This document shows, piece after piece, positions 1 through 64,000 of a stretch of DNA of 64,000 bases (the stretch's first letter is position 1; each line of letters begins with the position of its first letter). Made by a program: the position numbers and the translations under genes. The DNA comes from Legionella cincinnatiensis (GTDB taxonomy: Bacteria; Pseudomonadota; Gammaproteobacteria; Legionellales; Legionellaceae). Location of the stretch: NCBI RefSeq assembly GCF_900452415.1, contig NZ_UGNX01000001.1, forward strand, positions 3,472,001 through 3,536,000, in the 5' to 3' direction. The notes under the pieces were generated by a model, which made no database searches, was not told where the DNA came from, and worked only from the letters and a program-made list of their open reading frames with translations.

Positions 1-316
1 CAAGACGTGCTGCCTCAGTCATCCGCTCTTGAGACCAAGGTGGCTCCCAAACTAATTCAACCGTACAATCACTAACTCCTTCAACTTGATTGACTGCTTG
101 TTCTACAGTTCCTGGAAAAGTTTGTGCAACCGGACATCCAGGAGTAGTTAAAGTCATTTGAATCAAGACATGGGCATTATCGTCTATAGATATATCATAT
201 ATTAAGCCCAAATCATAAATATTAACAGGAATCTCCGGATCATAAATACCCCGAAGGGCATTGATAATGGCCTCTTTCAATAATTCAGGATCCTGTTTTT
301 TCTTAAAACCAAACAT
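1..316 (-). CDS. sufT: SufT-like MIP18/DUF59 protein, partial (C-terminus beyond window)
   Basis: A minus-strand reading frame starts at ATG 316 and runs off the left edge, so about 105 residues are visible. The N-terminus reads MFGFKKKQDPELLKEAI, followed by the hallmark of the MIP18/DUF59 family: GIYDPEIPVNIYDLGLIYDI, then a TTPGCP motif holding the conserved cysteine, and an ELVWEPPWS stretch. Family members such as SufT take part in Fe-S cluster assembly or maturation of Fe-S proteins in the cytoplasm. It is the last visible gene of the suf operon, 83 bases downstream of sufU, which supports the assignment. The exact molecular role of SufT is less settled than that of SufBCD. Identification is confident; completeness cannot be judged. 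Confidence 0.88.
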   Translation of the reverse strand, partial: MFGFKKKQDPELLKEAIINALRGIYDPEIPVNIYDLGLIYDISIDDNAHVLIQMTLTTPGCPVAQTFPGTVEQAVNQVEGVSDCTVELVWEPPWSQERMTEAARL

Positions 317-399
317 AAACTTACCTATTTTTGTAGCCTGGATGAAGGCAAATTCGTGATCATTATCCCTACATTACGAACTACAGCTTTCACTATTTT

Positions 400-849
400 C
401 TATTCTGTTTTTACCACATTACTTTCTTTATTTAAGGCAGCTTCCAACGTATGCCAAGCCAAAGTAGCACATTTTACGCGTGCCGGATAAGCCTTAACTC
501 CAGCAAGCACAGTCAATTTATCCATATACTGTAATTGACCTTCTTCATTTTGAGTCAGCATATGATGAAAGCAATGAAATAGTTCATGAGCTTCTGCCAC
601 TGTTTTTCCCTTTAAAGAATCAGTCATCAAAGAAGCGGAAGCTTGGGAAATTGCACAACCACATCCTAAAAAGCTCAATTCAGTAATCGAATCATTTTTA
701 ATCTTGACATAAACAGTTAATTTATCGCCGCACAAAGGATTAAAACCATTAGCCTGATGCGTTGCATCCTGCATTACATAATGATGGCGAGGATTACGAT
801 TATGATCAATAATAATTTCCTGATATAACTCTCGCAATTCAGCACTCAT
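400..849 (-). CDS. sufU: SufU/IscU-like Fe-S scaffold or sulfur-transfer protein
   Basis: The product (149 residues) belongs to the IscU/SufU family. I placed the start at ATG 849, giving MSAELRELYQEIIIDHNRNP, the usual family N-terminus; a longer frame to 888 adds 13 non-conserved residues. The chosen ATG overlaps the sufS stop codon as ATGA, which suggests translational coupling. Conserved ligand positions are visible: a Cys-Gly-Asp motif in NPLCGDKL, the GCGCAISQASASLM segment and a late cysteine in RVKCATLAWHT. The spacing and the long insertion before the last cysteine resemble SufU rather than IscU, and SufU-type proteins act with SufS as zinc-dependent sulfur acceptors. Acting as a scaffold instead cannot be excluded from sequence. 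Confidence 0.9.
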   Translation of the reverse strand: MSAELRELYQEIIIDHNRNPRHHYVMQDATHQANGFNPLCGDKLTVYVKIKNDSITELSFLGCGCAISQASASLMTDSLKGKTVAEAHELFHCFHHMLTQNEEGQLQYMDKLTVLAGVKAYPARVKCATLAWHTLEAALNKESNVVKTE

Positions 850-2069
850 GCAAATACCTCTTTCACTCGATGTAATGCTTGTACACACGAATCAATTTCA
901 TGAATTGTATTATAAAATGATAAAGAAATACGTGAAGTAGCAGCAACATTATAAAAATCCATCAATGGCATAGCGCAATGATGGCCGCTGCGCAAAGCAA
1001 TTCCTTCACTATCCAAAATAGTGCCAATATCATGAGCATGAATTGTTCCATGCACAAAAGAAACAATGGGGACTTTTTGCTTTGCTGTACCTATGATATT
1101 AAATCCACTTACTGATTCAACAGCAGCAGTTGCATAGTTCAGTAACTTTGCTTCATAAGCAGCAATTGCGTCTAAATCCAAAGATCCTAAATAATCAATA
1201 GCGGCACCTAAGCCTACAACTCCAGCAATATTAGGAGTTCCTGCTTCAAATTTCTGAGGGAGTGGTGCATATTCTGTTGCCTCAAAAGTCACATAATTGA
1301 TCATTTCACCCCCTCCTTGATAGGGGGACATGGCATCCAAAATTTCTTCTCTACCCCACAAGACACCTATACCTGTTGGACCATACATTTTATGGCCTGA
1401 AAAAGCATAAAAGTCACAATCTAAATCCTGAACATCTACAGGTAAATGGGCCGTAGCTTGGGCTCCATCTAATAAAACCTTTGCACCATACGCATGTGCC
1501 ATCTCAATCATTTTTTTCACTGGGTTAATCGTACCTAATGCATTGGAAACATAATTGATTGCCACCAGTTTAGTATTCTTATTTAATTTTTTCGCAAATT
1601 CATCCAATAAGATTTCACCATCAAGCGAAATAGGCGCTACTTGTAATTTTGCACCTGTTTTTTTGCATACCATCTGCCAAGGTACAATATTCGAATGGTG
1701 CTCCATATGTGTAATTAATATTTCTTCATCAGGCAAAATACGTGGTGCAACCAAACTTTGAGCAACGAGATTAATTGCCTCTGTTGTTCCTCGTACAAAA
1801 ATACACTCTCGTGGCGAATAAGCATTAATAAAACGTTTCACTTTTGAACGAACAGCTTCATAAAGTTCAGTAGCTCTGACACTTAAAGTATGAACAGCAC
1901 GATGTACGTTAGCATTATCATGTTCGTAATAACGAGAAATAGCCTCAATTACAGCTTTAGGTTTTTGTGTTGTTGCTGCATTATCAAAATAAATTAAATC
2001 AAAATCATTCACTTTTTGATTAAGTATAGGGAAATCTCTACGAATTGCCTCAATATCCAAAGCGTCCAT
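846..2069 (-). CDS. sufS: SufS cysteine desulfurase (PLP-dependent)
   Basis: This 407-residue protein is a group II cysteine desulfurase that removes sulfur from cysteine to yield alanine and an enzyme persulfide for Fe-S assembly. Visible signatures include YFDNAATTQKP near the N-terminus, the ITHMEHHSNIVPW segment, the PLP-lysine motif FSGHKMYGPTGIGVLWG, and the active-site cysteine loop in LRSGHHCAMPLM close to the C-terminus. Length is normal for SufS (about 405-415). It sits 5 bases after sufD and overlaps sufU by 4 bases, so it is part of the same transcript. Nothing is truncated. The name is secure given both sequence and operon. Confidence 0.96.
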   Translation of the reverse strand: MDALDIEAIRRDFPILNQKVNDFDLIYFDNAATTQKPKAVIEAISRYYEHDNANVHRAVHTLSVRATELYEAVRSKVKRFINAYSPRECIFVRGTTEAINLVAQSLVAPRILPDEEILITHMEHHSNIVPWQMVCKKTGAKLQVAPISLDGEILLDEFAKKLNKNTKLVAINYVSNALGTINPVKKMIEMAHAYGAKVLLDGAQATAHLPVDVQDLDCDFYAFSGHKMYGPTGIGVLWGREEILDAMSPYQGGGEMINYVTFEATEYAPLPQKFEAGTPNIAGVVGLGAAIDYLGSLDLDAIAAYEAKLLNYATAAVESVSGFNIIGTAKQKVPIVSFVHGTIHAHDIGTILDSEGIALRSGHHCAMPLMDFYNVAATSRISLSFYNTIHEIDSCVQALHRVKEVFA

Positions 2070-2074
2070 TAGTC

Positions 2075-3355
2075 TTACCCCAACTGTTTCGTTAATAAAT
2101 GACCCATGTAGGCTGCCAACTCACGATGCGGAACAAGCCGTAAATTATCACTAGCAAAAGCATGGATTAAATAATGCGATGCTTCAAGTCGATCAATTCC
2201 ACGGGTTGCTAAATAAAATAATGCTTCTTCATCGAGTTGTCCAACTGTAGCCCCATGGGAACACAATACATCATCAGCAAAAATTTCCAACTGTGGTTTG
2301 GTATCTACTTCTGCATTTACTGAAAGTAATAGGTTTTTATTTTGTTGTTTAGCATCCGTATGTTGGGCACCTTTGGCAACGAACACTTTGCCATTAAATA
2401 CGGCACGTGAGCGCCCCGTTAAAATACCCTTATAATCTTGTTCACTGCTGCAATTAGGCACTAAATGCTGAACCGTAGTGTGATGATCTACATGTTGTCC
2501 TTCTGTAGGGGCATAAATACCGTTCATCAAGGAGTATGCCTTTTCTTCATGTAAATCCAAACTAACATCTGAACGTACCCACTGCCCACCTAGACTCAAT
2601 GAATGGTTGGCAAATTCACTACCTGCTAATTGTTTTACAGCTAAATGTCCCACGTGATAAGCAGATTTACTCTCTCGTTGTATTTTATAGTGGGTTATTT
2701 GCGCATTAGCGCCAACTAAAATTTCGGTAACTGTATTCGTCAAATAACTACAATCGGGTAAGCCTTGATAATCTTCGATTATCGTAGCGCGACTGTTTGC
2801 CTCAGCAATAATCATATGTCGTAAATAAACCGCTTGCTTCATGTGTGTTTGCACATGGTTTAAAGAGATGGGTTCCTCTAGAATAACTCCTTCTGGGATA
2901 TAAATCATTACACCACAGTGAATCATAGCTGTATTCAAATAATGAAAGCCATGCTCTTGTTTTAAAATACTTCCCAGATAAGGCTTAAGTAATTCGGGAT
3001 GCTGCATTATCGCAACTGATAAAGGAAGAACGATAACACCCTTAGGTAAAGCGCTTGTGAACTGTTCATCAGTGAAATATGCTCCATTTTGGAGCAACAC
3101 CTGCTGCGTTACTGGCAAATCAAACTTTATTTCATGATGCCAAGACTTCTCCGCAGGCTCCAAATTACTTACAGACAGAAAAGATTGATTTAATAAAGCA
3201 TCAACACTGGTGTATTTCCAATCCTCATCATGGCGTGTCGGAAAACCACGGCGATGTAAACTTCTCAATGCTTTCGTTTGCAATTGAGCAAGCCAAGGCA
3301 AAGTGGATAAACTTGTTTCTGCTTGTTGTTGGTAAAAATCCAAAATCTCGCTCAT
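2075..3355 (-). CDS. sufD: SufD, Fe-S assembly scaffold subunit
   Basis: SufD forms the SufBC2D complex that builds Fe-S clusters in the cytoplasm. The 426-residue product shows the SufB/SufD beta-helix core, with segments such as GIYAPTEGQHVDHHTTVQHL, SEQDYKGILTGRSRAVFNGK and the C-terminal CSHGATVGQLDEEALFYLATRG typical of the family. I chose ATG 3355, which shares its A with the sufC stop (TGATG overlap), over a GTG one codon upstream. Gene order sufB-sufC-sufD-sufS matches suf operons of many proteobacteria, and the overlap implies coupled translation with sufC. Confidence 0.95.
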   Translation of the reverse strand: MSEILDFYQQQAETSLSTLPWLAQLQTKALRSLHRRGFPTRHDEDWKYTSVDALLNQSFLSVSNLEPAEKSWHHEIKFDLPVTQQVLLQNGAYFTDEQFTSALPKGVIVLPLSVAIMQHPELLKPYLGSILKQEHGFHYLNTAMIHCGVMIYIPEGVILEEPISLNHVQTHMKQAVYLRHMIIAEANSRATIIEDYQGLPDCSYLTNTVTEILVGANAQITHYKIQRESKSAYHVGHLAVKQLAGSEFANHSLSLGGQWVRSDVSLDLHEEKAYSLMNGIYAPTEGQHVDHHTTVQHLVPNCSSEQDYKGILTGRSRAVFNGKVFVAKGAQHTDAKQQNKNLLLSVNAEVDTKPQLEIFADDVLCSHGATVGQLDEEALFYLATRGIDRLEASHYLIHAFASDNLRLVPHRELAAYMGHLLTKQLG

Positions 3356-4104
3356 CACTGCACCGTTTCCTCAAGCCAGCTGTACCCTTTTTTCTCTAAT
3401 TCAAGTGCGAGGGATTTATCGCCTGAAAGAATAATACGCCCGTTAACCAACACATGAATAAAGTCTGGCTCAATATAATCAAGTAACCGTTGGTAATGAG
3501 TCACTAAAATAATGGACCGCTCTGGTGAACGCATCGCATTAACCCCATGAGAAATAATGCGCAATGCATCAATATCTAAACCTGAATCTGTTTCATCAAG
3601 AATTGCAAGCTTAGGCTCTAAAGCAGCCATCTGCAAAATTTCATTACGCTTTTTCTCTCCGCCTGAAAAGCCTTCATTAATACTGCGGTATAAAAAGCTC
3701 TCATCCATCTCAAGTAACTGACATTTTTCACGAATGAACGTTAAAAACTCAATAGCATCCAACGTATTTTTCCCTTGGCCTTTACGTACTGCATTCACAG
3801 AGGCTTTAAGAAAATTAATGTTGGTCACCCCAGGTATTTCCACGGGATACTGAAAAGAGAGAAAAACCCCTGCTCGTGCTCTTTCTTCCGGAGATAAAGG
3901 AGTTAAATCTTGTTCTAAATAGGAGATCTCACCATCAGTGACTTGATAAGAAGGGTGGCCTGCTAAAACCTTGGATAGTGTGCTTTTTCCAGAACCATTC
4001 GGCCCCATAATTGCATGAATTTCACCAGCATTTACTTGAAGATCAATGCCTTTTAAAATAGCTTGGCCATTCACCGAAACATTTAAGTTTTTGATTTTTA
4101 ACAT
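3355..4104 (-). CDS. sufC: SufC, Fe-S assembly ATPase
   Basis: SufC is the ABC-type ATPase of the SufBC2D scaffold; it hydrolyses ATP to drive cluster formation but is not a transporter. The 249-residue sequence contains the Walker A GPNGSGKST, the ABC signature SGGEKKRNEI, and Walker B LAILDETDSGLDIDAL, where SufC proteins carry ETDSGLD as here. Length is standard. The start ATG at 4104 lies one base after the sufB stop, with an AGG-containing ribosome site inside the end of sufB. Nothing unusual is seen. Confidence 0.97.
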   Translation of the reverse strand: MLKIKNLNVSVNGQAILKGIDLQVNAGEIHAIMGPNGSGKSTLSKVLAGHPSYQVTDGEISYLEQDLTPLSPEERARAGVFLSFQYPVEIPGVTNINFLKASVNAVRKGQGKNTLDAIEFLTFIREKCQLLEMDESFLYRSINEGFSGGEKKRNEILQMAALEPKLAILDETDSGLDIDALRIISHGVNAMRSPERSIILVTHYQRLLDYIEPDFIHVLVNGRIILSGDKSLALELEKKGYSWLEETVQ

Positions 4105-4105
4105 A

Positions 4106-5554
4106 CTAACCTACTGCCCCTTCTAAACTTAAGCCCAATAATTTAGTTGCTTCTACCGCAAACTCCATAGGCAATTCTTTTAACACCTGCTTACAAAAAC
4201 CATTAACTATCATTGATACCGCATCTTCGGTATCAATTCCGCGTTGCTGGCAATAAAACAATTGTTCTTCACTAATCTTTGAAGTAGTTGCTTCATGCTC
4301 TACTTGTGCCGTCGGATTTTTAACCTCTATATAAGGGAAAGTGTGTGCAGAACATTCAGATCCCATAAGCATTGAATCACATTGCGTATAATTGCGCGCA
4401 TTGGTTGCCGTGGGTGCAATACGTACGAGACCTCGATAAGCATTATGTGCTTTGCCCGCACTAATTCCTTTGGAGATAATCGTTGATCGCGTATTTTTAC
4501 CGATATGAATCATTTTAGTACCGGTATCCGCTTGTTGGTAGTTATTGGTCAAAGCAACTGAATAAAACTCACCAACGGAATCATCGCCTTGCAAAATCAC
4601 ACTCGGATATTTCCAAGTAATTGCTGAGCCAGTTTCTATTTGCGTCCAAGAAATTTTAGAGCGTTTACCACGACACGCCCCTCGTTTAGTCACAAAATTA
4701 TAAATACCACCTTTGCCTTCTTTATCACCAGGATACCAATTTTGCACGGTTGAATATTTAATTTGCGCGCCATCTAAAGCAACCAATTCAACAACTGCAG
4801 CATGCAATTGATTTTCGTCACGCATAGGCGCAGTACATCCTTCAAGATAAGACACATAGCTGTCAACGTCTGCAACAATTAATGTACGCTCAAACTGTCC
4901 TGTAGAGGCTGCATTAATCCGAAAATAGGTGGATAACTCCATAGGACAACGCACCCCTTTTGGAATATAAACAAAGGAGCCGTCGCTAAAAACAGCTGAA
5001 TTCAGAGCAGCATAAAAATTATCACGATAAGAAACAACTGAACCTAAATATTGCATTAACAATTCGGGGTATTGATGCACTGCTTCAGAGATTGGACAGA
5101 AAATCACGCCTTTTTCAGCCAATTTTGCTTTAAAAGTGGTAGCCACAGACACACTATCAAAAACAGCATCGACAGCTACACCAGCAAGCATTTCTTGCTC
5201 TCTTAAAGGGATACCCAATTTTTCATAGGTTCTTAGTAATTCGGGATCAACCTCATCGAGACTTTTTGGCGCATCTTTTTTCATCTTGGGCGCTGAATAA
5301 TAAGAAATAGTCTGAAAATCCACTGCTGGATAATGCACGCTAGACCATTGAGGAGGAGACATGGTTAACCAATGTCGATAAGCTTTTAAACGCCATTCGA
5401 GTAAAAACTCTGGCTCACCTTTAATTGCTGATAATCGTCGAATAACCTCTTCGTCCAGTCCAGGCGCAAAAGTATCTACTTCAATGTCGGTCGTAAACCC
5501 ATGTTGGTATTCTCTATCGAGCAGAGAATTAATTTGCTCACTGCTTTTAGCCAC
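4106..5554 (-). CDS. sufB: SufB, Fe-S cluster scaffold
   Basis: SufB carries the nascent cluster in the SufBC2D complex. The sequence has the usual N-terminus [16 protein letters not shown], a central [22 protein letters not shown] and [13 protein letters not shown] segments, and the C-terminal [20 protein letters not shown] to [20 protein letters not shown] block containing conserved cysteines. I chose GTG 5554 (482 residues, starting VAKSSEQ), because a GGAG ribosome site lies 6 bases upstream and the protein then matches the family start; a GTG at 5566 adds four residues. Either start overlaps the end of the upstream regulator gene, so the two are translationally linked. Confidence 0.95.
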
Positions 5555-6008
5555 GATTAACTCCACTTGCTAATTGTAGAACTCGCTCCACATCACGTGC
5601 AGGCAAAGTGGGTTTAGCTAATGTAGCTAAACTCACACTATCCAAAGCTGTTTCAATTGCCTGGCTGATTAATCGCCAATTACCCTGAATAGTACAAACC
5701 TCTTGTAATGAACAGCCATTAGGGTGCGTACTGCACTCTGTGAAACCACGATGTTCTTCCAATGCAAAAATTATTTGCGACACAGAAATTTCAGTAGCAG
5801 GACGTCGCAATTGGTACCCTCCAGTCACTCCGCGCACTGAGGTTAACAACCCTGCACTGGTCAAACGTTTTAAAATTTTACTTACCGTAGGTACAGTTAA
5901 ATGAGTATGCAAAGCAATATCACGAGCATTACATAATTCGCGCGCGTGCCTCGCAAGATAAACCATCACTACTGTTCCATAATCGGCCAATTTGCTGATG
6001 CGCAGCAT
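5547..6008 (-). CDS. Rrf2-family Fe-S responsive regulator of the suf operon
   Basis: The 153-residue protein has an Rrf2 winged-helix DNA-binding N-terminus ([20 protein letters not shown], then a helix-turn-helix around [20 protein letters not shown] and the GGYQLRRP wing). Three cysteines near residues 92-105 are arranged as C-X6-C-X5-C, close to the [2Fe-2S] ligands of IscR. Proteins of this kind at the head of suf operons sense cluster demand and repress or activate the operon. It is the first gene of the operon, with a GAGGTG ribosome site just before ATG 6008, so autoregulation is likely. I leave the symbol blank because naming (sufR, iscR2) is inconsistent across proteobacteria. Confidence 0.9.
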
Positions 6009-6551
6009 AACACCTCAAAATCGAATAATCTAGTACTAATCAAGTCTTAATTAACGTGAGCTTGACATAGAAAGCATAAAAGGCACCGCATTTATACGGG
6101 ATCCAATTCTATATAAAATCAGTTCGATATAAAAATCACTTTATTTTTTAGACCGAGCTCACATTAACTAAAGATAAAATCCAGATTTATTCATTCATCC
6201 TATACTATAAATATAGTACTAAAACGGTTCTATATCTGGCGAACACGAATAGTACCTTATTGTTAAGGAGTGATGCAAATAAAATATTCGCAAGATTTTA
6301 TTTTTGCATCCCTCAAATCCCATCATTTTTCACAAGTTATACCTATCTCGCCCCCCTTCATTCGCTAAAAAAAAGAATGGATAGATAGCAAATCATCCTT
6401 GGTGACAAAAAGAAGCAAAGTATCATTTTGGCCAGATATAAATCTTAGCCTACTTGAACTATAGGTGGTACATAACGTATTATCTTCCTTATTGGGTTAA
6501 GAATATTTGCACTTTGACTTCATGGAACAAAGATTCATTAGGAGCAAGACC
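6009..6551. promoter_or_regulatory. Divergent intergenic region between suf and dotU, with two TAGTACTA palindromes
   Basis: This 543-base AT-rich region separates the suf operon (leftward) from dotU (rightward) and must hold both promoters. The self-complementary octamer TAGTACTA appears at 6031-6038, just upstream of the regulator gene, and again at 6214-6221. Such a palindrome near an Rrf2-regulated start is a candidate operator, but this is inference. An imperfect inverted repeat at 6272-6310 (arms GATGCAAATAAAAT and ATTTTATTTTTGCATC) could be a terminator or an RNA hairpin. No tRNA or further gene is apparent. Confidence 0.5.
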
Positions 6552-7337
6552 ATGACAGCTGAGCATTATCCGGTCTCGCTCGTCAACAATCACCTCAACT
6601 CGGGAACCTCACTTATCCCCCAGGGATATTATCGTTCTAAGTTATTTATTGCTCCTTTTTCTACTAATGCCCTAGTTGCTGCAGCAGGTCCTCTTTTATC
6701 GTTATTGGAAAGACTTTGTTTAAGTCCTTCACTACCGCCTATTGAAAATATTAGAGATAACATTGAGCACGAACTACTTGCGTTTCAAAGCAAAATGGAT
6801 GCTTCCAAGTATCCTATGGACTTTATTATCATTGCTCATTATTTAATGACCGCAACCATAGATGAACTCATTGGTAAAAATTACATGCGTGTCTATCAAA
6901 TAAATGCCGAATTCAAGGCGTTTACACCACTAACCAATGATAATACTCAACCTCAATATCGTTTTTTTGAAATTCTTAATTACATTAAAGAGCGCCCTAA
7001 CCAATATCTCGATCTCATTGAATTGGTTTATTTTTTTCTAATTGTCGGTTTTGAGGGACATTATCATCTTAAACCCGATGGACGACAAGCTTTAGACAAC
7101 TACATTGATGATCTCTACCAGATAATACAGCAAAATCGTTTTCACCAACCACGTCGCTTATTTAATGAAAACCCCTTGCCTAAAACTATTAAGAAAAGTT
7201 ATAAGACAGTCATAATTACCCTAGTTACGGCTGTAACTTTAGTGGTCTTTGCTTTTTTTACAAGTCAGTATTTATTAGAGAATAAAGCAAAATCAGTTTT
7301 ATTTGGTCACTCACAACTCGCTCTTCTGGAGAGCTAA
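6552..7337 (+). CDS. dotU: DotU/IcmH, Dot/Icm type IVB secretion inner-membrane protein
   Basis: The product (261 residues) is a DotU/IcmH-type protein (DUF2077, also found as TssL in type VI systems). With IcmF it stabilises the Dot/Icm core complex in the inner membrane. Visible features are the N-terminal helical cytoplasmic domain, including the IEHELLAFQSKM and YFFLIVGFEGHY segments conserved in the family, and one hydrophobic segment near the C-terminus (TVIITLVTAVTLVVFAFF). I chose ATG 6552 because AGGAG lies 7 bases upstream and the resulting length equals what I recall for L. pneumophila IcmH; upstream TTG 6507 and ATG 6522 are poorer. The stop overlaps the icmF start by one base (TAATG), typical of this gene pair. 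icmB and other dot/icm genes are not in view. Confidence 0.93.
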   Translation: MTAEHYPVSLVNNHLNSGTSLIPQGYYRSKLFIAPFSTNALVAAAGPLLSLLERLCLSPSLPPIENIRDNIEHELLAFQSKMDASKYPMDFIIIAHYLMTATIDELIGKNYMRVYQINAEFKAFTPLTNDNTQPQYRFFEILNYIKERPNQYLDLIELVYFFLIVGFEGHYHLKPDGRQALDNYIDDLYQIIQQNRFHQPRRLFNENPLPKTIKKSYKTVIITLVTAVTLVVFAFFTSQYLLENKAKSVLFGHSQLALLES

Positions 7338-10258
7338 TGGATAACTCTTTACGCGCATTGTGTGATGCTATAAAAAAAATACTTTCCCAATTAAAGCCCC
7401 AAAGCCATCCACTCTCTTTTATAGTGATTACGGGAAAAAATGCACAAGGAAAGTCTGCCTTATTAAAACAAAGTAACATGGAGGAAATACCGGTATTTAG
7501 CGAACAACATGCAAAAGTCTATTTTAATCAGCAAGGAATCATGATTGAGTTAGGCGAAAATTGGTTAACCAACAGCAAAAACCTCTTACTCAATACATTA
7601 AAACAGTTAAATCGTTGTAACTCATATCTGAAAATTACCGGCATAGTGTTATGTATCGATGTAAACGACTTACTCATTGCTGATCCTGCACAATTTGCTG
7701 AACAAAAGAAAGCCCATCTGCAATTGTTAGAACGGTTTGGTATTAATTTGGGTTATCCTGTTGAGCTTGCTTTGATATTTACCAAAATGGACACTTTGGC
7801 CGGTTTTACTGAGTTTTATCAATCGGAACATGCGACCGATTTAGCGAAACCTCTTGGATTTTCTCTTGATTGTATGAATGAATCCAAGAAAAAGAAAGAA
7901 GCTTATGCGTTACAATTTAGTCAACTAATAGAGCAACTCAATCAACAAGTCATTCATAAAATGCATCCTGCTCGTTCCACAATGAGGCGCAGCTTAATTC
8001 GTGAATTTCCATTGCAGGTAGCTAGCCTCTGTACCCCAATTCATGCAGTAATACATGGAATTTCAACAAAGTTATTTAATTTGCATTCAATTTATTTTAC
8101 GAGTGCTGAACAAGGCGGCATCAGTATTGATCGTCTCAATAAAAAAATTCAGCACGAATATGCATTGGTAGTTCAAGATACTTTTCCTCAAGCAACCAAT
8201 TTCCGAGCCTATTTTGTTGAGGGTGCATTAAAGACAATCCAAGAACATTGCAGCCAAATTCCACAGTTAAGAAAGTTTTCACAAAAAACTATTATTTCAG
8301 TAACAGCAAGTATTGCGGGAATTATCCTGCTGATTTTAAGTTACAATTATTACAAAACAGCACACTTACTGGATGAAGCAAGTAAAGAGTTACTTGCCTA
8401 TGATGTACTCAATAATCGCCAGGATAAACAAAAACAGGCTCTTTATCATTTATCGAATGCTGCGCAAACAATGAGTCATATTTCGAGTAACTCCTTATCA
8501 CTGCCCACAGTGCATCAACTAAAAAATAATTTGCAAAACAGTACCGAAAATCGTCTGTATGGGGATTTTTTATCTTCGCTAACGAGTGAGCTCGAAGAAG
8601 TGATTAATAATCCGAGTAATACACCAATTATTCGCTATAATGCGTTGAAAATTTACTTAATGCTTAGCCAACCAGAATATTTTTCAACAATACAAGTACA
8701 TGATTGGTTCGCTTTTCATTGGAAAGATCAACCCGAAAGCACCTTAAAAAATCATTTGACTCTGGTAAAACGACTCTTAAATAAACCACCCAAAAATATA
8801 ATAATCAAACAGCAAATCATTACCGATGCTCGCAATTATCTTAATGCTTTGCCCACAAGTTATCTGTATTACTCTATCGCCAAAGAGTCTTTTTCTACCA
8901 CGAAACAACAAATTTCGATTAATGGATTTGTTTTAGCTACAAATGAATTGCCTGTTTATTTCACGCGCACGGGTTTTGATGAGGTAATACAAAAAATCCC
9001 CGAAATTACCCATGCATTGCAAAAAGAAAATTGGGTGCTTGCACGCAATGATTTAGGTCAATTACAAGAAATGCTCATTCAGGCCTATTGCTTTGATTAT
9101 GTCACCTGGTGGCAAACCTTTATGCGCAAATCGCAACCGTTCCATTATCAAGATTATCAAGCAGGACGCCAAGTCGTTAAGAATTTAGAGCAATCTCATG
9201 CATTAAGTAAAATAATAGGCTTAATTCAACAAGAAACTAAGGCAGATTTGACCAACAACTCCTCACCTTTCAATCAGTTTATTGCCAGCCAATTTACTGA
9301 TTTGAACTTAATGAGCCATTCCAGTACTCAAGAACTTAGCTTAAAAATCGTTGATTTAGAACGTTTTATTTCTACTTTATCCATGATAAATGATGGCGGA
9401 AAAACCGCATTTAATATCACAAGGACACGCTTCGCTAGTGATAATGCCTCCGATCCAGTAAGCCAACTCCATAATCAAGCAAAACTTTTACCTACACCTT
9501 TAAGTAGTTGGTCAAAACAATTAGCAAGTGATGCCTGGAGTATTTTAATCAAAGACAGTCGCCAGTATATTAATCAACAGTGGCAACAAACCGTCTACCG
9601 AGACTTCCAAACCACCATTGCCCAACGTTACCCGTTTGATTCATCACAAAGTGAGGAAATAACGATTCATGATTTTAATCGTTTCTTCTCTACTCATGGA
9701 ATATTAAACACATTTACGGAAAACTATGTAAAACCTTTCTTAGATATTTCCAGTGCAGAATGGAAACCAAAAGCGATTAACGATACTGTATTACCAATAA
9801 CCCCGGGAACATTAGATGCACTGATACGGGCCAATATTATTACCAATATGTTTTTTCCTGACCGTGGTGAAGAAAGCAAAATTAACTTCAGCTTGCAAAA
9901 AATCAGTCTTGACCCTGTAGTTGCAAACTTGGAATTACAAATTGGCCAAACTAAATTATCAGATAATCAAAGTAGTGAATCAATGACTCACTTTGTCTGG
10001 CCCCAAGCCAATGCAAAACTTGCTCTTGACTCTATTGAAGGGAACCACTATGAACTTGCTGAACAAGGAATATGGGCCTTATTCAAGCTTCTAGAAAAAG
10101 TAAATGTTCTTATTGATGAACAAGATAGCTCCAATTTACAAATTCTTTTTGAAGTGAACAGCAATTCAGGACGCTATTTATTAAAAACAAATAATCAGGT
10201 GAACCCCTTTACACCAGGAATTTTAAATGGCTTTAACTTAGAAGAATATATTGTTTAG
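7337..10258 (+). CDS. icmF: IcmF, Dot/Icm type IVB secretion inner-membrane protein
   Basis: This 973-residue protein is IcmF, the partner of DotU; the pair anchors and stabilises the Dot/Icm apparatus that delivers effectors to the host cell. A P-loop is visible at residues about 33-40 (GKNAQGKS), a GTPase-like domain follows (IVLCIDVNDLL, ALIFTKMDT as the base-recognition motif), and a membrane segment lies near residue 325 (TIISVTASIAGIILLILS). The long periplasmic C-terminal half is helical and ends in a beta-rich part, as in IcmF/TssM proteins. The length agrees with that of L. pneumophila IcmF. A GGAGAG ribosome site is embedded in the end of dotU. The gene is intact. Confidence 0.95.
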   Translation: MDNSLRALCDAIKKILSQLKPQSHPLSFIVITGKNAQGKSALLKQSNMEEIPVFSEQHAKVYFNQQGIMIELGENWLTNSKNLLLNTLKQLNRCNSYLKITGIVLCIDVNDLLIADPAQFAEQKKAHLQLLERFGINLGYPVELALIFTKMDTLAGFTEFYQSEHATDLAKPLGFSLDCMNESKKKKEAYALQFSQLIEQLNQQVIHKMHPARSTMRRSLIREFPLQVASLCTPIHAVIHGISTKLFNLHSIYFTSAEQGGISIDRLNKKIQHEYALVVQDTFPQATNFRAYFVEGALKTIQEHCSQIPQLRKFSQKTIISVTASIAGIILLILSYNYYKTAHLLDEASKELLAYDVLNNRQDKQKQALYHLSNAAQTMSHISSNSLSLPTVHQLKNNLQNSTENRLYGDFLSSLTSELEEVINNPSNTPIIRYNALKIYLMLSQPEYFSTIQVHDWFAFHWKDQPESTLKNHLTLVKRLLNKPPKNIIIKQQIITDARNYLNALPTSYLYYSIAKESFSTTKQQISINGFVLATNELPVYFTRTGFDEVIQKIPEITHALQKENWVLARNDLGQLQEMLIQAYCFDYVTWWQTFMRKSQPFHYQDYQAGRQVVKNLEQSHALSKIIGLIQQETKADLTNNSSPFNQFIASQFTDLNLMSHSSTQELSLKIVDLERFISTLSMINDGGKTAFNITRTRFASDNASDPVSQLHNQAKLLPTPLSSWSKQLASDAWSILIKDSRQYINQQWQQTVYRDFQTTIAQRYPFDSSQSEEITIHDFNRFFSTHGILNTFTENYVKPFLDISSAEWKPKAINDTVLPITPGTLDALIRANIITNMFFPDRGEESKINFSLQKISLDPVVANLELQIGQTKLSDNQSSESMTHFVWPQANAKLALDSIEGNHYELAEQGIWALFKLLEKVNVLIDEQDSSNLQILFEVNSNSGRYLLKTNNQVNPFTPGILNGFNLEEYIV

Positions 10259-10547
10259 TGGTTGAGGTCATTATCTTTTTTCTCTTAAAAAGGAGCTCCT
10301 TCTTCCTAAAGAAAAGCACTCATACAGCGGTGTCCCCTGGCTGGGTTGGTTGCTCATAGACCTTCCGCTTTTACAGAAGGTGGCGTTTGGGAGAAGGCTA
10401 CTAAATCCAACAAAACAATTCTTACTTAGACTCCCAAAGTTAAAAAACGAGTAATTTTCTAAAAAATAGTATATATTTAAAACACAAAGAGACAGATTCC
10501 CTCTGATTCATATATACTAAGAGTTCTTAAATAAAAAAGGTATTTCT
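10259..10547. other. Intergenic region after icmF with small palindromes
   Basis: No gene is seen here. Two structures are visible: a perfect 12-base palindrome AAGGAGCTCCTT at 10290-10301, and a hairpin with 6-base arms ACCTTC (10360-10365) and GAAGGT (10376-10381). Either could help end icmF transcription, but neither has a clear T-run. The right part is AT-rich and presumably holds the promoter of the next gene. Confidence 0.4.
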
Positions 10548-11369
10548 ATGCGTACGTTTATTTCATATTTACTTATTGCATTATTAAGTTTTGGGCTACT
10601 GGTGCACGAAGCATCTGCTAAACGCTTTGGTGGGGGTAGAAGCTTTGGTGTTCAACGCTCACAAAGCAGCCTATTTTCAACCAATAAAACACAAAAATCG
10701 AGCGTTATTGGGCAAAGCACTAAAAACTCGAGTAGATGGGGTGGTTTATTAAGTGGATTATTAATCGGTGGTTTATTAACCAGTTTATTTATGGGGCATG
10801 GTATTACCAGTGGAATTTTGTCTTGGTTAATTTTAGGCGCAGTTCTTTTCTTTGTCGTTGGATTCTTTCGCAAAAAAATGCAACCTGGTTTTCAAACAGG
10901 ACAATCTAGCCCTTTTAATCAAAATCCCTTAAATAATTTTACTCAATCATTTAGTAATAGTTCTATGGGGAGTAACAGTAATACATCTGAGTATCCTATT
11001 GGTTTTGCTCCTGAAACTTTTTTGCGTGAAGCTAAAGTAACCTTTAATCGTTTACAAGCGGCCTATGATCAAAAAAACCTTCAAGACTTGAGTGAATTTA
11101 CTGCACCAGAAGTATTTGCAGAAATTAAAATGCAATTAGATGAGCGAGGTGATGCGCCTAATAAAACAGAGGTGATTACTTTGAACGCAGAATTGCTGGA
11201 TGTTTCAAAACAATCTAACTCATTGATTGCAAGTGTCCGCTTTACGGGTTCTATTAAAGAAAATGATGAACCTATAAATCAGCTCGATGAAATTTGGCAT
11301 TTCCGCCAGTTTCCTAACAGTTCTCAATGGGTTGTTGGCGGTGTTCAACAGGAAGTATTTCAACCTTAA
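10548..11369 (+). CDS. Tim44-like domain protein, exported or membrane-bound
   Basis: The 273-residue product begins with a signal peptide (SYLLIALLSFGLLVHEASA, likely cut after ASA), a low-complexity Gly/Ser/Gln/Asn linker, and a Gly-rich hydrophobic stretch (GGLLSGLLIGGLLTSLFMG) followed by a second membrane segment (GILSWLILGAVLFFVVGFF). The C-terminal 110 residues match the Tim44-like fold: ETFLREAKVTFNRLQAAYDQ, FTAPEVFAEIKMQL, and a final beta-rich part with DEIWHFRQF. Bacterial Tim44-domain proteins are common in alpha- and gammaproteobacteria and have been linked to membrane-associated functions, but no specific role is established for this one. It has its own upstream region and a hairpin downstream, so it is probably monocistronic. 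Confidence 0.82.
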   Translation: MRTFISYLLIALLSFGLLVHEASAKRFGGGRSFGVQRSQSSLFSTNKTQKSSVIGQSTKNSSRWGGLLSGLLIGGLLTSLFMGHGITSGILSWLILGAVLFFVVGFFRKKMQPGFQTGQSSPFNQNPLNNFTQSFSNSSMGSNSNTSEYPIGFAPETFLREAKVTFNRLQAAYDQKNLQDLSEFTAPEVFAEIKMQLDERGDAPNKTEVITLNAELLDVSKQSNSLIASVRFTGSIKENDEPINQLDEIWHFRQFPNSSQWVVGGVQQEVFQP

Positions 11370-11397
11370 GAGTTTACGTGATCTAAAAATAAAAATC

Positions 11398-11420
11398 TGG
11401 GGATTTCTAGTGAATCCCCA
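11398..11420 (+). terminator. Hairpin after the Tim44-like gene
   Basis: Arms TGGGGATT (11398-11405) and AATCCCCA (11413-11420) are perfectly complementary with a 7-base loop, 29 bases after the stop codon. No strong T-run follows, so it is either a weak intrinsic terminator or an RNA-stabilising hairpin. Confidence 0.6.
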
Positions 11421-11910
11421 CTTTAGAATAAAGACACTTCGCCCCCGCTTTTAATTTATTATTTCGACAAGTTTCAACAGAATAGCTATTCTCACTAAGA
11501 AATCCAAATTAACGCCAATTATCGTTTTCTATCTGACACTCTCATTGAAATACATTGATAGAGCAATATTAAAATAAAAAATACAATTTCAATCCAATCA
11601 ATTGCTTTTATTAAGACCTATGAAAATTACAAATAGTCTATTTTTAATAAATACACACGGTTTGTTAATTTTTTATTCAATTGATTTGGAAATATAACTT
11701 ATTGACTTATTTAACATTTTAAAAATATTGTTATTTATTAATGGGATATTCAAACCTGGATGTTGACTTTATTGCAAAACAGTTTAAAAATTAAAACCTA
11801 GAGATATTTGCTTGGCTAATTGGTGAAGCAATAATCATATCCAGTGATGTATGGACCATTCTATCACCCTATTATTTAAAGCCACTTATTGAAATAAGGA
11901 TGACTCTATA
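11421..11910. other. AT-rich intergenic region, no gene seen
   Basis: This stretch of about 490 bases is very AT-rich and has stops in all frames. I see no RNA gene, repeat or clear operator. It should contain the promoter of the secreted repeat protein gene that starts at 11911. Confidence 0.5.
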
Positions 11911-13347
11911 ATGCATAAAAAAATCAACTGCCCCATATTATTTTTTTCTACAACCATAATCATATCGGCAAGCAATCAAGCATTTGGACACGAAAACCTC
12001 ACTATGAATCTAGCATCAGAGGCATTGGCTACTTCATTGAAAAGCCCATTACGAAACACAGTAACTGTAGGATCCTACAAAAATATTTACGGTGGTACTG
12101 TTCCTTTAGCCTATTATAACCGAGGTAATGAATGGAAACTTAGTTCAGCATTACCTTTACCTTCCGATATCATTGAGTCATCTGATAAGCAAGTTAGTTT
12201 TCTTAATGGAGTGGCCTGCGATAGAAAAAGTCGCCATTGTACTGCTGTCGGAACTTATACTACCAATACAGAAGGCCCCAAAGCCCCTGGTTATGCACCA
12301 TTAAGTTACTTTTCAAATGATGGTGGGGTTCATTGGAAGTTAAGTTTAATGCTTCCTCTGCCACTTGATGTCAACACACCAGCAGACAATCAAAGTACCG
12401 CTCTTTATAGTGTTAGATGTAATAAATTGAATCAACGTCATTGTGTTGCTGTTGGGTATTACATTAATGATAAGAATGCTTCCGCCCCTTTAAGCTATAC
12501 GTCAACTAATAGAGGAAAACGATGGAAGCTGAGCACAACCCTTCCCCTACCTGCTGACATAATCACAACCTATAGCAAACAAAGAAGCAAGCTCTTTGGT
12601 CTTGCATGTGATACTAAAGTCAAATCGTGTAGCACAGTAGGATCTTACATCAATAATCTTAAGTCTACAGTTCCTTTAATCTATACATCAATAAATCGAG
12701 GACAATCATGGACTATCAGTCAAAATCCACTTCCTCTACCCGAAGATGCAGCATCTAACAAGCAGAATAGTGAACTCCTTGCTATTGCCTGTGATCACAC
12801 AGGAACTCTTTGTAGCACAGTTGGGTATTATACAACAAGCTCTGGAGGAATCTCTCCATTAAGCTATTCGTCAAGTGATAGTGGCAACACATGGTATTTA
12901 AGCTCTGAACTACCTCTGCCCAGCGATGTAATAAAAAGACCAGTCGCTCAAAAAACCTACCTCAATGGTATTTTTTGTGACAACATAGGTGTGAACTGTA
13001 ACGCAGTTGGATATTATACAAATACAACTGGAGGTGTTGCATCATTAAGCTATACGTCCAACGATGGAGGCAATAATTGGACTGTCAGCCCTTCAACGCT
13101 ACCTTTACCCACCAATGCAGCATCAGGTCTTCTTAGCAACAGCGGGCTTTTTAGTATTATTTGTGATTCACAGAAAAATCTTTGTACTTCAGTTGGATAC
13201 TACAGAAAAAATGATAATACAGGGATCGCTCCATTAAGTTATACATCAACCGATGGTGGTATTACATGGGATGTGAGTCCTGAAATAAATCTCCCGCCTG
13301 ATACTGCTGAGAACAATCAAATGGCACGTCTCAATAGCATTAATTAA
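11911..13347 (+). CDS. Secreted protein of tandem Asp-box (BNR-like) repeats
   Basis: The 478-residue product has an N-terminal signal peptide (ILFFSTTIIISASNQAFG). The rest is made of about seven repeats of 55-65 residues. Each has a VGYY or VGSY start, a PLSYTS strand, an Asp-box such as STDGGITW, SSDSGNTW or SNDGGNNW, a LPLP turn, and a cysteine pair in the pattern CD-X5-7-C. Asp-box repeats usually build beta-propellers, as in sialidases and photosystem assembly factors, and the paired cysteines suggest disulfides, hence export. No catalytic sialidase residues (Arg triad, Tyr-Glu pair) are recognised, so I do not call it an enzyme. The protein could bind host glycans or proteins; this is inference. 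It is convergent with the carrier gene, separated by a strong bidirectional hairpin. Confidence 0.75.
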   Translation: MHKKINCPILFFSTTIIISASNQAFGHENLTMNLASEALATSLKSPLRNTVTVGSYKNIYGGTVPLAYYNRGNEWKLSSALPLPSDIIESSDKQVSFLNGVACDRKSRHCTAVGTYTTNTEGPKAPGYAPLSYFSNDGGVHWKLSLMLPLPLDVNTPADNQSTALYSVRCNKLNQRHCVAVGYYINDKNASAPLSYTSTNRGKRWKLSTTLPLPADIITTYSKQRSKLFGLACDTKVKSCSTVGSYINNLKSTVPLIYTSINRGQSWTISQNPLPLPEDAASNKQNSELLAIACDHTGTLCSTVGYYTTSSGGISPLSYSSSDSGNTWYLSSELPLPSDVIKRPVAQKTYLNGIFCDNIGVNCNAVGYYTNTTGGVASLSYTSNDGGNNWTVSPSTLPLPTNAASGLLSNSGLFSIICDSQKNLCTSVGYYRKNDNTGIAPLSYTSTDGGITWDVSPEINLPPDTAENNQMARLNSIN

Positions 13348-13382
13348 TCGCAACAACAAAATCACAGAAAATTCTTATTCAT

Positions 13383-13415
13383 GATTGATTTTAGACACAT
13401 GCTCTAAAATCAATC
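13383..13415. terminator. Bidirectional terminator hairpin between convergent genes
   Basis: Perfect 12-base arms GATTGATTTTAG (13383-13394) and CTAAAATCAATC (13404-13415) with a 9-base loop lie between the stop codons of the repeat protein gene and the LncP-like gene. A T-rich run follows on the plus strand shortly after. Confidence 0.72.
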
Positions 13416-13456
13416 CAATATGATGATCCTTATTTTTATCTCGACCTCACGGTAAG

Positions 13457-14278
13457 TTACATCTTATGCGCCATATCTAAAATCATATAGGCACCCGCTG
13501 TAGACAATGATTTATGTACTAATCGACAATTAAATCCTCTAAAAAAAGCACTGATACCATGATTCTGATAAATTTGAGAAGCAAGCAGTCCTAATGACTG
13601 TTGCGCTTTATTACGCGCCGCTTGCTGCTGACTTTTCAATACATCAAGGGGCGTAGTTGCAAAAGTAACTGGGGCTGAGGCAACAGTTGCCCATAAAATG
13701 GTTGATAAAAATGTTTGTTTTTCGCGTTTAGTTTTAATTGCATTGTAAGTCATAAATAAATAAAACCAGCTAGGTAAGGCTTTTCCTAACGTAGGAACAC
13801 TTCCAGAGAAAAAACCAGAAAAACCTCTTTGGTTATAAATAGTTTTCATTGCTTGGAGGGGTGTTATAGGTTGAGTCTGACTTGCAATAGTTCTCATTTG
13901 CACCGTTTTGATATTCTCAATGGGACTAACCACTACAGTATCAAAAATACTTGCGATCGTTCCTTTTAGAACACTCCCAGAAAACATAGGAAGTTCTAGC
14001 TTATCAATTTCTTTTGGCATCTGACTAATCAATAATGGTCTATATGCCACTTTTCCAAGCTGACGAATAACGCACGATAAAAATCCTGTAGAAAAATGCG
14101 TTAAGCCCAATCCCGCAAATTGCGTTATAACTGAATAAGGACTTTGCAGAAGATTTGTTTGAATTGCAACTTTTAATCTTTCTGCCGGATGGCCTACGCA
14201 TGTTGTAAGAATCGTGTACCCTATACCAAAAGCATAAGCATCCCAAAGAGTCTTTTGCTCTTTTTTCTCTTGACTCAT
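13457..14278 (-). CDS. LncP-like mitochondrial carrier family protein, probable Dot/Icm effector
   Basis: This 273-residue protein belongs to the mitochondrial carrier family, a eukaryotic group that is very rare in bacteria. All three family signatures P-x-[DE]-x-x-[KR] are present: HPAERLK near residue 30, SPIENIK near residue 125, and TPLDVLK near residue 205. Each opens one of the three repeats of about 90 residues and is followed by hydrophobic helices. L. pneumophila LncP is a Dot/Icm effector of this family that inserts in the host mitochondrial inner membrane and exchanges nucleotides. The present protein is of similar size and type, so the same role is likely, though orthology needs a search. 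An AGAGGA ribosome site precedes ATG 14278. The gene was presumably acquired from a eukaryotic host. Confidence 0.85.
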   Translation of the reverse strand: MSQEKKEQKTLWDAYAFGIGYTILTTCVGHPAERLKVAIQTNLLQSPYSVITQFAGLGLTHFSTGFLSCVIRQLGKVAYRPLLISQMPKEIDKLELPMFSGSVLKGTIASIFDTVVVSPIENIKTVQMRTIASQTQPITPLQAMKTIYNQRGFSGFFSGSVPTLGKALPSWFYLFMTYNAIKTKREKQTFLSTILWATVASAPVTFATTPLDVLKSQQQAARNKAQQSLGLLASQIYQNHGISAFFRGFNCRLVHKSLSTAGAYMILDMAHKM

Positions 14279-14344
14279 AATATCCTCTTTTTAAACAAAA
14301 GGATAAATAATACCATGCTGACCATTTATAATGCATTATTTTAT

Positions 14345-14363
14345 CTATTAAGTAAAAAGTAAG
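14345..14363 (-). promoter_or_regulatory. Possible PmrA-type element upstream of the LncP-like gene
   Basis: On the minus strand the half-sites CTTAC (14363-14359) and CTTAAT (14352-14347) start 11 bases apart, as in the tandem CTTAA-type element bound by the response regulator PmrA in front of many Legionella effector genes. One half-site is degenerate and the following -10 is not at the ideal distance, so this is weaker than the three elements in the SidE locus. Confidence 0.35.
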
Positions 14364-14971
14364 CGTGGATGTAATGACATCAACCTAATAAATTAGTTGT
14401 TAATTATCAATAAGTTAATTTGTTATTGAGAGATCAAGAACTAGGGTTTTTTAAAAAAACACTAAGATAAACTTCCTGATTTAGGAAATTCATGGGTGAG
14501 AGAAGCTTACTACTTTCATTTTATAGGGATAAAATTGATTGCAAACAGTTTCAATCCCAAGTCATCATTGGTGAAAAAAGCTTTAAAGAAAGCTCCACTT
14601 CTCTTTGGTATACTCGATGATATTCCAGTTAGTGAAAAAGAGCTTAGCTAACCTATATCACTTAATAAGAAGCCTCTATATGTCTGCATCTCAACCTCCA
14701 TGCCTTAAAATAATGTGGCTATTTCTTGCATAATTGGTAGGGGACGCCATTATGGTTCAGGGAATATGCTTAACTCTTAGGGAAAGGCTGGATTTGAACG
14801 AGATTGCACGAAAATGATTCTGGGGAAAGGGAGCATACATCAGTATATGAGGCTTTCGAAGGATCATCTTCGCGCAAGATTTGCCAAATGCAACCTTTCA
14901 GTGCATCAGGCATGAACGCTTACTATTTCACATTGAGATTCACTTTATTAATTACTCATTGCATTATCATT
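14364..14971. other. Intergenic region, no supported gene
   Basis: About 600 bases between two minus-strand genes. Only very short frames occur, for example a 42-codon plus-strand frame from ATG 14492 and a 33-codon one near 14811. Neither has a recognisable domain or ribosome site. The base composition is less AT-rich than other gaps here, so decayed coding sequence is possible but not shown. Confidence 0.4.
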
Positions 14972-17191
14972 TTAATCGTCTGATTTTTTTCGGAATATTC
15001 TCAAAATAAGGCCGATAATAATTAAGGCAAGAAACAAAATTAGCACGTATAAAACCACATGTGAAGTAACCTGAGTTACCTTTTTCATGGTTGCTTCAGA
15101 TTCTGTTTGGCTTTGAATGTCTTCGGGTGACAAACTAGTAAAGCTTCCATTTTGAAATGATACTGCAAGATCCCCTGAAAGTGATTCTCGTTTAAACCCA
15201 TTATCCAAAAGACGCACGGCAAAATTCAGATCCGCGGGGGAATAACCATAAAGGATCATCTGATGTATGTTTGAATCTGCTTCCTCTCCCCAAATCCTTG
15301 CAAAACCTATTCCCTGACTTTTTAAAAATGCATTTTCAAAAACAGATTTATCTATATCAGTAAGCACTGGATCTTTAGTATTTTTCAAAGAAACCAGGAA
15401 GTTCTTGAACAGTTTTTTCAGATGCTCAATAAATAATGAATGACTCTTTGCGGTTGTAAAAAACAGAGTATTGTAAGAAGCGATCTTTGATTTTTCAAAT
15501 TTGGAGTGATTTAGCAGTGCAAGGGAAGTATTATTTTTCAAATTGGATGAAAAATTTATTAAGTTATTGACCAATTTTTCATTGTTATAGGCTTCTTCTT
15601 CAGAGGGCAGTGATACAAATACATTTCCCGTCATCAAAGAGGGCCAATCTTTGAGTTGCGGCTTATCTAATATATCTTCATCCTCACTGCTGAATTCTAA
15701 ATTGCTGTTCTGATAAATAATTCCCCAAGCTTGATCCAGATAATCTTTAGAACACCATGAACTGGCTAAAGACAAAACAAAGTTAATTGTTAAGTTATTT
15801 TTTCCTACAACTAAATTATTGGCCGGAAGTGGAAGTTTCAGAGTTTTAATGTCTTCCGAATCTGGAACCAACTCTACTCCACCAATAGGTACTCCATTTA
15901 AGTTAACACTCAGACTAGACAATTTTATTTTTTCAAGAAATGGACTATGGCTATATACAAGATTTAATGAGTTATTTTTTCCAAAAAACTGGGCTGGAAG
16001 ATTAAATTGGTAAGATAATGCATTTTGCCCTACTCCAAAAACCATATTATCCTTATAACCTAAATCTTGAAAAGTAATTGCAGATCGATTTTCAAAATTC
16101 TCAGGGAGATCTATTTTATTCTTAACCAAAAAAAATGATGGTTCATTTACCATCTTTTGCATCAAACCAGAACGGAGTGTACGGATGGTGTTATTTAAGC
16201 CCTCTGTAGAATTTGAAGAAATAACTAATAGTGGTTGTTGTTGATATTGAGTTAACCAGATAAAACCACTATTTTCTGGCAACACACTTCCATCTAAATT
16301 CACCCATTGTTGATTTTTTAATCGTAATAAACTAGGTTGTCCAATAGTCGTAAAATTCACATTATCGGCTGTAGCAGCAAGTACGGCAGGATGTGTAAGT
16401 GTTTTTTGCCCCAGCTCGTTTATATGTATTAAATCAAAGCTCACTCCACGCCAACTCGCTTTTTGGGCAAGGATATTTGCAAAATCAAAATAAGGAAAGA
16501 ATGACGTATCAGTCAAGTGATTTGGCAATACCAGAGTAACTACATCTTGGTATGGAGCATCTAGGTGGATAAAAGGTTGGGGGAAATTGAGTAGCGCAGG
16601 CTGCCAATCTGATTTCATATAATGATAGACAATGTCTGAGTTTCCCGAAATTGCAACCCAGTTTCCTTTATTTTCAGTATCTTGACAGATTTTATCACCT
16701 ATTTTAAACCATCCATTCAAATTAATTGTAGTTACTTTAGGCGAAATATATTCTTTAGGTATAGTTACATTCCAGTGAATCGGTTGCTGTTTATCTTTAG
16801 TGAGAAATATAGAATCAATGGGAACATCACCCACACTCATAGTTAAAGTTGAGGTATTTTCAAGTAAAGGAGAGTATTGTAGTATTAAATTTAAATCAAG
16901 GTTGTTCACTTGCCAGCTTTTAGGAATAGGTATATAAAAATTAAAAGATGGCCTGTTACCCTGCATCACTACTGTTTCAACTTTTATAAGCTTATTGAGT
17001 TTAAAGTTTCTTGTGTTACTTGTAGCTACAGGAGAAGTTGGATTTTCAGCTGATATAGCATTATGTAATGCTAATAGCCATGAAAGCAAAAAAAAGCTAA
17101 TTGTATATAAAATCGTCTTAGAACCAATCAAGCTGAAAAAATGACGAGCATTACTATCCCTATTTCGTTTTCGCATATTTCTAATGTTCAT
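14972..17191 (-). CDS. BcsB-like periplasmic glycan-export subunit (cassette 1)
   Basis: The 739-residue protein resembles BcsB, the periplasmic, membrane-anchored partner of bacterial cellulose synthase. It has an N-terminal signal or anchor (TILYTISFFLLSWLLALHNA), two related carbohydrate-binding/flavodoxin-like halves marked by TMSVGDVPIDSIFL and LSVNLNGVPIGGVEL, cysteines in IGDKICQDTENKGNW and SSWCSKDYLDQAW, and a C-terminal membrane helix (VLYVLILFLALIIIGLIL). There is no BcsA, BcsZ or BcsC gene in the window, so a cellulose role is unlikely; the partner is probably the NfrB-like glycosyltransferase encoded 103 bases upstream on the same strand. An AGGAAA ribosome site precedes ATG 17191. 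A close paralogue lies at 26477-28612. The function is inferred from family and context. Confidence 0.82.
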   Translation of the reverse strand: MNIRNMRKRNRDSNARHFFSLIGSKTILYTISFFLLSWLLALHNAISAENPTSPVATSNTRNFKLNKLIKVETVVMQGNRPSFNFYIPIPKSWQVNNLDLNLILQYSPLLENTSTLTMSVGDVPIDSIFLTKDKQQPIHWNVTIPKEYISPKVTTINLNGWFKIGDKICQDTENKGNWVAISGNSDIVYHYMKSDWQPALLNFPQPFIHLDAPYQDVVTLVLPNHLTDTSFFPYFDFANILAQKASWRGVSFDLIHINELGQKTLTHPAVLAATADNVNFTTIGQPSLLRLKNQQWVNLDGSVLPENSGFIWLTQYQQQPLLVISSNSTEGLNNTIRTLRSGLMQKMVNEPSFFLVKNKIDLPENFENRSAITFQDLGYKDNMVFGVGQNALSYQFNLPAQFFGKNNSLNLVYSHSPFLEKIKLSSLSVNLNGVPIGGVELVPDSEDIKTLKLPLPANNLVVGKNNLTINFVLSLASSWCSKDYLDQAWGIIYQNSNLEFSSEDEDILDKPQLKDWPSLMTGNVFVSLPSEEEAYNNEKLVNNLINFSSNLKNNTSLALLNHSKFEKSKIASYNTLFFTTAKSHSLFIEHLKKLFKNFLVSLKNTKDPVLTDIDKSVFENAFLKSQGIGFARIWGEEADSNIHQMILYGYSPADLNFAVRLLDNGFKRESLSGDLAVSFQNGSFTSLSPEDIQSQTESEATMKKVTQVTSHVVLYVLILFLALIIIGLILRIFRKKSDD

Positions 17192-17294
17192 TGTTATTTC
17201 CTATAATTTGATACTGTATCAGAAGATCTTCTGCTTTTGAATCTCATCAAAATTTGTAACTCTATAAATTTAAATTAATTATATTGTATCTGTG

Positions 17295-19130
17295 TTAATA
17301 TAAGAGCAAAAGCCTAGCTCGCAGAGGGGCTACTCTATGACGGATCTCATTTCGAAATTGTTTATCTGGTATATCTTCCAGGCCAATAGAAACTATTCCT
17401 TCATCAATACTGATTAGCAAACAATGGTGGTCAAGTAACCAATAATAGTTTTCTGTAGGGATCGCTGCTAATTGGTTCTGATGCAGTACTGGCAAATTCT
17501 TCTTTCGCACAAGTTGCATGTTGTATTGCAAGGCAAGAACTGACAAAAGTGTTTCTTCATCAATATCTTTATTTTTAATAAGAATTTTCCCAATTTTTTC
17601 ACCTGTTTCTTTCTGTTGCTTTAACGCATGAACTAAGCGTTCAGTTTTTATTTGATGTTTTTCTATCAATAAATCTCCCACATGAAGCTCATACTGAGCG
17701 AGTAAATCTGGTCCTGGGAAAAAATTATCTGTTTTATCCCATTTGGGTACGACTTTAGGTTTGTGCTTAATAAAAAACTGACTATAAGCTCTTATAAGAA
17801 CATGCGCATAAAGAATATTGGAATAAATGGTACGAAATGGGCAAGTTAGCGCTGGTAGCAATCCATAAACTCGATAAACTCCAATTACGCGCTGCAAAAT
17901 TCGGTCAATCATAAAAAAAGTATCTGCCACAATCAAATACCATACCCAAGGATTCAAATGCAACATCATTTCCAGAGTCAAATAACCGGGAACAAAAAGG
18001 GAGTAAATATAGAAAATAAACCAGAAAATAAATAATACATATCCACACATGTTAACAATATGCGAAATAGTCGCTTTTCTATCATGAAATAGAGTGTACT
18101 TTATCGCAAAACTTCCAGGCCATCCTGAATAATACCATTCCTGAAAAGCAATACCGATAGTCCAGCGTGTTCGCTGACGCACAGAAGCAGAATATTCCAT
18201 GACGCGTAATGAGCGAGTGGCAACCAACATTTTTTTTGTGCGATAGACCGTTTTTCCCCAAAAAAGCAATGAAGGTTTCGAAACAATACGTTTGACCCAA
18301 AAAGTCATAAAGATAGTGTTTAACCGGTGTACTTTTAATTTAAGTGCACAACTATAATCTTCTGTTAAACTAAACAAGGAAAAGGGTTCACCATTATTAT
18401 GAAGTGCAAGTGTTTCTAAAGCCTTACGTGAAAAACCGGTTCCTACACCTGCCGATGGAATAAATCCATGAAGTAACTCCCTAACCACAAGGTCTTTGGT
18501 ATGGATTTCTGCAAACTCATCATTATATGTCCAGTGAGTTATGTATTTCATCGAAATAGGCAAAGGAACAACAGGTAGTTGGACCATATCTTTACGAGGT
18601 ATAACATAGTTGTATAATTTGAAAGATAAAGGATCTATGACATCTTCTGTGTCATGCATTACAAAGATTTCATATTTTATATTTAATTCTTGTTCACGAT
18701 TCTGGATATATTTATACATGGAATTTAAATTTTTTGCTTTGGTCGTAGGCCCTGGCAAAGGTGAAAAAACACAAAAAATGTTAGGAAATATATCCTGCAC
18801 TTCTCTAATTACTGCGACTGTATCTGGATCGTTGGAATATACACCTATAAATATATCGTAGTTTTCATATTTGATTTCATCAAGGTTATATCTCAGCATA
18901 TTGGCAATCGCAGGTTCGTGCCAACAAGCAATCATAAGCGCAATTCTTTGTTCAGGAACTTCAAACAACTGTTTTAAATTCAATGGCGTATATTTTTTCA
19001 TTTTTAATCTGCGCCAGGGAAAATAAATCCAGTATACTAAATCAATAAAAAAATCATCTAATCCCGAGATGAAAAAGAAAACAGCCGCAAACATGAGAAA
19101 ATACCACATCCAGAAAAAAAGAAGATCCAT
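17295..19130 (-). CDS. NfrB-like inner-membrane glycosyltransferase with C-terminal MshEN domain (cassette 1)
   Basis: This 611-residue protein is a family 2 processive-type glycosyltransferase resembling NfrB. Membrane helices lie at the N-terminus (FWMWYFLMFAAVFFFISGL) and around residues 350-440. Catalytic motifs are visible: HDTEDVIDP for metal and sugar-nucleotide binding, SLTEDYS (TED), and RQRTRW (QxxRW-like). The C-terminal part from about residue 483 holds two 24-residue MshEN motifs (483-506 and 512-535) separated by the five residues KETGE, the layout that binds cyclic di-GMP. E. coli NfrB also has this domain and is stimulated by c-di-GMP. The first motif begins HVGDLL and the second KIGKIL, where the consensus has Arg, so binding needs testing. 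GGAGGG precedes ATG 19130. Substrate is inferred to be UDP-ManNAc or a derivative. Confidence 0.87.
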   Translation of the reverse strand: MDLLFFWMWYFLMFAAVFFFISGLDDFFIDLVYWIYFPWRRLKMKKYTPLNLKQLFEVPEQRIALMIACWHEPAIANMLRYNLDEIKYENYDIFIGVYSNDPDTVAVIREVQDIFPNIFCVFSPLPGPTTKAKNLNSMYKYIQNREQELNIKYEIFVMHDTEDVIDPLSFKLYNYVIPRKDMVQLPVVPLPISMKYITHWTYNDEFAEIHTKDLVVRELLHGFIPSAGVGTGFSRKALETLALHNNGEPFSLFSLTEDYSCALKLKVHRLNTIFMTFWVKRIVSKPSLLFWGKTVYRTKKMLVATRSLRVMEYSASVRQRTRWTIGIAFQEWYYSGWPGSFAIKYTLFHDRKATISHIVNMCGYVLFIFWFIFYIYSLFVPGYLTLEMMLHLNPWVWYLIVADTFFMIDRILQRVIGVYRVYGLLPALTCPFRTIYSNILYAHVLIRAYSQFFIKHKPKVVPKWDKTDNFFPGPDLLAQYELHVGDLLIEKHQIKTERLVHALKQQKETGEKIGKILIKNKDIDEETLLSVLALQYNMQLVRKKNLPVLHQNQLAAIPTENYYWLLDHHCLLISIDEGIVSIGLEDIPDKQFRNEIRHRVAPLRARLLLLY

Positions 19131-19447
19131 TTTCCCTCCGTCCTCGCGCTATTTAACTATTTAATAAAAGTTTGGATTGATTCCTTTAATATTACAAGGG
19201 AGGACCTCTATTTTTAACAAATCTAGTAGATCGTCAATCGTATGGGGCCCCTGAAATTTGTAATAGTGAGCGGAAAAACCGTTATATTTCTCCAAATTTC
19301 TCGGCACGAACAAATCCTATTCCCACATCAATGATTTTTTAAACGGCCATCTATAGAGCTACCCTATATCCCATCAGGATTTCTTATTACTCACCATTTT
19401 TCGCTTCAATATACCTGCCATAGCAAGTAATTAATTTATCTTCAAAG
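19131..19447. other. Gap between nfrA-like and nfrB-like genes of cassette 1
   Basis: Within an apparent transcription unit this 317-base gap is unusually long. No frame of significance, RNA gene or strong hairpin is visible. A separate promoter for the glycosyltransferase gene is possible. Confidence 0.4.
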
Positions 19448-21886
19448 CTAAAATCGATAATACATTTCAAACATAGCTACATTGGAAGCATAGCTTGATC
19501 CATAGGGGTTTATTTCAGGACCATTTACTTTTATATATTGGCCAAATCTTCTTTCAAGACGAAATGCAACCGGCCAAGTATTATTAGGAACGATCGCGAT
19601 CCCTGGTCCGTATTCAACCAGGTTATTGTAAAAATATTTATTCGTATCAACGATAAGAAATCCTCTAGCATACGCGATAAGACTCATATTGCGATATTGC
19701 ATGACTCGATATCCTTTTCGAATACGCCCGTAGGTAATCCAATCATTTCGGTATCTGGAAAACCAGGAAGAATCACCATAAAAATCATCTGCTTGGGAAA
19801 AAGGAAACACTATGCGCTCAGCATAACTAGGTAGCGGCCCCCAGTAATACCATGATAAGACACCGCCCCGCCTATCATCTCGCCAACGATCCCTGTTCCT
19901 ATATATAAGATCGTAGGCCATTCCTGCTTCAAAATAAAATATAAGGGGAATTTTTGTATTAGTGTAATATCGAATTCCAGCACCGTTCAAAATATAATTG
20001 TCATCATAAATACTAGGTAGCTGGCCATTACCCCCACTTCGTGAGCGACTATCTTTATTTGTGTAATTATTATAATAGACCTCAATTTGATTTCGTTTAC
20101 CAAAGCTCCGTCCCACACGTAAGTGTTCAGGAATTACAAACAGAGAAAATCGGCTATATTCAAAAGGCGCAGACCAAATATCGGCAAACCAAGGCGGATT
20201 GAAAAACTGGAACCGTTGACTACCTAAATTAATCATAGCCTTATAGCTTTTATCTCTGATATCAGAGTCATGAGAGGGAAACGCTTTTTTGAACCATAAA
20301 AAAGCATCTCGCTTTTTTCCTAAGTCATCAAATAAATAACCAATTTGTAATGCTAGATCATAGCTTTCAGGTTGCAACTCCCAAGCCTTGATAAGATAAC
20401 TTACGGCCTGTGCATTATTTTTTTCGCGAATCATTAAGAAACCCATTTCCCGGAGGGCACGATAATCATTAGGATAGTGTTTTAGAACCTGTTCCAGGAT
20501 TTTTTGGGCTTGTTGTGGATGTTCTTTTTGTAGCGCATAATAATTATTCATTAAATGGTCATAAAGGGATAGTGGAGTTTTTTTATTTTCATTTCTTATT
20601 GTTAACATTCGTAAGCCAGTGCGTGCTTTATTGATAACGGCTGGATTGGAGGATTTTAATGCTAAACTAAAAAATTCTTGCGCTTTTTTATTTTCTTTCA
20701 ATAAAGAATATACGTAAGCTCCTTGCAAGGTAATATCCCAATTATGACTATCGATCTCGTGGGCTTTGAGAATGTAAGGGAGTGCTTTTTCTGGTTGGTG
20801 CTCCTTAAGAAAAAAATAACCCATTTCCATCTGTAAGGTTGCATTTTCAGGCTGCCTCTTAATAATTTCTGATAGAATCTTTACTGCTTCTTTTGTTCTT
20901 CGTTCTCTTAAAATGTAATAGATGTCTTCGGGCGTTAACCTATCAGGTAATTGTGTGGAAACAATACCTTTTTCCAGCATATCCAATAAGTTTTTAGCCT
21001 GATTTTTAATCTTATCATCTGAGGACTTAGCGCCTTGCAAGAGCCAATATTCAGCTTGAGGGAGATTTCCGGAACGTAACCAAGCCTCTCCAAGAAGGCT
21101 CAAAAGCTCGTCATCATGCTTAATGGACCACGCTTTGGAAAAAAAAACAATGGCATCTTTATAATCATTTTCCCGCAATTTTTGGATCCCTTTTTCTCGA
21201 ATCATTAATACATTGTTTGGATACAACGAAAGAATATGGTCAAGAAATATTTTTGCCTGTTTAGGATTAAACTTTAATAGCACATGGTAAGTGTGAGCTT
21301 GAGTCTGATCCGTGGTAACGGGAATATTGCTATTGATGCCCATATTTCTTACTACTGTTTTCGCGGCAGTAGAGATTGTTGCTAATTGATTTTCAGGAGA
21401 CATTCCAGATTTTTTTTTGGCGTAGCGATCTAAAATATCCTGAGCTTTAATACCGTTTATTCCTTTATTGGTTGCAGCAACTTCACGAAAATATTTAAGT
21501 GCCTCTTCATATTGATGGAGTGAATTTAACGTATAGCCTATTTGCATTGTATAATCAGAATTTTCGGGATTAATCCGATGTGCAGCTTTTAAATAAACTA
21601 GAGCCTTTTGGTAATTTTCTTCCTGCAACAACAAATACCCAAGTTCAGATTGTATCAGCTCGTTGTCTGGAAATTTTTGCGCTGCTTGCAACAAAATCAT
21701 CCTTGCCGATGAAGGATCTTTTAGCCTTAATGAATAATAATCGGTAAGAAGGGTATTAGCATTTGATTCATTAGTAGATGATGCATGCAAATATCCAACA
21801 TGCAATATAAATACAAAAGGCCCCACAAGGAGCAGCAATATAATAGCATTTCGTAAAAAAACCAACCATGAAATGAAAAACTTCAT
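19448..21886 (-). CDS. NfrA-like outer-membrane protein: TPR array plus C-terminal porin-like domain (cassette 1)
   Basis: The product (812 residues from ATG 21886; a TTG one codon earlier is less likely) has a signal peptide (FISWLVFLRNAIILLLLVG), then about a dozen TPR-type repeats to residue 545 or so, recognised by recurrent pieces such as ELGYLLLQEENYQKALVYLK and EMGFLMIREKNNAQAVSYL. The last 260 residues form a domain rich in aromatic residues and alternating strands and ending in an aromatic residue (MFEMYYRF), typical of an outer-membrane beta-barrel and similar to the NfrA C-terminal domain. NfrA of E. coli (phage N4 adsorption protein A) is the outer-membrane component of a secreted-glycan system. 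This protein probably plays the same export role for the cassette 1 glycan. Its divergent neighbour is a wecB-type gene. Confidence 0.83.
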   Translation of the reverse strand: MKFFISWLVFLRNAIILLLLVGPFVFILHVGYLHASSTNESNANTLLTDYYSLRLKDPSSARMILLQAAQKFPDNELIQSELGYLLLQEENYQKALVYLKAAHRINPENSDYTMQIGYTLNSLHQYEEALKYFREVAATNKGINGIKAQDILDRYAKKKSGMSPENQLATISTAAKTVVRNMGINSNIPVTTDQTQAHTYHVLLKFNPKQAKIFLDHILSLYPNNVLMIREKGIQKLRENDYKDAIVFFSKAWSIKHDDELLSLLGEAWLRSGNLPQAEYWLLQGAKSSDDKIKNQAKNLLDMLEKGIVSTQLPDRLTPEDIYYILRERRTKEAVKILSEIIKRQPENATLQMEMGYFFLKEHQPEKALPYILKAHEIDSHNWDITLQGAYVYSLLKENKKAQEFFSLALKSSNPAVINKARTGLRMLTIRNENKKTPLSLYDHLMNNYYALQKEHPQQAQKILEQVLKHYPNDYRALREMGFLMIREKNNAQAVSYLIKAWELQPESYDLALQIGYLFDDLGKKRDAFLWFKKAFPSHDSDIRDKSYKAMINLGSQRFQFFNPPWFADIWSAPFEYSRFSLFVIPEHLRVGRSFGKRNQIEVYYNNYTNKDSRSRSGGNGQLPSIYDDNYILNGAGIRYYTNTKIPLIFYFEAGMAYDLIYRNRDRWRDDRRGGVLSWYYWGPLPSYAERIVFPFSQADDFYGDSSWFSRYRNDWITYGRIRKGYRVMQYRNMSLIAYARGFLIVDTNKYFYNNLVEYGPGIAIVPNNTWPVAFRLERRFGQYIKVNGPEINPYGSSYASNVAMFEMYYRF

Positions 21887-21988
21887 CAATATTGAGAATC
21901 CATTTTAGCTTTAATATTTACTATAATTACATTCGATAGTTGTTTACAATAATTTTTTGTATTTTATGTTTACGTCAAGGTAATTATA

Positions 21989-23101
21989 ATGAGAAAAAAA
22001 AATATTGTCTGTATTTGTGGAACACGGCCTGAAGTTATTAAATTTGTTTCTATTGTACGAGCGCTGGAAAAAACTGATTGGGCCAATGTTATTTTAGTCT
22101 CTACAGGCCAGCATCGTGAAATGCTCGATCAGAAATTAGGTTATTTTGGTTTAAAACCAAAACGCGACTTGAATCTGATGCAACCTAATCAGCAACTTGC
22201 CCAATTGACCGCGCGATTAATCGCTGCAATTGATGAAGCTCTAAAAGAAGAAGCTGTTGATTTAATTCTGGTACAGGGAGATACAAGCACGACTTTAGCC
22301 GCAGCTATGGTTGCTTTTTTCAACAAAATCCCATTAGGTTATATTGAATCGGGGTTACGTTCAGGGGACATTTTTCATCCATTTCCTGAAGAAATAAATC
22401 GTATTCTTATATGTCGTCTTGCCACACTTAATTTCGCTGCCACCGAGAAAGCGAAACAAAATCTTTTAGCAGAGGGCATTCGTGCTGATTCTATCTATGT
22501 TACAGGAAATACGAGTATTGACATCCTATTAGAAGAGGCCCAAAAGCCAATTACTGTAAAGATCCCAATAGATTCGGGCAAAAAATTGATTTTTGTTACG
22601 ACCCATCGACGAGAAAACTTTGGAGAGCCCCTAGTACATATTTGCCAAGGAATACGTAAGTTTGTTGACCTAAATAATACAGTTCAGGTAGTTATCCCAG
22701 TTCACAAGAACCCGAATGTTTATGAAGTGATACACAGAATTTTAGGCAATCATCCACAGGTACTGCTCACAGATCCTCTTGACTATGATCAGCAGGTTGC
22801 TTTGATGAAAGCCAGTTACTTTATTATGACTGATTCAGGTGGTATTCAAGAAGAGGCTCCAACATTTGGTAAACCTCTTTTGATATTACGGGAAAATACT
22901 GATAGGCCGGAGGGTATTGAAGAAGGTGTCGCTCAAATCATTGGTACGTCAACAGATTCTGTTTTTAATGCGGCATGCACGTTGTTGCAAAACCGTGCAT
23001 TATGGGAAAAAATGGCTCGGAAAACAATGCCTTATGGTGATGGCCATGCCGCTGAAAGAATTCTCGAAATTATTAGAAACTGGTTTACCATATCTCACTA
23101 A
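21989..23101 (+). CDS. wecB: WecB-type UDP-N-acetylglucosamine 2-epimerase (cassette 1)
   Basis: This 370-residue enzyme interconverts UDP-GlcNAc and UDP-ManNAc in the cytoplasm. The non-hydrolysing epimerase motifs are present: GTRPEVIKF at the N-terminus, TGQHREMLD, VQGDTSTTLAA, ESGLRSGDIFHPFPEEINR, VTTHRRENFG, and TDSGGIQEEAP, which includes UDP-binding residues. It is divergent from the nfrA-like gene with a 102-base shared promoter region. In E. coli, WecB-made UDP-ManNAc feeds the NfrA/NfrB glycan, so the linkage here is functionally sensible. A second, clearly diverged copy lies at 25393-26499. I see no sign of inactivation. Substrate specificity is by family only. Confidence 0.92.
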   Translation: MRKKNIVCICGTRPEVIKFVSIVRALEKTDWANVILVSTGQHREMLDQKLGYFGLKPKRDLNLMQPNQQLAQLTARLIAAIDEALKEEAVDLILVQGDTSTTLAAAMVAFFNKIPLGYIESGLRSGDIFHPFPEEINRILICRLATLNFAATEKAKQNLLAEGIRADSIYVTGNTSIDILLEEAQKPITVKIPIDSGKKLIFVTTHRRENFGEPLVHICQGIRKFVDLNNTVQVVIPVHKNPNVYEVIHRILGNHPQVLLTDPLDYDQQVALMKASYFIMTDSGGIQEEAPTFGKPLLILRENTDRPEGIEEGVAQIIGTSTDSVFNAACTLLQNRALWEKMARKTMPYGDGHAAERILEIIRNWFTISH

Positions 23102-23528
23102 TTCACCTATTTTATGAAGAAGGATGCACGAACACAGAATTTTTAGAACAGTTGATGTCACTTTCGTAATATATAGATTATTTCTCATCATGGCATTCAT
23201 AATAACAAGTAATTTCCACGTACATAGTTAAACAGTCATTTTCACTTCTCTAGTAAAACATGACTTTGGGAGAGTCATGAGCTTTTATTTATATTTCACC
23301 TCAAATGTTCGAAAATCAATATAACTGATACTATTTGACACTTATTATTGTGATTAGACCAACCTTAATATATTAGAAATATGGACAAATATGTAAACCT
23401 ATTACTTACAATATTCGATGTGCTATTCACTCTGTCTTTCGATATTCTTAAAGATATTGGTTGAGAATTGTAGTTTTTTAACTTGTGTCCTATTCTTAAT
23501 ATCATAGAACATCACTTAATTTAAAGAC
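23102..23528. other. AT-rich region before the CMAH-like gene
   Basis: A 427-base gap with stops in all frames and no recognisable RNA gene. It should contain the promoter of the MBL/Rieske gene. A single CTTAATATC half-site occurs near 23494, but no second half lies at the right spacing. Confidence 0.4.
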
Positions 23529-25124
23529 ATGCAAATCACCTACTTAGGGCATGCTGGTTTTTGTTTGGAAACTAACTCTACAGTAATCATTATGGATCCC
23601 TGGCTATCGCCACATGGGGCTTTTGATGCTGCCTGGTTTCAATACCCTAAAAATCATCATATGGCAGAACATGTAAGAAAGATATTAAATACTAATAAGA
23701 AAGATAAGTATCTTTATATTAGCCATGAGCACAAAGATCATTTTGACATAGAGTTTTTGGAATCTATTGAAAACCGTGATTTTACGCTTATTCTAGCTGA
23801 TTTTTATCATCCAGTAGTTAAAAATAATTTAATAAAACGCCATTACCAATGCAAAGAAATTATTAATCTAAAGGATAGCGAATCGTTTTATTTCAAAGAT
23901 GGATTTTTAACATTATTCATATTAGATGTAGAACTTGATTGTGACTCAGCAATCCTTGTAAAAACAGATTCAGGAAGTTTCCTTAATCTAAATGATTGTA
24001 AAATTCATGAAAGATTGGCGATGATAGATAAAAATTACGGCCCAATAGATATTTTAGCAGGTCAATTTTCTGGAGCGGTTTGGCATCCAACTTGCTTTCA
24101 AATGGATCAAGAAAAATATTCAATTATTTGCAAGAACAAAACATTACGAAAATTTGAATATATTGCCAAATCTATTGAAACAATGAAGCCTTTAATGTAC
24201 TTACCTTCGTCTGGACCTCCCTGCTTTTTAGACCCGCTCTTATTTTCAATTAATAATCAGGAAATAAATACATATCCGCGAGCAAGGCAATTAATTGAGT
24301 ATCTAGATATGCATTTTCTTGATAAGCAAATCCAAACGCAGTGGCCCGAACTTATGCCAGGAGATGTTCTTGATACCCAAAATTTAAAATTCACTTATCT
24401 ATCTCCTATCAGAATAGATGATAAAGACTTCAAAGAGTATGTTTATGCTTATGCGAAACAGTTTGAAAATTTTTTTAAACAACGCCAAATTGAAAACTCA
24501 AAAATTAATCCGCAACAAGTTTTTATTCAATTAGGAATTGAATTAAAAAAAAGATTGGAAAAAATGGAGCCAGTTAGAAAATATTTATCAACTTTTTTAT
24601 ATTTCTCTCTTGAGGAATATAAAAAAGAAATATATTGTGTCGATTTTCAAGAGGGCACAGTAAATATAACCAATGAAGTTGATCGAGCTAAAGATTTTTT
24701 TTGGATTACTACTCCTGCCTGGCAAATTAACAAAGTATTTAATAAGGAAATCAGTTGGCCTGATTTTGCTCTCACTTTTCGCCTCCTCATAGAAAGAGTA
24801 CCTGATATTTACAATACTCTCGTGCATGGATTTACAACCCTAGAAACTGAAAGCTTGGAGCGCTTTTGCCAAGTGTTCTTAAATATTCTATCAAAGAATG
24901 AACGCATTAAAATCAATTACAAAGGTAAAACTTATTCTGTTTTAAGATATTGTCCTCATCAAGGCGGCGATTTGTCAAAAGGTTGGATTGAGGACTGTTT
25001 TTTAATATGTCCTAGGCATCAATGGAAATTTGATCTTGAAAATCATGGTAAATGTAGATACAATAACGCCAGTATCGATGCAGTTTGTCTAAATGATGTT
25101 AATAACAAGAAAAAAGAAAATTAA
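23529..25124 (+). CDS. CMAH-like protein: metallo-beta-lactamase fold plus C-terminal Rieske domain
   Basis: The 531-residue protein has two parts. Residues 1-260 or so form a metallo-beta-lactamase fold: it starts TYLGHAGFCLE, has the metal motif H66-x-H68-x-D70-H71, and contains DPWLSPHGAFDAAWF, LNLNDCK and FAGG-like GQFSGA segments that resemble the corresponding half of CMP-Neu5Ac hydroxylase (CMAH). The C-terminus is a Rieske [2Fe-2S] domain with C475-x-H477 and C494-x-x-H497. In animal CMAH, as I recall it, the Rieske domain is N-terminal, so the order here is reversed. CMAH hydroxylates an N-acetyl group to N-glycolyl using electrons from cytochrome b5. Sitting between two amino-sugar glycan cassettes, this protein may hydroxylate an N-acyl group of UDP-ManNAc, a sialic-acid-like sugar or the polymer. 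The reaction is inferred. Confidence 0.78.
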   Translation: MQITYLGHAGFCLETNSTVIIMDPWLSPHGAFDAAWFQYPKNHHMAEHVRKILNTNKKDKYLYISHEHKDHFDIEFLESIENRDFTLILADFYHPVVKNNLIKRHYQCKEIINLKDSESFYFKDGFLTLFILDVELDCDSAILVKTDSGSFLNLNDCKIHERLAMIDKNYGPIDILAGQFSGAVWHPTCFQMDQEKYSIICKNKTLRKFEYIAKSIETMKPLMYLPSSGPPCFLDPLLFSINNQEINTYPRARQLIEYLDMHFLDKQIQTQWPELMPGDVLDTQNLKFTYLSPIRIDDKDFKEYVYAYAKQFENFFKQRQIENSKINPQQVFIQLGIELKKRLEKMEPVRKYLSTFLYFSLEEYKKEIYCVDFQEGTVNITNEVDRAKDFFWITTPAWQINKVFNKEISWPDFALTFRLLIERVPDIYNTLVHGFTTLETESLERFCQVFLNILSKNERIKINYKGKTYSVLRYCPHQGGDLSKGWIEDCFLICPRHQWKFDLENHGKCRYNNASIDAVCLNDVNNKKKEN

Positions 25125-25153
25125 CCTATGCATGTAAAGTCAAGTTATTGTTT

Positions 25154-25178
25154 GGGAATATAAAAATTGACTATTCCC
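25154..25178 (+). terminator. Hairpin after the CMAH-like gene
   Basis: Arms GGGAATA (25154-25160) and TATTCCC (25172-25178) pair perfectly around an 11-base loop, 30 bases after the stop codon. No pronounced T-run follows directly, so termination is probable rather than certain. Confidence 0.5.
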
Positions 25179-25392
25179 ACGCCCCATATTTAATTTCATT
25201 TCCGCAATGTAGAATCAAGAGCAATCTCGTCAATAGTTGAACAAACGTTTTTATGTAAAGGTTCATCAAATAATTATATAAAATTTAATAAATTCTGTGA
25301 AAATCACAATGGTCGGATTTGTTTTTCATTGACAGTTGGTCAGCCACAATTTATGTTAATAAATTATTGACCCATTTTATTATGATAAAACA

Positions 25393-26499
25393 ATGACGAC
25401 AAAAAAAATTATATGTGTCATTGGGACTCGCCCAGAAGCCATAAAAATGGCTCCCGTGATAATGGCTCTTAAAGAACAAAAATGGGCGAGCATCTATGTC
25501 CTAGCTACAGCACAGCATCGTGAAATGTTAGATCAAATGTTGGCACTTTTTAATATTAAACCAAATTTTGATTTAAATATTATGAGGCCAAATCAATCCT
25601 TATCCAATCTTACGTCAAAGTTAATGGATGACCTCGATAATATATTACGAGCAGGGGCTTATGATTTGGTACTTGCTCAAGGAGATACTACGAGTACATT
25701 TGCCTCTGCTTTAGCAGCATTTTATTTACATATTCCTTTTTACCATATTGAGGCGGGTCTGCGCTCTGGAAATATCAGACATCCATTCCCGGAGGAAATA
25801 AATAGATTGCTCGTAACACAACTCGCAGCTCTCCATTTCGCGCCAACATTAAGCAATAAAAATAATTTAATGGCGGCAGGTATATCAGAAAACTCCATAT
25901 ATGTCACAGGAAATACTGTGATTGATGCTCTGCGTTATATATCGAAACAACCAATTCAGAATAATCTACATTTTGATAAGGACAAACGCTTAATTCTTGT
26001 AACTAGCCATAGACGGGAAAATTTTGGGAAACCTTTTCAGGAGATTTGCACTGCTTTACGAAAATTGGCAGCTGAATTTGATGATATAGAGTTTTTATTT
26101 CCAGTCCATCCAAATCCCAATGTTACAAAAATTGCATATCAAGAACTGGGTGAGATACCACAAATCCACCTAACACGTCCCCTGGATTATAATATTTTTG
26201 TTCATGTTCTTAATCAATCCTATCTCGTTTTGACAGATTCTGGAGGAATACAAGAAGAGGCACCTGCTCTGGGTAAACCCGTATTAATCTTAAGAGAAAC
26301 AACCGAACGCACGGAAATTATAGAGGCTGGTGTAGGGAAACTTGTGCCTCTAAATGCAGATGACATATTCAGCTATACCGCAGAATTGCTGAGATCTAAA
26401 GAGAAATATAATAATATGGTAAAAACTATATTGCCTTATGGAGATGGAACTGCCGCACAAAAAATTGTAAACGTAATCAAGGACGTCTACTTTTTATAA
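25393..26499 (+). CDS. wecB: WecB-type UDP-N-acetylglucosamine 2-epimerase (cassette 2)
   Basis: The second epimerase has 368 residues and the full motif set: GTRPEAIKMAPVI, TAQHREMLDQ, AQGDTTSTFAS, EAGLRSGNIRHPFPEEINR, VTSHRRENFG and TDSGGIQEEAPALGKP, followed by ETTERTEIIEAG. It differs from the first copy at many positions, which argues against a very recent duplication. The gene is convergent with the BcsB-like gene and the two coding regions overlap by 23 bases at their ends. The preceding 268-base gap should contain its promoter. It presumably supplies UDP-ManNAc for the second glycan; why two epimerases are kept is unknown. Confidence 0.92.
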   Translation: MTTKKIICVIGTRPEAIKMAPVIMALKEQKWASIYVLATAQHREMLDQMLALFNIKPNFDLNIMRPNQSLSNLTSKLMDDLDNILRAGAYDLVLAQGDTTSTFASALAAFYLHIPFYHIEAGLRSGNIRHPFPEEINRLLVTQLAALHFAPTLSNKNNLMAAGISENSIYVTGNTVIDALRYISKQPIQNNLHFDKDKRLILVTSHRRENFGKPFQEICTALRKLAAEFDDIEFLFPVHPNPNVTKIAYQELGEIPQIHLTRPLDYNIFVHVLNQSYLVLTDSGGIQEEAPALGKPVLILRETTERTEIIEAGVGKLVPLNADDIFSYTAELLRSKEKYNNMVKTILPYGDGTAAQKIVNVIKDVYFL

Positions 26500-28612
26500 A
26501 ACGCCAAATTACAAAAGCTAAAATAGTTAACCCGATCCCTGCTAAGCTGTAAATAATAACATTAAGTGTTAATCGATTCGCTTTTTCCATCGCAATTTCT
26601 GTGTTTACAGTGTCTTGTATTTCTTGGGGTGATAAATTGGTATAGCTGCCATTTTGGAAAGAGACAGCCAGAGTGCCTGACAAAGAATCCCGCTTATAAT
26701 TATCATTTAATAAATTCAAAGCTAATTTTAATTCATCTTCTGTATATCCAAAGATATTAAGTAAAGCAAATTGATTATATGAGCCCAACGGACTTATGTT
26801 AACAAAGCCAATATCTTGTCTTTTATCGAAAGCATTCCCAAAAATATTTTTATCAATTCCTTTTAAAGTATTATTGGAAGTGATGCTAAGATTATGTATT
26901 AATTTATTAATATTTTGCCTAAATGAAATCATAAACTCTGAATCATTCTTCCCTATACTTAAATAAACTAAATTATGCTGCACTGAATCCTTTGGAAGAG
27001 ATTGATTGTCCATTACCTTAAGAAATGAACTATTATTTAAGGTTGTCGCAAAATGGATTAACTCTTGCAGCAATTGCTTATTCTGGTAAGTTGTAGTGCT
27101 ATTATTAGGTAAGCCAACAAAAACTAAACCATTCATTAAAGTTGGGTAGGATTTAATTTGATTACTTTCGGGGGCCTTGGATTGATGAAATTCAAGATAA
27201 CTATCATTATACACAGTTGCCCAAGCCTCATTCAAATAATCTCGCGTGCAGTATTCTTCTGGCAAAATCATATTGAAGGTTATAATCAATGCATTATTGC
27301 CTAAATGTAATAATTTTGGTGGTAAATTAAGTTCGAGCGTAACTTTTTGTGCTGAATCCGTTTTAAGTAACGCCCCATCAACTGGATAACCATTAAGACT
27401 TATTGTTAACGTGGAAGCTTTATTCTGTTGTAAAAATGGGCTAAAGCTGTAATCTACAAATAATGTGACAGAGTTATTTGAAAATTGATCCGGTAAATTA
27501 AACTGATAATTTAACTGATTTTGTCCTGATCCAAAAACAGTATTGTCATTATAGCCCAAATCTTTAAAAGTTATGTGTAACTTTTTTGGGGACTCGCTTA
27601 TTGGTTGATCTATATCTGTTGGCGTCGCAATAAAAAAGGAAGGATTAGTTGCATTAAAATTCATTACATTGGAGTTAATCGAATTAATTGCTGTTGCGAT
27701 TCCTTGTTGAGTATTCGCCGAAATAACCAAGACGGGTTGTTGCTTGTTCGGATAAATCCATATAAAACCAGAGTCATCGCTCAAACGGGTTCCATTTTGC
27801 ATCCATTGATTATGTTCCAAATGAATTCCGTTTGGAAATTTAAGTGAAGAAAAATCAATAAGATCTGGGGTGCTCACAATAATAACGGGATTAGAAGAAG
27901 AAATATGTCCAACATCATTTGTGAGAATTGTCTCGAAATCAATACCACGCCAACTGGCTCTTTTGCTAAGAATATTCGCCAAGTTAAAATATGGTGCAAA
28001 ATCGTTAGCAGTCATCTTATCAGGCATAACAAAAGCGATTTTATCAACAAAAGGCGCATCATTATGAATAAAAGGATAGGGAAAATCGGATAGTTTCAAA
28101 TTTTCGGATCGATTTTGATAATGGTAAGTAACACTTGAATTTCCAACCAGAGTTATCCAATTACCGGGATTTTCAACATCGCTACAGACATCATCACTAA
28201 TTTTCATATATCCAATGAGACGAACAGTTGTTATTTTTTTTTGAATAAGTGCTTTGGGAATTGAAACGCGCCATAAAATAGGTTGAGAAACTGCTTTATC
28301 TAATTTTATCGAATCAATGGGAAGATCACCTACCATTAAAGTGAGCGAAGAAGAGTTGAGTAAAAGAGGGGAAAATTGAATAATCAGATTTAAATCAATA
28401 TTAAGAACCTCCCATTGAGAGGGTATTGGTATATAAAAAGTATAGGATGGTTTTCGTCCCTCCAAAATACCCGTATTAATTTTTGATATTTGATTCAATG
28501 TATACGTTTGTTGAATCAGAGAGTCAGTAGATGATAATAATGTTGAAGCGTTCAGAGTTGTAAAAAATGCCCACATCAATAAAAACCAAGTGGCTCTATA
28601 CAGTATTATCAC
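26477..28612 (-). CDS. BcsB-like periplasmic glycan-export subunit (cassette 2)
   Basis: A 711-residue paralogue of the protein at 14972-17191, with the same architecture: N-terminal signal or anchor (TWFLLMWAFFTTLNAS), repeated binding modules marked by TLMVGDLPIDSIKL and TISLNGYPVDGALL, the IKFKDLGYNDN-like motif ITFKDLGYNDNTVFGSGQN, cysteines in ISDDVCSDVENPGNW and EEYCTRDYLNEAW, and a C-terminal helix (VIIYSLAGIGLTILAFVIW). The paralogues share whole motifs but are otherwise diverged. The start is a GTG at 28612 with AAGGA 7 bases upstream. It is divergent from the nfrA-like gene of cassette 2 with only 54 bases between, so both are probably controlled from one short promoter region. Its likely partner is the NfrB-like enzyme of cassette 2. 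Confidence 0.82.
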   Translation of the reverse strand: MIILYRATWFLLMWAFFTTLNASTLLSSTDSLIQQTYTLNQISKINTGILEGRKPSYTFYIPIPSQWEVLNIDLNLIIQFSPLLLNSSSLTLMVGDLPIDSIKLDKAVSQPILWRVSIPKALIQKKITTVRLIGYMKISDDVCSDVENPGNWITLVGNSSVTYHYQNRSENLKLSDFPYPFIHNDAPFVDKIAFVMPDKMTANDFAPYFNLANILSKRASWRGIDFETILTNDVGHISSSNPVIIVSTPDLIDFSSLKFPNGIHLEHNQWMQNGTRLSDDSGFIWIYPNKQQPVLVISANTQQGIATAINSINSNVMNFNATNPSFFIATPTDIDQPISESPKKLHITFKDLGYNDNTVFGSGQNQLNYQFNLPDQFSNNSVTLFVDYSFSPFLQQNKASTLTISLNGYPVDGALLKTDSAQKVTLELNLPPKLLHLGNNALIITFNMILPEEYCTRDYLNEAWATVYNDSYLEFHQSKAPESNQIKSYPTLMNGLVFVGLPNNSTTTYQNKQLLQELIHFATTLNNSSFLKVMDNQSLPKDSVQHNLVYLSIGKNDSEFMISFRQNINKLIHNLSITSNNTLKGIDKNIFGNAFDKRQDIGFVNISPLGSYNQFALLNIFGYTEDELKLALNLLNDNYKRDSLSGTLAVSFQNGSYTNLSPQEIQDTVNTEIAMEKANRLTLNVIIYSLAGIGLTILAFVIWRFIKSRRP

Positions 28613-28666
28613 TAGAATATCCTTATTTTTCTTGATACTTTAATACTAATATAAAAAAACAGAGCG

Positions 28667-30706
28667 ATGCAAATGAATCGGAGGAGAATAATTTGGACTA
28701 TCCTATTCATTTTAATTATTTTTTATCTACTCATTCATTCTGCAATGAAAAATATTCATTCAGTCAAAAGAGATATTCCAACGTTACTTAATTTCTATTA
28801 TACCCATAAAAATACAGAACCCCTAAAAGCAAAAGAGGCGTTAGATCTCATTTTGCAACAAGATCCAAACAACCCAGTTGCAATTGGAGCTAAAACAAAC
28901 TGGTTTCTTCAGAAAGGCGATACTCATTCTGCTTTGAATTTTCTACAGGAAAATCATTTACTCTATCCCAAAAACCAAACCATTACTTATGAATTAGCAA
29001 AAATTTACATCCTATTGAATCAATATAAAAATGCAAAACCCCTCTTGACCTCACTCATGTTGGCGACTGATAAAATAAAACAAAAAGAAGCGCAAGTGCT
29101 TTATCAATCTATATTCCCCGAAGAGCATATTAGCCCAGTACAAGAAAATCTTTCCTCCTTTATTGAGCCAGTTCATTTTCATCATAAATTGGATTTTACT
29201 GCATTGTATCAAAGAGTTGATGAAATTATGAATCTACAGCCTGAGTCTGCACGTAATTATTTGCAACATATCCTTTTAATTGATCCCAATAATTCAGAGG
29301 CGTACTCAAAACTTGGATACCTTGAATTAATGCAAAAAAATAATGAAAGCGCCCTGTTCTATTTAGTCAAAGCATTTTCAATTAAGCCAAATTCCACTCT
29401 TGCGGTCCAAATAGCTTATTTGTTTGCACAGAAAAAAGATAAGAAGCAAGCTGTATTTTTCTTTACCTATGGTCTCACTTATGGAAACGCACAGTTAAAA
29501 AAACAATCTCAACAAGCACTTAGTTATTTAGAAAAAGAACAACAAATAGCCCAAAACTCAACACCCCCCCAAAATTTAAGCCCAGAAGAAATACTTTGGA
29601 ATCGTTTTTATCAAAATAGGAAAATTAATCCAAGTCTTGCTTCGAAAACCATCTTTATCTTATTGTCCATGCATCCAAAAGATATAAGAACTATTAAAGA
29701 AGCAGCATACTTTGAAATGGCACAAAAAAATACAACTCAAGCTATTGAACTGTGGAAAAGAGCGTACGCTCTAGATCATAATCCAGCGTCAGCATTAAGT
29801 ATCGGATATCTGTACGATGAGCAAAATAATAAATATTTTGCATTCCGATATTTTAATTATGCGTCGAAAACGTCGAATATGGAGGTCAAAACCAAAGCAG
29901 AGCTTGCAAAAACTGGATTAGCAGGTAGCCAATTTAAAATCTTACCTAATCCTTATTTTGCAGAATTTTATACTTTTCCCTTTTATTATAGCCGCTTTGA
30001 TTTGGGTGTCTTACCCATAATTTCGCGATTAGGTAAGACCATAAAACAAATAAATACTGATTTATATTTTTCATATCGTAGAACAAAAGACAATCGCTCT
30101 GGAACGTTACAAGGGCTACTTATCCAAAACTCGATCCCCCAGATTTTTGAAGACAATGCAGCTATTTATTCAGCAGGTATTCGTAAATTTCCTTGGCCGA
30201 AAATACCTGTATTAGCATTCCTTGAAATAGGTGGAGCCGAAGATTTAGTTTATAAATTTCGGCCAAGATGGCGCAAAGATGTTCGTGGCGGGCTTGTTTA
30301 CTATAATGCTTGGGGAGTTAAACCGACTTATACTAATAAGCTTACATTGCCACTTAAGTGGATCATTACACTCTATTCCGATATGATTTATTACTCACGA
30401 TACAATGACAACATCATCAGCACATCTTGGTTTAGGCCTGGTTTCAGAGTTGCTACTTACCATAGCTCTTCACTGGATCTTTATATGGCTAATTATTTAA
30501 TTCTGGATAAAAATCATGAGTTTTATAATAATATCTATTCTCTAGGCCCCGGCATTGCTTTGCAGCCAAATAATCGTATCAATGTTGTTTTTCGTTTCGA
30601 AGCATTGCAAGGATACTATATTCCTGTAAATAGCCCTACCCCAAATCCTTATAAATCCCATTACTGGAATAATCTTGCTATGCTAGAAATATATTTTCGT
30701 TTTTAA
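28667..30706 (+). CDS. NfrA-like outer-membrane TPR protein (cassette 2)
   Basis: The 679-residue protein has an N-terminal hydrophobic segment (IIWTILFILIIFYLLIH), which may be a signal or an anchor, then TPR repeats over about residues 35-420 (for example KLGYLELMQKNNESALFYL, EAAYFEMAQKNTTQAIELW), and a C-terminal domain of about 260 residues ending MLEIYFRF. The C-terminal domain shares motifs with the cassette 1 protein, such as FYTFPFYYSRFDLGVLP versus APFEYSRFSLFVIPEHL, and the NPY[GK]S ending. It has fewer repeats than its paralogue. It lies 25 bases before the nfrB-like gene on the same strand, an evident operon. By analogy with NfrA it should form the outer-membrane exit for the glycan. 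Confidence 0.82.
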   Translation: MQMNRRRIIWTILFILIIFYLLIHSAMKNIHSVKRDIPTLLNFYYTHKNTEPLKAKEALDLILQQDPNNPVAIGAKTNWFLQKGDTHSALNFLQENHLLYPKNQTITYELAKIYILLNQYKNAKPLLTSLMLATDKIKQKEAQVLYQSIFPEEHISPVQENLSSFIEPVHFHHKLDFTALYQRVDEIMNLQPESARNYLQHILLIDPNNSEAYSKLGYLELMQKNNESALFYLVKAFSIKPNSTLAVQIAYLFAQKKDKKQAVFFFTYGLTYGNAQLKKQSQQALSYLEKEQQIAQNSTPPQNLSPEEILWNRFYQNRKINPSLASKTIFILLSMHPKDIRTIKEAAYFEMAQKNTTQAIELWKRAYALDHNPASALSIGYLYDEQNNKYFAFRYFNYASKTSNMEVKTKAELAKTGLAGSQFKILPNPYFAEFYTFPFYYSRFDLGVLPIISRLGKTIKQINTDLYFSYRRTKDNRSGTLQGLLIQNSIPQIFEDNAAIYSAGIRKFPWPKIPVLAFLEIGGAEDLVYKFRPRWRKDVRGGLVYYNAWGVKPTYTNKLTLPLKWIITLYSDMIYYSRYNDNIISTSWFRPGFRVATYHSSSLDLYMANYLILDKNHEFYNNIYSLGPGIALQPNNRINVVFRFEALQGYYIPVNSPTPNPYKSHYWNNLAMLEIYFRF

Positions 30707-30731
30707 TGACAATTGATTAAGGACATATCTG

Positions 30732-32606
30732 GTGCCCAATGAACTAATTTTATTTTTTTATTACATTATGTGGTATTTTCTCATCGCCTTAACTTTTATG
30801 TTCATTATATCAGGCTTAGATGATTTCTTTATAGATCTTTACTTTTGGATAAGATACATCTTTCGTTTATGGAAAACACGCCATTATGAACCATTAACTT
30901 ATCAAAAAATGGCAGAAAAAGAAGAGCAGCTCATAGCCATATTAGTACCTTGCTGGCATGAAGCAGGGGTAATTGGCACTATGCTAAGACACAACTGCTA
31001 TTCTATTGATTATACAAACTATTATATTTTTGTCGGCGTGTATCCAAACGATCCTACAACAATTGAGGAGGTAGAAGAAGTTGCTCGAGAAATAATGCAT
31101 GTTCAATGTGTTATTGGAGAAACTCCTGGTCCAACCAATAAAGCAGCTAATTTAAACAGTATTTACCTGTATACGAAAAAATTTGAACAAACAATCAACA
31201 AAAAATTTGATATTTTTGTGTTTCATGATTCAGAAGATATTATTCATCCTTTATCTTTTAAACTTTATAACTACTTGTGTCCTAAAAAAGATATGATCCA
31301 AATTCCAATCTTTCCTTTAAAAGTAAATTTATGGAATTTTACTCATTGGATGTACGCTGACGAATTTTCAGAAAATCATACTAAAGATATTATTGTTCGG
31401 GAATCTATTGGAGGACATGTTCCCTCTGCCGGCGTGGGAACTGCTTTTTCAAGAAAAACATTACAATTACTTGAAAACCCTAAAACAAGAGTTCCTTTTT
31501 CAACAGAGTCGCTCACGGAAGATTATCATACCTCTCTTGAAATTCGATTAAAAAAATTAAAATCCATCTTTGCTGCTCAGAAAGTAACTTATAAAAAATG
31601 GCAACCTCGGGGAATTTTTCGTTCAGGCTATATTCAAAAACCAATTCAAGAGTACATTGCAACTCGCGCTTTATTTCCTATGGAGTACACAAAAGCCGTA
31701 CGACAAAAAACGCGTTGGATAATTGGCATTATTTTTCAAGAATGGAAGCATGAATGGCCTAATGCATGGCCTGTACGATTTACTCTTGCTCATGATAGAA
31801 AGGCATTCCTCACCCATTTTGTCAATGGTTTTGGCTATGTGGTCCTTATTTTTTGGATACTTTATTCTCTGTTTACCCTTGAAAATCCAGAGTATCCCTC
31901 TTTACAAGAACAATTTAATTTGCACCCATGGGTATGGGCTTTTATTATAGGAGCTACATTTTTAATGTTTGAGCGCGCGCTACAACGAATTATTGCCATT
32001 CGCAGGATCTATGGTTGGAGCGCTGCTTTTTTATCAATTCCACGATATTTTTATAATAACCTAATTAACTTCCATGCAATAATACGCGCATACATTATCT
32101 ATAATTCAACACCTAAAACACAAAAAAGTGCAAAACAACCAACATGGGATAAAACAGATCATCATTTCCCTGGCAGCCACATCTTAACTCCTCATCATTT
32201 AAAATTGGGCAGTTTATTAATTTCAGCAGGTCTAATAAATCAACCTCAACTAGAACAAGCAATTATAGAACAGAAAAAAACTGGGGAGCTTCTTGGTGAA
32301 ACTCTTTGTCGCATGAAAATAATTAATCGCCAACAATTGATGGCGATTCTAGCAGATCAATTCAAATTAAAACTATTCCCTCAAAGCAAACTTGAAAACG
32401 CTAAAAATTCATGTTACTCATTACTGCCCAAAAAGATAAACCAGTTTGCTACAAAAAATAATCTCAGTGTTATAGCAATAAATGAAGCAAAATCTGAATT
32501 AACAATTAGCCTAGATGATCCCACTAATGAATATTTAATCGAACAAATTATTAATCGAGTTAGCCCTTATACAGTTATTTTTGTTCTTACTGATCCTGAT
32601 TCATAG
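30732..32606 (+). CDS. NfrB-like inner-membrane glycosyltransferase with C-terminal MshEN domain (cassette 2)
   Basis: This 624-residue paralogue of the cassette 1 enzyme carries the same motifs: N-terminal membrane helix with ISGLDDFFIDL, VPCWHEAGVIG, HDSEDIIHP, SLTEDYH and RQKTRW, then further membrane helices and a C-terminal MshEN domain. The two 24-residue motifs are at 491-514 (KLGSLLISAG...) and 520-543 (LLGETLCRMK...), again separated by five residues (KKTGE). The consensus Arg at motif start is Lys and Leu here, so the second half-motif is the more degenerate of the pair. The start is GTG 30732 with AAGGA about 8 bases upstream. It is predicted to polymerise an amino-sugar glycan when c-di-GMP is bound. 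The gene ends 185 bases from a convergent diguanylate cyclase gene. Confidence 0.87.
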   Translation: MPNELILFFYYIMWYFLIALTFMFIISGLDDFFIDLYFWIRYIFRLWKTRHYEPLTYQKMAEKEEQLIAILVPCWHEAGVIGTMLRHNCYSIDYTNYYIFVGVYPNDPTTIEEVEEVAREIMHVQCVIGETPGPTNKAANLNSIYLYTKKFEQTINKKFDIFVFHDSEDIIHPLSFKLYNYLCPKKDMIQIPIFPLKVNLWNFTHWMYADEFSENHTKDIIVRESIGGHVPSAGVGTAFSRKTLQLLENPKTRVPFSTESLTEDYHTSLEIRLKKLKSIFAAQKVTYKKWQPRGIFRSGYIQKPIQEYIATRALFPMEYTKAVRQKTRWIIGIIFQEWKHEWPNAWPVRFTLAHDRKAFLTHFVNGFGYVVLIFWILYSLFTLENPEYPSLQEQFNLHPWVWAFIIGATFLMFERALQRIIAIRRIYGWSAAFLSIPRYFYNNLINFHAIIRAYIIYNSTPKTQKSAKQPTWDKTDHHFPGSHILTPHHLKLGSLLISAGLINQPQLEQAIIEQKKTGELLGETLCRMKIINRQQLMAILADQFKLKLFPQSKLENAKNSCYSLLPKKINQFATKNNLSVIAINEAKSELTISLDDPTNEYLIEQIINRVSPYTVIFVLTDPDS

Positions 32607-32791
32607 AAATGCTGCAGCGCTCTAGTCAGGAATTGTAAGAGACATATCAAGTAAATTTGCGTATCCATTTTTTATAGGCATTTGATCTATTAATGATTTT
32701 TTCTTTTTAGTTTAAGCCAATAATTAACTCTACAAATTGTTATCGTCAATTAGATCCATTGTGCAGAAGTATCAATAGATAACAATTAGGT

Positions 32792-34417
32792 TCAATTTAA
32801 ATGTTCAGTATAGACAACAACCTGATTTTTCCCATTTTGCTTTGCTTTATATAATGCTTGATCTGCATAATTGACAATATCATTAAAATCATAACTATGA
32901 TTCAAACTCGAAATTCCAAGGCTAATTGTTACATAGACTTTTTGATCATTTATTGCAAAAGCATACTTAGAAAATTGAAGACGTAAGTTATTACAAATTT
33001 TTTGACTGTTTTCAAGATTAGCGCCTGGCAATATTAGCACAAACTCCTCTCCACCATACCGTCCAATAATATCTTGATTACGCAAACTCATCATCAACAT
33101 AGAAGCAAGTTTTTTAATCACCACATCACCAAAAGGATGGCCATAAGTATCATTAATTAATTTAAAATTATCAATATCAATCATCACGAAAGAAAGCGAT
33201 GACTGCTGCTGTTTTGCTCGGGTAATTTCAATATTTAAACGATTTAAAACACTGGAATGATTTAACAAACCAGTCAAACTATCTGTGGTCATATAATAAT
33301 TTAAAATACTCGCCCGATTGGATCGCGATCTTACTGCAGAAACTAAATCTTGTGGTGAAACAGGTTTGGTCAAAAAGTCATCCCCACCTAAACTAATTGC
33401 TGCTAATTTCTTGTTTTTATCATCTTCTGTAGATAGAAAAATAATGGGAATTTTCGTGTATCGCCTATCTTTTCGAAGTAAGGTTGCCAGCTCCAAACCT
33501 GAGCACTCAGGCATATAAATGTCCATCAAAATTAAATCAGGCTGGAATGTTTCAAGCTCTTTTAATAAGTCCAAAGGCTTGGTAATAGCTCGAGTAATCA
33601 TATCCGCTTGTTTTAAAATCAATGAATAAAATTCCGCTAATGATTGTGAGTCATCCAGAATTAAAATTCGGTATGCTTCATTAATAGGTGAAATACAATT
33701 TAAATTGATCTCTTGTATCATATAAGAAACATCAAGCGGTTTTTGAAAAAAAGCAACACAACCAGCACGTATTGCTGTGAGTCGAGGTAATAAATCCGCA
33801 TTAGGAACAATACAAAATAATTGAACGAGCCCTTTCTGATGTTTTCCTACAGTAATTAGATACTCAAGAGCAGATTTATTTAAATAATCAGTATCAATAA
33901 TAAGCGCAATCGGTTGCTGTTTCTGCATTAAATTCTGGAGTGATGTCATATCTTTTATATGCTGTGTATCATATCCAGCCTGTTGCAAACCAGCTTTTAA
34001 TTCATTAACTAATGGTATATCTTGTTCCAGAATATAAACTAATTTATTGTCCGCAGATTTTTTTTCAGCAACAAAAACGAGTGATTTCGGTTCATCTTCA
34101 TGAGCCAAGACGCCTTTTAATTGATTAAAATATGAAGTAATTTTTTCTTGATCTTCCTCTGCTAATTTCCCATTAGCAAGAATATTTTTTAATAATATTT
34201 CCATCTGCCGTGCGGTTTTACCCAACTCCAAATAACCATAGGTTCCCGCAGAGCCACATAAGCTATGTATATTACGATGAAACTCTTGAAAACCAGCTAA
34301 ATCCCATTGCTTAAGCTGAGCGTGCCATTGCAACTCTAAGCTATAAATTCGCTCAGGAAGCTGCTTACGATAAAGCATAAAAAGATCATGTAATTTTTTC
34401 TGTATCTTCTCATCCAT
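32792..34417 (-). CDS. Diguanylate cyclase with HPt and two receiver domains (PleD-like)
   Basis: The 541-residue protein begins with an HPt-like helical domain with the phospho-His motif HSLCGSAGTYGY (H51). A first receiver-like domain follows (about 125-245, LVYILEQDIPLVNELK) with a divergent acceptor region, then a canonical receiver (about 250-370, ILILDDSQSLAEF, LMDIYMPECSG, FLTKP). The GGDEF domain ends the protein, with GGEEF at 455-459 and an RNQD inhibition site five residues earlier, so it should make c-di-GMP and be feedback-inhibited. Its start overlaps the end of the CheY-like gene by 8 bases, and it is the last gene of a three-gene signalling operon convergent with the c-di-GMP-regulated glycosyltransferase gene. 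Confidence 0.93.
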   Translation of the reverse strand: MDEKIQKKLHDLFMLYRKQLPERIYSLELQWHAQLKQWDLAGFQEFHRNIHSLCGSAGTYGYLELGKTARQMEILLKNILANGKLAEEDQEKITSYFNQLKGVLAHEDEPKSLVFVAEKKSADNKLVYILEQDIPLVNELKAGLQQAGYDTQHIKDMTSLQNLMQKQQPIALIIDTDYLNKSALEYLITVGKHQKGLVQLFCIVPNADLLPRLTAIRAGCVAFFQKPLDVSYMIQEINLNCISPINEAYRILILDDSQSLAEFYSLILKQADMITRAITKPLDLLKELETFQPDLILMDIYMPECSGLELATLLRKDRRYTKIPIIFLSTEDDKNKKLAAISLGGDDFLTKPVSPQDLVSAVRSRSNRASILNYYMTTDSLTGLLNHSSVLNRLNIEITRAKQQQSSLSFVMIDIDNFKLINDTYGHPFGDVVIKKLASMLMMSLRNQDIIGRYGGEEFVLILPGANLENSQKICNNLRLQFSKYAFAINDQKVYVTISLGISSLNHSYDFNDIVNYADQALYKAKQNGKNQVVVYTEHLN

Positions 34418-34799
34418 TATATTTTAACCATGCATCGTTGATTGACATCGCAAGCGTCAAGGGGTCAAAAGGCTTTTTAATAACATCAATTGCGCCTATA
34501 GACTTGTATTCTGCTATTTCATCACTTTGTATTTTAGCAGTCATAAATATAGCGGGTATTTCCATAAACTCAGGATTCTTCCGTAATTCAAATAAAGTAG
34601 TTGGCCCATCTTGTTCAGGCATCATTACATCTAATAACAGTAAATCAGGAATAAATTCCTTTGCTGCATCAATAACTTCTTTACCGTTAGAACAATACTT
34701 TACTGTAAAATCACCAATATCCTCCAAGGCAATTTGTGCAATAGCTCTTATGTCCTCTTCATCTTCCGCATATAAAATCTTTTTAAGTTCTTTAGGCAT
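34410..34799 (-). CDS. CheY-like single-domain response regulator
   Basis: A 129-residue stand-alone receiver domain with acidic triad YAEDEED, the phospho-acceptor Asp in LLLDVMMPEQDGP, a Thr in IFMTAK and a Lys in VIKKPFDP. It has no output domain, so it probably relays phosphate or binds a partner. It lies between the hybrid kinase gene (19-base gap) and the diguanylate cyclase gene (8-base overlap), pointing to a kinase-to-cyclase phosphorelay. AAGGAA precedes ATG 34799. Confidence 0.93.
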   Translation of the reverse strand: MPKELKKILYAEDEEDIRAIAQIALEDIGDFTVKYCSNGKEVIDAAKEFIPDLLLLDVMMPEQDGPTTLFELRKNPEFMEIPAIFMTAKIQSDEIAEYKSIGAIDVIKKPFDPLTLAMSINDAWLKYNG

Positions 34800-34818
34800 T
34801 TTCTATTCCTTTAATTAG

Positions 34819-37443
34819 TTAAAGAAGTTTTTTAATAGTATTAAGTAAAATTTCATTCGAAGAATTGGATTTAAGCAACGCTTGACTTACAAATTTGGAA
34901 TAATCTTTATTTAAATTAGTATCAGAAAATACGAGAACAGGTGCATGATATTTCGATATCGTCGGCAAAATTTCTATTCCATTTCCATCTGGCAATAATA
35001 AGTCTAAAATGATCAAATTATATTTATCTTTTTTCAGCATTTCTTTTGCTTCTTTTAAATTATTTGCGGTAGTTACTTTCGCGTGTTTTTCAAGAAGCAC
35101 TTCTACAATTTCTTGAGTGTCCTTATTATCTTCCACATGTAATATATGAGGCAGCTCTTGAGAATCATTTTTTTGTATTTTATTAATTGCCGTAAGTAAC
35201 TTAGTAAAATCAATTGGCTTATCTAACCAATCTACTATTGAAACCGCATCTCCATTAGATAACTCTTTTCCTGCCTGAGCAATAACTGAAAGTACTATAA
35301 CCGGCAAATACATTGTCTTTTGATTTGTACGCAACTCCCTAATGAATGAAATTCCATCTTGATCAGGTAATATTAAATCCAACAAAAGTGCATGATACTC
35401 ATGATTTTCTAATAGCTTTCGTGCATCTGCAGCAGTAATAGCCACATCAACAATAAAATCAGCAGACTCTAAAAGTAATTTTAGATAATCAGCCTGAGCA
35501 CTATCATCTTCACAAATCAGCAATCTTTTGCTCGTTTCCGAAGTTAGGGGTTTATTTTCTTCATGGGAAATAAGTGGTTGCTGTACTAGTGGTAAGTCAA
35601 AATAGAAAGTCGTTAGATCATTAGGCGTGCTCTCAAAATGTAACACTCCGCCTAACTTTTCAATAATTGTCTTACTAATATTCAACCCCAAACCGGTACC
35701 TCCTTTTCCGCGAGTGGTGGAGGAGTCTCCTTGAGAAAATTTTTGAAAAATACGTGATTGAAATTCAGGTGATATGCCCACGCCTCTATTGGAAATGGAT
35801 ACGCGAACTGATGAGTCCACTTGTTTCACTGCAACAGTAACCTTTTCATTTTCATAAGAAAACTTGCATGCATTAGAGATTAGATTTGCTAAAACTTGCA
35901 TCAAACGACCAGAATCCACTGAGACCAAATATTCTTCATCATTTGATACTAAATCAATGTTGACGCCAAACTTTTCTGCATACATTTTATTAACGTCGAC
36001 TGACTCTTTCACTATTTGATTTAATTCAAGCACTTTTAATTCAAAATCCATTTTCCCTGCTTCAATTTTTTCAATGTCTAGAATGTCATTAATCAATAAA
36101 AGTAAGCGCTCACAATTGTTATTAGCAATCTCAAGCAATTTTTTTACTTTTTCAGGAAATGCCCCCATGATCCCGCTCACTAATAATCCCAGAGAACCAC
36201 GTATAGAAGTAAGAGGAGTACGCAACTCATGGCTTACTGTAGAAACGAACTCATCTTTTAATTTCTCCGTTTGTTTGAGCTCAGTAATATCATGGATGAC
36301 AATAACAGCGCCTAAATTGCTCGCTTGTGAGTTAATAATTTTTTGCCCGTCAATTACTACATGGCGTACCCCGTTATCTTTAGTATGCATCATTAATTCA
36401 ATGCCACGAACAAGCTCCCCATTTAAAGCGCGCTTGAGTGGAAATTCATCGGGACTAATTGGCGTATTATTCATTGTAAAAAGGTTCAAATAATCCAATA
36501 TATTATGAATATTTTTATTGATTTTGTTTGAGTTAATATACTTTTGAATCGTATGGTTTAATACTGTAATTCGCCCTGCTGCATTACACGCGATAATTCC
36601 ATCTTCTAAATTATCAAGCATTGCGTTAAGAAATTCTTTCTCATTCTCTATAGCAATAATCATTTTCTTATAATAACCAGATGCGGTGAGTGCAATTGTA
36701 AAAATCAAGATACTGAGTCCCGTAATAAAATAGGCTAAGTAACTTGGTTCTATTGCCGAATTTTCATGGGTCATGGCATGTGATAAATTGGGCGTAAAAA
36801 CAGCAGCAGCCATTCCTGTATAATGCATCCCACAAATAGCTAATCCCATAAGCAAAGAACTTATGATTTTCAAATTAAATTGTCTTTTCCTAGGACCATA
36901 ATTACTTTGCAACGCCAGCCAAATCGCAGTTTCTGCAGCAGCAATTCCGATGACAATAGAAAGAAAAAACAAACTGGGCCAATAGTGAATGTCCACATGA
37001 ATCTTCATTCCTTCCATGCCCATATAATGCATAGTGGAGATAGCAAGACCAACAATTAATCCACCTAACGCAAAATGCAAAATAGAATAATCTTTTTTCT
37101 GTAAAATAAACAAAGCGAGCGCGGAAGCAAGAACAGCGATAATTAATGAAGCTGCGGTCCAACTTACATCATACTCCATAGGCATAGGCAGAATAAAAGC
37201 TAACATGCCAACAAAATGCATCGCCCAAATTCCTGATCCCATAGCAAAAGCACCACCAGCAAGCCAATAAAGCCAAATTTGACTGTTTCTTTCAGAACGA
37301 AGACGACCTACAAGATTTAAAGCAACATAAGATGCAAAAACCGCTATGACATAAGACAAAGCAACTAATTTTAAATCATAACGACCAATTATAGCATCAA
37401 CTGGAATTGGGGTTGTTTGAAACCATTCAGAAAACGTGCTCAT
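34819..37443 (-). CDS. MHYT-sensor hybrid histidine kinase with two receiver domains
   Basis: This 874-residue protein has an N-terminal seven-helix MHYT domain, with the three motifs WAMHFVGM, STMHYMGM and CGMHYTGM that are proposed to bind copper and sense a diatomic gas or redox signal. A PAS-like region follows (LDNLEDGIIACNAAGRITVLN), then HisKA with phospho-His in STVSHELRTPLTS, an ATPase domain with NLISNACKFS and GGTGLGLNIS, and two C-terminal receivers (LICEDD...LLLDLILPDQDG and LHVEDN...LILDLLLPDGNG). I chose ATG 37443 because AGGAAG lies upstream at good spacing; a TTG at 37464 is less likely. It heads the operon with the CheY-like and GGDEF genes. The signal is unknown. Confidence 0.92.
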   Translation of the reverse strand: MSTFSEWFQTTPIPVDAIIGRYDLKLVALSYVIAVFASYVALNLVGRLRSERNSQIWLYWLAGGAFAMGSGIWAMHFVGMLAFILPMPMEYDVSWTAASLIIAVLASALALFILQKKDYSILHFALGGLIVGLAISTMHYMGMEGMKIHVDIHYWPSLFFLSIVIGIAAAETAIWLALQSNYGPRKRQFNLKIISSLLMGLAICGMHYTGMAAAVFTPNLSHAMTHENSAIEPSYLAYFITGLSILIFTIALTASGYYKKMIIAIENEKEFLNAMLDNLEDGIIACNAAGRITVLNHTIQKYINSNKINKNIHNILDYLNLFTMNNTPISPDEFPLKRALNGELVRGIELMMHTKDNGVRHVVIDGQKIINSQASNLGAVIVIHDITELKQTEKLKDEFVSTVSHELRTPLTSIRGSLGLLVSGIMGAFPEKVKKLLEIANNNCERLLLLINDILDIEKIEAGKMDFELKVLELNQIVKESVDVNKMYAEKFGVNIDLVSNDEEYLVSVDSGRLMQVLANLISNACKFSYENEKVTVAVKQVDSSVRVSISNRGVGISPEFQSRIFQKFSQGDSSTTRGKGGTGLGLNISKTIIEKLGGVLHFESTPNDLTTFYFDLPLVQQPLISHEENKPLTSETSKRLLICEDDSAQADYLKLLLESADFIVDVAITAADARKLLENHEYHALLLDLILPDQDGISFIRELRTNQKTMYLPVIVLSVIAQAGKELSNGDAVSIVDWLDKPIDFTKLLTAINKIQKNDSQELPHILHVEDNKDTQEIVEVLLEKHAKVTTANNLKEAKEMLKKDKYNLIILDLLLPDGNGIEILPTISKYHAPVLVFSDTNLNKDYSKFVSQALLKSNSSNEILLNTIKKLL

Positions 37444-37550
37444 TATTACTTCCTGTAATCGCAACCGCTGGAGTTTAAGATACTTAAAGCGTCTGTTCAG
37501 ATGCTTTATTTATTTAAATTATATAAGATAGAACCAATTTCGGATAGGTA

Positions 37551-38504
37551 CTACCGTCTTGGATAAGATGGTTTCACTATTTCTTCAGTTAATTTCGTGA
37601 GTTCTTTAGCATTTTCAGATTCTGCTTTCACTTTTAAAAGCACTTCTTTTATTCGCTGTTGTTTATCGATACACTTTTCCTGGCATTTAGTGGCTTGCTC
37701 CACATTTTTAATGGCTTTATCCACACTTTTTACCGCTGCTCTATGCAGGAGTATGGCATCTTTTAAACCTTCATAGGCAAGGTTTGCGTTTGCAGTAGCT
37801 GTATTTAACTGACGCTCTTTTTCTTTTATACTGCACCCAGATTCATGATGCTTTTTCTGTAACATGGAGATGTTATTTTTCAACTGTGTAATCGCCTTGT
37901 CTTTAATTACCTCGCCTTTTATTACCTTGTCATTAACTATCCTGTCTTTAATTAAGTAATTAGGTGATTGTATTTTTTGTAGAAGTGCCTGCTGCTTTTG
38001 TATCTTGTTACCCTCTTGATTATGCGCTGCTACCTCATTTAAAAGGGCTGTACACTGCTTCGCTATTTCGCCCCTAGCCTTTATAAAACACCCTACTATC
38101 TCTTTTAATTGTTGCTGTGAGGATTTTAATTCTCCTCGAGCTTCTCTAAGTTTTGTAAGAGCTTCTGGCAAAGACACATTAATTTTGCCAATTTTTTTAA
38201 AACAATTTCCAACTGTTTGTATGAATGATTTGAGATCACTCACAAAAACATCCAATCTATTAGTTTTATCTGCTTTTAGATTTGCCGGAATACCACCCTC
38301 TTGTTTGGACGCAGTGGGTAAGTCTGTTACATTTCTATTATTTACAGTCCGAGTCTTTAATAACTTAGGTTGTTTAAATTCCTCATCCTGAATCTGAAAT
38401 CGGCGGCTCCTCTCTTCCAGTTCTTTAATTAACTCATTTAACTTTTGCAATCTTTGTTCAAAGTCTTCCACTTCAGAAATAAGTTTTTTAGGAAAATTAG
38501 TCAT
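37551..38504 (-). CDS. Coiled-coil protein of unknown function
   Basis: I do not recognise this 317-residue protein. It is charged and helical, with long heptad-rich stretches (residues about 1-40, 95-175, 200-300), for example FEQRLQKLNELIKELEERS and QQQLKEIVGCFIKARGEI, and a Lys/Val/Ile-rich repeat (VNDKVIKGEVIKDKAI) in the middle. There is no signal peptide or membrane segment. Coiled-coil proteins without relatives are frequent among Dot/Icm substrates, so it may be an effector, but the C-terminus (EIVKPSYPRR) lacks an obvious acidic export signal. It stands alone next to the repeat array. A GAG-containing ribosome site precedes ATG 38504. Confidence 0.7.
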   Translation of the reverse strand: MTNFPKKLISEVEDFEQRLQKLNELIKELEERSRRFQIQDEEFKQPKLLKTRTVNNRNVTDLPTASKQEGGIPANLKADKTNRLDVFVSDLKSFIQTVGNCFKKIGKINVSLPEALTKLREARGELKSSQQQLKEIVGCFIKARGEIAKQCTALLNEVAAHNQEGNKIQKQQALLQKIQSPNYLIKDRIVNDKVIKGEVIKDKAITQLKNNISMLQKKHHESGCSIKEKERQLNTATANANLAYEGLKDAILLHRAAVKSVDKAIKNVEQATKCQEKCIDKQQRIKEVLLKVKAESENAKELTKLTEEIVKPSYPRR

Positions 38505-38604
38505 TATTATCTCAACATTATCAATTACCAGCTCATAATCTATTATTTAGCCATATAGGGCAAATATAATCCAATTGATTCTGTTTATATGTCATATCAA
38601 AGCG

Positions 38605-40075
38605 TTATATATCTCTTTTATAATTTCAAAAGAAGCTCGAGCACTGCGGCTTCGTCGCCGAATTAAGAATCTCGCGTTCTCAATATTTTTAATCTTGTGA
38701 CTAAGAGACAAACCACAAGCGTTCGGAATAAGCGGACGTAAATTTATTCCGATCCGTTCGGGCTGAGGAAACGCGCAGCGTTGTCTCGAAGCCTTTGTAC
38801 GAACTTTCAAGTTCTGTGCTAAGGCTTCGAGACGGCGTAAACGCCTCCTCAGCCCGAACGGAGCATGCTAAGGCGCTATATATTTCAAAAGACTATGGCT
38901 TCGTCGCCAAATCAAAAATCCCCCGTTCTCAAGATTTTTAATCTTGTGACTAAGAGACAAACCACAAGCGCAAAAAGCAAATACATTCCTGAAATTATCG
39001 AGAAATTAACATGAGTTCGGAATAAGCGGACGTAAATTTATTCCGATCCGTTCGGGCTGAGGAAACACGCAGCGTTGGCTCGAAGCCTTTGTACGAACTT
39101 TCAAGTTCTGTGCTAAGGCTTCGAGACGGCGTAAACGCCTCCTCAGCCCGAACGGAGCATGCTAAGGCGCTATATATTTCAAAAGACTATGGCTTCGTCG
39201 CCAAATCAAAAATCCCCCGTTCTCAAGATTTTTAATCTTGTGACTAAGAGACAAACCACAAGCGCAAAAAGCAAATACATTCCTGAAATTATCGAGAAAT
39301 TAACATGAGTCATGAGTTCGGAATAAGCAACCGTGAATTTATTCCGATCCGTTCGGGCTGAGGAAACGCGCAGCGTTGTCTCGAAGCCTTTGTACGAACT
39401 TTCAAGTTCTGTGCTAAGGCTTCGAGACGGCGTAAACGCCTCCTCAGCCCGAACGGAGCATGCTAAGGCGCTATATATTTCAAAAGACTGTGGCTTCGTC
39501 GCCAAATCAAAAATCCCGCGTTCTCAATATTTTTAATCTTGTGACTAAGAGACAAGCCACGAGCGCAAAAAGCAAATACATTCCTGAAATTATCGAGAAA
39601 TTAACATGAGTCATGAGTTCGGAATAAACAACCGTGAATTTATTCCGATCCGTTCGGGCTGAGGAAACGCGCAGCGTTGGCTCGAAGCCTTTGTACGAAC
39701 TTTCAAGTTCTGTGCTAAGGCTTCGAGACGGCGTAAACGCCTCCTCAGCCCGAACGGAGCATGCTAAGGCGCTATATATTTCAAAAGACTGTGGCTTCGT
39801 CGCCAAATCAAAAATCCCGCGTTCTCAATATTTTTAATCTTGTGACTAAGAGACAAGCCACGAGCGCAAAAAGCAAATACATTCCTGAAATTATCGAGAA
39901 ATTAACATGAGTCATGAGTTCGGAATAAACAACCGTGAATTTATTCCAATCCGTTCGGGCTGAGGAAACGCGCAGCGTTGGCTCGAAGCCTTAGGACGAA
40001 CTTTCAAGTCCTGTGCTAAGACGTCGAGATGGCATAAACGCCTCCTCAGCCCGAACGGATCATGCTAAGACAGAT
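38605..40075. repeat. Tandem array of about 301-bp repeats
   Basis: Five unit starts marked by GTTCGGAATAA occur at 38721, 39015, 39316, 39617 and 39918, giving spacings of 294, 301, 301 and 301 bases. The units are nearly identical; the first is 7 bases shorter, the left flank (38605-38720) is a diverged half-unit, and the fifth unit ends around 40075 after accumulating changes. Each unit contains a 108-bp palindrome, a spacer with TTAATCTTGTGACTAAGAG, and a purine-rich piece around CAAAAAGCAAATACATT. Frames of 99 and 67 codons recur because the units repeat; I do not regard them as genes. Confidence 0.92.
38754..40058. repeat. Five 108-bp cruciform-forming palindromes, one per unit
   Basis: The palindromes are at 38754-38861, 39048-39155, 39349-39456, 39650-39757 and 39951-40058. 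Outer arms CCGTTCGGGCTGAGG and CCTCAGCCCGAACGG (15 bases) are perfect. Inner arms such as GTCTCGAAGCCTT and AAGGCTTCGAGAC (13 bases) follow, and the centre is a small hairpin GAACTTTCAAGTTC. Within units 2 and 3 another perfect hairpin occurs (CAAGATT, TTT, AATCTTG). The fifth copy has paired changes in its centre (GGACGAACTTTCAAGTCC), which partly keep pairing. Confidence 0.88.
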
Positions 40076-40230
40076 TTTAATTACATTCTTATCCTGAACT
40101 CACGTGAAATTACGCTTTTTTCCAGGCTTAAGAAAGGGACTAGAGCATCATCACAATGTGAAACAAACTTGTGTGCCACAGCGCGCTCAGCGAAGCAAAG
40201 AGCAGGCCTCGCTAGATAGGCATTTCTTAT

Positions 40231-40707
40231 TTAGATATATTGAACATCAATAATTTCGTATTCGACCATCCCTCCAGGGGTGTTTACTGTTACAGAATCA
40301 TCTAGCTCTTTACCAATTAATCCACGCCCAATAGGTGAACTGTACGAAATTTTATTCTGTTTGATATCTGCTTCGTCTTCACCCACAATTTGATAAGTTA
40401 ATTTGGTATCGTTGGCTACATGACAAATAGTTACGGTACAGCCAAATACTACTTTACCGTTGTTAGGCAATTTGCTGATATCGATAATTTGAGCATGAGA
40501 TAATTTTGCTTCTAACTCCTGGATACGTCCTTCGTTAAAACTCTGCTGTTCACGAGCAGCATGATATTCCGCATTTTCTTTTAAATCACCGTGTGCTCGA
40601 GCCGTGGCGATCGCATCCACAATGCGAGGTCTATCAACAAATTTTAATCGGTGTAACTCCTCTTTTAATGCTTCTGCACCATGTACTGTCATAGGATATT
40701 TGCTCAT
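40231..40707 (-). CDS. greA: GreA transcript cleavage factor
   Basis: The 158-residue protein is GreA, which rescues backtracked RNA polymerase by stimulating transcript cleavage. It has the N-terminal coiled coil with the acidic tip ([21 protein letters not shown], containing the catalytic Asp-Glu pair) and the C-terminal FKBP-like domain ending [16 protein letters not shown] and [10 protein letters not shown]. Length is exactly typical. It lies 24 bases downstream of carB on the same strand, an order seen in other gammaproteobacteria. Start ATG 40707. Confidence 0.97.
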
Positions 40708-40731
40708 ATCTACCTCAATATAATTCCTTTC

Positions 40732-43700
40732 TTAATGTAAATCCTGTAATCGTGTTACAGTTTCTCTATCTTCATATTTCATTGCAAGACAAGCAGCTTC
40801 AGCACCTGATAAGGTCGTAGTATAGCTCACCTTATGTTGCAATGCATTGCGTCTAATTGCAAAAGAATCAGCAATAGCTTGCTTACCTTCCGTTGTATTT
40901 ACAATGAAATCAATTTCATTATTCTTTATAAAGTCTAAAACATGAGGTCTTCCTTCGTTGACCTTAAACACTCTTCGGCAATCAACTCCAGCTGCTTGCA
41001 AAGCCAGAGCAGTACCGCGTGTCGCTATAATTTCAAAGCCTAATTCAATTAAGCGCTTAGAAATTTCTCCTACTCGCGTTTTATCCGCATCTCGAACAGA
41101 GACAAAAGCGCGGCGACGTTTAGAAATATTACTGCCTGCTCCCAATTGTGCTTTAGCATAAGCCTGTCCAAAACGTCTGGCAATACCCATTACCTCGCCA
41201 GTAGATTTCATTTCTGGACCAAGAATAGAATCTACTCCAGCAAACTTAATAAACGGAAAAACCGGCAACTTAATTGAATAAAACGATGGCATATGATGAT
41301 TCTGACTCAATCCTTGCTCTTTTAGACTAACACCTAATTTACAAAGAGCAGCAATTTTGGCTAAAGGAAGCCCTGTAGCTTTAGATACAAAGGGTACAGT
41401 CCTTGAGGCTCTTGGATTAACTTCTAAAACATAAATATCATCCGCCTGAATTGCAAATTGAGCATTAATTAAACCTACCACACCCAATTTTAATGCCATT
41501 TGACGCATTTGCTCCATTAGGTCCTGTTGTACAACAACGCTAAGACTAAAAGGAGGTAAAGTGCAAGCAGAGTCTCCTGAATGAATACCCGCCTGTTCTA
41601 TATGCTCCATTACAGCTCCGATTAATACTTCCTGACCATCACAAACTGCATCAATATCTACTTCAATCGCATCATTTAAAAATTTATCTAACAATACCGG
41701 TGAATCATTAGATACGGCAACAGCATGGGACAAATAATGGCGTAAATCTTCTTCCTGATAAACAACTTCCATAGCACGTCCACCAAGCACATAAGAGGGC
41801 CTAACCACCAAGGGATAACCAATCTTATTTGCTAAGGCAATAGCCTCTTCTTCACTACGCACTGTACCATTATCAGGTTGATGTAATTTCAATTCAGTGA
41901 CTAATTTTTGGAAACGATCTCTATCTTCTGCTCTATCAATTGCATCTGGAGAAGTTCCTATTATTTTCACGCCATTAGCTTCCAAAGCACGGGCTAATTT
42001 TAACGGGGTTTGGCCCCCATAATGAACAATCACTCCATCAGGCTTTTCTACTTCGACAATGGCTAAAACATCCTCCAAAGTCACTGGTTCAAAATACAAA
42101 CGATCCGAAGTATCAAAATCAGTAGACACTGTCTCCGGATTACAATTTACCATAATGGTTTGACAGCCTGCATCCCTAAGTGCCATAGCTGCATGTACGC
42201 AGCAATAATCAAACTCAATTCCTTGACCAATTCGATTAGGACCTCCGCCAAGAATCATAACCTTTTTTTTGTCTAAATCGGGATTCGCCTCACAGCTACT
42301 TTCATAACAAGAATACATATATGCTGTGGCACTGGGGAACTCACCCGCACAAGAATCAATGCGCTTATAAACAGGAAAGACGCCTAATTCCTGACGTCTT
42401 TTGCGAACTTCTTCTTCAGTACACGACCAAAGGTTAGCTAAATAAGCATCTGCAAAGCCTCGCTTTTTCAATACACGCAACATTGTTGCATCAATGTTAT
42501 GTAGTGTCTTATCAGCAACAGAACGCTCTAAGGCAATCAATTCTTCGATTTGTGCTAAAAACCAAGGGTCTACCCGACTTTCCTGGTGAATTTCATCAAG
42601 GGACATATTGTTCCGAAAAGCATCAGCAATATACCAGAGCCTATCTGGAGTAGGCGCACGCAAATTCCCTCTTAAACGTGCTAAATCACCTTTTAAAAAC
42701 AATGGATGTAAGCCGCAACGGCCTATTTCTAACCCACGAATCGCTTTTTGTAAGGACTCCTGAAAATTAGAGCCTATGGCCATAACTTCACCAACAGACT
42801 TCATTTGTGTCGTTAGTGTATCTGAAGTTTGAGGAAATTTATCGAAGTTAAATCTAGGTATTTTAGTTACTACATAATCAATGCTGGGCTCAAATGAAGC
42901 AGGGGTCTTACCTCCAGTAATTTCATTTTTTAACTCATCAAGAGTATATCCTACAGCAAGTTTCGCTGCGATTTTTGCAATTGGAAAGCCTGTTGCCTTA
43001 GACGCTAATGCCGAACTTCGAGAAACCCTAGGGTTCATTTCCACCACGAGCATGCGCCCATTTTCAGGGTTAATAGCAAATTGCACATTAGAACCACCCG
43101 TATCGACCCCAACAGCTCTCAATACCTTAATTGCAGCATCACGCATACGTTGATATTCTTTATCAGTAAGCGTTTGTGCTGGTGCAACTGTAATGGAATC
43201 GCCTGTATGTACTCCCATAGGATCAAAGTTTTCAATAGTACAGACAATAATACAATTATCATTTTTGTCGCGTACTACTTCCATTTCAAACTCTTTCCAA
43301 CCCAGTACTGATTCATCGATTAATAATTCATGAGTTGGAGACAACTCCAAACCGCGCATACAAATTTCTTCAAATTCTTCACGGTTATAGGCAATTCCAC
43401 CACCACTGCCCCCCATAGTAAATGAAGGTCGGATAATCGCCGGATAACCCAAGCGCGCTTGCACCTGTATCGCCTCTTCCATACTGTGCGCAATGGCTGA
43501 TCTGGGCATGTCCAAACCAATTTTAATCATCAGTTGTCGAAATTTTTCCCTATCTTCAGCGCGATCAATTGCTTCTCGTGTCGCGCCTATCATTTCAACA
43601 TTATATTTTGCCAAAATACCTTCACGTACCAGATCTAATGCACAATTCAAAGCAGTCTGGCCCCCCATGGTAGGCAACAGAGCATCTGGGCGTTCAATGT

Positions 43701-43935
43701 CAATGATTCGGGCCACTTCCTTCCAAGAAACAGGCTCAATATAGGTCGCATCTGCAAGTTCTGGATCAGTCATTATAGTTGCGGGATTAGAGTTCACGAG
43801 GATGACTCTATATCCTTCTTCCTTTAGAGCACGTACTGCTTGGGTGCCAGAGTAGTCAAACTCACAAGCTTGCCCTATTACTATAGGACCAGCCCCAAGG
43901 ATAAGAATGGATTTAATATCGGTTCGTTTTGGCAT
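40732..43935 (-). CDS. carB: Carbamoyl-phosphate synthase large subunit
   Basis: CarB makes carbamoyl phosphate from bicarbonate, ATP and ammonia delivered by CarA, for pyrimidine and arginine synthesis. The protein begins [20 protein letters not shown] and contains the two ATP-grasp halves ([16 protein letters not shown] and [16 protein letters not shown]), the pair [20 protein letters not shown] and [20 protein letters not shown], and the C-terminal allosteric domain ([15 protein letters not shown]). I chose ATG 43935 (1067 residues), the family start, although no clear Shine-Dalgarno precedes it; a TTG at 44007 adds 24 non-conserved residues. carA is not adjacent: the upstream neighbour is a small unknown gene. 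greA follows in the operon. Confidence 0.97.
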
Positions 43936-44007
43936 GGTAACAACAAAAAAAGATAAAGTGACATATTTTACCGAGTTTTGCTTAAAGTTTATACCCTTGA
44001 CTTGCAA

Positions 44008-44280
44008 TTATGTATATAGATTAGCTAAAACAATTTGAAGTCCTGCTTCAGTTAACGATAAATATTTATAATTTGGATCCGCAGTTGTTCGTTCTAACCA
44101 TTCATTAGCGATGCAAATATCGGTTAATTTTTGCAACTGCTGCAATGAAACGGGCTCTTTTAATTTTTGAGAAAGCATTGCGGCAGATTCATCTTCCATA
44201 TTTAAAAAGACTTGATCTCGAGTGGCTCCCTGAACTTTCATTACATCATAAAATAAACCTAAAATATCAACTTCATTCAT
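44008..44280 (-). CDS. Small hypothetical protein upstream of carB
   Basis: A 90-residue protein I cannot assign. It is mostly helical with an N-terminal MNEVDILGLFYDVMKVQGAT and a C-terminal part (LTDICIANEWLERTTADPNYKYLSLTEAGLQIV) that reads like a winged helix: a helix followed by a short beta-wing with YLSLTEAG, as seen in MarR/PadR-like folds. The recognition of a DNA-binding fold is tentative. It lies 72 bases upstream of carB on the same strand and could be cotranscribed. Confidence 0.6.
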   Translation of the reverse strand: MNEVDILGLFYDVMKVQGATRDQVFLNMEDESAAMLSQKLKEPVSLQQLQKLTDICIANEWLERTTADPNYKYLSLTEAGLQIVLANLYT

Positions 44281-44581
44281 GATGGCTGTCCTTAAAAATA
44301 AGCATAAAATGATTTAATAGCGTATGCTTCAGATAAACGAGTGAAATCAGGATGTTGATTCATTCGGAGTGAAAAGCATTTGCTATTTTACTTAAAAAAA
44401 CTTGTTGCTATTATCCTCCCAAAAACAAAGCCCTATTTCCATATAGGCATGATAATAAAATAAAAATGGATTTTCGCCTATGCGGAAATGACAAAATCCT
44501 TATCCGAAACTGACGCTTATTTATAGTATAAGCCTAAATTATCCTATGTAAAAAGAAAGTTAACGCTTCAAATTAATACCC
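44281..44581. other. Intergenic region, no gene seen
   Basis: About 300 bases, AT-rich, between two minus-strand genes. A small hairpin (CCTAT and ATAGG arms near 44437-44452) is the only structure seen. The promoter for the small gene and carB should lie toward the left end. Confidence 0.4.
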
Positions 44582-45760
44582 TCAAAGCCGTAGTTCATCC
44601 TTCTGCTCCAGTTGCAATGCCTGAGAATACGCATCATTTTTAGTTACTGGTCCAAAAAATGCTGGAGAAAAAGCATCTATGCTGAAATTCATTCTGTGTA
44701 TTTCATTCAATTGAGGCAACAATGCATCCCTCAAAACACGGATTTCACCCACAGCATCACTCAATTCCCGGGAAGAACAGTAATTTTCGGTTAGTTCATA
44801 CCAAAGATATCTTGTTTCCATTTGCTTGTAATACCTTGGTTTTTTAAAGAGATCTCTATTTAAAGGATGCTTGGAATTTTTTTTCAATAAATGCAAGAAG
44901 CTGTCTCTATCCGTAATATAACTTGCAGCAGGGACATGATACCAGCACTCCCCTTTTTTATATTGTTTGACTAATAATATAGGTATTCTTACTTTATTGT
45001 AGGCAATAAGCTCATCCATAATTTGACTTTTTTCGTTACTCATCAATGCCAAATGCACCTCTTCTAATTTGGAAAAAAGATCTGTATATTGAGTATATAA
45101 AATTTTTAAAAGGGTTAATTGCTCTTTTGTTTGTTGCGCTAAACACTCTTTGAAACGTGTTAAGTGAATGATGAGTTCTTCGATTTTTTTTAATTCGGTT
45201 TCATCCAATAAAATAGAAGGCTCTTGTGGTTCTTTATTTTGCAAATCTGGGATCTCAAAATCTTCGTGTACAATCTCAAAATTTTGCAACCCAGCAATAA
45301 TTCGTTGCTCTTCAGCATTACTATTTAATTGATTGGTATTGGCAAGTCCTACAAAAACTTTAATTGAATTCCACAGATCCTGACTAAAGATTTGTTGCGT
45401 ACGCAAAGTATTCCAAAAACCATCCATGCCATAAAGAAGACTATTTATAAAACCAAACCCTAATGCCTCAGCCATATGGACTACCGTACTACACAATAAA
45501 AATACCGCTAAAAGAGCAAGAGCTCCTGTTATTATTACTGCAGTAATTGGAAAAACAAAAAAAAGAGTCAAGAATAGATTAATCGCTTTAGAAATACCTT
45601 CATGATTTAAAGTCAAGGCAAATGATAAAGGTAATCCCACGCTAGCAAAAACACCAACAAGAAGCGCAATAATTGCATAAAAAGCATGATATGCAAATGC
45701 ACGTAATGGCAATACTACGATGCCTAAGAAAATTGCTAAGAAGCGTTCTAAAACATACAT
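44582..45760 (-). CDS. Membrane protein of unknown function, effector candidate
   Basis: This 392-residue protein is not recognised. The first 110 residues contain three to four membrane helices (RFLAIFLGIVVLPLRAFAYH, AFYAIIALLVGVFASVGLPL, LFLTLFFVFPITAVIITGAL, ALLAVFLLCSTVVHMAEAL). The rest is soluble and helical with a probable coiled coil near residues 190-240 (ELKKIEELIIHLTRFKECL). The C-terminus is glutamate-rich (ALQLEQKDELRL), reminiscent of Dot/Icm export signals, and hydrophobic N-terminal hairpins with coiled coils are common in Legionella effectors. That is inference only; a housekeeping membrane protein is equally possible. It is transcribed alone. Confidence 0.6.
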   Translation of the reverse strand: MYVLERFLAIFLGIVVLPLRAFAYHAFYAIIALLVGVFASVGLPLSFALTLNHEGISKAINLFLTLFFVFPITAVIITGALALLAVFLLCSTVVHMAEALGFGFINSLLYGMDGFWNTLRTQQIFSQDLWNSIKVFVGLANTNQLNSNAEEQRIIAGLQNFEIVHEDFEIPDLQNKEPQEPSILLDETELKKIEELIIHLTRFKECLAQQTKEQLTLLKILYTQYTDLFSKLEEVHLALMSNEKSQIMDELIAYNKVRIPILLVKQYKKGECWYHVPAASYITDRDSFLHLLKKNSKHPLNRDLFKKPRYYKQMETRYLWYELTENYCSSRELSDAVGEIRVLRDALLPQLNEIHRMNFSIDAFSPAFFGPVTKNDAYSQALQLEQKDELRL

Positions 45761-45826
45761 AAAAAGATGTGGCGCATGAGTTCAATATAAAAAATATCTT
45801 AATTTCCACTATTAAACTAGGGCGTG

Positions 45827-45872
45827 TTGACAATTCATGTTCACCGCCTCCGTCGGGGAGATCAATTGTCAA
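45827..45872. repeat. Inverted repeat TTGACAATT / AATTGTCAA, possible mobile-element remnant
   Basis: Nine-base perfect arms at 45827-45835 and 45864-45872 flank a GC-richer core (CACCGCCTCCGTCGGGGAG) quite unlike the AT-rich surroundings. The left end is preceded by GGGCGTG. The layout resembles a small palindromic element or a joined pair of insertion-sequence ends, but no transposase is present. Confidence 0.5.
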
Positions 45873-45953
45873 GAGATCTTATTTTTATTTTGAATTGAAT
45901 GTGACACATGATACTCTTACATTTGATTTTATTTAAAACAAGTTGCTCCTATT

Positions 45954-47129
45954 ATGGAAGAAGTTGATGTTATTATCATTGGCGCGGGTGCCGCAGGTTT
46001 AATGTGCGCTATTGAAGCAAGCAAACGCGGTCGAAAAGTTTTAGTACTTGATCATGCCAATAAAGTGGGTAAAAAAATTTTGATGTCGGGTGGAGGGCGT
46101 TGTAATTTCACCAATTATTACGTAGAGCCCGAAAAATACAAATCCAATAATCCTCATTTTTTTAAATCGGCTTTAACTCGCTATACTCAATGGGATTTTA
46201 TTGAGCTGGTAAAAAAGCATAAGATTCCTTTCCACGAGAAAACTCTAGGGCAACTCTTTTGTGATAACAAATCAATAGATATTGTTACCATGCTGCTTAA
46301 AGAATGTGACGTTGCAGGGGTTACAATACAGTTAAACACAAGCATTGAAAAAATTCATAAAACACAAAGTTTCAAAATACAAACTACTAAAGGGACTTTT
46401 CATTGCCAATCCGCAGTTATTGCCAGTGGTGGATTATCCATACCTACCATGGGAGCGAGTCCTTTTGCTTATAAGATTGCTGAACAATTTGGGATTAAAA
46501 TATGGCCCACACGAGCAGGACTGGTTCCTTTAACCCTAGATGTAATTGAAAAAGAGAAAATCGCATTACTTTCAGGAATTGGAGTGGATAGTTTGGTTAA
46601 AAATGCCTGTATTGAATTTCGCGAGCATACCTTATTTACTCATCGAGGTTTGAGTGGCCCTGCAATCTTACAGTTATCTTCCTATTGGCACGTTGGTCAA
46701 ACTATTTGCATCAATTTATTGCCTGAAATTAATCTTTTTGCATATTTAAAGACTGCTCGAGTCAATAAACCACAAAAGCAATTAAATTCAATATTGTCCA
46801 CACTCTTACCCAAACGCGTCATTGAGGTCTTTATCAAACCAGAACTTGCAGAAAAAAAATTGGCTGAACTACCCAATCGAGACCTAGAAACTGTAGCAAA
46901 ACAACTTAATTCCTGGATCTTAAAACCCAATGGTACTGAAGGATATCGAACCGCAGAAGTAACGATTGGTGGAATAGACTGTAATTCCATTTCATCAAAA
47001 ACCATGGAATCTCATGAAGTACCCGGTCTTTATTTTATCGGTGAAGCTCTGGATGTAACCGGTTGGTTGGGAGGATATAATTTTCAATGGGCATGGTCAT
47101 CAGGTTGGGCTGCAGGCCAAGTAGTATAA
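45954..47129 (+). CDS. YhiN/HI0933-type FAD-dependent flavoprotein
   Basis: The 391-residue protein is a member of the HI0933/YhiN (BaiN-like) flavoprotein family. It opens with the Rossmann dinucleotide-binding motif VIIIGAGAAGLMCAIEASKRG and continues with the family signature KILMSGGGRCNFTN, a central SGGLSIPTMGASPFAYKIA, the THRGLSGPAILQLSSYW motif and the C-terminal GLYFIGEALDVTGWLGGYN. Proteins of this family are predicted NAD(P)/FAD-dependent oxidoreductases whose physiological substrates are mostly unknown. It stands alone, upstream of the first SidE-family gene, and has no strong Shine-Dalgarno before ATG 45954. Intact by length. Confidence 0.9.
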   Translation: MEEVDVIIIGAGAAGLMCAIEASKRGRKVLVLDHANKVGKKILMSGGGRCNFTNYYVEPEKYKSNNPHFFKSALTRYTQWDFIELVKKHKIPFHEKTLGQLFCDNKSIDIVTMLLKECDVAGVTIQLNTSIEKIHKTQSFKIQTTKGTFHCQSAVIASGGLSIPTMGASPFAYKIAEQFGIKIWPTRAGLVPLTLDVIEKEKIALLSGIGVDSLVKNACIEFREHTLFTHRGLSGPAILQLSSYWHVGQTICINLLPEINLFAYLKTARVNKPQKQLNSILSTLLPKRVIEVFIKPELAEKKLAELPNRDLETVAKQLNSWILKPNGTEGYRTAEVTIGGIDCNSISSKTMESHEVPGLYFIGEALDVTGWLGGYNFQWAWSSGWAAGQVV

Positions 47130-47240
47130 CACCAAAGCTAAATCTCCTACTTTATGGAAAAGAGATTTATCTAAAAATACTGTGCATAAAATATCAATAA
47201 GATAGCAGCTATTTCGTCGATGAAAATGACTTTTAATTAA

Positions 47241-47273
47241 CTTAACATTAGCTTAATGAAGTTGAGTTATAAT
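47241..47273 (+). promoter_or_regulatory. PmrA-type element and -10 box of the first SidE-family gene
   Basis: Half-sites CTTAACATT (47241-47249) and CTTAATGAA (47252-47260) start 11 bases apart, in place of a -35 box, and a perfect TATAAT lies at 47268-47273, 16 bases after the start of the second half-site. This is the layout described for PmrA-activated Legionella effector promoters. Confidence 0.7.
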
Positions 47274-47340
47274 AACACACAATGAATACATTTATAGCGC
47301 TGCATCAGTTAATTGCTCGTACTCTTTGAGGAGAACCAAA

Positions 47341-50300
47341 ATGCCTAAATACGTAAAAGGGATGGAATTAACCCAAAATGGTATGCATGCTATTTTTGAA
47401 CGTATGGGACAAGATATTACCAGTGGTATTATTTACAATGGAAATCCTGACATCCGAGTAGATGTACTAAATCAACAAGGGTTTATGCCCATATTAACAG
47501 GAGTGAGTCCAACACAAGAATCGGGCCACTGGATCATGTTAATTAAAGGTCAAGGCAATCACTACTATCTTTTTGACCCACTGGGTGAAGGTTCGGGAAA
47601 AGGGTATAAAAACATCCTCGCCAAAAAACTCCCCCAAGGTGCTACACTTTCTGTGATTCCCAATGACCCGGGATTAAACATGGGCTTATGCGGCTATTGG
47701 GTGGCTTCTGCAGGAGTAAGAGCACATACGGCACTCACAGGAGATAATCCTCCTACTTTAGAAAATTTAGGCCAAACCATCACTCAAGAAATGCAAAATG
47801 AACTCGCTGGGAATGGCTATGGTGAAATTACTGGTTGGTTACGGGCTGTTGCCGACAACTTCCCCGTAGATGGCGGTGTACAAACCGAGGCAACCGCGTT
47901 AAGACGGGCTACAGAAAAAGAGTTACACATAGAAATCCCGACTCTTATTTTAACTGGGAAAACCACAACACCTAAAGAAATCCCTACACAACCTACTGCA
48001 CCACAAACGGCTTCTACGTCGATTCTCAACAGCGCTTTATTGGAAAATGACCTCGATGTTCGCAATGTGGTAGATTATGTCCATAAAGAATATTTAAGGC
48101 ATGATTATCCTGGGCCATTGGTCGATCCCAAAAATCCTAATGGAGACCGAATTAAACCCACAGAAGTAAGTCGAATCACTCATGGCCTCGCCCATACGGT
48201 TCGCACTATGGCTTGTGCTGAAGTGATGGTCGAAGAAGCACGGAAAGCAAAATTTAGAGGAGAAATACTAGGGGCGGCAAAAAATGGTAAATCCTTAGCC
48301 GATGTCACTCCAGAGGAACTGAAAAAAATTCTCATCGCCCAATCCTTCTTTGTGGTAGGCAGAGATGATGAGCGCTCAGGATATGAAGCGAAGTATAAAC
48401 GAAACTTCTATGAAGAATATCACGAGAAAAGTGAACAAGCATTCAGAAAATACGTGGCAGAGAATAAGCTCATCGGCAAAATATTCAAGGATCAAAAAGA
48501 AGTAGATTTTTATGCGGCGATTATTCTAGACAAACCCCATAATTGGGATGGAACTCCAGCACATGTCTTAATCCATCAAGGCCATATGGTGGACTTAATG
48601 AGAGTTAAAGCACCTCAAGAACCCGTATTGGAATATGCTTTTACCACTCTTAAAAACTCAGTAGGTTCACTAGGAGCTGAAATTGTTCTCAAAACACATC
48701 GAGACTTTTTATTGGCTACGGGAGCCGTAGTTCCTCAGTTTAATCCAGAAGCGATAGATGATCCCAGCAGAGGCGGAGCTTATGAGAATCCATATGGTGG
48801 CGAAAAATACGTTATAGAAGAAGGGATAGTTCCCAACGCTAAAAATATGCGACGCGAAAAGTTTGATTATAAATTGAAAGAGAAAGAACGGTTCGTAACT
48901 ATAAAAGAATATTATGCCATTCCTGAAATACAACAAGCATTTCCAGGTTGTAAAACATATTTAAAATCAACTCCCTATATGGAGCCTACTCCTGTTGCAC
49001 AAAAATGTGAACAACCCCTAGTCTGTCTAGGAGTTATCCAAGAAGTTCGTAGTAAAGTAAAAATGGATGCAATTCAAGAGGCTGTGCAACCCTCCTCAGA
49101 AAAGACCAGAAGACCACCCAATGGAGATGAAATTGCCGCTGCACGGCTTATCCACCAAATCATAGCTAATCCTGATGTGATTCAAGACGATCATGTCCTT
49201 TTAAATGGCCAAAAATTGGAAGAACAATTTTTCCGTGGCTTGTTAGCTAAATGCGATATGGCCATTGTAGGATCCCTATTAAACAATACCGATATCAATA
49301 ATATTGATCGTTTAATGCAACATGAAAAAGATACGGAATTTCATTCAACTGATCCCAAAGCAGTTCCAGTTAAAATTGGAGAGACCTGGGATGAAAAAAT
49401 TAGAAAAAAAGGTGGCGAATATAGAGATAAGATTAAGCATGATTTAATTTTCCTCATGCAAAATGATGCATGGTACTACAGCCGTGTCAACGCAATTGCC
49501 CAAAATAGAGACACGGGTTCCACATTTAAAGAAGTGATGTTTACTGCCTTACTTACCCCTCTGACCAGTAAGGCATTGGTAGATACACATGGTAGTACTC
49601 CTTCACCAAAATTACTCTATCGAGGATTAAATTTTTCAGAAGATTTTCAAAAGAAGCTGGTTAATCAAGCCAATACTATCATTGCGAATTCGGCAAAACA
49701 TCTCTTTACCGATCTGTCTGCACAAGATTTTATGCAAATCAAGTTAAATGACTTAAGTAAGATATCTGCCAGAACAAACGCAAGTAACTCTACAAATATT
49801 GAAGTCCCAAGAACAACCTTTAGTTCGAATACCATCTTTGAAATCAATGATCCTGATCGCTTACTGCAAGCCAAACAAGTGGGAACTCATGGCAATGATA
49901 CCGAAGATGAATTTTCATTTTATTTATCGGATGATGTCGCTTTAATTCCAACTAAAGTGACTCTTGATGGAAAAACCCCTACTGGAGCAGATAGATATAT
50001 TATCACTTTTACGACCATTAAAAGTCCTGATTTTATTCAAAGACATGAAAGTGGTTTTGCCGTTAATTCCTTGATTAAGATGCAAAACGCAAAAGTGACA
50101 GAGACAATAAATGTTATTCAACCAGAAGATGAAGAAACTCATAAAAACTTAAATGAAACGCTAAAATTACTGCGGCTTAAAATGGTATATCAATCTAAAT
50201 TACCCATTAGAGGTGGATTTTTAGATAAAATACAACACTACTTTTCAGGAAAAGACGATCAAAAAATATCACTGGAACGAAGAAATTTTCTGAATAAAAA

Positions 50301-51894
50301 AGTGATTCCTGCATTACAACAATGTCATATTGCGCTTCGATTAAATAATATGGAAATGATGCAACATGCGTTAGCAAATTTTCCCTCCGATAAAGAATGG
50401 TCTGACTTTAAATCAGATGCAGCAAAAGCAGCTAAAATGGAAATGGATAACCTAAGACCTCTTATTGAAAAGAAAATAGCGCTTCAACGTCAACTTTCAC
50501 CGTTAATGAAATGCCAAGAGGCGCTGGAAAAACAACAAATCACTGATGCTTTAAAAGCACTTGAAAGTATTCCTTCAGAGAATGACATGAACAATATGCC
50601 ATTGATAAGCAGCAATACAAAAGAGCAGATTCAACGTACCAAACAAGAGATGACTGAAAACTTGGAGCCACTACAAGATGCCGTCATTACTCCTGTGCTC
50701 ATTAATACTGAGCAAGTAAAGAAGCGTTATGAAACCCTTATAACGAGCATGACCCAACGAATTGCAGCTATAGACACCGCAAAACTCGATAAGGTGACCG
50801 GCATTAAGAAAGAGTTATTTAATCTTAATTCCCTGCAAGAAGAAGTAAAAGTGCTACGCAATGAAAAAGCTCGGCTCTATTCTGAAGCCGAAACAGTTGA
50901 TTTTACTGATGTCGAAAAATTAGAAGAGCAACTAGGAGCCATCCATAACAAATTATATGATGCTTATATAGCTAAGATTACAGAAGAGCTCGAGCTACTT
51001 GAAGAAAAAAAACCTAAGAATCTTACTGCTATAAAAGAAATGATTTCTAGTTTTAATGAGCGAATGACTGAAGTGGAACAATTACGTCAAGAAAAAATAA
51101 GAAAACACGGGGCATCGAAAGACCCGCTTGATCTGTCCGATGTTGATGCATTAAAGGATCGATTACAAAAGGTTAATCAATTTTTAACTAAGGCATTGAT
51201 AAGCAATATAAGAGTCTCTCTCAATCAAATGGAAGTAAAAAAGTTTGAGATGCAGATGAAAGAGGCTCAACACAATTTACAGCTCCTCGATACGCTTGAA
51301 AAAACATTAGATGACTCGGATACAGCGAAAAAGCACAAAGCAGAGATCGTGAAATTAAATGAGTTTTTTGTGGAGAAACAAAAAGCCTATCCTGCAATGG
51401 TGCAATTGCAATTTAAGAGCGAGGCTTTAATTATACAATTGCGTGAATTATGTGAGGTTCACCAGGTTAATTTGGCACAATCAAGAAAAATAAGAACAGA
51501 AGAACTCACTAAAAATCGTTGGATGTTTCAAGGATTTACTGATCGGGTAGGACTGACTACAGATGAGCGCCCTATCCTAGCTAAGAAAGGGACATTATTA
51601 AATCAATTTTTAAATAAATTTAAGAAAGAGTTAAATAATGATAAGTATGACATACAAGAACTTATTAATATCTTAGCAAAGAGAAGTCCTGATGAATTGG
51701 AAGAAGCAATTGGCCTCTCTACAGAAGGTGCTGAGAAACTCCATGCACTCTTAAAGAGTTTAAGCCATAGTACAACCTTTATCGCTAAAATAGAAGAACG
51801 TATGAAATTAAGCGATGACGTATTAGGGGAGTTTAATAAGATAGCTAGGCAGAGTGTTGTTAAGGAAGAGCTCCCCAAAACTCTTGAGTTGTGA
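47341..51894 (+). CDS. SidE-family effector 1: DUB, phosphodiesterase, mono-ADP-ribosyltransferase
   Basis: This 1517-residue protein belongs to the SidE family (SidE, SdeA, SdeB, SdeC), Dot/Icm effectors that attach ubiquitin to host serines without E1/E2. Domains in order: a deubiquitinase (residues 1-190) with the triad H63 (SGHWIML), D79 (LFDPLG), C117 (GLCGYW); a phosphodiesterase (about 225-560) with H281/H285 in THGLAHTVRTM, E344 in VGRDDERSG and H412/H415 in HQGHMVDLM; a mono-ADP-ribosyltransferase (about 600-900) with R761 (LYRGLNF), the ARTNASNST segment and E855-x-E857; and a long coiled-coil C-terminus. All catalytic positions look intact. I chose ATG 47341, behind GAGGAG and matching the MPKYV start of SdeA. 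Confidence 0.95.
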   Translation: MPKYVKGMELTQNGMHAIFERMGQDITSGIIYNGNPDIRVDVLNQQGFMPILTGVSPTQESGHWIMLIKGQGNHYYLFDPLGEGSGKGYKNILAKKLPQGATLSVIPNDPGLNMGLCGYWVASAGVRAHTALTGDNPPTLENLGQTITQEMQNELAGNGYGEITGWLRAVADNFPVDGGVQTEATALRRATEKELHIEIPTLILTGKTTTPKEIPTQPTAPQTASTSILNSALLENDLDVRNVVDYVHKEYLRHDYPGPLVDPKNPNGDRIKPTEVSRITHGLAHTVRTMACAEVMVEEARKAKFRGEILGAAKNGKSLADVTPEELKKILIAQSFFVVGRDDERSGYEAKYKRNFYEEYHEKSEQAFRKYVAENKLIGKIFKDQKEVDFYAAIILDKPHNWDGTPAHVLIHQGHMVDLMRVKAPQEPVLEYAFTTLKNSVGSLGAEIVLKTHRDFLLATGAVVPQFNPEAIDDPSRGGAYENPYGGEKYVIEEGIVPNAKNMRREKFDYKLKEKERFVTIKEYYAIPEIQQAFPGCKTYLKSTPYMEPTPVAQKCEQPLVCLGVIQEVRSKVKMDAIQEAVQPSSEKTRRPPNGDEIAAARLIHQIIANPDVIQDDHVLLNGQKLEEQFFRGLLAKCDMAIVGSLLNNTDINNIDRLMQHEKDTEFHSTDPKAVPVKIGETWDEKIRKKGGEYRDKIKHDLIFLMQNDAWYYSRVNAIAQNRDTGSTFKEVMFTALLTPLTSKALVDTHGSTPSPKLLYRGLNFSEDFQKKLVNQANTIIANSAKHLFTDLSAQDFMQIKLNDLSKISARTNASNSTNIEVPRTTFSSNTIFEINDPDRLLQAKQVGTHGNDTEDEFSFYLSDDVALIPTKVTLDGKTPTGADRYIITFTTIKSPDFIQRHESGFAVNSLIKMQNAKVTETINVIQPEDEETHKNLNETLKLLRLKMVYQSKLPIRGGFLDKIQHYFSGKDDQKISLERRNFLNKKVIPALQQCHIALRLNNMEMMQHALANFPSDKEWSDFKSDAAKAAKMEMDNLRPLIEKKIALQRQLSPLMKCQEALEKQQITDALKALESIPSENDMNNMPLISSNTKEQIQRTKQEMTENLEPLQDAVITPVLINTEQVKKRYETLITSMTQRIAAIDTAKLDKVTGIKKELFNLNSLQEEVKVLRNEKARLYSEAETVDFTDVEKLEEQLGAIHNKLYDAYIAKITEELELLEEKKPKNLTAIKEMISSFNERMTEVEQLRQEKIRKHGASKDPLDLSDVDALKDRLQKVNQFLTKALISNIRVSLNQMEVKKFEMQMKEAQHNLQLLDTLEKTLDDSDTAKKHKAEIVKLNEFFVEKQKAYPAMVQLQFKSEALIIQLRELCEVHQVNLAQSRKIRTEELTKNRWMFQGFTDRVGLTTDERPILAKKGTLLNQFLNKFKKELNNDKYDIQELINILAKRSPDELEEAIGLSTEGAEKLHALLKSLSHSTTFIAKIEERMKLSDDVLGEFNKIARQSVVKEELPKTLEL

Positions 51895-52281
51895 TTTATC
51901 TTTCTGACACATAAAAAACCTCTCTATTGTTATCCGGAATAATGAATGATTGAGGCAATATTCGGCTATTAATATCTGATGTACTGTACAGATAAGTAAT
52001 TAAGGGTTGAATGTCGCAAAATATAACGCGATACTTCTTCCTTAATTAGGTCATTGTGTATGTCTTTTATTGAGTTACATTCCCATAAAAGAACATCACA
52101 ATGCACATCTACCTTATGAGTGACATGCTGAATATTTATTAGACGTGGGCCTATCAACAATTGAATTCTGATGCCTTTTGTCTTAACATCAGAACGCCTA
52201 TATGTAGGCCCTAGTACAGTTAAATAACAAAGCCTATATAAGGGCGCAAACCTTCGGATTTATAAACTAGAGATTACTTTT
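51895..52281 (+). promoter_or_regulatory. Leader of the queuosine-precursor transporter gene with alternative hairpins
   Basis: This 387-base gap contains several pairing elements just before the transporter gene. A stem TTCTGATG (52166-52173) and CATCAGAA (52187-52194) is followed by GCCTA (52196-52200), TAGGC (52205-52209) and a second GCCTA (52232-52236); the middle TAGGC can pair with either neighbour, giving mutually exclusive hairpins. I could not match it to the preQ1 riboswitch consensus. The remainder of the gap holds no gene. Confidence 0.4.
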
Positions 52282-52920
52282 TTGATTCAGAATAAAATTT
52301 CAGCGCATAGATTTCTTACAGTGGCACATGTTTTTTTAATAACTATCAGTAACATATTAGTACAATACCCTTTTGAGCTCTTTGGTTTTCACACTACTTG
52401 GGGCGCTTTTACTTATCCCTTTATTTTTATTTTGACCGATCTGACTACCAGACTTTCCAACGCCAGGACAGCTCGACGCATCATTTTTCTTAGTATGATT
52501 CCTGGACTACTCATCTCTTATTTTATAGCAAGCTCTATTGAAATTCTTGGCTCCTTAAGCTGGAATAGTTTTTTTGCACTCCACTATATGCCTTTACGGG
52601 TTGCATTAGGATGCTTCGTTGCCTATGTCATTGGCCAGTTTATGGATATCTTTATTTTTCAGCGTCTTCGAAAGAGCTCATCTTGGTGGGTAGCTCCAGC
52701 TCTTTCAACTACAATAGGAAATATAATCGATACCCTTTTGTTTTTTACTATTGCGTTTTACCACAGCACTCATCCTTTTTTGAACCAACATTGGCCGGAA
52801 ATAGCCATCGTTGATGTCTGTTTTAAAATTACAATTAGCTTGATAGCTTTTGTGCCTATCTATGGCTGCGTGCTACATTTTTTTAGTATCAAATATAGAA
52901 ATAAAGTTATGGCACTTTAA
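52282..52920 (+). CDS. yhhQ: Queuosine precursor transporter, YhhQ/VUT family
   Basis: The 212-residue product has five to six membrane helices and resembles E. coli YhhQ, which imports 7-cyano- and 7-aminomethyl-7-deazaguanine for tRNA queuosine synthesis. The most conserved segment, FGFHTTWGAFTYPFIFILTD, followed by ARRIIFLSMIPGLLISY and TTIGNIIDTLLFF, aligns well from memory. The start is TTG 52282 behind a weak GAG site; a GTG at 52321 would shorten it by 13 residues. The gene is odd in lying between two effector genes. Upstream hairpins may regulate it, and a strong hairpin ends it. Confidence 0.88.
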   Translation: MIQNKISAHRFLTVAHVFLITISNILVQYPFELFGFHTTWGAFTYPFIFILTDLTTRLSNARTARRIIFLSMIPGLLISYFIASSIEILGSLSWNSFFALHYMPLRVALGCFVAYVIGQFMDIFIFQRLRKSSSWWVAPALSTTIGNIIDTLLFFTIAFYHSTHPFLNQHWPEIAIVDVCFKITISLIAFVPIYGCVLHFFSIKYRNKVMAL

Positions 52921-52926
52921 TCTGCA

Positions 52927-52960
52927 TTTGCTATAAAAATAAGTTAATTTTTATAGCAAA
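52927..52960 (+). terminator. Terminator after the queuosine-precursor transporter gene
   Basis: Perfect 14-base arms TTTGCTATAAAAAT (52927-52940) and ATTTTTATAGCAAA (52947-52960) with a 6-base loop start 6 bases after the stop codon. The stem is AT-rich. Confidence 0.68.
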
Positions 52961-53098
52961 CTGATTTTATTTAGAATTATGTCCCACATAGATACCACGC
53001 TCCTATCCTATCCGGTGCCAATTCCTTCTTTCACCCCAATGAGTATTTTTAATTCAAACCGCCTTCAAATGAACAAAATTTCTACATATTTTTTATGA

Positions 53099-53132
53099 GT
53101 TAACTTTGCCTTAACCATTTAGGATTTATAAT
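53099..53132 (+). promoter_or_regulatory. PmrA-type element and -10 box of the second SidE-family gene
   Basis: Half-sites GTTAACTTT (53099-53107) and CTTAACCAT (53110-53118) start 11 bases apart, and TATAAT follows at 53127-53132, 17 bases after the start of the second half-site. The arrangement copies that of the first SidE-family promoter although the surrounding bases differ. Confidence 0.62.
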
Positions 53133-53201
53133 AAAAAAACAATATGTTCTGTATTGAATCAAAATATAAATTAGTTACACGTATTATTCGAGGAGAAGAA
53201 A

Positions 53202-56200
53202 ATGCCTGAATATGTACAAGGGGTAGAATTAACTCAAGATGGCATGCGCGCCATTTTTGAACGTATGGGACAAGATATTACCAGCGGGATCATTTACAAT
53301 GGAAATCCGGATATAAGATTAGATAAACTGAATCAACAAGGATTCATGCCTATATTAACAGGGGTAAGTCCAACACAAGAATCTGGCCATTGGATCATGT
53401 TAATTAAAGGCCAAGGCAATCAATACTACCTCTTTGACCCACTAGGAGAGAGTTCTGGAAGAAGTTATCAAAACATTCTCGCCAGAAAACTCCCTCAAGG
53501 TACCACACTTTCTGTGATTCCTAATGGAGCTGGACTAAACAGAGGCTTATGTGGTTATTGGGTTGCTTCTGCAGGAGTAAGGGCACATACTGCATTAACA
53601 GGAGATAATCCCCCGACGCTAGAAAATCTAGGGCAAACCATTACTCAGGAAATGCAAAATGAACTCGCTGGGAATGGTTATAGGGAAATTACCAGTTGGT
53701 TACGGGCTGTGACTCATGAGTTTCCAGAAGGAGACATACAAAATGATGCAACTGCTTTAAGACATGCTACTGAAAAAGACTTAGTCACCCAAATCCCTGC
53801 TCCTATTTTAGGCGGCACTACAGCCCCTAAAGAAATTCTTACCAATCCTACTGCATCACTAACAGAACCTAAATCAGCTCTAAACAGTGCTTTATTGGAG
53901 AGCGATGACGATGTTCGCGGTGTTGTAGATTATGTCCATAAAGAATATTTAAGACATCCTTATCCTGGGCCATTAAAAAATCCTAAAGATCCGACGGAAG
54001 GACGGCTTCCTCCAAATGAAGGTCCTGATCGAGGAACTCATGGCCTTGCACATACAGTACGTACTATGGCTTGTGCTGAAGTGATGATCGAAGAGGCACG
54101 TAAAGCACAATTCAGAGGAGAAAAATTAGCAACAGCAGAAAATGGTCAGACTTTAGCCGATGTCACTCCAGAAGAACTGAAAAAAATTCTCATCGCACAA
54201 GCATTTTTTGTAGTAGGGAGAGATGATGAGCGATCAGGACCTAATGAAGAGCGCACGAGAAATTTTTATAATGAGTATCATGAAAAGAGTGAAGCAGCAT
54301 TCAGGAGATATGTTGAAGACAATAAACTCATTGGCAAAATCTTCAAAGATCCAAAAGAAGTAGATTTCTATGCTGAGATTATTCGCGACAATCCCCATAA
54401 TTGGGATGGCACCCCAGCACATATCTTGATCCATCAAGGTCATATGGTAGATTTAATGAGAGTCAAAGCACCTCAAGAAGTAATAGTGGAAGGGGCATAC
54501 GATACACTTAAAAAAGTTGTTGGTTCGCGAGGAGCTGAAGCCGTTCTCAAAACACATCGAGAATTTTTCCTAGCCACTGGAGCTGTAGTTCCTCAATTTA
54601 ACCCCGAAGCAATAAATGATCCCAGCAGAGGAGGAGCTTATGAACATCCCAATAGTGGCGCAAAATACGTTATAAAAGAAGGTGTGGTTCCCAATTTTAA
54701 GAAAGATATGCGGGGTGTAAATCGTGAATATCAATTGAAAGATAACGAAAGATTCGTAACCATCAAGGAATATTACGCCCTTCCTGAAGTACAACAAGCT
54801 TTTCCTGGTTTTAAAACTTTTTTAGAACCATCCCCATATATGATACCCACGGATGTTGCAAGAAGATGTGAACAGCAACCTGCTTCCACTCTAGGCTTCA
54901 TCCAAGAAGCTCGTGCAAAAGTAAAAATGCAGGTGATAAAAGAGCCTTTTCAATCTTCTTCAGGTAAAACAAGAAGGCAAGCGAATGTAGATGATGTTGC
55001 CGCTGCTCGTATTATTCAACAAATCATGGCTAATCCTGATGTAATTCAAGACGATCATGTTCTTTTAAATGGCCAACGTCTCGAAGAAGGATTCTTTCGT
55101 GACTTGTTAGCCAAATGTGATATGGCTATTGTAGGATCCCTATTAAATGATACCGATATGAATAATATCGATCGTTTAATGCAGCATGAAAAAAATACTG
55201 AATTTCACTCAACTGATCCCAAAGCACCTCTAGTTAAACTTGGAGATACTTGGGAAAACACGATTAGACACCAAAGTAGTGATCCGAATCAGATCAAGTA
55301 TGATTTAGTTTATCTCATGCAAAATGATGCCTGGTACTACAGCCGTGTCAATGCGATTGCTCAAAATAGGGATAAAGGATCAACATTTAAAGAAATACTG
55401 ATTACTTCGTTAATGACTCCACTAACCAGTAAAGCACTGGTAGATACACATGGTAAGGCCTCTTCACCAAAAACATTGTATCGAGGATTAGGCTTTCCAG
55501 AAGACTTTAAAAATAAACTTATTAGTCAAGCCAATACCATAATTGCAAATACGACAACTGATCTTTTTACAAATCGTTCTTCAGAAGTCTTTATGCAAAT
55601 CAAATTAAATGACTACAGTAAGATTTCCTCCAAAACAAACGCAAGTAATTCAACAAATATTGAAGTCCCAAGAATGTTTGGCGCGAATACTATTTTTGAA
55701 ATACATGATCCAGATGGACTACTGCAAGCAAAACAAGTGGGAAGACACCAAGCAGGCTCTGAAGATGAATTTTCATTTTATCTACCCGAAGATGTAGCAT
55801 TAATTCCCATGAAAATAACCGCCGATGGCCAAGCGAGTGTGATGGTAGATGATCAGGTGGTTAATCAAGATCGACATATCATTACTTTTGTGGCTATAAA
55901 GAGTCCCGATTTTTTTCCACGCAATGAAAGTGGCTTTGCTGTTGAACCCCTGCTTAGGATGCATACTGCACAGTTAACGGCAGTCAAAAATGAAGTCGAG
56001 CATGTTAGTAGTGAACCTGATATACCAAGTATTTTTAATTTCCAAGAGCAAGTAGAAATCGTACAACATTCACACTTATCTGGCACATATAAAGATTTTA
56101 TGCGCCAAAATATTGCTCCTGCATTGGAACAATGCCTCCATGCGCTCTTAGAAGGGAAAGGTGAGGACCTGAACAATGCTTTAAAAGCCATTCCCGAAGA

Positions 56201-57692
56201 GCAACAATGGGCTAGATTTAATTTTGAAGAAGCAAGACAAGCAAAAATCCAGATGGATGCCATCAAAAAATCAGTGCTTGAAAAACAAACGCTTCTCTCT
56301 TTAACACAATGTGAAAATGCTTTAGCAGAAAAAAATATCGCAGCTACACTCCTAGCACTTCACAGTATTCCTTCAGATAAAGAAATGAATGGCGTCACGT
56401 CAATAAGCAATAGTTTGCGTAGACAAATCCAAAACATGAAGCAAACATTAACTGAAAATCTGGAATTGCTGCAACGTGCAGTTGCCACTCCAATAATCAC
56501 TAATCCTGAACAAGTGAGAGAACGTTATGAAGCCCTGACAAACCGTGTAACTCAAAAAATTACCACGCTTGAAAATGCAAAATATCCTGATGCAATCAGC
56601 ATTAAAGATGCAATCGCTAACCTTAATAATTTACAAGAAGAAATAAAATTATTGCGCAATGAAAAAAACCGGATGCATCAGGAAACAGACAAAATTGATT
56701 TTGCAGACATTGAAAAATTAGAAGGCCAAGTAGGTATATTAAATAACACATTACATAATGCCTATGCCGCCGAAATCAATAAACAAATTGGAGCACTTGA
56801 AACAGAACGCTCTAAAAAGATACCTGATATTTCAAAAATGATTTCAGGTTTGAATGATCAACTCGTTGAAGTGGAACAGTTGCATCAGGCAAGAATCAAA
56901 AAACAGGGTACCTCAAAAGATCCTCTAGATATATCAGATCTTGAAGGATTCAAAGATCGATTACAGACTTTAAATCAATATTTAGTAGGCGTCATGTTAA
57001 ATAAAACTCGCGTTTCAATCGAGCAAATGGAAGTACAAAACTTTCATAAGCAGGAAAATGAAGTCCAACAAAACTTGAAGCAAATAGATGATCTTGCAAA
57101 AACATTGGATAATTCTTCAGCAGCACAAAAACAAAAGGATCAGATTCTGCAAGTCAAACAAACACTAATTGCGAAACAAGAAGCCTATCCTTCAATGGTA
57201 CAATTACAATTTAGCAGTGAAGCATTAATTATACAGTTACGTGAACTGTGTGGAATTCATTTTGATAAGCTTGCCAAAGAAAGAAGCACTAAAACCCAGG
57301 AACTTACTGCAAACCGTTGGATGCTCCAAGGATTAACGGATTATTTTGGCTACACTAAGGATGAACGCATTACTATTGCTAAAAAAGGAACCGAATTAGA
57401 TCAATTTAAAAATGAATTAAATAATAATGGGTATGATGCACAACAACTTATCAGTCAATTAGTTAAGAGAAATCCTTCTGAGTTAGCAGATTTAACCGGT
57501 CTACCTAAAGAAGATGCAGAGAAATTGCATGCAGTGTTAACCGATTTATCTAAGAATAACACCTCTATGAAACAAATCGAGCTCTGTTTACAAAAGACTG
57601 ATGAAGCTTTAATTGATCTCAGAAAGAAGGCCTTAGAGTCAGATTCTGCTAAATTTGTTCAGGAAGAGCAAAACAATGTCTTCAGAATTTGA
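53202..57692 (+). CDS. SidE-family effector 2: DUB, phosphodiesterase, mono-ADP-ribosyltransferase
   Basis: A 1496-residue paralogue of the protein at 47341-51894 with the same three catalytic domains. DUB triad: H63, D79, C117. Phosphodiesterase motifs: THGLAHTVRTM, VGRDDERSG, HQGHMVDLM. Transferase motifs: R761 in LYRGLGF, SKTNASNST, E854-x-E856. The two proteins agree almost perfectly over the DUB and much of the phosphodiesterase and diverge most in the linkers and the C-terminal coiled-coil region, for example around residues 930-960. The start ATG 53202 follows GAGGAGAAG. L. pneumophila also carries several SidE paralogues in one locus, and partial redundancy is known there. All key residues are present, so it should be active. 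Confidence 0.95.
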   Translation: MPEYVQGVELTQDGMRAIFERMGQDITSGIIYNGNPDIRLDKLNQQGFMPILTGVSPTQESGHWIMLIKGQGNQYYLFDPLGESSGRSYQNILARKLPQGTTLSVIPNGAGLNRGLCGYWVASAGVRAHTALTGDNPPTLENLGQTITQEMQNELAGNGYREITSWLRAVTHEFPEGDIQNDATALRHATEKDLVTQIPAPILGGTTAPKEILTNPTASLTEPKSALNSALLESDDDVRGVVDYVHKEYLRHPYPGPLKNPKDPTEGRLPPNEGPDRGTHGLAHTVRTMACAEVMIEEARKAQFRGEKLATAENGQTLADVTPEELKKILIAQAFFVVGRDDERSGPNEERTRNFYNEYHEKSEAAFRRYVEDNKLIGKIFKDPKEVDFYAEIIRDNPHNWDGTPAHILIHQGHMVDLMRVKAPQEVIVEGAYDTLKKVVGSRGAEAVLKTHREFFLATGAVVPQFNPEAINDPSRGGAYEHPNSGAKYVIKEGVVPNFKKDMRGVNREYQLKDNERFVTIKEYYALPEVQQAFPGFKTFLEPSPYMIPTDVARRCEQQPASTLGFIQEARAKVKMQVIKEPFQSSSGKTRRQANVDDVAAARIIQQIMANPDVIQDDHVLLNGQRLEEGFFRDLLAKCDMAIVGSLLNDTDMNNIDRLMQHEKNTEFHSTDPKAPLVKLGDTWENTIRHQSSDPNQIKYDLVYLMQNDAWYYSRVNAIAQNRDKGSTFKEILITSLMTPLTSKALVDTHGKASSPKTLYRGLGFPEDFKNKLISQANTIIANTTTDLFTNRSSEVFMQIKLNDYSKISSKTNASNSTNIEVPRMFGANTIFEIHDPDGLLQAKQVGRHQAGSEDEFSFYLPEDVALIPMKITADGQASVMVDDQVVNQDRHIITFVAIKSPDFFPRNESGFAVEPLLRMHTAQLTAVKNEVEHVSSEPDIPSIFNFQEQVEIVQHSHLSGTYKDFMRQNIAPALEQCLHALLEGKGEDLNNALKAIPEEQQWARFNFEEARQAKIQMDAIKKSVLEKQTLLSLTQCENALAEKNIAATLLALHSIPSDKEMNGVTSISNSLRRQIQNMKQTLTENLELLQRAVATPIITNPEQVRERYEALTNRVTQKITTLENAKYPDAISIKDAIANLNNLQEEIKLLRNEKNRMHQETDKIDFADIEKLEGQVGILNNTLHNAYAAEINKQIGALETERSKKIPDISKMISGLNDQLVEVEQLHQARIKKQGTSKDPLDISDLEGFKDRLQTLNQYLVGVMLNKTRVSIEQMEVQNFHKQENEVQQNLKQIDDLAKTLDNSSAAQKQKDQILQVKQTLIAKQEAYPSMVQLQFSSEALIIQLRELCGIHFDKLAKERSTKTQELTANRWMLQGLTDYFGYTKDERITIAKKGTELDQFKNELNNNGYDAQQLISQLVKRNPSELADLTGLPKEDAEKLHAVLTDLSKNNTSMKQIELCLQKTDEALIDLRKKALESDSAKFVQEEQNNVFRI

Positions 57693-57725
57693 GATAGTTT
57701 TCAATCTTACACCACCAGTTGCGAT

Positions 57726-57750
57726 ATTCCTGTGGTTAATTCACAGGAAT
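57726..57750. terminator. Hairpin between convergent second SidE-family gene and sidJ
   Basis: Perfect arms ATTCCTGTG (57726-57734) and CACAGGAAT (57742-57750) with a 7-base loop lie between the two stop codons. A bidirectional terminator is likely, though no clear T-run follows. Confidence 0.6.
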
Positions 57751-57845
57751 AAAGCGATTGATTGTGTTATGACTTAAGAGCCGCTGACACTGACTGCCTA
57801 TGTCCCGCGCGCTTCAGCGTGAAACTTAAGAGTGAGAATAAATTA

Positions 57846-60437
57846 TCAACGCACTAATTGTGCCGTAGTATCATCAGAAGGAGATCTATGTTCTTCTGAA
57901 ACTAGCTTTTTATGTGCTAGATAATTTTGCCAAAAACTTTGGATGGTCTTTACCGCGAAATGTTTTTCGACTTTTTCAAAACGTGTATCAATATCTGTTT
58001 GTGATGAAGAAGGATATTTAAGCTTAATTTCCTCATAATATGAAAGTGCAAGTCTCTTTTGAAAATGACATCCAGGTCTAGCCATATCCAGTAATTTTGC
58101 TGCAGCCTGGTAACAATCTTCCGCACTACAACTACTCTCAATTAATTTCTCAGTTTGCGTTATCTGCTTGAAAAACTCTTTATCAAGCTGCATCGTTCCT
58201 TCAACAAGAGTCACAGTAGCATATAAGAGTTTTTCTAATTCTCTTAAAGGAAGCTCTTGATTGTATCCACCTAAATCTTGATTAATCCCATCAACTGATA
58301 AACCAATCCCAGGAACTACTTCACTATTTACTTCATAACCTGCTTCACCAGGATAAAGTACATACTGTTGCATTCTCATCTCTGTTTCATCCAGATCTGC
58401 ATAATCAGGAGTCATCCAAAATTGAGTTTGTTGCAAATGATTGTCTATTTTTGCCCGCTGATTCAATAGTGCAAGTGCCCTAGAATGAGGTATCCCTGTC
58501 ATTAAAGTAACTGCCTCAGCACAACTATCAAACATCAATTCTGCTAATTGCTGCCACATATGTTGTTTTATAGACGGATTATCTATTTTTCGAGTCACCT
58601 TATCGCCATAAGTGCCTACTACTAATTGTATCACTAATAAATACTCAGCAATGGTGTTAAGGTATAAGTAATTACCAAATAGCTTTCGCTTGTTCGTATA
58701 AAGGGAGCTTGCTGTACCACTTGACGAATCAAAAAAGGTTTGATGATATCCGCCCGTCAACAATTCTGAAAAGTATTTCCTAGTAAATTCCGAAGCGGTA
58801 AGTAAACTCGTTATGGGAATACTATCACCAAGATCAGCGATTCCACTAGCACGTAGATTGACAAACTCCACTGCTTTTTGCCATTTATCAAGTCGCCCTA
58901 ATTGCGATTGAAAAATACTTAGGAGTTGCACTAATGCTTGATATCTTCCTTTATCTACTCGCTCTTCCTCATCAGAATGAGTATGAAATATATCTGCTAA
59001 TTGGGAAAATACAATTCCCTCTCTAAGCAGTACAAAAAGATCATGAACATTTCTTTTAACTGATGCCGTAAAGTCTCTAAAGGACTGATGCTCATCATGT
59101 AAGTAAGTAAAATACGAAACTGGTGCTTTATAAACATAAACTTCAAGATCTTTCGTATCACCGATAAGATCCAAAAACTGTTTATAATGAGGTGAACTAA
59201 TACATTTCTCGAGAATCTCTGTTCTTTTAACAGAATATTGTCCAAGTGGTCTTGGTAGCTGGCTTTGTAAATCTAAGCGGTTCTGGTGTTTTTGCAAATA
59301 ATCCGCCATTTGAAATTCTTCGGTGAGATTTGATTTAGGCTCACCTTTTTTTTGTACTTTTACAGCAATTAGCTCTTCCGATTCATCAGTAAAAAGTAAG
59401 GTTCTCCCTTGTATCCGCAAAAAATTACTTGGATCCATCGTATAGCGAAAATCAGTATCAACAATCCCCTTGCCCTTTTCATAGTAATGTTTTGGTGCAA
59501 ACGTTACTTGCTTAGGTTGAGTTCGCAGCAATAAATTATCAGCAATAGTTGCATGATAATAGTGCGTTTTTTTGCTGATATTATACATGGGATTTATACT
59601 TGAATCTTTTTCATAACTATGTGTAAGCCATGACATATAAATCGGATTAGGTAAGAAAAAAGCAGGCGAATCTTTGAATTGCTGGATAAAGGCATTTTGA
59701 TTGCGCGTTAATGTTCCCTTATTACTTTCAATAATAAATGAAACCATAAAATTAGAATTTGATGATTGATTTTTTAACCATTGTACAATGGGAAATTCAC
59801 TGTCCCGAGTATAATCATTAACAATAGACCATATGCTCGACTCTTTACCCTTAAGATAGTTAACAAAAGGCTTTTCTAAAGCAAGTAATTGGTTTTTTTC
59901 TGGTAAATTTTGTGCTGCGGCAGCTAAAGATTTAATTAAAAGATAGTGTCCAGCAAGAGCCTGAGGAGCAAGTTCTTTTAATTTATTTGCCTTAATGCAT
60001 TTATCTAGAGACAGGAGATAAATTTGAACCAATTCACTCCTTGTTGTTTCAAATGGAATTTCTTTTAATGGAATTGATCGCCCACTGACAAACTTGGAGG
60101 CTGGCAGTAAAGAATTATCATGAGTATCGGTTTCTCCCATACTCGCAAAACGAAATTTTCCTCCCGTTTTATCCGGTGTTTTTAAGAGGTTCATTGGAGG
60201 CTTAGGTACTACGGATCCCTCCGACTCCTCCCTTCTTAGATGCTCTTGTTTTAGAGTTTTTTTAGTTCCATTTATTACTTGCTTTTGTCTTTCAGAAACA
60301 GTAGGTCCACTAAGTTCCTGCATTGCAAAACCATCTGTAGAGTCAACTTTTTCATTCGTCGAGACTCTTGTCTCTTCAATCTCAAGAACAGTACCTTGAA
60401 AATAATCACTGATTAATTTTTTAAAAAATTCAATCAT
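57846..60437 (-). CDS. sidJ: SidJ-like calmodulin-dependent glutamylase
   Basis: This 863-residue protein matches SidJ in length and features. SidJ is a pseudokinase-fold effector that, once bound to host calmodulin, glutamylates the catalytic Glu of SidE-family transferase domains and switches them off. A kinase-like N-lobe is visible with GRTLLFTDESEELIAVKVQK (R345 and K360 as the nucleotide-binding Arg/Lys) and EEFQMADYL as the helix Glu. A calmodulin-binding IQ motif sits near the C-terminus (I832-Q833 in KTIQSFWQNYLAHKK). AAGGA lies 7 bases before ATG 60437. It is 51 bases downstream of the Dup-like gene, an evident operon, and beside its SidE substrates as in L. pneumophila. Confidence 0.9.
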   Translation of the reverse strand: MIEFFKKLISDYFQGTVLEIEETRVSTNEKVDSTDGFAMQELSGPTVSERQKQVINGTKKTLKQEHLRREESEGSVVPKPPMNLLKTPDKTGGKFRFASMGETDTHDNSLLPASKFVSGRSIPLKEIPFETTRSELVQIYLLSLDKCIKANKLKELAPQALAGHYLLIKSLAAAAQNLPEKNQLLALEKPFVNYLKGKESSIWSIVNDYTRDSEFPIVQWLKNQSSNSNFMVSFIIESNKGTLTRNQNAFIQQFKDSPAFFLPNPIYMSWLTHSYEKDSSINPMYNISKKTHYYHATIADNLLLRTQPKQVTFAPKHYYEKGKGIVDTDFRYTMDPSNFLRIQGRTLLFTDESEELIAVKVQKKGEPKSNLTEEFQMADYLQKHQNRLDLQSQLPRPLGQYSVKRTEILEKCISSPHYKQFLDLIGDTKDLEVYVYKAPVSYFTYLHDEHQSFRDFTASVKRNVHDLFVLLREGIVFSQLADIFHTHSDEEERVDKGRYQALVQLLSIFQSQLGRLDKWQKAVEFVNLRASGIADLGDSIPITSLLTASEFTRKYFSELLTGGYHQTFFDSSSGTASSLYTNKRKLFGNYLYLNTIAEYLLVIQLVVGTYGDKVTRKIDNPSIKQHMWQQLAELMFDSCAEAVTLMTGIPHSRALALLNQRAKIDNHLQQTQFWMTPDYADLDETEMRMQQYVLYPGEAGYEVNSEVVPGIGLSVDGINQDLGGYNQELPLRELEKLLYATVTLVEGTMQLDKEFFKQITQTEKLIESSCSAEDCYQAAAKLLDMARPGCHFQKRLALSYYEEIKLKYPSSSQTDIDTRFEKVEKHFAVKTIQSFWQNYLAHKKLVSEEHRSPSDDTTAQLVR

Positions 60438-60488
60438 AACACATCCTTAATGATCTAGAAGATAAAGAAGTCCTCCGGTTAAACTTAG

Positions 60489-61670
60489 TTAAATGATATT
60501 TGAATAATCAGAAACAACTTGTTTCTCAAGATCTGTTTTGGGGGTTGGATTAGTCCAAAACAATTGCTTCAATACTCGTGTCAAACAATCATTATTCTCT
60601 TTAGATGATTTTTCTTTTGTTGTTGTAATTTCTTGCGCTTTCTCAACTAGATGTTCCGGGTGTGGCGGAAAATTAATAACAACTTCTTCTTTCTTCTCTT
60701 TTACATCAAAACTCTCTTGAACTTTATCATCCTTTATCGCTTTCTGATGATACCAAGTCGGAGTACTCACACTCCTTAACGCTTCATAACACCCTTCTAC
60801 TGAAAATCCAGCTTGTGCCGTTTTCTTAGCATCGGCCTCCTGACCATCTACTTGAAGAAAACCAATAAGCTTTTGTGCTCTTTCAACTCGGACTTTCTCA
60901 ATACCCAAATGAGGCCATTCTGTAGAATCAATGTAAGGAACACCTTCACCTGTAGCAGCAAACAGTCCTCTGGCAAAGTGAAGAATATCCAAACCATCAT
61001 CATGCCCAAACAAACTCATCAATGTAGGCACAATTCCCATACTACCTGGCGAGTGACCTATAAATACCTCAACGGGGCTTTTACAGCGCATTAAATCAAT
61101 CATATGAGAAAGATGAATGAGGTAACCCTCAGCCGTAGAATCAAAATAATCTCCCTCACGATCTTCAATGCAACGAGCATATAATTCAATTTCTTGCTCA
61201 GAAAATAAATGAGTCAAATGGTGACGAGCGTATGATTCGAAATGCTTCGCGCCATAACGATGATAACGATGATAAGCATCTCCATATGAAGCTTCACTTG
61301 CACGACCTGCCACAAAAAACAATTGCGCAATATTCAGCTTTTTGAGATCTAAAGGAGTTAGATCCGCAATAGTACGTCCATCACGACATATATGCGGCGC
61401 TAGCTGTCTTTGCGTAGATTCATACATTAATTGACTGTACATCAGTGTACGCATTGTATGAGCAAGTCCGTGAATGGGACGATTGAGGGTCTTACCTTCT
61501 ACTTGAATGGAACGCTGTAAATTATGTCCATCACCAAGTGCATTAGTTGCTGTAGGGTTCTTATAATTGAACTCCCATTCTGGGCCTACTTCAGTATAGG
61601 GTTGTGACAACAAATTTTCATAAACATATTCAGCTACTTTCAGTACTTCGGGATCGAGGGTTATGGGCAT
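60489..61670 (-). CDS. DupA/DupB-like phosphoribosyl-ubiquitin deubiquitinase
   Basis: The 393-residue product is a stand-alone SidE-type phosphodiesterase domain. DupA and DupB of L. pneumophila remove phosphoribosyl-linked ubiquitin from host serines. Catalytic candidates are H67 and H71 in RPIHGLAHTMRTL, E126 in AGRASEASYG and H186/H189 in LIHLSHMIDLM; the spacing agrees with the positions I recall for DupA. The last 90 residues or so are Lys/Glu-rich and probably disordered. I chose ATG 61670 because AAGGA lies 7 bases upstream and the protein then begins MPITLDPEVLK; an upstream start at 61733 adds 21 unlikely residues. First gene of the dup-sidJ operon. Whether it is closer to DupA or DupB cannot be told by eye. 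Confidence 0.9.
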   Translation of the reverse strand: MPITLDPEVLKVAEYVYENLLSQPYTEVGPEWEFNYKNPTATNALGDGHNLQRSIQVEGKTLNRPIHGLAHTMRTLMYSQLMYESTQRQLAPHICRDGRTIADLTPLDLKKLNIAQLFFVAGRASEASYGDAYHRYHRYGAKHFESYARHHLTHLFSEQEIELYARCIEDREGDYFDSTAEGYLIHLSHMIDLMRCKSPVEVFIGHSPGSMGIVPTLMSLFGHDDGLDILHFARGLFAATGEGVPYIDSTEWPHLGIEKVRVERAQKLIGFLQVDGQEADAKKTAQAGFSVEGCYEALRSVSTPTWYHQKAIKDDKVQESFDVKEKKEEVVINFPPHPEHLVEKAQEITTTKEKSSKENNDCLTRVLKQLFWTNPTPKTDLEKQVVSDYSNII

Positions 61671-61916
61671 TTGGGCATCCTTATATCTCAGCAGAATCTT
61701 CAATATCTTACAATAAGAGCAATTATTATTCAATATGAAAATACATTTATTATATTTTGAAAAATAAAGTCATATAAATAACATTTATTGTTGCCAAAGA
61801 CTATCTAATTTTTTGATCAAAAAAACCTTTTTTAAATCATTAAGTGCTTCTTAATATCAACTTAATATATGAAAGCTATACTATTAGGGAGAAAACAGTT
61901 GATTGAGAGCACTAAC
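61671..61916. promoter_or_regulatory. Divergent promoter region with PmrA-type element (61850-61869) and -10 box (61877-61882)
   Basis: For the rightward gene, half-sites CTTAATATC (61850-61858) and CTTAATATA (61861-61869) are almost ideal copies of the PmrA element, 11 bases apart, with TATACT at 61877-61882, 16 bases after the second half-site start. For the leftward dup-sidJ operon a TATAAT-type -10 box reads on the minus strand at 61754-61749; no matching PmrA element is seen in that direction. Confidence 0.68.
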
Positions 61917-64000
61917 ATGCCTAAACATTTAAAATTTAAAGAACCAGATGCTTGTAACTATGTATATGTTGACAGCCAAAACAAAGTGCATTTAATGATG
62001 CCCATTGTGGGGGGAGATGGAGTTGGAACTGATAATACATGCGAAACCGGACTTGAATTAAGATGTTTTTTTCATGGTTTTTTTGAAGAAGGCATACAAA
62101 GAAAATCAGCTATAGAAGAACTTTTGTTTTATAAAAAACAACTCGAAGAAGACATTGTAGCTATAGAGACACAAAAAGAGCTATCGCCATTAGCCTATAA
62201 AGATCTTCAGAATGAGAAAAAACATCGACTGGCTCAAATCGAAGAGTACATCCAATTAATTGAAACAATAAAACAAAAATATGACACTGATGGAAAAATA
62301 GCTGGACTAAATAGAAAATTTGCTCCCGAACTTCCTTCTGGAGTATGTAAAGTCATTGAAAACTCTAAAAATGCTTTTGCGGTTCGCTTATCTCCAGATG
62401 AGCCTGATTCGTTTACACGTTTTGATACGCCCTTATTTAGTTTAAAAAGAAACCAATCTAAATATGAAAGACATTTAGGGGGTTTTAAACGAATTACTGA
62501 AGGCTTTGGACATCAATTTCGCATCCAGGGTTTAGAAAAAATTAAAGCAAATAATCAATTAGTTAAGACAAAAACTCCCCGCGAACAACTCGTAGAAAAA
62601 GTTTTAGCCCAAGTGGAAGATGCTGATAACTTTAAGGTATTAGGCAATGAAGTAAATTTCAATAAATTAAAAAAGCTTGTAGAAAAGGAGCTTGTTGAAC
62701 TTAAAATAGATATCACTGTAAATGCCAAAAGAGGTATTGGTGGCGAGGCAGCAAATATCAATTTAGAATTTGTGGGTGGAGTTTTATTAGCTGACGAAGA
62801 TACAGAATTAAAAGAATGGGTTGAGTCACTTGTTGATAACATCACTGAGCCTGAGCAATGGGATAATCTGGAAACCAAAGCCAACACTTTCTTTGAAAAA
62901 CCAGATCCAGACTATGCTCAAATTAAAAGAGATGGCAAAGAAAATGGCGAAGCAAGAGCCGACCAAGAAAAAGAGCGATTCATTAGCTACATGAGTATAA
63001 AAACTCAATTTTTGTTAAGCCAAATTAATATTTATTGTAAATCACACGGATTATCCGATCAGAATTTTGGTACGTTCTTTGACTCCGAGCCTCATGCTTC
63101 AAAAGTTTCTGAACTAATCCTAGATGCTCTTGGTAAAGGTGATGCGATAGAACCTATTTTATTTAAATACATCAACGAAAATAAGGAAGCACTTGGTTTA
63201 AGTACCCCTTTAACAGAAGAGCATCAAAAAGCAATCATTGAAAAATTTGTTTTAGATTATAACGAAATTAAATCTTCACCACATTTTGATGAATTTTTCC
63301 TCTTGGATCAAAGCAAATCAGACAATATATATTCACATTTAAGAAGAATAAGTTGCCATTTTTTAGATTTCTTTGTACAACAGACGAATAAAGAATGTCC
63401 ATTGCCTAAAGAGTTTGAAAATTATTCAAAAGCTCTCCAGCTAGAATCTCCATCTGCCAAATTAGCTCATAAAAATAAAATTGTTGTTGATGGACATGAT
63501 AATATCGAACGATTTAAATTAATGGTGTTGCAATTACTGGATAAAAAACCTGAAAAATTAGCAGACTTCTTAATGGCGAAATCTTCTTCTGGTGTTCCTA
63601 ATTATTCAATGCTTTCATTAGACACACAAAACTCTATCGGGTTCAGTAGGCATTGGCCCATGATTGAAAAGCAGATCCAAACTTCGGAAAACATTCCTCA
63701 GCCTGAAAAAAATTATCTTACCCGATTACTCGATCCAAAGAATGTCACCAAAGAAAATCAGATTATGATTACTTGGGAAAAACATTCAAAAAAATCACTT
63801 GTCGATATAGAGTTAGATAAAATTGCAAAAGGATTGGAGGATACAGTAACAAATTACACTAAAAGACAAGGTGAAGGTCGCGGCCATAGATTTCTTAAAT
63901 GGTTCAAACAAAATACGTCACGGAAACAGCAATGTGAAGACTTACTCAAAATTTCTTCTGCAATAAATAAACTTCTTTCTGATAAAGAGTTATCTAAAGA
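61917..64000 (+). CDS. Large unrecognised protein, effector candidate, partial (3-prime end beyond window)
   Basis: An open frame runs from ATG 61917 to the window end without a stop, 694 codons so far. I do not recognise the family. The visible part begins MPKHLKFKEPDACNYVYVD, has a charged coiled-coil stretch around residues 65-125 (LLFYKKQLEEDIVAIETQK), a mixed middle region (GGFKRITEGFGHQFRI, RGIGGEAANINLEFVGG), and a helical, charged second half ending in ASRK-like patches (LKWFKQNTSRKQQCEDLL). No membrane segment or signal peptide is seen. A near-ideal PmrA-type promoter and its place beside the dup-sidJ operon make it a good Dot/Icm substrate candidate. The C-terminal secretion signal lies outside the window. 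Confidence 0.75.
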   Translation, partial: MPKHLKFKEPDACNYVYVDSQNKVHLMMPIVGGDGVGTDNTCETGLELRCFFHGFFEEGIQRKSAIEELLFYKKQLEEDIVAIETQKELSPLAYKDLQNEKKHRLAQIEEYIQLIETIKQKYDTDGKIAGLNRKFAPELPSGVCKVIENSKNAFAVRLSPDEPDSFTRFDTPLFSLKRNQSKYERHLGGFKRITEGFGHQFRIQGLEKIKANNQLVKTKTPREQLVEKVLAQVEDADNFKVLGNEVNFNKLKKLVEKELVELKIDITVNAKRGIGGEAANINLEFVGGVLLADEDTELKEWVESLVDNITEPEQWDNLETKANTFFEKPDPDYAQIKRDGKENGEARADQEKERFISYMSIKTQFLLSQINIYCKSHGLSDQNFGTFFDSEPHASKVSELILDALGKGDAIEPILFKYINENKEALGLSTPLTEEHQKAIIEKFVLDYNEIKSSPHFDEFFLLDQSKSDNIYSHLRRISCHFLDFFVQQTNKECPLPKEFENYSKALQLESPSAKLAHKNKIVVDGHDNIERFKLMVLQLLDKKPEKLADFLMAKSSSGVPNYSMLSLDTQNSIGFSRHWPMIEKQIQTSENIPQPEKNYLTRLLDPKNVTKENQIMITWEKHSKKSLVDIELDKIAKGLEDTVTNYTKRQGEGRGHRFLKWFKQNTSRKQQCEDLLKISSAINKLLSDKELSK

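What the first reader, a model, noticed from the sequence alone, without database searches (positions are those of the whole stretch)
14972..32606. Two complete, rearranged copies of a c-di-GMP-controlled NfrA/NfrB/BcsB/WecB glycan cassette
Four gene types occur twice within 18 kb: BcsB-like (14972, 26477), NfrB-like glycosyltransferase (17295, 30732), NfrA-like TPR/outer-membrane protein (19448, 28667) and WecB (21989, 25393). The order and strand differ: cassette 1 has nfrA, nfrB and bcsB on one strand with wecB divergent; cassette 2 has nfrA and nfrB on one strand, bcsB divergent and wecB convergent. The established E. coli pathway (NfrA, NfrB, WecB) makes a ManNAc-based surface glycan switched on by c-di-GMP, but as far as I recall it does not use a BcsB-like subunit. 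Two parallel, BcsB-containing versions side by side look undescribed. Inference: the organism makes two distinct secreted amino-sugar polymers, or one polymer with two synthases.
Basis: partly seen in the sequence, partly recalled or inferred. Interest (0 to 1): 0.8.

Follow-up and report, generated by a model that had tools for sequence, protein, structure and literature searches.

The report
Twin glycan-export cassettes, one with hydroxylase
A Legionella species carries, side by side, two old and distinct gene sets that look built to make and export a signal-controlled surface sugar polymer, and one of them moves between species together with an enzyme predicted to alter the polymer's amino sugar.

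Summary
In detail: BcsB-like, NfrB-like, NfrA-like and WecB genes each occur twice at the stated places and strands. BcsB, NfrB (with MshEN) and WecB pass profile tests; the NfrA-like proteins match only in their TPR part and miss Pfam NfrA_C. BcsB-containing Nfr loci are already in print (Achromobacter; Acinetobacter PGR), so that part is not new. The copies are old lineages (NfrB 42% identical), not a recent duplication.

New points. The unit is 96-97% DNA-identical in L. gratiana at another site, carB 89%. (2) All 13 long Legionellaceae homologues of that gene adjoin wecB or an NDP-sugar epimerase/dehydratase gene, mostly in exopolysaccharide loci. Prediction: N-glycolylated exopolysaccharide. 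(3) Among cassette-2 relatives, BcsB goes with its own NfrA clade but not its own NfrB clade. The neighbouring diguanylate-cyclase operon occurs at that site without cassettes.

The parts
14961..25144 (.). Cassette 1 as a transferable unit (bcsB1-nfrB1-nfrA1 / wecB1-mblR)
   Evidence: 96.4% (8192 columns) and 97.5% (1681 columns) DNA identity to L. gratiana with edges just past the bcsB1 and mblR stop codons; fourfold-site identity 82-94% against 57-70% for 7 backbone genes
14972..17191 (-). bcsB1, BcsB-like inner-membrane-anchored periplasmic protein
   Evidence: PF03170 E 4e-43; hydrophobic C-terminal segment read
17295..19130 (-). nfrB1, GT2 synthase with C-terminal MshEN c-di-GMP domain
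   Evidence: PF13641, NF053729 46.1 bits, 34% over 604 to E. coli NfrB
19448..21889 (-). nfrA1, TPR protein with C-terminal region of outer-membrane type (NfrA-like by position)
   Evidence: TPR families; no NfrA_C match; ends in YYRF
21989..23101 (+). wecB1, UDP-GlcNAc 2-epimerase
   Evidence: TIGR00236 413.8 bits
23152..23463 (.). 312-bp AT-rich stretch (28.5% GC) between wecB1 and mblR, absent from the L. gratiana copy
   Evidence: gap between the two alignment blocks; GC
23529..25124 (+). mblR, UlaG/MBL-Rieske protein of the NamH (UDP-MurNAc N-acetyl hydroxylase) family; predicted N-acetyl hydroxylase of a UDP-HexNAc
   Evidence: Pfam Rieske and Lactamase_B_3; full-length match to a Rhodococcus ruber NamH-type protein, hhalign 100%, E 2.5e-45 over 484 columns; invariant HxHxDH and Rieske CxH...CxxH ligands
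25393..26499 (+). wecB2, UDP-GlcNAc 2-epimerase
   Evidence: TIGR00236 443.7 bits
26477..28612 (-). bcsB2, BcsB-like protein
   Evidence: PF03170 E 3.9e-43
28667..30706 (+). nfrA2, TPR protein with C-terminal region of outer-membrane type (NfrA-like by position)
   Evidence: TPR families; no NfrA_C match; BcsB-associated NfrA clade 100/100
30732..32606 (+). nfrB2, GT2 synthase with C-terminal MshEN c-di-GMP domain
   Evidence: PF13641, NF053729 55.2 bits, 37% over 532 to E. coli NfrB
32792..37464 (-). Neighbouring Hpt-REC-GGDEF / REC / MHYT hybrid kinase operon; backbone neighbour, not part of the cassettes
   Evidence: Pfam; same operon at the same place without cassettes in G058 and G088

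Best explanation
Two anciently diverged synthase-dependent exopolysaccharide systems of the Nfr/PGR kind were brought separately into one chromosomal site. In each, WecB makes UDP-ManNAc, a membrane GT2 synthase (NfrB-like) gated by c-di-GMP through its MshEN domain polymerises it, BcsB guides the chain through the periplasm and a TPR outer-membrane protein exports it. Cassette 1 (14961-25144) moves between Legionella species as a unit and includes a NamH-family hydroxylase (mblR) that most likely turns the N-acetyl group of the UDP-amino-sugar precursor into N-glycolyl, so that cassette 1 would secrete an N-glycolyl amino-sugar polymer chemically distinct from that of cassette 2. Shown here: gene identities, domain make-up, lineage age, transfer as a unit, family membership of mblR, recurrent linkage of mblR to epimerase-family genes. 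Inferred: substrates, c-di-GMP control, BcsB role, N-glycolylation, two different polymers.
For: Domains and families; E. coli NfrB homology over the GT and MshEN parts with TED and QxxRW motifs visible in both copies; WecB linkage as in the literature (passages). Two lineages: NfrB tree separates copy 1 and copy 2. Unit transfer: edges, fourfold sites, other chromosomal site in L. gratiana. mblR in NamH family. mblR beside an epimerase/dehydratase-family gene or wecB in 13 of 13 long Legionellaceae homologues (two partial hits dropped); control 0 of 380 ORFs in 35 loci not chosen for mblR (positive control). Loci are pel (5 profile-tested, 1 by gene layout), YaiO-OMP with or without tested GT2 (2 tested, 1 by layout), nfr (2), epimerase-family only (2).
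Against: No biochemistry. mblR does not itself reach Pfam PF25451, the NamH middle domain. The two mblR copies in nfr context are one recent transfer, so nfr linkage is a single event. In 2 of 13 loci no synthase was recognised beside mblR. The epimerase-family neighbours score under all equivalog cut-offs, so their substrates are unknown. The NfrA-like C-termini are not shown to be NfrA. In L. gratiana wecB2 is broken, so its cassette 2 may be decaying or fed by WecB1.
Confidence: 0.6

Rival explanations
1. Two Nfr/PGR-type systems make the same plain ManNAc polymer under different conditions (or are redundant); mblR acts on another pathway and is beside wecB1 by accident.
For: Both cassettes carry the same core set; in L. 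gratiana wecB2 is broken while nfrA2, nfrB2 and bcsB2 are open, as if one WecB serves both.
Against: mblR moved with cassette 1 as one block ending at its stop codon, and its homologues lie beside epimerase-family genes in 11 of 11 other long cases, control 0 of 380. NfrB1 and NfrB2 are 42% identical, more distant than NfrB2 from other genera (up to 67%).
Confidence: 0.25
2. A recent tandem duplication of one cassette followed by rearrangement (a plain reading of 'two copies').
For: Same four gene types within 18 kb; BcsB1 is nearer BcsB2 (40%) than the BcsB of G102/G136 (22-23%).
Against: NfrB 42%, NfrA 32% identity; in the NfrB and NfrA trees copy 1 groups with G102/G136/G091 and copy 2 with other genera; L. 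gratiana has a 97-99% cassette 1 but a 46-56% cassette 2.
Confidence: 0.05
3. The GT2 proteins make a cellulose-like glucan, with BcsB in its usual role; WecB serves another pathway.
For: BcsB is known from cellulose synthase; one search finds no cellulose-type BcsB elsewhere in the own genome.
Against: The GTs score as NfrB and carry MshEN; each cassette has its own wecB; the BcsB proteins are far below the cellulose BcsB equivalog cut-offs while 20 of 143 family genomes carry a separate BcsB at over 600 bits; published PGR and Nfr data point to ManNAc.
Confidence: 0.05

Closest known systems
E. coli Nfr/NGR system (nfrB-nfrA-ybcH with wecB; PMC8669469 and PMC8669472, passages seen)
   Same: GT2-MshEN synthase, TPR outer-membrane partner, WecB dependence, c-di-GMP link
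   Different: E. coli has YbcH (DUF4434) and no BcsB; its NfrA carries NfrA_C, the window proteins do not; no hydroxylase; wecB is elsewhere
Achromobacter xylosoxidans nfrA-nfrB-wecB-bcsB cluster (PMC8669472, passage)
   Same: BcsB homologue together with nfrA, nfrB, wecB
   Different: has periplasmic O-acetyltransferase homologues; no second cassette or MBL-Rieske gene is mentioned in the passages seen
Acinetobacter baumannii PGR locus (PMC12507263, section 11 read)
   Same: BcsB-like PgrD, NfrB-like PgrC, WecB-like PgrF, outer-membrane porin; BcsB-like gene needed for phage adsorption
   Different: extra PgaB-C-like PgrE and degenerate GGDEF PgrA; single locus; no NamH-type gene mentioned
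NamH, UDP-MurNAc hydroxylase of mycobacteria and relatives (PMC10050696 and PMC11555704, passages)
   Same: N-terminal UlaG plus C-terminal Rieske, colinear full-length homology, conserved metal and cluster ligands
   Different: 25-26% identity; acts on a peptidoglycan precursor in Actinobacteria, here linked to exopolysaccharide loci of Gram-negatives
Pel loci with UDP-GlcNAc C4-epimerase PelX (PMC9135694, passages)
   Same: an NDP-sugar epimerase coupled to an amino-sugar exopolysaccharide operon, as seen beside mblR homologues
   Different: no NamH-type gene is mentioned in the passages seen; the window itself has nfr, not pel

Membership tests
Nfr/NGR-type ManNAc exopolysaccharide system | GT2 synthase homologous to NfrB with MshEN domain | tested here: met
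   score below the NfrB equivalog cut-off (419.1 and 467.8 of 1170 bits), so NfrB-like rather than NfrB
Nfr/NGR-type ManNAc exopolysaccharide system | Outer-membrane protein with NfrA_C (PF13283) | tested here: not met
   no match at E <= 5 for either C-terminus; only TPR part aligns; C-terminus alone gives probability 19, P 0.0012 (controls 0.5 and 0.3), suggestive at best
Nfr/NGR-type ManNAc exopolysaccharide system | UDP-GlcNAc 2-epimerase WecB | tested here: met
   both above cut-off
Nfr/NGR-type ManNAc exopolysaccharide system | c-di-GMP binding switches synthesis on | not testable with these tools
   domain present; binding not measured; in NfrB1 the first-motif position is HVG where E. 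coli has PLG
BcsB family | PF03170 above gathering score | tested here: met
   148.1 bits for both, cut-off 21; far under cellulose BcsB equivalog cut-offs
NamH (UDP-N-acetylmuramate hydroxylase) family | UlaG/MBL domain then Rieske domain, colinear homology along the whole protein | tested here: met
NamH (UDP-N-acetylmuramate hydroxylase) family | SCP2_Rv3818 middle domain PF25451 | tested here: not met
   R. ruber protein 164.7 bits; the window protein has no match though its middle aligns to the R. ruber protein by profile
NamH (UDP-N-acetylmuramate hydroxylase) family | hydroxylates an N-acetyl group on a UDP-amino sugar | not testable with these tools
   no enzyme assay; inferred from family and neighbourhood
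Cassette-encoded diguanylate cyclase partner | DGC gene belongs to and moves with the cassette | tested here: not met
   HK-REC-DGC operon present at the same place without cassettes in G058 and G088; not seen in the 20-kb stretches of 4 other genomes

The most novel reading that the evidence does not exclude
NamH-type hydroxylases are a general tailoring module of secreted amino-sugar polymers in Legionellaceae: one enzyme family, always next to the gene of a UDP-HexNAc epimerase, N-glycolylates the precursor of three different export systems (Nfr, Pel, YaiO/PgaC-like), and cassette 1 secretes a poly-N-glycolylmannosamine, a polymer kind for which my paper searches found no report.
Probability: 0.4. 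Interest if true: 0.75.

Novelty: new variant of a known kind. Interest (0 to 1): 0.55.

Why it matters
The core system is known, so the pair alone is of modest interest. What would matter is the tailoring: N-glycolylation by NamH is described mainly for peptidoglycan of Actinomycetales (passage), and here the same enzyme family is tied to secreted polysaccharides in Gram-negatives. If true it changes the predicted chemistry of these polymers, which in E. coli and Acinetobacter are phage receptors, and gives an easy chemical marker. The NfrA/BcsB result is a testable hint that BcsB couples to the outer-membrane exporter rather than only to the synthase.

Tried and rejected
Recent duplication: rejected on identities and trees. 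Local diguanylate cyclase as a cassette part: rejected on synteny. BcsB as the counterpart of E. coli YbcH by homology: no match; YbcH is DUF4434. In 6 of the 27 plasmid records with NfrB-like hits that I opened, BcsB was annotated or found in 3 (Variovorax, Nitratireductor, Paraburkholderia), DUF4434 without BcsB in 2 (Zymomonas, Thalassospira), neither in 1 (B. pyrrocinia); Variovorax also has a DUF4434 gene nearby, so they are not strictly exclusive.

NfrA identity by sequence: tried against E. coli NfrA, against three ~1000-aa partners of other NfrB genes with E. coli NfrA, and against four NfrA_C proteins; TPR only. C-terminus alone inconclusive. A home-made strand-alternation score did not separate barrel from non-barrel for NfrA1. 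Co-variation of BcsB with NfrA as a distance correlation: r 0.79, the same as with NfrB, so it adds nothing beyond the tree result; this is against a special BcsB-NfrA tie among BcsB-bearing loci. In the larger trees the BcsB label needs 6 changes on NfrB and 3 on NfrA. The AU test used 18 type-2 rows picked after that first tree was seen; 4 are BcsB+.

Mobile-element signs at the edges of cassette 1: no direct repeats at the edges, no tRNA in the window. The order-wide mblR search covered the same number of genomes with the same hits as the family search, so it is not independent. Phylum sample: 1 of 398, the own genome only. Class sample: 4 of 369, two of them Legionellaceae, one partial.

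Paper searches (10). For absence claims: NfrB with Legionella gave 1 paper (listing); N-glycolyl with exopolysaccharide and hydroxylase gave 3 (listing); N-glycolylmannosamine with bacteria gave 11 (listing; all sialic-acid or host topics by title); Legionella with N-glycolyl gave 27, of which 8 were listed. Subscription papers are not in this library.


Full report
1. What is there. BcsB PF03170 matches both BcsB-like proteins at E 4e-43. Both NfrB-like proteins have a GT2 domain and an MshE-type c-di-GMP domain above its cut-off, and match E. coli NfrB at 34% over 604 and 37% over 532 residues. Both WecB proteins pass TIGR00236. The NfrA-like proteins have TPR repeats, an aromatic-rich C-terminal region ending in F and no NfrA_C match, while E. 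coli NfrA matches it at 9.7e-68. They are NfrA by position and architecture, not by a met profile test.

2. The genome and its kin. The window is part of a 4.10-Mb genome in two contigs. Its genus-mate G058 is Legionella gratiana: contig length and mblR position agree with NZ_LNYE01000006.1. carB is 89% identical at the DNA level, so the window comes from a close but different species. NfrB-like genes occur in 27 of 143 genomes of the family. In 22 of these the gene is whole; 5 hold only pieces (G008, G010, G021, G038, G039). Two genomes, the own one and L. gratiana, have two whole copies. BcsB beside nfr was found in 6 of the 22: own (twice), G058 (twice), G093, G037, G102, G136. BcsB of any kind occurs in 32 of 143 genomes, 20 of them with a cellulose-type BcsB at over 600 bits.

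3. Two old lineages. NfrB1 and NfrB2 are 42% identical, NfrA 32%, BcsB 39%. In the NfrB and NfrA trees copy 1 groups with G102, G136 and G091, copy 2 with genes of other genera (27 and 26 rows; partial rows and two distant outgroups left out). So this is not a recent duplication. One oddity: BcsB1 is nearer to BcsB2 (40%) than to the BcsB of G102 and G136 (22-23%), so BcsB may have been swapped between lineages.

4. Cassette 1 is a mobile unit with an extra gene. Window 14961-23151 and 23464-25144 align to L. gratiana at 96.4% and 97.5%. The edges are just past the stop codons of bcsB1 and of 23529-25124. Fourfold-site identity is 82.1% for BcsB1 and 90-94% for NfrB1, NfrA1, WecB1 and the extra gene, against 57-70% for seven backbone genes. 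In the window the double cassette, with two further genes (11911 and 13457), fills 21.4 kb between a Tim44-like gene (10548-11369) and a diguanylate-cyclase operon (32792-37464). In L. gratiana and G088 the same two neighbours are 1.1 kb and about 0.1 kb apart. In L. gratiana both cassettes lie elsewhere on the same contig, about 53 kb from that site, with cassette 2 on the other side of cassette 1 and diverged (46-56% protein identity). The diguanylate-cyclase operon thus stands at this site without cassettes in 2 of 6 genomes looked at; in the 20-kb stretches of the other four it was not seen. It could still serve the cassettes. In L. gratiana the wecB2-like gene is broken (stop codon and frame change) while wecB1 is open.

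5. The extra gene. 23529-25124 encodes an MBL (UlaG-like) domain followed by a Rieske domain. tblastn against plasmids finds full-length relatives in Rhodococcus and Nocardia at 24-27% identity (4 of 8 records cover at least 80%). The R. ruber relative carries Pfam SCP2_Rv3818 (164.7 bits, cut-off 28.2), the family named after Rv3818, which is NamH (passages). It lies beside lysophospholipid acyltransferase, Cof-type HAD, amidase and, further off, serS genes, which I recall as the namH neighbourhood. Profile comparison with the window protein's family gives probability 100, E 2.5e-45 over 484 columns. The metal motif HxHxDH (66-71) and the Rieske ligands C475, H477, C494, H497 are invariant in 11 aligned sequences. 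The window protein itself does not match PF25451. NamH turns the N-acetyl group of UDP-MurNAc into N-glycolyl (passages).

6. Where its relatives sit. Of 15 hits in 143 family genomes, 13 are long and 2 partial (G048, G077, dropped). In all 13 the immediate neighbour is wecB (window, L. gratiana) or a PF01370-type NDP-sugar epimerase/dehydratase gene (11 of 11). In loci not chosen for this gene 0 of 380 ORFs have such a neighbour (the probe set works). Five of the loci have profile-tested pel genes (GH114/PelA, PelB barrel, PelD, PelF) and G070 looks the same by layout. G044 has a YaiO outer-membrane protein and a PgaC-like GT2, G005 a YaiO protein, and G008 looks alike by layout. G071 and G061 show epimerase-family genes without a recognised synthase. 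In the tree the nfr-linked pair nests beside a pel-linked gene, G024 (100/98). Two marine relatives (L095, L097) sit beside a polysaccharide deacetylase; a Prochlorococcus relative (L096) has no telling neighbour. The gene is rare: 4 of 369 genomes of the class and 1 of 398 of the phylum, the own one.

7. BcsB and NfrA. Among 18 type-2 loci (4 with BcsB, 14 without), the BcsB-bearing NfrA proteins form one clade (100/100), whereas for NfrB a single BcsB clade is rejected (AU p 0.0065). Of the 14 genomes without BcsB beside nfr, 12 have no BcsB anywhere and G098 and G126 have one in another cluster. I read this as nfrA and bcsB being exchanged together on an nfrB-wecB backbone. Limits: the rows were chosen after the first tree; four positives only; the distance correlation shows no special BcsB-NfrA tie.

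8. What is known. BcsB-containing Nfr loci are in print for Achromobacter and Acinetobacter, and wecB-bcsB-nfrB-nfrA operons are seen on plasmids of Variovorax, Nitratireductor and Paraburkholderia. A NamH-type gene as part of an exopolysaccharide locus was not met in my ten paper searches (listed under Tried and rejected), which cover open-licence papers only.

9. Mechanism. WecB makes UDP-ManNAc; NfrB, gated by c-di-GMP, polymerises it; BcsB and the TPR outer-membrane protein carry the chain out; in cassette 1 the NamH-type enzyme probably hydroxylates the N-acetyl group of the UDP sugar before polymerisation. UDP-GlcNAc is the common precursor of both epimerase kinds found beside this gene family and may be the true substrate. 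None of these steps was shown here.

Noticed in passing
window 47326-51894, 53202-57692, 60489-61733: Three ORFs match SidE-family Pfam domains (two with DUB, PDE and mART domains, one with PDE only).
   Followed up: no
window 13457-14278: Mitochondrial-carrier-family protein (PF00153) in the same 21.4-kb insertion as the cassettes; recalls LncP of Legionella (name recalled).
   Followed up: no
window 11911-13347: ORF with only below-cut-off Pfam matches (BNR_2 best), also inside the insertion.
   Followed up: no
window 32792-37464: MHYT hybrid histidine kinase, REC and Hpt-REC-GGDEF operon next to the cassettes; its own site partner, not theirs.
   Followed up: partly
window 40027-40104 (+): Rfam LPR69 (Legionella RNA 69), 41.2 bits with cut-off 40.
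   Followed up: no
window 23152-23463: 312-bp AT-rich stretch absent from the L. gratiana copy of cassette 1; no repeats found.
   Followed up: partly
L039 ~4159-5240; L051 6624-7774; L062 3-1882; L063 9554-11463; L139 8249-10147: Several nfr or wecB genes of other genomes are in pieces (wecB2 in L. gratiana, wecB in G097, nfrB in G039 and G021, nfrA in G206); some may be assembly errors.
   Followed up: no
L146-L148, L150-L152: A further BcsB-like protein in Legionellaceae heads a four-gene run with ORFs of about 716, 620 and 830-1040 aa, separate from cellulose and nfr.
   Followed up: no
NfrA-like proteins: BcsB-associated NfrA-like proteins end in F in 8 of 9 cases (G293 ends in L); those without BcsB end in L, I, V or M in 15 of 17 (G091 and G166 end in F).
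   Followed up: no
L080, L081, L082, L084, L085: A second epimerase/dehydratase-type gene lies in the same stretch as the mblR relative and its adjoining one.
   Followed up: no
L096 9959-11494: A Prochlorococcus single-cell genome (AG-402-O16) encodes a full-length relative of the MBL-Rieske protein, 29%.
   Followed up: partly
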